Source: Clostridia bacterium (GTDB lineage: Bacteria; Bacillota_A; Clostridia; Christensenellales; Aristaeellaceae). From it: a stretch of DNA of 18,654 nt. The translations under genes and the position numbers were made by a program. The stretch lies in assembly GCA_017432405.1 (NCBI GenBank), contig JAFRJF010000082.1:1-18654 (forward strand), in the 5' to 3' direction. This document shows positions 1 through 18,654 of the stretch, in pieces (positions within the stretch are counted from its first letter, which is position 1; every line of letters starts with the position of its first letter). The notes under the pieces are model-generated. The model did not search any database. It saw nothing but the letters and a program-made list of their open reading frames with translations, and had not been told where the DNA came from.

Positions 1-83
1 AAGTCTCATATACATCACCCGATACTATTATAACATACCGTGGCATAACGTGTAACTATATATTCTAATATTGACAAAAAAAT

Positions 84-108
84 AACGCTCCACTCGGCGT
101 TTTCTCTG
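84..108. terminator. Possible intrinsic terminator hairpin
   Basis: AACGC at 84-88 pairs with GCGTT at 97-101 around an 8-base loop. The plus strand continues TTTTCTCT, and on the minus strand the stem is followed by a longer T run (complement of the A tract at 76-82). It could end a transcript entering from the left edge, or act in both directions. The stem is only 5 bp, so the call is tentative. Confidence 0.4.
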
Positions 109-191
109 TCTTGCTTGCTTACTTGCTGTCAAACACCCGGGCCGCTTGTAATTTCGCTATTTAACCGAAATATATCAATGTTGCAACGGGT

Positions 192-221
192 TTGCCTCTA
201 CCGAAACAGACCGTATATGAT
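192..221 (+). promoter_or_regulatory. Possible sigma-A promoter of the thirteen-gene operon
   Basis: TTGCCT at 192-197 and TATGAT at 216-221 are separated by 18 bases, which fits a weak -35 and a good -10 box. Transcription would start near 228, giving a leader of about 85 bases before the ATG at 312. The -35 match is poor, so the real promoter could lie elsewhere in this AT-rich region. Confidence 0.35.
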
Positions 222-311
222 AAAATAACATTGAATAATTTTGTGCTTTTGAAGCGCCGGTTACTGTCGGTGCGTTGTCTGTATGCGTAATTACAAGGGG
301 AGGATTTAGTT

Positions 312-1712
312 ATGTGGAATCTGGGTAACAAGGGACAGAGCGTCGCGCTGATCGAAGGTGAAAGAAAGGTCACATACGCCCAGCTGGAAGAGCTGTGTCG
401 CAGGATCGTCGCGCCGCTGGGCGAGCGGTCCCTTGTGTTTTGCCTGTGCACCAATACGGTGGCGTCTGTCGCGGGCTACCTCGCGTTGACCGATAACGGC
501 CATGTGCCGCTGCTGCTGGACGCCAAGATCAGCCGCGACCTGCTCAACCAGCTGATCGAAGCCTATCGTCCCGGCTGGATCTGGGCGCCTGCGGACGCGG
601 GAGACAAGCTGCCCGAGCGTGAAACCGTCCTCGAGATGGAGGGCTACGCGCTTTCCTCCATGGCGGTGGACGCGCCCTATGCCATGAACGACGCGCTCTG
701 CCTGCTGATTTCGACCTCGGGCTCCACGGGCAGCCCCAAGCTGGTGCGCCAGAGCTATCAGAACCTGCGCTCAAATACCGAGGCCATCATAGAGTACCTG
801 GGCATCACGCCCTCGGAGCGGGCGATCACGTCCCTGCCGATGAATTACGTCTACGGCCTGTCCGTGCTCAACACCCACATCTATGCCGGCGCGATACTGG
901 TGCTGACGAACCTCAATCCCTACGCAAAGAAGTTCTGGGACCTGGTGAACAGCGAGGGCGTCACCTCCTTCGCGGGCGTGCCCTTCACCTACGAGACCAT
1001 CGACAAGCTGCGCATACTCAAGCGCGAGCTGCCGACGCTGAAGACGATGACCCAGGCCGGCGGAAAGCTGTCGCCGGAGCTGCACAAAAAGCTGGCCACC
1101 TGGGCCATGGCGTGCGGCAAGCGATTCGTGGTCATGTACGGCGCCTCCGAGGCGACCGCCCGCATGGGCTATCTGCCGCCTGAGCGCTCCCTGGAGAAGC
1201 AGGGGAGCATGGGCATTCCGATTCCGGGCGGCCGGTTCGAGTTGATCGACGCGAACGGCGAGGTCATCGACGCGCCGGAGCAGGTGGGCGAGATGGTGTA
1301 CTATGGTCCAAATGTCACCCTGGGCTATGCGCTGACTGGGGCCGACCTGAGCAAGCCGGATGAGAACAAGGGCCGCCTGGTGACGGGCGACATGGCCAAG
1401 CGGGACGCGGACGGCTTCTATTACATCGTTGGCAGGAAAAAGCGCTTTTTGAAGATACTGGGCAAGCGCATCAACCTGGACGACGTGGAGCGCCTGCTGA
1501 AGCAACACTTCGATACCGGCGATATCGCCTGCGGCGGCAAGGACGACGAGCTGTGGATCTACGTGACGGACCCGGCCCTTGAGGACGAAGCGGTGGAATA
1601 CGTGTTCAATGAGATGGACATCAACCGCAAGCTGCAAAAGGCGGACACCATTCCCGCCATACCGAGGAATACTTCCCAGAAGGTGCTTTACAGCCAGCTT
1701 CCGCCGCTGTAA
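312..1712 (+). CDS. AMP-forming acyl/amino-acid ligase, carrier-protein loading type
   Basis: This 466-residue protein belongs to the adenylate-forming (ANL) superfamily, which activates a carboxylic acid with ATP and transfers it to a thiol. Visible core motifs are the phosphate loop STSGSTGSPK at residues 134-143, YGASEATARM from Y276, the TGD motif at 358-360 and GRKKRFLKILGKRINLDD near 375-393. The C-terminal catalytic lysine is probably K457 in SQKVLY, where most relatives have GK. The ATG at 312 has GGGGAGG 8 bases upstream. The gene opens an operon that also encodes a carrier protein, an MBOAT acyltransferase and an SGNH protein, so by position it is the counterpart of DltA. The A5 motif YG.SEAT is of the general acyl/aryl ligase type and not what I expect of D-alanine-specific DltA. 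The substrate is therefore unknown and could be a short acyl, hydroxy or amino acid. Confidence 0.85.
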   Translation: MWNLGNKGQSVALIEGERKVTYAQLEELCRRIVAPLGERSLVFCLCTNTVASVAGYLALTDNGHVPLLLDAKISRDLLNQLIEAYRPGWIWAPADAGDKLPERETVLEMEGYALSSMAVDAPYAMNDALCLLISTSGSTGSPKLVRQSYQNLRSNTEAIIEYLGITPSERAITSLPMNYVYGLSVLNTHIYAGAILVLTNLNPYAKKFWDLVNSEGVTSFAGVPFTYETIDKLRILKRELPTLKTMTQAGGKLSPELHKKLATWAMACGKRFVVMYGASEATARMGYLPPERSLEKQGSMGIPIPGGRFELIDANGEVIDAPEQVGEMVYYGPNVTLGYALTGADLSKPDENKGRLVTGDMAKRDADGFYYIVGRKKRFLKILGKRINLDDVERLLKQHFDTGDIACGGKDDELWIYVTDPALEDEAVEYVFNEMDINRKLQKADTIPAIPRNTSQKVLYSQLPPL

Positions 1713-1735
1713 TCGGAAAGGACAGGGGTACAGAT

Positions 1736-2386
1736 ATGGCATTGATCAAATCCGTCGCCGATGACGCCGTCGTCAAGAATACGACCCTGGGCAAGCGCTC
1801 CACCATCGACCACGATTGCGTGGTGCTGAATTCCACCATCGGCAGCTATGTGGACATCGAGAAGCGCAACCTGATCCGAAGCGCCGTCATCGGGGACATG
1901 ACCTATACCGGCGCGGACGTGGGCATCATGTGGGCCGAGGTCGGGAAATACTGCTGCATCGCCCGGAAGGTGGAAATCGGCGGCAACGAGCACAACTATC
2001 GCGCGGCGTCGATGATGCCGTCCTATCGCCTGCTCAACAAGCTGGGGGGCAAGCTGTCCATGCACCAGGACGAGGAAATCGTCCGCGTCGGCAACGACGT
2101 CTGGATCGGCGTGGGCGCGCTGATTCCCCGCAAGAGCGGACTGGTGATCGGCGACGGCGCCGTCATCGGCAGCGGCGCTGTTGTGACAAAGAGCGTTCCG
2201 CCCTACGCTATCGTCGCGGGCGTGCCCGCCAGGGTCATACGCTACCGCTTTGAAGCGCCGGTCATCGAAAAGCTGCTGCGCCTGAAGTGGTGGGACTGGG
2301 AGCGGGAAAAGATCCTTGAAAACTGGCCGCTGCTCTCCTCGGACCTGACCGAGGAAGCTGTTGACGCGCTGCTTGCGCTGGAATAA
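1736..2386 (+). CDS. Hexapeptide-repeat acetyltransferase, CatB/XAT-like
   Basis: This 216-residue protein has the left-handed beta-helix repeat pattern of acyl-CoA-dependent O/N-acetyltransferases. Isoleucine/valine-spaced triplets run through residues 10-70, and the active-site half includes VGNDVWIGVGALI and GDGAVIGSGAVVTKSVPPYAIVAGVPAR. The C-terminal helix with KWWDWE is typical of the xenobiotic acetyltransferase (CatB/Vat) subgroup, which also contains many cell-envelope sugar acetyltransferases. The ATG at 1736 lies 23 bases after the ligase stop, with AGGGG at 1724-1728 as ribosome site. No signal peptide or membrane segment is seen, so it should act in the cytoplasm. In this operon it most likely acetylates a sugar precursor of the surface polymer. 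An antibiotic-resistance role is less likely. The acceptor cannot be read from sequence. Confidence 0.8.
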   Translation: MALIKSVADDAVVKNTTLGKRSTIDHDCVVLNSTIGSYVDIEKRNLIRSAVIGDMTYTGADVGIMWAEVGKYCCIARKVEIGGNEHNYRAASMMPSYRLLNKLGGKLSMHQDEEIVRVGNDVWIGVGALIPRKSGLVIGDGAVIGSGAVVTKSVPPYAIVAGVPARVIRYRFEAPVIEKLLRLKWWDWEREKILENWPLLSSDLTEEAVDALLALE

Positions 2387-2507
2387 AAGCGCCGGCGACG
2401 CCTGAACAAGAGATATTTATGGATAATGCCTTCATCATACGACGGGCCGACGCGCACCGTGCCCGGTGAAGCCGAGGCCAAACCAAGACAGGACGGGAGG
2501 AGAAAAC

Positions 2508-2735
2508 ATGGACGAGCTGCTGAGCATTCTTAAGGGTATTTGCCCCAAGGTGGATTTTGTCAAAGAGAAGAAGCTGATCGACGACGGCATACTGGATTCC
2601 TTCGATATCATCTCCATCGTCAATGAGCTGAACGAGCATTACGACATCGAAATTGATGTGGACGACCTCGAACCGGATAACTTTAACACCGTTGAAGCGA
2701 TGCTGGAGCTGATCGAAAAGCTGAGCAACGAATAA
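2508..2735 (+). CDS. Acyl carrier protein (DltC-like)
   Basis: This is a 75-residue acidic four-helix carrier protein with the phosphopantetheine site DSFDI, serine S31. After modification by a 4'-phosphopantetheinyl transferase it should carry the acyl group activated by the ligase at 312-1712. I chose ATG 2508 because GGGAGGAG ends 5 bases upstream and the product then has the normal carrier length. An in-frame upstream ATG at 2466 would add 14 unlikely residues. The stop is 20 bases before the MBOAT gene. The order ligase, acetyltransferase, carrier, MBOAT, SGNH resembles dltA-C-B-D with an insertion. The gap of 121 bases before it is the widest in the operon and holds no clear gene. Confidence 0.88.
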   Translation: MDELLSILKGICPKVDFVKEKKLIDDGILDSFDIISIVNELNEHYDIEIDVDDLEPDNFNTVEAMLELIEKLSNE

Positions 2736-2755
2736 CGGAGCGAGGGGCATTATCC

Positions 2756-4336
2756 ATGAATATCGTATCTCTGTTTTACCTGGCGTTTGTGGCTGCCGTG
2801 GCGCTGGTTTACTTCATCGCGCCACGCCGCTTTCGCTGGGTAATACTGCTGGGGGCCAGCCTGGTCATCTACCTGTACTGTGGCAGGCGGATGATCGTCT
2901 GGCTGCTTCTGACCTCGCTGAGCATATACGTCGGCGGCCTGCTGATCGATCGTCGCCAGAGGCGCTATCTCGAACAGCTCGACGCCAACCCCGGGCTCGA
3001 TAAAGACGGCAGGCGGGCGCTGAAAAAAAAGTGCGAGCGGGACAAGCGATTCTGGGCCGCTCTGGTTGCTGCGGTCAACATCGCGATCTGGGTGGCGTTC
3101 AAGTTTACGGACCTGTTCATCGAAGCATTCAACCGCAGCTTTTCTGCCAACCTGAGCCTCGTTCACCTGGCGCTGCCTCTGGGCATATCCTTTTACACGC
3201 TTCAGGCGATCAGCTACGTGGTCGACCTCACCAGAGGCAAGTGCGAGGTTCAAAGGAACTATTTCAAGCTGCTGCTGTGGCTGTGCTTTTTTCCACAGAT
3301 CCTGCAGGGGCCGATCTGCCGCTACAGGGAAACGGCCCACCAGCTCTATGAGCCCCATGATTTCGACTATCGCAGGGTAAAGTTCGGCATGCAGCGCATG
3401 CTCTGGGGCTTCTTCAAGAAACTCGTGATCGCTGACAGGGTGGTCAGCGTCTCCGACACGATCTTTGGCAATTCAGCAAAATACCAGGGCGTGATCTTCA
3501 TCATCGGCGCGCTGGCCTATACCATACAGATCTATGCCGACTTCTCCGGCGGCATGGACATCATCAGCGGCTCTGCCGAGATGCTGGGCATCACCATGCC
3601 CCTCAACTTTGAGCGGCCCTATTTTTCCAGGAGCATCGCGGAGTACTGGCGCAGGTGGCACATCACGCTGGGAACCTGGTTCAGGGATTATGTATTCTAT
3701 CCGCTGTCCATCTCCAGGGCATCCCAGGCGCTGGGCAGGCACTGTCGCAAGCTCTTCGGCCCGGCCCTGGGCAAGATGCTTCCCACCTATCTGGCCATGG
3801 TGCTGGTCTGGCTGCTCAACGGCATATGGCACGGGGCAGGGGCGCAGTTCGTCGCCTTCGGCATGTACCAGGGCATATTGATCGTGCTGGGCATGCAGCT
3901 GGAGCCCGTTTTCCAGTGGATCATCGACAAATTCAGCATTCGCACGGACTGCTTCAGCTGGCGGCTGTGGCAGCGCGTTCGCACGCTGGCGCTGATCATG
4001 GCCGGGCGCATCATATTCAAGGCCAACGGATTGCCTGAAGCGGGGCGCATCTTCAGGAGCATATTCACCGCCCGCAACTGGTGGGCCTTGACCGACGGCA
4101 CCCTCTTCAAGCTGGGCCTGGACGCATGGGAGCTGTTTGTGCTGTTCGTGGCGGTGCTCGTACTGCTGACGGTCAGCATATTGCAGGAGAAGGGCGTGCA
4201 CATCCGCGAGACGATCGAAAGGCAGAACCTGCTGTTCAGGTGGGGCCTCGTCATCTGTGCGGTGGTGGCCGTGGTGCTTTTCGGCGTCTATGGCATAAAC
4301 CTCGACCTGACTGGATTCGTCTATGCCGGCTTCTGA
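2756..4336 (+). CDS. MBOAT family membrane O-acyltransferase (DltB/AlgI-like)
   Basis: This is a 526-residue polytopic membrane protein with the full MBOAT signature. Visible blocks include PLGISFYTLQAISYVVD, FFPQILQGPICRYRE, DFSGGMDIISG, and SIAEYWRRWHITLGTWF with H302. The presumed catalytic histidine is H359 in GIWHGAG. Proteins of this type (DltB, AlgI, PatA) take an acyl group from a cytoplasmic donor and pass it across the membrane to a surface polymer. Here the donor should be the neighbouring carrier protein and the partner the SGNH protein immediately downstream. The ATG at 2756 has GAGGGG 8 bases upstream and sits 20 bases after the carrier stop. Length and motif order are normal for the family. 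Whether the acceptor is a teichoic acid or another polysaccharide is open. Confidence 0.92.
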   Translation: MNIVSLFYLAFVAAVALVYFIAPRRFRWVILLGASLVIYLYCGRRMIVWLLLTSLSIYVGGLLIDRRQRRYLEQLDANPGLDKDGRRALKKKCERDKRFWAALVAAVNIAIWVAFKFTDLFIEAFNRSFSANLSLVHLALPLGISFYTLQAISYVVDLTRGKCEVQRNYFKLLLWLCFFPQILQGPICRYRETAHQLYEPHDFDYRRVKFGMQRMLWGFFKKLVIADRVVSVSDTIFGNSAKYQGVIFIIGALAYTIQIYADFSGGMDIISGSAEMLGITMPLNFERPYFSRSIAEYWRRWHITLGTWFRDYVFYPLSISRASQALGRHCRKLFGPALGKMLPTYLAMVLVWLLNGIWHGAGAQFVAFGMYQGILIVLGMQLEPVFQWIIDKFSIRTDCFSWRLWQRVRTLALIMAGRIIFKANGLPEAGRIFRSIFTARNWWALTDGTLFKLGLDAWELFVLFVAVLVLLTVSILQEKGVHIRETIERQNLLFRWGLVICAVVAVVLFGVYGINLDLTGFVYAGF

Positions 4337-4372
4337 TTATATGCCGGTCTGCTGGAGGATGGTTCATCAATC

Positions 4373-6007
4373 ATGAGTATAAAGATCAAGAGGGCGGCGG
4401 GCGCCATCGCGTTCTTTTTGCTGCTCTTTGCCACCCTGGCATGGGTCCAGGACGTGGTCACGCCGGACTTCGACTGGCCGGAGCACAACCGGCGCTCCCT
4501 CAAGGGCATCAGAAGCGCCTTCAACGAGCCCAAGGGCAGCATTGACGCCGTCTTTTTCGGCACGAGCCAGACCTTCTGCTCGATTTCCCCGATGACGATG
4601 TACGACATCGCCGGCGTTCGCGCCTACAACATGGCGAGCACCAACCAGCGCATCCCGGTGGCATACCACCTGCTCAGGGCCATACTGCACAACCAGTCGC
4701 CCAAGCTGGTGGTGGTCGACGCCAGCGGCTTCTTCTATACAGAAAAGGAGATGCAGAGCGCCGCGAAGTACGAGGAAATGGTCAACAGCCTCCCCTGGAG
4801 CAGGATCAAGGAAAAATGGGAGCTGATGACCGAGATCGCGAAGCTGCAGGACAGGGGAAACGATTGGAAATACATCCTGAGCTCGGTCATCCCCCTGCTC
4901 AGGTACCACTCGAACTACCTGCTGACGGAGCAGGATCATGTAGAGATGTACATGAAGGATCTCTACCAGCGCAAGGGCTACGTGGCGACCTTCGACTTTG
5001 TGCCCGTGGAAAAGGAGAACTATAAGATCGTCAAGGCCATGCTGGATCCGAACGACGACTATGCCAGCGACGACGACCGCAAGGAGAAGCTCCAGGACGC
5101 GATCGAGGCCAACGAGCCCTACCTGATGAAGATGCAGCAGCTGTGCCGGGAACACGGCGCGGAGTTGGTCTTCATGAAGGTGCCCATTAGCCCGACCACC
5201 GAGCACAGGGGCTACTGGAGCTACAACAAGCACGTGATGACCGAGACTTTGGCCGGGAAGATGGGCGTGAAATTCCTCGATATGTGCTATGAGGACATCG
5301 GCCTGGACTGGTTCAAGGATTCCAATGACAGTGGTGAGCATGTCAACTATCGCGGCACGAAGAAAATCACCGCCAGGGTACTGAAGTGGCTCCAGGAGGA
5401 TTTCGGCCTGGCATCAGAACCCAATGCGCAGTGGGACCGGCAGTGGTCGTATCAGAACGAGGTGTTCGCCGAGGAAATGGAATACCTGGACCTGGAGCTG
5501 GAATACGACCTTGTGAAGTATCTCGAGCGCGTCCGGGAGGGCGACTATGTGCTCTTCACCATCGTGTCAAACGGCCTGGGCAAGTATTGGAGCGACGAGG
5601 CCCAGCAGGCGTTCGAGAAGACCACGGGCACAAAGCTCGACCTGAGAAAGAAGGGGAACGCGGCCTATGTGAGCGTTTCCAGCCAGGGCAGGATCATCGA
5701 AGAGCGCAATGACAGGCGGTCCTGTTCCCTCCAGATCGACCTGGAGAACGGGCTGAATTGCAAATTGAACAGCAGGAAGACCGGGTCCAGGTCTGCCGGT
5801 TCGATCGTCATCGACGCAAAGCGCTACGATGCCCCGGGCCAGGGCGTCCATTTCGTGGTCTATGACAACAAGCTGGGCTGCGTCGTGGACAGCGTCTGCT
5901 TCAACACCGCATCCAGGGCGCTGACGGCGCAACAGTATACGGAATACAAGGAAGCCATGCGCATGAAGATCATCGAATACGTTCACGGCCAGATGAAGGG
6001 CATCTGA
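4373..6007 (+). CDS. Membrane-anchored SGNH-type protein (DltD/AlgJ-like) with ILEI/FAM3-like C-terminal domain
   Basis: This 544-residue protein starts with a signal anchor (hydrophobic residues about 8-25), so the body should lie outside the membrane. The SGNH-like part has a candidate nucleophile S65 in FFGTSQTFCS and a candidate D319/H323 pair in NDSGEHVNYRG. That is the arrangement of DltD and AlgJ/AlgX partners that finish acyl transfer to extracellular polymers. Residues about 375-515 form a second module resembling the ILEI/FAM3 domain: GDYVLFTIVSNG, then GQGVHFVVYDNKLGCVVDS and CFNT. In the eukaryotic proteins I recall, the two halves occur in the opposite order. The GGAGG at 4354-4358 is 14 bases from the ATG, rather far, but no better start is seen. 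It is probably co-translated with the MBOAT gene, which is 36 bases upstream. Confidence 0.8.
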   Translation: MSIKIKRAAGAIAFFLLLFATLAWVQDVVTPDFDWPEHNRRSLKGIRSAFNEPKGSIDAVFFGTSQTFCSISPMTMYDIAGVRAYNMASTNQRIPVAYHLLRAILHNQSPKLVVVDASGFFYTEKEMQSAAKYEEMVNSLPWSRIKEKWELMTEIAKLQDRGNDWKYILSSVIPLLRYHSNYLLTEQDHVEMYMKDLYQRKGYVATFDFVPVEKENYKIVKAMLDPNDDYASDDDRKEKLQDAIEANEPYLMKMQQLCREHGAELVFMKVPISPTTEHRGYWSYNKHVMTETLAGKMGVKFLDMCYEDIGLDWFKDSNDSGEHVNYRGTKKITARVLKWLQEDFGLASEPNAQWDRQWSYQNEVFAEEMEYLDLELEYDLVKYLERVREGDYVLFTIVSNGLGKYWSDEAQQAFEKTTGTKLDLRKKGNAAYVSVSSQGRIIEERNDRRSCSLQIDLENGLNCKLNSRKTGSRSAGSIVIDAKRYDAPGQGVHFVVYDNKLGCVVDSVCFNTASRALTAQQYTEYKEAMRMKIIEYVHGQMKGI

Positions 6008-6062
6008 CGCAATCGGCGCTGAATGTGTTCTGAGCACTGTTTTTCTACGGAGGTTTATCGCT

Positions 6063-8915
6063 TTGCCGAAGAGAAGGGACCTTGGAAACGCCATACAGGG
6101 CCTGGCCTGCCTTGGGATACTGTGGTTCATCCTGTTTGGCGACCCCACCCGGCTGCCGACGCAGTGGCTGGCCGCGATTCCGGGGGGATTTTTGACCTCC
6201 GGCACGGCGTTCCTGATCGGCATGGCGCTGCTCTACTTCATCGAAGGCGCGCATGCGGCGCAATCCGGGGATGAAGCGCCGGCTTCGCCCCTCAGGCGTG
6301 CGCTGGGATATTATATCTCCTATTGGAAGGTCTGCGCGCCACTGGTGCTGATCGGCGGCCTGTTTTTCTGCGAGATTTCGGAATCCCCGATCTACTGCCC
6401 GATGTTCAGGAACCTGGGATTCCTGAACGTCAGCCGGGCGATACTCGCCCTGTCCAACAACATCCACGAGGGCACCTGGCTGATTTCGTCCATTGCCATA
6501 TGCGCCTTTTGCGCGGCGCTGTTCCCGATGGCGAAGCGGAAGCGGGGGACGGGCCTGGCGGTGGCGGTGCTTCTCGGCGGGATCGCCCTCCAGGCCGTGC
6601 TGTACCTGAAGGTGCTGCCCTTCATGTACAACGCGCGGGTATACCGGATCGCTGCGGTGGCCGGGCCGTCGGCCCATGCGCTGGGCTTTCTGCTGTTCCA
6701 GGGCGATGGCGCCTTGAAGCGGCGCGTTGCTCATTTGGCTGAAGGACTGCCGGACAACCGGGCGCTGACTGCCCTGTCCGGGCCGTTCAAGTTCATCGGC
6801 CGGAAATGGACGACCTTCTGGATGGCGCAGTTCTACGTGGCGATGTATTATTACCACGTAGCCGCGTCGGTCTACGCCGACACAGGCCGTGCCCTCTTAA
6901 GCTACCTGATCTTCCTTGTGATGACATGCCTGCTGCTCTACGGGCTGGATTGGGGCTACCGCCGCCTTCAGACCGCGTTTCGCCGCAGCTGGCGCGTCGC
7001 GCCTGCGATACTTTCCACATTGGCCGTGCCCTTCCTGCTGCGGCTGGCGCTGGAGACGTCCATGGACGCCTACGCCCAATTTGCCTACCTGGCCGCCCGG
7101 CAGTGGCCGATCCGGGCGATGGTCAACGTGCTGGCGATATTCAGCTTGATCCTGATACTCCGGGCGCTGATCGGGCACTGGTTGCCGGCGGGCCTGACGG
7201 TGACGGTGCTGATGACGCTGCTGGCTATCGCCAACCACTACACGATGAAGTACCACGGGGCGCTTCTGACGGTGGAGGACATCCACAACGTCGGCACCGT
7301 CACGGGCGTGATCGGCAGCTATGACCTGTCCGTGGACGCCGTCGCGGGGCGCATACTGCTGCTGGAGGCGGCTGCCGCGGCCTGCTGCGTGCTGGCCTGG
7401 CTGTGCGCAAGGCCCCTGCGCGGCCTGTTTACCCGCAGGCAGCGCTGGGTCAACCGGCTGGCCTGCCTGCTGGCGGCGGCGGTCAGCCTGTATTTCAGCT
7501 ATTTCTCTGCGGTCCCGATCATCGAGCGGCAGGACAACATCTGGAGCTGGGGCAGCCTCTACGCGAAGATCGGATACCTGTCCGGTACGGTGGAGTCGAC
7601 GCTGGCCAATATGGAGTTCTCGGTGTACAGGCCCGACGGCTATTCGGACGGGCGCATCGCCGAGCTCGCCGAAGCGGCGCGCAGACAGCAGGCGGACGCC
7701 GCAGCGGAAGCCAGCGACGCCTACCCGGACATCGTGATGATCCTCAACGAGACCTGGTACGACCTGGATCGGTACATCGATACCGGCGCGGACGTCGATT
7801 ATCTGGCGAACTACCGGGCGCTGGACAACGCCATCAAGGGCTATGCGGAGGTTCCGCTCACCGGCGGCGGCACCAACGGCACGGAGTATGAGATGCTCAC
7901 GAGCAACTCCATGACACTGATCAACGCCTATGCCCCCTTCAACCGCCTGAACTTCGCCGACACGGTCACCCTGCCGCGCTACCTGAAGCAGCTCGGCTAT
8001 GCTACCGTCGCCGCCCATCCCCACGAATCCCAGAACTATCACCGGGGCATGAGCTGGTCGCAGATGGGCATCGACCAAACCCACTTCATACAGGATTTTA
8101 CGGAGCTGGAGTATTACGCCGATCGCAACAAGGATCACGAGATCACGGATACGACGGCCCTGAAGAACCTGATCCGCTTCATGGACGAGCTGCCGGGGGA
8201 CGGCCCCCGCTTCGCCTTCCTGGCCACCATGCAGAACCACGGCGACTGGACCAACAACCGCCCCGAACAGGCGCTGGTCCACAGCCATCCCGCCACGGCA
8301 GACGAGGCACTGGTCGGCAGGATCAACGAATACCTGTCCTGCCTGACGTATACCGACGCGATGATCGGTTTCATGCAGCAGTATTACACCGAGCTGTATG
8401 AACGGACGGGCAGGCGGGTGGTCGTGTGCATGGTGGGGGACCATTCGCCCAGCTTCCTGCCCGAGCTGGAAGGCCTGTGCAAATGGCAGGATCGGGCGCT
8501 GGCCGAGCGCATGGGCAAGCAGACGCCCTTCTACATCTGGGCGAACTATCCCCTGGATCTGGAGGACGAGGCCCTTCCCCGGACGGAAAGCATGGATCTG
8601 TGCTGTCTGATGCCCGCCGTGCTGCGCGCCGCCGGGGTGCCGCTGTCCTACTATTACAGGTACATCCTGGATATGAACCGGGATGTGGCGGTCTATACCA
8701 ATGTCGGTTCGGAAACGGCCGAGGAGACCAGGCGGATCGCCTTCTATGACCGTGAGGGCCTTCTGCATTACGTGGACGAGGACGCGCCCCTGGCGCGCGC
8801 GGTCAGCGATTACTTTTGCATGGAATACAACCTCAACGGCGAGGACACGCGACAGGAACCGGCGCTGTTCGAACCGACAGGGAGTGGGAAGGTCGCGCCT
8901 GCGGCCGACCCCTGA
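6063..8915 (+). CDS. LtaS-type phosphoglycerol transferase with extra N-terminal membrane domain
   Basis: The C-terminal half of this 950-residue protein is an LTA synthase/sulfatase-fold enzyme. It has E563 in ILNETWYD, the presumed nucleophile T604 in GGGTNGTEYE, H726 in QNHGDW and D793/H794 in VGDHSPSF, matching metal and catalytic positions of LtaS. Such enzymes move glycerol phosphate from phosphatidylglycerol to a polymer outside the membrane. Residues about 320-530 are the usual membrane part, including an NHYTMKYHGALLTVEDI-like stretch. The first roughly 310 residues are an additional multi-spanning domain that looks like a degenerate acyltransferase-3 domain (IHEGTWLISSIAI...LFP) without an obvious catalytic histidine. 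LtaS proteins are usually about 600-650 residues. The TTG at 6063 is chosen because GGAGG at 6049-6053 lies 9 bases upstream and no ATG is suitable. Confidence 0.88.
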   Translation: MPKRRDLGNAIQGLACLGILWFILFGDPTRLPTQWLAAIPGGFLTSGTAFLIGMALLYFIEGAHAAQSGDEAPASPLRRALGYYISYWKVCAPLVLIGGLFFCEISESPIYCPMFRNLGFLNVSRAILALSNNIHEGTWLISSIAICAFCAALFPMAKRKRGTGLAVAVLLGGIALQAVLYLKVLPFMYNARVYRIAAVAGPSAHALGFLLFQGDGALKRRVAHLAEGLPDNRALTALSGPFKFIGRKWTTFWMAQFYVAMYYYHVAASVYADTGRALLSYLIFLVMTCLLLYGLDWGYRRLQTAFRRSWRVAPAILSTLAVPFLLRLALETSMDAYAQFAYLAARQWPIRAMVNVLAIFSLILILRALIGHWLPAGLTVTVLMTLLAIANHYTMKYHGALLTVEDIHNVGTVTGVIGSYDLSVDAVAGRILLLEAAAAACCVLAWLCARPLRGLFTRRQRWVNRLACLLAAAVSLYFSYFSAVPIIERQDNIWSWGSLYAKIGYLSGTVESTLANMEFSVYRPDGYSDGRIAELAEAARRQQADAAAEASDAYPDIVMILNETWYDLDRYIDTGADVDYLANYRALDNAIKGYAEVPLTGGGTNGTEYEMLTSNSMTLINAYAPFNRLNFADTVTLPRYLKQLGYATVAAHPHESQNYHRGMSWSQMGIDQTHFIQDFTELEYYADRNKDHEITDTTALKNLIRFMDELPGDGPRFAFLATMQNHGDWTNNRPEQALVHSHPATADEALVGRINEYLSCLTYTDAMIGFMQQYYTELYERTGRRVVVCMVGDHSPSFLPELEGLCKWQDRALAERMGKQTPFYIWANYPLDLEDEALPRTESMDLCCLMPAVLRAAGVPLSYYYRYILDMNRDVAVYTNVGSETAEETRRIAFYDREGLLHYVDEDAPLARAVSDYFCMEYNLNGEDTRQEPALFEPTGSGKVAPAADP

Positions 8916-8949
8916 GGTTATGATCGCTTGAAAGTGGAGGTTCTTCGGA

Positions 8950-10641
8950 TTGAATCATAGATGGAGGGGCGTGGCCCTTTGCCTGGTTGGCGCGGCGGTG
9001 CTCGTGGCCCTGGTGGTTTTCGGACCGGGCCGGGGCGCGCGGGACGTTGGCGAGGGCGTCGCGCCGGTGAGGCTTTCCAGGGAATCCGGCTTCTACGACG
9101 ATGCGTTTTACCTGGAGATGGCCTGCGACAGGGGCGAGATCCGCTATACGCTGGATTCCACGGTGCCCAACGAGCATTCCCTGCTGTACACCGGGCCCAT
9201 ACTGGTCGAGGACGCCAGCTCTAACCCGAACGTCTACAGCATGATCGAGGATGTCTGCATCGAATTGAGGTCGGACATACTCAAGGTTGCCGGTCGGGAG
9301 CCCAAGTACGGCTTTACGACGCCGAAGCAGCCCGTGGACAAGGCCATGGTCGTTCGCGCCGTCTGCATCGACGCCTTCGGCAACCGCAGCGACATCGTCA
9401 ATGGCGTCTATTTCGTCGGCTTCAACAAAAAGGAAGCCTATGACGGCATGAACATCATCTCCATCACCACCGACCCCGACAACCTCTTCGACTTCGACAG
9501 CGGTATCTATGTCCTGGGCAAGACCTTCGACGATACCGTCGTGGAGGGCGCGGGCGTGCCGCCGGCGATTGCGAACTTCGGCAACTGGGCGGGCAATTAC
9601 AAGAACAAGGGCAGCCAGTGGGAGCGGGAGGCGCACGTCTGTTTCTTCGATACCACCCACAACCTGACGCTGTCCGGCAATTACGGCATACGCATACAGG
9701 GCGGCGCAAGCCGGTATATGCTGCCCAAGAGCCTGAATATCTACGCCCGAAAGCGCTATGGCAGCGAAACGATACCGGCGCTGCCCCTGTTCGGCGAGGA
9801 TTGGCAGCTGCACAGCCTGAACCTGAACGCGGGCGGTCAGGGCGTGGAGACGAAGATCCACGACCTGCTGGTCAACACCCTCGTGGCGGATTGTGACGTG
9901 CTGACCCGGGAGTATGAGCCCTATGAGCTGTTCCTGGACGGTGAATATTGGGGCGTCTACTGGCTGACCCCCCGGTTCAAGGAGGACTACTTCGCCGGCA
10001 AATATGGCTTCGACGATGTGATCGTGACCAAGGTCGATCACATCGAGGTTGGCGACGATACTGATTTCAAAGCCTACAAGGATATGCTGTACATGATCGC
10101 CGACAACGATATGAGCGACGAGGCGAACTATGTGCGCGTGTGCGAGCTCGTGGACATGGAGAGCTGGATCGATTATTACGCGATAGAGCTGTACATCTGC
10201 AACACGGACTGGCCGGGCAACAATCGCTCCCTGTGGCGCGTACGCAATGCGTCGGATCAGCCGGACGCGGACGGAAGGTGGCGGTGGGTGCTGTTTGACG
10301 TCAACCTGTCGATGGACACCGCGCGCGCGGACAATAATTTCATCGATCGCACCACCAAGCGGGATCCGATCCTGGCCAGCCTGTATGATAACCGGACCTT
10401 CAGGCGGGCACTCGTGAGGCGGATGGTCAGGCTGGCAAAGGAGAATTTCAACCCCAAGCGGGTGAATGCCTTTGTGGACGAATACGCGGCGCGGATGCGC
10501 CGTGCCATGGGCAACGAATACATCCGGTTCATGAATGACAGGACGGAAGAGGACTTCATTAAGGCCTGCGGGCAGATCAAGGAGTTTTTCCGGCTGAGGT
10601 ATGATTATGTCATGGAGAAATACGGTGGGAAGAAGAAATAA
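8950..10641 (+). CDS. CotH kinase family protein, copy 1
   Basis: This 563-residue protein starts with a signal anchor (about residues 7-25), then a chitobiase/Fn3-like segment at about 40-88 (SGFYDDAFYLEM, IRYTLDSTVPN, LYTGPI). A CotH domain follows from about 155 to 540, with GIRIQGGASRYMLPKSLNIYARK, LFLDGEYWGVYWL, NTDWPGNNRSLWR (D420) and DGRWRWVLFDVN (D450, N452). CotH proteins are atypical protein kinases; the best known phosphorylates spore-coat proteins. An extracytoplasmic place is likely here because of the anchor. The TTG start at 8950 has GTGGAGG at 8934-8940, 9 bases upstream. Its paralogue at 12035 has exactly the same length and aligned motif positions, which supports this start. 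Where the paralogue has Asp at 452 this copy has Asn, so activity may differ. The substrate is unknown; the neighbouring polymer enzymes suggest an envelope role. Confidence 0.85.
   Translation: MNHRWRGVALCLVGAAVLVALVVFGPGRGARDVGEGVAPVRLSRESGFYDDAFYLEMACDRGEIRYTLDSTVPNEHSLLYTGPILVEDASSNPNVYSMIEDVCIELRSDILKVAGREPKYGFTTPKQPVDKAMVVRAVCIDAFGNRSDIVNGVYFVGFNKKEAYDGMNIISITTDPDNLFDFDSGIYVLGKTFDDTVVEGAGVPPAIANFGNWAGNYKNKGSQWEREAHVCFFDTTHNLTLSGNYGIRIQGGASRYMLPKSLNIYARKRYGSETIPALPLFGEDWQLHSLNLNAGGQGVETKIHDLLVNTLVADCDVLTREYEPYELFLDGEYWGVYWLTPRFKEDYFAGKYGFDDVIVTKVDHIEVGDDTDFKAYKDMLYMIADNDMSDEANYVRVCELVDMESWIDYYAIELYICNTDWPGNNRSLWRVRNASDQPDADGRWRWVLFDVNLSMDTARADNNFIDRTTKRDPILASLYDNRTFRRALVRRMVRLAKENFNPKRVNAFVDEYAARMRRAMGNEYIRFMNDRTEEDFIKACGQIKEFFRLRYDYVMEKYGGKKK
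10614..10617 (+). promoter_or_regulatory. Ribosome site deciding the VTC gene start
   Basis: GGAG at 10614-10617 lies 7 bases before the GTG at 10625, inside the end of the CotH gene. A competing GAGG at 10596-10599 would serve the ATG at 10607. The GTG gives a protein starting close to the conserved YRHELKY block and a short 17-base overlap with CotH. I prefer it, though the ATG cannot be excluded. Confidence 0.5.
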
Positions 10642-11359
10642 AACGGTACTTGAGGCAGACAGGTACCGGCACGAGCTAAAGTACATCTGCAGCGACCTGG
10701 AGCTGAGGATCGTCGAGCAGAAGCTCAGGGCGGTGATGAAGCCGGACCCCTATGCTGACGAAAACGGCGAATACCTGATACGCAGCGTCTATTTTGACGA
10801 CTACCAGAGAAGCCGCTTCTTTGAGAACGAGGATGGCGTAGACCCCCGTGAAAAGTTCCGAATCCGCGCTTACAACTGCTCCGACGCGCGCATCTGCCTG
10901 GAAAAAAAGATCAAGAACCGGGGCATGACGGGCAAGCGGAGCTGCCTGATCGACCGGGAGACCTGCGCGAGGATGCTGGCGGGCCAGTCCGTTTCGGATC
11001 GCCTCGGGCAACACCCGCTGTTGGACGAGTGGATCGTGCAGCGGGAAACCGCGGGGCTGCGCCCGGTGATGCTGGGAGAATACGTGCGCAAGCCCTACGT
11101 TTACCCGGCGGGGAACGTCAGAATCACCTTCGACAGGTATATCTCTGCCTCCTACCGGGTCCGGGACATCTTCGAGGCCAGGACATCCAGGATCGCGGTG
11201 CTGCCCACCGGCTATCACGTGCTGGAGGTCAAGTACGACGACTTTCTGCCGGACGTTATTTACCAGCTGATCGACAGCGGCCACATGCGCCAGACCACCT
11301 TTTCAAAATTCTATCTGGGCTGCAGGGCCATAGGGGGCAGAGTCAATGAGCTTCCGTGA
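10625..11359 (+). CDS. VTC domain protein, polyphosphate-polymerase-like
   Basis: The protein is 244 residues from the GTG start (250 or 252 from alternative ATGs at 10607 or 10601). It is a VTC-family tunnel-fold protein, related to the catalytic domain of yeast Vtc4 that makes polyphosphate from ATP. The basic and acidic residues that line that tunnel are visible: RHELKY with K19, FRIRAY with R79 and R81, LEKKIK at 92-97, VRITFDRY, LEVKYDD with E201 and K203, and FSKF with K228. There is no membrane segment, unlike the fungal complex, so it should be cytoplasmic or recruited by a membrane partner. Bacterial VTC proteins often sit beside CotH and DUF4956 genes, and both are present here. The gene overlaps CotH copy 1, pointing to translational coupling. 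The polyphosphate product is an inference from the family. Confidence 0.85.
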   Translation: MGRRNKTVLEADRYRHELKYICSDLELRIVEQKLRAVMKPDPYADENGEYLIRSVYFDDYQRSRFFENEDGVDPREKFRIRAYNCSDARICLEKKIKNRGMTGKRSCLIDRETCARMLAGQSVSDRLGQHPLLDEWIVQRETAGLRPVMLGEYVRKPYVYPAGNVRITFDRYISASYRVRDIFEARTSRIAVLPTGYHVLEVKYDDFLPDVIYQLIDSGHMRQTTFSKFYLGCRAIGGRVNELP

Positions 11360-11386
11360 GATCTCCGGGAAGGGAAGGTCGGCTGA

Positions 11387-12001
11387 ATGAGGGGCAATGG
11401 GGCAAAGCGGGTTTTCCTCGTGGCGCTGGCGGCGTGCTTTGCGCTGCTTTGTGTCCTGTTTGCCCGCCGGTCCGTCGATGGCTGGATGGCCATCGAACGG
11501 GAATACCCCAGGAGCAACATGGCGCTCTCCCTGAGCCGGGGGAAGGGCGGCGTCATCCGCATCGACGGGGCGGGCAAGCTATACGCCAACGACCTGAAGG
11601 CGATGCTGAGGGCCGCCGACATCCATTCAAGCGAGGTCAGGGACGTCATCGTGGGAGAGGACATCACGGAGATCGGCTACAAGACCTTCTCTCGCATGAG
11701 ATACCTGCAGACGCTGAAGCTGGGCAGCGACGTGGCCCGGGTCGCCCCGGGGGCGCTGAATTATTGCGCGGCCCTGGAGTGGCTGTACCTGCCCTCGGGG
11801 GCCGGGGAGATCGGGGCGGGCTTCCTCTACGGGTGCGATCAGTGCCGCGTGGTGACCGATGCCCGGCCCGAAGACCTGCCGGCTCTGGAAAACGTGAAGC
11901 CGGAGAGCATCGTCGCCGGGGTGGATTCCCTTGATGGCCTGCGCTCGGCGATGGGCGGCGACGCCGACCTGCCGGACGTGCTGGCGCGCTGGTGGCGTTG
12001 A
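11387..12001 (+). CDS. Small membrane-anchored BspA-like leucine-rich repeat protein, copy 1
   Basis: This 204-residue protein has an N-terminal hydrophobic anchor (about residues 9-26) and a short extracytoplasmic body. The body carries two to three BspA/LRR_5-type repeats (VRDVIVGEDITEIGYKTF, LQTLKLGSDVARVAPGAL, LEWLYLPSGAGEIGAGFLYGC). It ends in a conserved-looking tail, DLPDVLARWWR. A clear paralogue of identical length lies at 14400-15014, each copy being the third gene of a CotH-led cassette. BspA-type repeats usually bind proteins or matrix, so it may scaffold the CotH protein or the polymer. No enzymatic motif is seen. GGGAAGG at 11372-11378 is 8 bases before the ATG. I do not recognise a named family for the full protein. 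Confidence 0.72.
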   Translation: MRGNGAKRVFLVALAACFALLCVLFARRSVDGWMAIEREYPRSNMALSLSRGKGGVIRIDGAGKLYANDLKAMLRAADIHSSEVRDVIVGEDITEIGYKTFSRMRYLQTLKLGSDVARVAPGALNYCAALEWLYLPSGAGEIGAGFLYGCDQCRVVTDARPEDLPALENVKPESIVAGVDSLDGLRSAMGGDADLPDVLARWWR

Positions 12002-12024
12002 CGGTTGGATCGATTGAAAAAACG

Positions 12025-12029
12025 GGAGG
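12025..12029 (+). promoter_or_regulatory. Ribosome site deciding the CotH copy 2 start
   Basis: GGAGG at 12025-12029 lies 5 bases before ATG 12035. Upstream in-frame TTG codons at 12005 and 12014 have no such site. Starting at 12035 gives 563 residues, the same as copy 1, and puts the hydrophobic anchor right at the N-terminus. Confidence 0.7.
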
Positions 12030-12034
12030 CGCCG

Positions 12035-13726
12035 ATGTTGAGGCTTCGATGGAAGACCCTGCTGAGCTGCTGCCTGGGCGTCGCGGCCCTGGCCGGCATG
12101 CTGGCATTCGCCCTTAACCAGAGCGACGATGAGAAGGGCATGCGCTCGGAGGTCGCCTTCTCCCAGCCCTCCGGCTTTTATGATGACGCCTTCATGCTCG
12201 AGATGACGGGCGATGGGAACCCGATCTACTATACCCTGGATTGCACCGACCCCGACGCCGACTCGACGCTGTATACCGGTCCGATCCTCATAGAGGATGC
12301 CAGCCCGAAGGAAAACGTGTACAGTGCCGTCACCGATACCTCGGCCTACTACGACAAGGCGCTGCTGAAGCAAAACGGGGTCAGGCAGACCCTAAAATAC
12401 CGGATACCCAAGGCGCCTGTGGACAAGGCGACGGTGGTGCGGGCTGTAAGCATCGACGCCTCCGGCAACGCAAGCCCGGTGTCCACAGCGGTCTATTTCG
12501 TGGGCTACGGCGAAAAGACCGGCTATGCCGGCGTGAATGTCATGACCATCGTCACAGACCCCGCCAACCTGTTTGACGATGAGAAGGGCATCTATGTGCT
12601 GGGCGCGAAGTTCAGGGAATCCCTGAAGGACGGCATCGTGCAGTATACCGGCGAGCCCGGCGTATTCTCCTGGCCGGCCAATTACAGGCAGAGGGGCAGG
12701 GAATGGGAGCGCGAGGCGGTCGTGCATTGCTTTGACGCCAATGGCGAACCCGTCTTTTCCGGCCCCTGCGGCATACGGGTGCAGGGCCGGGCGACCCGCT
12801 CCCACATGCCTAAGAATCTGAACATCTACGCCCGCAAGGAATACGGCTGCCCGGCCTTCGATACCGGCGCTCTGTTCGACAGGGAATACCGTCTGAACCG
12901 CTTGAACCTGTACAACGGCGCCAACGACCTGATGCTCAGGGATTACATGATCCATGCGATGAGCGATGACGCGGACGTGGTCGACCAGGAATTTTGCCCG
13001 TGCGCGCTGTTCCTGGACGGCGAATACTGGGGCGTCTACTGGCTCTGTACGCGATTCAAGCCCGATTATCTGAATCAGGTATACGGCGTTAAGAAGGACA
13101 ACATCGTATCGATCAAGATGGGGAAGGTCGAGATCGGGCAGGATGAGGACCTGAAGCTCTACGAGGACATGGTTTCGTTTATCGCGGACAACGATATGCG
13201 ATCCCCGGAGGCCTATGCGCGGGCCGGTGAGCTCATCGACCTGCAGGCGTGCATCGACTACTATGCCGTCGAGGTCTACGTCGCCAGCACCGACTGGCCC
13301 ACCAACAACTTTGCCCTCTGGCGCAGCCGGCATGAGGCGAGCAACGCGTATTCCGACGGGCGGTGGCGATGGATGCTGTTTGACCTGGACCACACCACCC
13401 GCGTTGCGAACGCCGAAGAGGATACGCTGTGGCGCGCCTGCAACCTGGACGCGCTGCTTGCCAGCCTGATGCAGAACGAGGATTTTTCAAGGCGCTTCTC
13501 CGAAAAGCTGGTGCAGCTGGCCAGGGAAAACTTCGCGCCGGAGCGCACGGACGCCTTCATAGACGCCTATGAGTCCGACATGGCGGAGGCCATCGAGAAG
13601 AAGTACCAGCGCTTTTACGGAAAGTACGACATGGACGCGTTGTTTTATGCAGGCTGCGAGCAGGTCAGGGAATTCTTTCGCCTGCGTCAGACATATATCA
13701 TCAATACTTATGGAGGTATAGATTAA
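12035..13726 (+). CDS. CotH kinase family protein, copy 2
   Basis: This 563-residue paralogue of the 8950-10641 protein has the same layout. A short basic start and hydrophobic anchor come first, then a chitobiase/Fn3-like segment (SGFYDDAFMLEM, IYYTLDCTDPD, LYTGPILIEDAS). The CotH domain shows GIRVQGRATRSHMPKNLNIYARK, LFLDGEYWGVYWL, STDWPTNNFALWR with D420, and DGRWRWMLFDLD with D450 and D452. Both acidic positions of the last motif are present, so it looks like the more canonical kinase of the pair. By eye the two copies are roughly 40-50 percent identical over most of their length, with no gaps around the catalytic motifs. Its stop codon overlaps the start of the DUF4956 gene by one base (TAATG). 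It probably acts outside the membrane on an envelope or polymer-linked substrate, which is inferred from anchor and context only. Confidence 0.85.
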   Translation: MLRLRWKTLLSCCLGVAALAGMLAFALNQSDDEKGMRSEVAFSQPSGFYDDAFMLEMTGDGNPIYYTLDCTDPDADSTLYTGPILIEDASPKENVYSAVTDTSAYYDKALLKQNGVRQTLKYRIPKAPVDKATVVRAVSIDASGNASPVSTAVYFVGYGEKTGYAGVNVMTIVTDPANLFDDEKGIYVLGAKFRESLKDGIVQYTGEPGVFSWPANYRQRGREWEREAVVHCFDANGEPVFSGPCGIRVQGRATRSHMPKNLNIYARKEYGCPAFDTGALFDREYRLNRLNLYNGANDLMLRDYMIHAMSDDADVVDQEFCPCALFLDGEYWGVYWLCTRFKPDYLNQVYGVKKDNIVSIKMGKVEIGQDEDLKLYEDMVSFIADNDMRSPEAYARAGELIDLQACIDYYAVEVYVASTDWPTNNFALWRSRHEASNAYSDGRWRWMLFDLDHTTRVANAEEDTLWRACNLDALLASLMQNEDFSRRFSEKLVQLARENFAPERTDAFIDAYESDMAEAIEKKYQRFYGKYDMDALFYAGCEQVREFFRLRQTYIINTYGGID

Positions 13727-14400
13727 TGAGCTTCAAGGACATCTTCAAGAAGGGCTTTCTGACATCCTACGCCAATACGGAAATCACCTTCCGCTATGCG
13801 GTGCTGGCGATGCTGGTGTGTCTTGCGATCGCGCTGGTGATCTGCGCGGTCTACTACTTCAAGTCGAGGAAGTACTTCTTTTCCAAGGAATTCGCGGTGT
13901 CCCTGGTGGCGCTGTCGGTGATCACCGTGTCCGTGATCCTGACGATCCAGGCCAGCGTGGTGGTGTCACTGGGCATGGTGGGCGCGCTGTCCATCGTGCG
14001 CTTCAGGACGGCCATTAAAAACCCGTTGGATCTGGTGTTCCTGTTCTGGTCTATCGCCACGGGCATCATCTGCGGCGCGGGGCTGTACTTCATCGCCCTG
14101 CCGCTGACGCTGATCCTCGGCATCGCGATACTGCTGTCGGACGAGGTGCCCGGGGTGGCCCGCAACCGCATACTGGTGCTGGACGGCAGCTATCCCTATG
14201 ACGAGAAGCAGACCATGGACATCGTGAAGAAGTACGCCAAGTGGTACAACGTGCGCACCGAGAGCGTGCACAACGACGCGGTCAACCTGATCGTCGAGGT
14301 GCGCAAGGTGAAGGACAGCGCGGGCCTGATCCGGGAGCTGCGGCAGACGGGCGCGTTCAGCGACGTTTCGCTGCTGGTGCAGGAGGGGACGATCGACTGA
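13726..14400 (+). CDS. DUF4956 family membrane protein
   Basis: This 224-residue protein has about four membrane spans in residues 20-145. It carries the DUF4956 hallmark SLGMVGALSIVRFRTAIKNPLD followed by LVFLFWSIATGI and a glycine-rich span. Residues about 150-224 form a soluble alpha/beta tail (NRILVLDGSYPYDEKQTMD, VNLIVEVRKVKD, FSDVSLLVQEG) that is probably cytoplasmic. The function of DUF4956 is not established. The family is repeatedly found next to VTC and CotH genes, so it may be the membrane partner or channel for the VTC product, by analogy with the membrane part of the yeast VTC complex. That is inference. TGGAGG at 13711-13716 precedes the ATG. One-base overlaps on both sides (TAATG with CotH copy 2, TGATG with the next gene) indicate tight coupling. 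Confidence 0.87.
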   Translation: MSFKDIFKKGFLTSYANTEITFRYAVLAMLVCLAIALVICAVYYFKSRKYFFSKEFAVSLVALSVITVSVILTIQASVVVSLGMVGALSIVRFRTAIKNPLDLVFLFWSIATGIICGAGLYFIALPLTLILGIAILLSDEVPGVARNRILVLDGSYPYDEKQTMDIVKKYAKWYNVRTESVHNDAVNLIVEVRKVKDSAGLIRELRQTGAFSDVSLLVQEGTID

Positions 14401-15014
14401 TGATGAACGAAGGCGGAAAGCGCGTGTTTCTCGCCGCCCTGGCGCTGATCTTCGGCTTGCTGCTGTACATGTGCGTCGACGGACGGGATATCATACGCTG
14501 GACTGCCGATGTGGCCTATTCCAGGGGAAATGAGGAACTGTATATCCAGCGCCTGGGGGACGGGGCGATCTACATCGGCGGGGAGGGCAAGCTGTACGGG
14601 CCGGACATGCGCGCCCTCGTGGAAGGCGAGAGCATGACGGTCGAGTCGGTGACGGACGTCATCATCGGCAATGGCATCACGGAGATCGGCTATGATGTCA
14701 TCTGCGGATACCCGATCCTGCGCACCGTCCGCCTCGGCGACGGCGTGGCCGTCCTCGGCAACGGGTCGATCTGCGATTGCCCGGAGCTGCAGTTCGTCTT
14801 CATACCTGCCGGCGTCCAGAGGATCAGCCGGGATTTCCTGTACGACTGCAATCGCTGCATCGTCGTTACGGACGGGCCCGCCGACGGCCTGCCAAAGCTG
14901 CGAAACACGCGCAAGGCCAATATCATCGGAAATGTGGATTCCCTTGCGGCCATGCAGGGCGCCTGGACGAACGGCACGGAGCTGCCGGAGATCCTGGAGC
15001 GGTGGTGGCCGTGA
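14400..15014 (+). CDS. Small membrane-anchored BspA-like leucine-rich repeat protein, copy 2
   Basis: This 204-residue paralogue of the protein at 11387-12001 has the same design. An N-terminal anchor (about residues 8-23) is followed by a segment with LYIQRLGDGAIYIGGEGKLY. BspA/LRR_5 repeats come next (VTDVIIGNGITEIGYDVI, LRTVRLGDGVAVLGNGSI, LQFVFIPAGVQRISRDFLYDC), and the tail is ELPEILERWWP. The start is ATG 14400, which overlaps the DUF4956 stop by one base and follows AGGAGGGG at 14381-14388. A second ATG at 14403 is the alternative. The equal length of the two copies favours 14400. It probably works with CotH copy 2 and DUF4956 at the membrane. The molecular role is unknown. Confidence 0.72.
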   Translation: MMNEGGKRVFLAALALIFGLLLYMCVDGRDIIRWTADVAYSRGNEELYIQRLGDGAIYIGGEGKLYGPDMRALVEGESMTVESVTDVIIGNGITEIGYDVICGYPILRTVRLGDGVAVLGNGSICDCPELQFVFIPAGVQRISRDFLYDCNRCIVVTDGPADGLPKLRNTRKANIIGNVDSLAAMQGAWTNGTELPEILERWWP

Positions 15015-15042
15015 TAAAAACCAACGAGAGAGGACTGCCATC

Positions 15043-15666
15043 ATGCCGAATGTTGAAAACCACAAGGAGCTCGTGCCCTTTGAGCACTATACCGGCCTGT
15101 TTGAACAGCTGGACCCCGTCGAGGCGGCGGAGCGCTGCGGGGTGAGATACGATCCCGACGCCAGGGTGTTCACGCTGCGCCTTCTGTACGTGGATTACCG
15201 GATCACCTGGCCGAAGTTCTCCATAAGCAGCGCCGCGGCGGACGGCTTCGCGCTTTACAACCTGCCTGCGCAGATGCTGATGATCCGCTACCTGCTGGAA
15301 GGCCGGCGGTCGGTGGGGACGGGCGAATTTCTGCCATACCGGGAGATGCCCTGGGGGGAGGTCTACCTGAAGCCCTTCACCGGGCGCTGCCTGAACCGGG
15401 CGGCCTTCACCTTTGGCACGCGCCTGGACGCCTTCAGGGCCGCCGCGGCCCAGCTGCCGGCAATTCCCCTGGACAAGGGGGACGCGTCCTACCAGCTGGA
15501 GATCATGCCCGGATACGACGTGCGGCTGATCGTCTGGGAGGGGGACGATGAATTCCCGCCCAACAGCCAGATACTGTTTTCGGATAATTTTCCCAAGGCC
15601 TTCTCCGCAGAGGACCGGACGGTGGTGGGGGATATACTCATTTCCGACCTGAAGCGGCGGATGTGA
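15043..15666 (+). CDS. DUF3786 domain-containing protein
   Basis: This 207-residue soluble protein resembles the DUF3786 family of anaerobic bacteria and archaea. The best recognised part is the C-terminal block with LIVWEGDDEFPPNSQILFSDNF. Earlier blocks are LYNLPAQMLMIRYLL, GEFLPYREMPWGEVYLKPF and a GDASYQLEIMPGYDV stretch. Its biochemical function is not known to me; some relatives sit near corrinoid or one-carbon genes. ATG 15043 has AGAGGA at 15029-15034, 8 bases upstream, and lies 28 bases after the repeat-protein stop. It is the last gene before the terminator at 15668, so it appears to be transcribed with the polymer operon. No obvious link to that function can be seen. The family call is from memory of the conserved block. 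Confidence 0.7.
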   Translation: MPNVENHKELVPFEHYTGLFEQLDPVEAAERCGVRYDPDARVFTLRLLYVDYRITWPKFSISSAAADGFALYNLPAQMLMIRYLLEGRRSVGTGEFLPYREMPWGEVYLKPFTGRCLNRAAFTFGTRLDAFRAAAAQLPAIPLDKGDASYQLEIMPGYDVRLIVWEGDDEFPPNSQILFSDNFPKAFSAEDRTVVGDILISDLKRRM

Positions 15667-15667
15667 T

Positions 15668-15700
15668 CGAAAAGGCGACAGTTTTGTCGCCTTTTCGTTT
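15668..15700 (+). terminator. Intrinsic terminator of the thirteen-gene operon
   Basis: CGAAAAGGCGACA at 15668-15680 pairs perfectly over 13 bp with TGTCGCCTTTTCG at 15685-15697, closed by a four-base loop and followed by TTT. It starts two bases after the DUF3786 stop. The T tract is partly inside the stem, so it may work in both directions. Its last bases touch the -35 box of the next promoter. Confidence 0.88.
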
Positions 15701-15727
15701 GACAATTTATGAAGAATCATTTATAAT
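15699..15727 (+). promoter_or_regulatory. Consensus sigma-A promoter of the LysR gene
   Basis: TTGACA at 15699-15704 and TATAAT at 15722-15727 are both perfect and exactly 17 bases apart. Transcription should start near 15734, about 29 bases before the ATG at 15763. A promoter this strong for a regulator suggests it is held down by a repressor or by the LysR protein itself. Confidence 0.9.
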
Positions 15728-15741
15728 GAAGTGTATTCATT
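15725..15741 (+). promoter_or_regulatory. Candidate autoregulatory operator
   Basis: AATGAA at 15725-15730 and TTCATT at 15736-15741 form a perfect inverted repeat with a 5-base centre, overlapping the -10 box and the expected start site. A related ATGA-N4-TCAT element lies at 15709-15720 between the promoter boxes, so ATGAAG recurs with a 17-base shift. LysR proteins commonly bind such interrupted palindromes at their own promoters. This is untested. Confidence 0.45.
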
Positions 15742-15762
15742 GATAGGTTGGAGAACAGCGCA

Positions 15763-16677
15763 ATGGACTTTAAACAGCTTGAATCCTTTGTGGCCGCCGT
15801 GGACGAGGGCAGCTTTTCCAATGCCGCCGAGCGCCTGCAGCTTTCCCAGTCGATGGTGACGGTGCACATTCGCAACCTGGAATCGGAGCTGGGCACACGG
15901 CTTTTGAACCGAACCACCCGCAGCATGGAGCTGAGCCCCGCAGGGCGGACCTTCTACGGCTATGCCCGGCAGATGCTGAAGCTGAACCGCGACAGCATAT
16001 TTGCGCTCAGCCGGGCAAACCAGGATGTCAGGACCATCAACATCATCGCCACGCCCTACATCGTGCGCTACTATCTGACGGATCGCGTCATACAGTTCAA
16101 CCGGCGCTTTCCCGATGTCAGCTTCAATTTCATCACCTGCGCCCATTCCGAGATTTTGAATCGCCTGCAAACGGAATCGGCGGAGTTTGCCTTCTGCACG
16201 ATGAAGCTGATGAATTCCGATTACGCGGTGAAGCATTGCGACATGGCGAACCTGGTGGTCATCACGCCGAACCTGCCCCGGTTCAGGCAGTTGGGCAGCG
16301 GCATCTTTCCCTATGCCCTGTTCGGCGAGGAGCGGCTGATCACCCGCAGCAGCACCTCCACCCTCCAGCAGGAGTTTTTGCGCTGGTCGAAGCTGAACAT
16401 CCCCGATGTCAAGCTGAACGTGGTGGCCGGGGTGGACGATACCGAGACCATCATGCGCCTGGTCGCCGCCGGCGTGGGCATTTCGGTGATCTCGGAGGTG
16501 GCCGTGCGCGAGGCTGTGGCCGAGGGCAGGCTGCTCTCCTTTCCCATCGAGGGAACGATGCCCTATCACCTGTACTTTGTCCACAAGAAGCGGTACCTCA
16601 CGCCGGAGCAGGCGGCCTTCAGGGATTTTGTACTGGAGACCATACCGGCAAGCGGCGGCGAGGAACCGGGGGAATAG
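15763..16677 (+). CDS. LysR-type transcriptional regulator
   Basis: This 304-residue protein has the standard LysR layout. The winged helix-turn-helix spans residues 1-60 (MDFKQLESFVAAVDEGSFSN, AAERLQLSQSMVTVHIRNLE, SELGTRLLNRTTRSMELSPAG). A linker helix and an effector-binding domain from about 90 to 295 follow (INIIATPYIVRYYLTDRVIQF, VVAGVDDTETIMRLVAAGVGISVISEVAV). ATG 15763 is preferred over TTG 15748 because GGAG at 15750-15753 lies 9 bases upstream and MDFKQLESF is the usual LysR start. It has its own promoter and lies downstream of the polymer operon, codirectional. Its target is unknown; candidates are itself and nearby operons. The ligand cannot be inferred. Confidence 0.93.
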   Translation: MDFKQLESFVAAVDEGSFSNAAERLQLSQSMVTVHIRNLESELGTRLLNRTTRSMELSPAGRTFYGYARQMLKLNRDSIFALSRANQDVRTINIIATPYIVRYYLTDRVIQFNRRFPDVSFNFITCAHSEILNRLQTESAEFAFCTMKLMNSDYAVKHCDMANLVVITPNLPRFRQLGSGIFPYALFGEERLITRSSTSTLQQEFLRWSKLNIPDVKLNVVAGVDDTETIMRLVAAGVGISVISEVAVREAVAEGRLLSFPIEGTMPYHLYFVHKKRYLTPEQAAFRDFVLETIPASGGEEPGE

Positions 16678-16686
16678 GAAATACAA

Positions 16687-16721
16687 CATCGAGGCTGTGC
16701 CGGAGTGGCACAGCCTCGATG
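16687..16721. terminator. Bidirectional hairpin between convergent genes
   Basis: CATCGAGGCTGTGCC at 16687-16701 pairs perfectly over 15 bp with GGCACAGCCTCGATG at 16707-16721 around a 5-base loop. It lies between the LysR stop (16677) and the end of the minus-strand gene (16735). There is no long T tract on either side; the minus strand continues TTGTATTTCC. It may terminate both genes or protect their 3' ends. Confidence 0.7.
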
Positions 16722-16734
16722 CATCACAGGGGGA

Positions 16735-17691
16735 TCATTCCTCTTGCTTCTCCACGGTCTCGATTTCCGCGCAGGCCTTCAGACGCTCCAGCGCCTTGTC
16801 CGCCAGCACGTTCTGCACGATGGCCCGCTGGGCGGTCTCGTCCAGGCGGGCGGAAAGCTGCTCGGGGGTCAGGTTGTTCTGCCGGCACAGCCTCTGGATC
16901 TCCTCGGCCACGTCGTCCTCGCCGGCCTCGATGCCCTCCGCGTCGATGATCTCCAGCAGGATCTGCTGGCGGGTCACCCGCTTCCTGGCGTCCGGCAGGC
17001 GATCCGCCCTCAGCTGGTCCTCGGTCCTGTCGGTAAAGCGGCAGTAGGCTTCCAGCGTCAGGCCCTGGCGGGAGAGCTGGGCGCGAAGCGACTGCATCTC
17101 CGCCTCCAGCGCGGCTTCGACCTGGGCTTCGTCGACTTCGCCGTCGTACTTTGCCACCAGCGCGTCCAGCAGCCGCAGCTTCAGGTCCGCGTCGGCCTGC
17201 CGGTCGGCATAGGCCTGCATGCCCTGCCGGAGCGCCTCCCGCAGCTCGTCAAAGCTGTTGAAGCCGCTCACCTCCCGGGCAAAGGTGTCGTCGGGGGCGT
17301 ATTTTTCCCGCTGGCGTATTTCCCTGACGGTGCACTTGAACACGGCCGCCTTGCCGGCCAGCGCCTCGGAATGGTAGGGGGTGGGGAAGGTGACGCGCAC
17401 GTCCACCACGTCGCCGGGGCGCGTTCCCACGAGCTGCTCCTCGAAGCCCGGGATGAAAGTGCCGCTGCCCAGCACCAGGGACTGGTTTTGCGCGGTGCCG
17501 CCCTCGAACTGCACGCCATCGCAGAAGCCCGCGTAGTCCAGCACCAGCTCGTCACCGGGCTCGCTGGCCCGCCCGGTGACGGGTATGATCTTGGCGTGCT
17601 GCTCCAGCAGCGCGTCCACCTGCCGGTCGACCCGCGCCTCCGAGACGATCAGGCGCTCGCAGGTGCCCTTTAAACCCTTGTAATTCAGCAT
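16735..17691 (-). CDS. Trigger-factor-like peptidyl-prolyl isomerase/chaperone lacking the ribosome-binding domain
   Basis: This 318-residue protein matches the middle and C-terminal parts of trigger factor. The FKBP-type isomerase domain lies at about residues 40-125 (GDELVLDYAGFCDGVQFEGG, LGSGTFIPGFEEQLVG, GDVVDVRVTFPTPYHSEALAGKAAVFKCTVREI). The helical substrate-cradle domain occupies about 130-310. Canonical trigger factor is about 430 residues and begins with a ribosome-docking domain carrying a GFRxGKxP motif, which is absent here. The start MLNYKGLKG corresponds to the linker before the isomerase domain. No upstream coding remnant was noticed on this strand, so it looks like a natural short form, not a frameshifted gene. 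It should act as a soluble chaperone/isomerase off the ribosome. CTCCC at 17703-17707 (GGGAG on the coding strand) is the ribosome site, 11 bases from the start. Confidence 0.88.
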   Translation of the reverse strand: MLNYKGLKGTCERLIVSEARVDRQVDALLEQHAKIIPVTGRASEPGDELVLDYAGFCDGVQFEGGTAQNQSLVLGSGTFIPGFEEQLVGTRPGDVVDVRVTFPTPYHSEALAGKAAVFKCTVREIRQREKYAPDDTFAREVSGFNSFDELREALRQGMQAYADRQADADLKLRLLDALVAKYDGEVDEAQVEAALEAEMQSLRAQLSRQGLTLEAYCRFTDRTEDQLRADRLPDARKRVTRQQILLEIIDAEGIEAGEDDVAEEIQRLCRQNNLTPEQLSARLDETAQRAIVQNVLADKALERLKACAEIETVEKQEE

Positions 17692-17726
17692 GATTTAAGA
17701 CACTCCCAATTCAAATGATATAAACC

Positions 17727-17755
17727 AATGTACCACATCCCGTCGCCGCTGTCAA
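17727..17755 (-). promoter_or_regulatory. Possible promoter of the trigger-factor-like gene
   Basis: On the minus strand TTGACA (17755-17750) and TACATT (17732-17727) are separated by 17 bases. The -35 is perfect and the -10 is 4 of 6. The start site would be near 17720, about 30 bases before the coding start. An alternative TATA-like stretch lies slightly downstream. Confidence 0.5.
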
Positions 17756-17813
17756 TCGTCGTCCATTTTCCGTCAAAATCGGCCTGTTTCCGTAATAATT
17801 AAACTGCTATTTA

Positions 17814-17842
17814 TTGACCGCTTTGAATAATCGTGGTATACT
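17814..17842 (+). promoter_or_regulatory. Promoter of the formate-tetrahydrofolate ligase gene
   Basis: TTGACC at 17814-17819 and TATACT at 17837-17842 are 17 bases apart, each 5 of 6 to consensus. Transcription should begin near 17849, leaving about 100 bases of leader before the ATG at 17950. It is divergent from the trigger-factor-like gene. Confidence 0.8.
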
Positions 17843-17845
17843 AAT

Positions 17846-17912
17846 GGGTGGTGACAGGTGAGCGTCCCGCGCCCTGACAGGATAGAGGCAGGCGCAGGAC
17901 AAGCAACCGCCC
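17846..17912 (+). ncRNA. Structured 5' leader of fhs, candidate riboswitch
   Basis: GGGTGGT at 17846-17852 can pair with ACCGCCC at 17906-17912 (7 bp, one G-U). Inside, GTCC 17864-17867 pairs with GGAC 17897-17900 and GCGCC 17869-17873 with GGCGC 17891-17895. This leaves a large asymmetric internal loop (GACAGGTGAGC opposite AAGCA). The order outer helix, asymmetric loop with GTGAC and AAGC, inner hairpin is reminiscent of ZTP (pfl) riboswitches, which are known upstream of fhs genes. The typical downstream CCGCCTGGGC hairpin is not clearly present. Structure is seen in the sequence; the class and any ligand are uncertain. Confidence 0.42.
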
Positions 17913-17949
17913 TATTGTGAGTGCAATCAATAAAGGAGGATACCTGACC

Positions 17950-18654
17950 ATGCTTGATCCCACGATCTTCGAGAAAACCGACATGCTTGATCCTACCGTC
18001 TACAAAGACTGGCAGATTGCTGAGAATGCCGAGAAGAAGCTGCCCCCGGTGGATTATTTCCGGGAGAAGCTCGGCCTGCTGCCCGAGGAGATCATTCCCT
18101 ACGGCAAGACCCCGAAGCTTGACTTCATCAAGATCATGAACCGCCTGAAGGACAAGCCCGACGGCAAGTTCATCGAGGTCACCGCCATCACACCCACCCC
18201 CCTGGGCGAGGGTAAATCCACCGTCTCCCTGGGCCTGATCGAGGGCCTCGCGAAGATCGGCAAGAACGTCGGCGGCGCTCTGCGCCAGCCCTCCGGCGGC
18301 CCCACCCTGAACGTCAAGGGCACTGCGGCCGGCGGCGGCAACGCCCTGCTGATGCCCATGACCGAGTTCTCACTGGGCCTGACCGGCGACATCAACGACA
18401 TCATGAACGCCCACAACCTGGCCATGGTGGCGCTGAACGCCCGCATGCAGCACGAGCGCAACTACACCGACGAGGAGATGGCCAAGCACAACATGGGCCG
18501 TCGCCTGGACATCGACCCCAAGCGCGTCGAGATGGGCTGGGTGTTGGACTTCTGTGCCCAGGGCCTGCGCAACATCATCATGGGCGTGGGTGGCAACAAG
18601 GACGGCTACCTGATGGAGAGCAAGTTCGACATCGCCGTGGGCTCTGAGCTGATG
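17950..18654 (+). CDS. fhs: Formate-tetrahydrofolate ligase, N-terminal part (runs off the window)
   Basis: The first 235 residues of formate-tetrahydrofolate ligase are present, the ATP-dependent enzyme that makes 10-formyl-tetrahydrofolate from formate in the cytoplasm. It supplies purine synthesis and the methyl branch of acetogenesis. The ATP-binding loop [11 protein letters not shown] is at residues 81-91. It is followed by [30 protein letters not shown], written here as the block near residues 101-130, and by [15 protein letters not shown] and [14 protein letters not shown]. The RQPSGGPT loop differs from the REPSLGP form common in acetogens and recalls the LRQPS.GPT and RLDIDP segments of eukaryotic C1-THF synthases. 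ATG 17950 has AGGAGG at 17934-17939. The first 11 residues look like an extra copy of the next few (MLDPT at 1 and 12), so ATG 17983 is a possible alternative start. Several hundred residues are missing at the right edge. Confidence 0.93.

Follow-up and report, generated by a model that had tools for sequence, protein, structure and literature searches.

A conserved thirteen-gene run in uncultured Clostridia combines a putative carrier-fed acylation relay, a GacH-like transferase and a CotH/VTC/DUF4956 cassette

In the window, an 18,654-nucleotide stretch of DNA from a Clostridia bacterium (contig JAFRJF010000082.1), positions 312 to 15666 hold 13 genes, all on the forward strand. Their families are, in order, AMP ligase, hexapeptide acyltransferase, carrier, MBOAT, SGNH protein and sulfatase-fold transferase (g1 to g6), followed by CotH, VTC, LRR/TM, CotH, DUF4956, LRR/TM and DUF3786 (g7 to g13). 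A first-pass annotation had described thirteen same-strand genes here, among them two CotH, one VTC and one DUF4956 gene. ORF calls, Pfam/NCBIfam searches and gap lengths confirmed this, with corrected calls for the starts of the carrier gene (2508) and g13 (15043, not 14671) and for g12 (Table 1). That annotation also held that the system builds a polymer. We recognised no backbone synthase or exporter within the 13-gene run, so the polymer that it serves is probably made elsewhere. On balance we somewhat favor the reading that the run is an operon that tailors, after export, a surface polymer made by other genes, and that this arrangement is lineage-specific. The bacteria are uncultured gut organisms, Clostridia of the rumen.

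Table 1. Positions and predicted products of the 13 genes and of the end of the run.
Feature	Predicted product or element	Position	Strand	Basis
g1	AMP-forming acyl ligase, 466 aa	312..1712	+	Pfam AMP-binding 9e-42
g2	Cytoplasmic hexapeptide acyltransferase, Vat/CatB/TIGR03308-like	1736..2386	+	TIGR03308; no TM segment
g3	Acyl carrier protein, DltC-like	2508..2735	+	PP-binding 6e-6
g4	DltB-type MBOAT with WHG and fused C-terminal FVYAGF acyl-shuttle motif	2756..4336	+	MBOAT 4e-13
g5	Membrane-anchored SGNH acyltransferase, DltD/PatB-like role	4373..6007	+	Predicted fold, conserved motifs
g6	GacH-like glycerol-phosphate transferase, 950 aa	6063..8915	+	Sulfatase 4e-20; GacH by profile and fold
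g7	Exported CotH kinase-family protein	8950..10641	+	CotH 1e-34; N-terminal TM
g8	VTC domain protein, polyphosphate polymerase family, soluble	10601..11359	+	VTC 8e-37; no TM
g9	Single-TM protein, weak LRR_5	11387..12001	+	LRR_5 1e-5, just under cut-off; TM 8-26
g10	Second exported CotH kinase-family protein	12005..13726	+	CotH 3e-33; conserved residues
g11	DUF4956 protein	13726..14400	+	DUF4956 5e-16; four TM segments
g12	Second single-TM LRR_5-like protein	14400..15014	+	LRR_5 5e-4, under cut-off; TM 9-27
g13	DUF3786 protein	15043..15666	+	DUF3786 1e-51 (scanned from 14671)
End of run	Inverted repeat, then sigma-70-like promoter of LysR gene	15669..15727	+	Scan and eye

Eleven of the 12 gene junctions measure -41 to +55 bp, and the remaining one, between g2 and g3, is 121 bp. 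The two halves of the run are separated by 34 bp (8916-8949, between g6 and g7), in which a sequence scan listed no promoter- or terminator-like site. The inverted repeat past 15666 was found by eye at a place where the automated scan gave no flag, and the sigma-70-like promoter upstream of the LysR gene (12/12) lies at 15699. An Rfam search gave zero matches. Relatives were annotated with iterated-search profiles built from the window proteins on mechanically called ORFs, with a Pfam check on some neighbors. The order of acylation, phosphoglycerol-transferase and CotH/VTC genes was found in 5 of 28 genomes, which belong to one genus-level group of uncultured Clostridiales and are all five of the 28 that carry a full-length g6. 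The order ligase-hexapeptide-carrier-MBOAT-SGNH-transferase-CotH-VTC recurs in five genomes other than that of the window (loci L001, L002, L295, L296 and L297). Purifying selection acts on each of the 13 genes (dN/dS 0.03-0.61, a range that omits the g10 rows against L002, L295 and L296, where the wrong paralogue was compared), and synonymous divergence is about 0.7-1. From the spacing and the conserved order we infer that the run is a single operon.

The acylation half had been called Dlt-like. As in the Dlt system (DltABCDX), a ligase, a carrier, an MBOAT and an SGNH protein are encoded in a single run, and to that extent the description stood; the ligase, by contrast, is not DltA by score. 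The best PDB matches of g1 were OSB-, malonyl- and oxalate-CoA ligases, with NRPS proteins in rows 7-13 and DltA in row 43. Amino-acid adenylating families were among the better g1 matches, and we counted this against the reading that we favor. The g1 protein scored 130 bits against AA-adenyl-dom, under the cut-off of that model, and g1 relatives scored about 62-71 bits against the DltA model TIGR01734 (cut-off 560). None of eight genomes, five of them with the operon, held a DltA above that cut-off, whereas 2 of 14 control genomes did; the eight are drafts, so a missing DltA is no proof. In amino-acid adenylating domains the Asp of motif A4 binds the amino group of an amino-acid substrate. 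This residue is present in six amino-acid-type domains and missing in g1 and in 3/3 relatives. At the level of sequence, the DltA score and the missing A4 Asp disfavor D-alanine as the acyl group, and the substrate of g1 is probably a carboxylic acid other than an alpha-amino acid. The g2 protein scored 148.9 bits against TIGR03308 (cut-off 201.65) and the carrier g3 scored 40 bits against the DltC model NF003464 (cut-off 68). The phosphopantetheine-Ser motif of g3, LDSFDI, is kept at 6/6 loci.

The MBOAT g4 matched the DltB model TIGR04091 with 144 bits, under its cut-off of 375, and DltB in the PDB at 7e-24; both WHG and the C-terminal FVYAGF occur at 6/6 loci. Among forward-strand ORFs of at least 20 aa up to position 15800, only g4 ends in a shuttle motif, and no separate DltX-like ORF with such a motif was found. 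The AF2 model of g5 (pLDDT 86) matched SGNH folds, GTSQ is present at 6/6 loci, and D316, D319 and H323 are invariant. A PDB sequence search with g5 found no relative, and its C-terminal part is beta-rich and weakly ILEI-like (2e-4, under cut-off). The best fold matches include plain esterases and thioesterases, so for g5 transfer, rather than hydrolysis, is presumed. A carrier and a ligase are adjacent to the MBOAT/SGNH genes at 6/6 loci; across 24 MBOATs examined, 12 had a carrier nearby, six of these being in the 13-gene operon.

The acyl-Tyr shuttle mechanism of the FXYXXF motif in MBOAT/SGNH systems has been described (PMC12148441). As in PatA/PatB-type acetylation, the MBOAT here ends in the motif and is accompanied by an SGNH protein; unlike in that system, genes for a carrier and a ligase lie next to the pair. 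Compared with Dlt, the shuttle motif is on the MBOAT itself and there is an additional hexapeptide enzyme. The acylation half thus looks like a hybrid: a carrier would feed it, as in Dlt, but its MBOAT bears the shuttle motif itself, as PatA does. It exposes a putatively carrier-fed kind of MBOAT with a built-in acyl shuttle, against the statement, in the accessible part of the same 2025 paper, that MBOAT/SGNH pathways other than Dlt have no carrier (PMC12148441). We propose that g1 would activate a carboxylic acid and load it onto g3, and that g2 may modify the carrier-bound acid. The MBOAT would then bring this group through the membrane and attach it to the Tyr within its FVYAGF, from which g5 would accept it and esterify the polymer.

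The product of g6 had been taken for an LtaS-like polymerase. It has a long membrane part, with 11 TM segments predicted by hydropathy, and from around residue 516 onward a sulfatase-fold domain that lies outside the cytoplasm. GacH was ahead of LtaS by 10 Z units in the fold search, whose listed matches mainly span residues 528-933, and its E value in the profile search was lower by some 21 orders of magnitude. Catalytic-type motifs are present at 6/6 loci. An AT3 acyltransferase fused at the N-terminus was considered and rejected (first 300 residues, hhalign against 16 AT3 sequences, local P 0.25). Thus, g6 is predicted to be a glycerol-phosphate transferase closest to GacH and not an LtaS polymerase. 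We consider it quite improbable that g6 instead builds a polyglycerol-phosphate backbone that Dlt-like genes D-alanylate and CotH/VTC phosphorylate. The lead of GacH over LtaS argues against this, as do the 11 predicted TM segments of g6, compared with five in LtaS; D-alanylation is further opposed by the DltA searches of the eight draft genomes and by the missing A4 Asp of g1.

GacH decorates GlcNAc side chains, and SccH moves glycerol-phosphate from phosphatidylglycerol onto sugar (PMC11754754, PMC8807736). Under the tailoring reading, g6 would likewise move glycerol-phosphate from phosphatidylglycerol to the polymer. The extracytoplasmic domain of g6 is 19% identical to streptococcal GacH in the fold alignment, its activity being predicted from sequence and fold, and no rhamnan synthesis gene was recognised in the window. 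The qim operon of S. pyogenes was set aside as a parallel, as the genes given for it in the accessible part of its description are different (PMC13059722).

In the other half, alignment of CotH proteins (g7 numbering) showed D402, D408, D420 and D450 in 16/16 sequences and K260 in 15/16. A PDB sequence search found no relative of g7 and gave two weak rows for g10, one of them over an Fn3-like part. The g8 protein matched yeast Vtc4 by profile (3e-7); a single-sequence PDB search did not find Vtc4 and returned two chance rows. CotH, VTC and DUF4956 genes run together in many Clostridia. A DUF4956 gene lies within the VTC gene run in 148 of 154 cassettes, and a carrier in 2 of the 154, both from the genus-level group of the 13-gene operon. 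PelG made up at least 3 of 114 sampled neighbor genes (among 25 of 124 families listed). Genomes G003 and G004 have CotH/VTC/DUF4956 loci without the acylation module (L003, L004) and acylation genes elsewhere (L127, L128). CotH/VTC/DUF4956 is therefore a separate, portable module. The first-pass interpretation was partly supported.

It could be argued that acylation plus glycerol-phosphate transfer and CotH/VTC/DUF4956 are two unrelated units, co-transcribed by accident after one ancestral insertion. Each half does occur alone, and the fusion is limited to one group: in samples of 396 genomes from the order and 398 from the phylum, scoring of the top two candidates in each genome gave a single full-length g6 per sample, each time that of G001. 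We nonetheless regard an accident as unlikely, because a g6/g7 junction of 24-34 bp is kept in the window and four relatives with cleanly called starts, and the order in 5/5 genomes, despite the synonymous divergence. In a second lineage, moreover, a GacH/LtaS-type gene (transferase 27-29% identical) lies directly upstream of CotH-VTC-DUF4956, although as one event this adjacency has a chance expectation near 0.1.

In favor of the tailoring reading we counted the conserved order, purifying selection, GacH as nearest relative of g6, the g4 shuttle and the g5 SGNH fold, and also the VTC-DUF4956 linkage, the second lineage and published effects on Pel in S. intermedius (PMC12345266). We counted against it that each of the two modules, the cassette and the acylation genes, can be found without the other elsewhere, even within the same genus, that g5 also resembles plain esterases and thioesterases, and that the S. 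intermedius report gives no phenotype for VTC deletion in its accessible part.

The first-pass annotation rightly held that co-occurrence of CotH, VTC and DUF4956 was already recognised. In Gram-positive bacteria, Pel loci carry CotH, polyphosphate polymerase and DUF4956 genes as accessories (PMC7112168, PMC12345266), and there too they stand beside a surface-polymer system. Unlike in those loci, the cassette here is partnered with an acylation relay and a GacH-like transferase, and there are two CotH and two LRR/TM genes; Pfam placed none of the 13 genes in a Pel family, and the cassette is not contiguous with pelDEADAFG. The cassette thus occurs beside non-Pel genes, in contrast to the statement in the accessible part of PMC12345266 that three-gene synteny was not found outside the Pel locus. 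The annotation had also known of no pathway with all of these families, and in the literature searched we found no combination of acylation, GacH-like and CotH/VTC/DUF4956 modules. The individual modules are known.

An extracellular location is expected for g7 and g10, since both combine N-terminal TM segments with surface domains of the Fn3/CHB_HEX type. Under the tailoring reading these two CotH proteins may add phosphate to a protein or glycan of the cell surface that g9 and g12 perhaps hold in place, while g8 and g11 would make or move polyphosphate at the membrane and serve or regulate the module. This step, and a single acceptor for all groups, are the least certain parts. In a bolder scenario, which seems to us very improbable, polyphosphate made by VTC and DUF4956 would cross the membrane with their help and serve the exported CotH proteins as phosphate donor in place of ATP, and one exported glycan would receive all three kinds of group, acyl, glycerol-phosphate and phosphate.

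It is possible, if tentative, that VTC and DUF4956 serve intracellular phosphate storage or signaling, that CotH, as a protein kinase acting on the LRR/TM proteins, regulates the polymer system, and that no phosphate is added to the polymer. The weak MgtC match of g11, under cut-off, is consistent with this. In S. intermedius, deletions of the CotH and DUF4956 genes change Pel level and aggregation; loss of DUF4956 gives more Pel and loss of CotH less, as could be expected of regulators. The accessible part of that report gives no phenotype for VTC deletion (PMC12345266), and regulation through protein phosphorylation has been suggested (PMC7112168). The expected location of both CotH proteins outside the cell, where ATP is scarce, argues against it.

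The operon ties the little-understood cassette to enzymes whose relatives have known reactions, so the substrate of the cassette could be sought by chemistry. Membership of g13 in the pathway is uncertain; its adjacency to the run recurs at L001 and L297.

Thirteen genes, g1 to g13 in order by ORF calls and family matches, fill positions 312 to 15666 on the plus strand, bearing out the same-strand run proposed in the first-pass annotation. Of the twelve gene junctions, eleven measure -41 to +55 bp and the remaining one is 121 bp. The halves meet at a 34-bp junction (8916-8949) that contains GGAGG. The site scan listed no promoter- or terminator-like site within 8916-8949. An earlier start previously assigned to gene 13 was wrong because the stretch concerned is a second LRR/TM gene. 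The window is 60% G+C over its 18,654 bases, and no tRNA (tRNA scan, all 18,654 bases) or Rfam match was found in it.

Features at the downstream border of the gene run
Feature	Position	Strand	Basis
Second LRR/TM gene (g12)	14400-15014	+	
DUF3786 gene (g13)	start at 15043	+	
Inverted repeat	directly after the run's end at 15666		read by eye
Sigma-70-like promoter, perfect match	15699		predicted, site scan
LysR gene	beyond promoter at 15699		
Trigger-factor-like gene (FKBP + Trigger_C)	beyond promoter at 15699; 16735-17691	-	
16-pair hairpin, following the trigger-factor-like gene	16722-16686		
Formate-THF ligase gene	beyond promoter at 15699		

The thirteen-gene run is a real, conserved, lineage-restricted set of recognisable modules and is best read as serving post-export tailoring of a surface polymer. 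Searches of an open-access library for the cassette families together and for carrier-linked MBOAT/SGNH systems listed no paper on this composite operon; most of the papers listed were judged by title and abstract opening, and subscription papers and preprints lay outside the scope of these searches.

Using an alignment of 22 VTC sequences as query, we kept the best 80 of at least 564 relatives as loci in named genomes, and among these the acylation half lay beside VTC only in L001 and L002. The titles of both name an uncultured Clostridiales bacterium, with RUG11052 and RUG14340 as the isolates, where RUG presumably denotes rumen. In the 28 genomes of the genus-level group of L001's genome, gene 6 was matched in 12 (E up to 1e-20), five of them full-length at 73-87% identity; the copy in L002's genome has one internal stop across the aligned stretch. 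All five (L001, L002, L295, L296 and L297) keep the order ligase-hexapeptide-carrier-MBOAT-SGNH-transferase-CotH-VTC. L001 and L297 extend as far as the LysR gene; the others stop at contig ends. Across the 13 genes, dN/dS against the group was 0.03-0.61, a range that omits wrong-paralogue rows. Conservation is highest in the hexapeptide enzyme and in DUF4956 (94-98% to L001 and L297), and the fastest-changing genes are g5 and g10 (56% to L297) and g9 (48%). There is one DUF4956 copy in the window, one in L001 and two in L297. The L297 pair (2771-3445 and 5766-6455) is 98% identical and lies in the same operon; the window and L001 are without one of them.

We surveyed 156 non-redundant loci of at least 5 kb, a non-random sample picked by VTC similarity and excluding the window, which gave 154 distinct VTC cassettes. 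The same-strand run included DUF4956 in 148 of these cassettes and CotH in 111. MBOAT and GacH/LtaS-type genes were each present in 4, and a carrier in 2, namely those of L001 and L002. Among 120 genomes sampled at family level, 116 had VTC relatives, 39 had gene-6-like transferases and 25 had g5-like proteins. Six loci (L115, L119, L120, L127, L130 and L131) hold carrier-linked acylation modules with VTC absent from the fetched stretch, and even G003 and G004, which belong to the genus-level group of L001's genome, have the cassette (L003, L004) separate from the acylation genes (L127, L128). The CotH/VTC/DUF4956 cassette is thus general and its fusion with the acylation half is lineage-specific. 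At the same six loci the carrier gene adjoins an MBOAT gene with a C-terminal FXYXXF-type motif, so built-in-shuttle, carrier-fed MBOATs are not peculiar to this operon.

Three other loci (L220, L242 and L243) have a GacH/LtaS-type gene of 670-675 aa directly upstream of CotH-VTC-DUF4956, with 60-78% identity among themselves and 27-29% to the window. The Poisson probability, against an expectation of 0.11 that rests on assumed genome size and copy number, is 2e-4 for three events and 0.1 for one inherited event; the latter makes a non-accidental linkage in this second lineage suggestive, not strong. DUF1385 precedes the GacH/LtaS-type gene in L243 and probably in L220.

In wider samples, the genome of L001 itself was the only one with a full-length gene 6, both among 396 order genomes (E up to 1e-60) and among 398 phylum genomes (E up to 1e-80), with at most two candidates per genome scored. 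Its C-terminal part alone was matched in four of the sampled order genomes. At least 25 homologues were listed from 5.8 billion proteins (7,996 candidates scored). A longest contig of 58,208 bases is listed both for a 74% VTC relative (P0047) and for a 33% g5 relative (P0171), which hints at a possible version of the operon in a more distant genome.

Recognition of CotH/VTC/DUF4956 as a co-occurring set, as first annotated, agrees with PMC7112168, where they are accessory genes of Gram-positive Pel loci; the C. perfringens NELoc-2 gene list in PMC11677781 includes VTC and CotH. According to the portion of PMC12345266 available, in S. intermedius Pel rises on deletion of the DUF4956-type gene and falls on deletion of CotH, and each deletion lowers aggregation in artificial sputum. 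That portion reports no phenotype for the VTC deletion, which argues against polyphosphate as the obligatory donor for CotH, at least in S. intermedius. It also states that the three-gene synteny was not found outside the Pel locus; in contrast, CotH, VTC and DUF4956 often share one run in our loci. Among cassette neighbour genes, sampled at 114 of 229 eligible, PelG accounted for 3, and glycosyltransferases, MatE, GtrA and phosphoglucomutase were a minority.

By profile comparison the VTC protein matches Vtc4. Both CotH proteins have a predicted N-terminal TM segment and the Lys and Asp positions conserved among 16 aligned members (K in 15). In two other genomes, VTC matches lie within open frames of 746 (G067:C242) and 808 aa (G107:C24) and are perhaps fusions. 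Downstream of the cassette at L003 lies a NAGPA (phosphodiester glycosidase) gene (16197-17333), which would fit phosphodiester-linked glycans.
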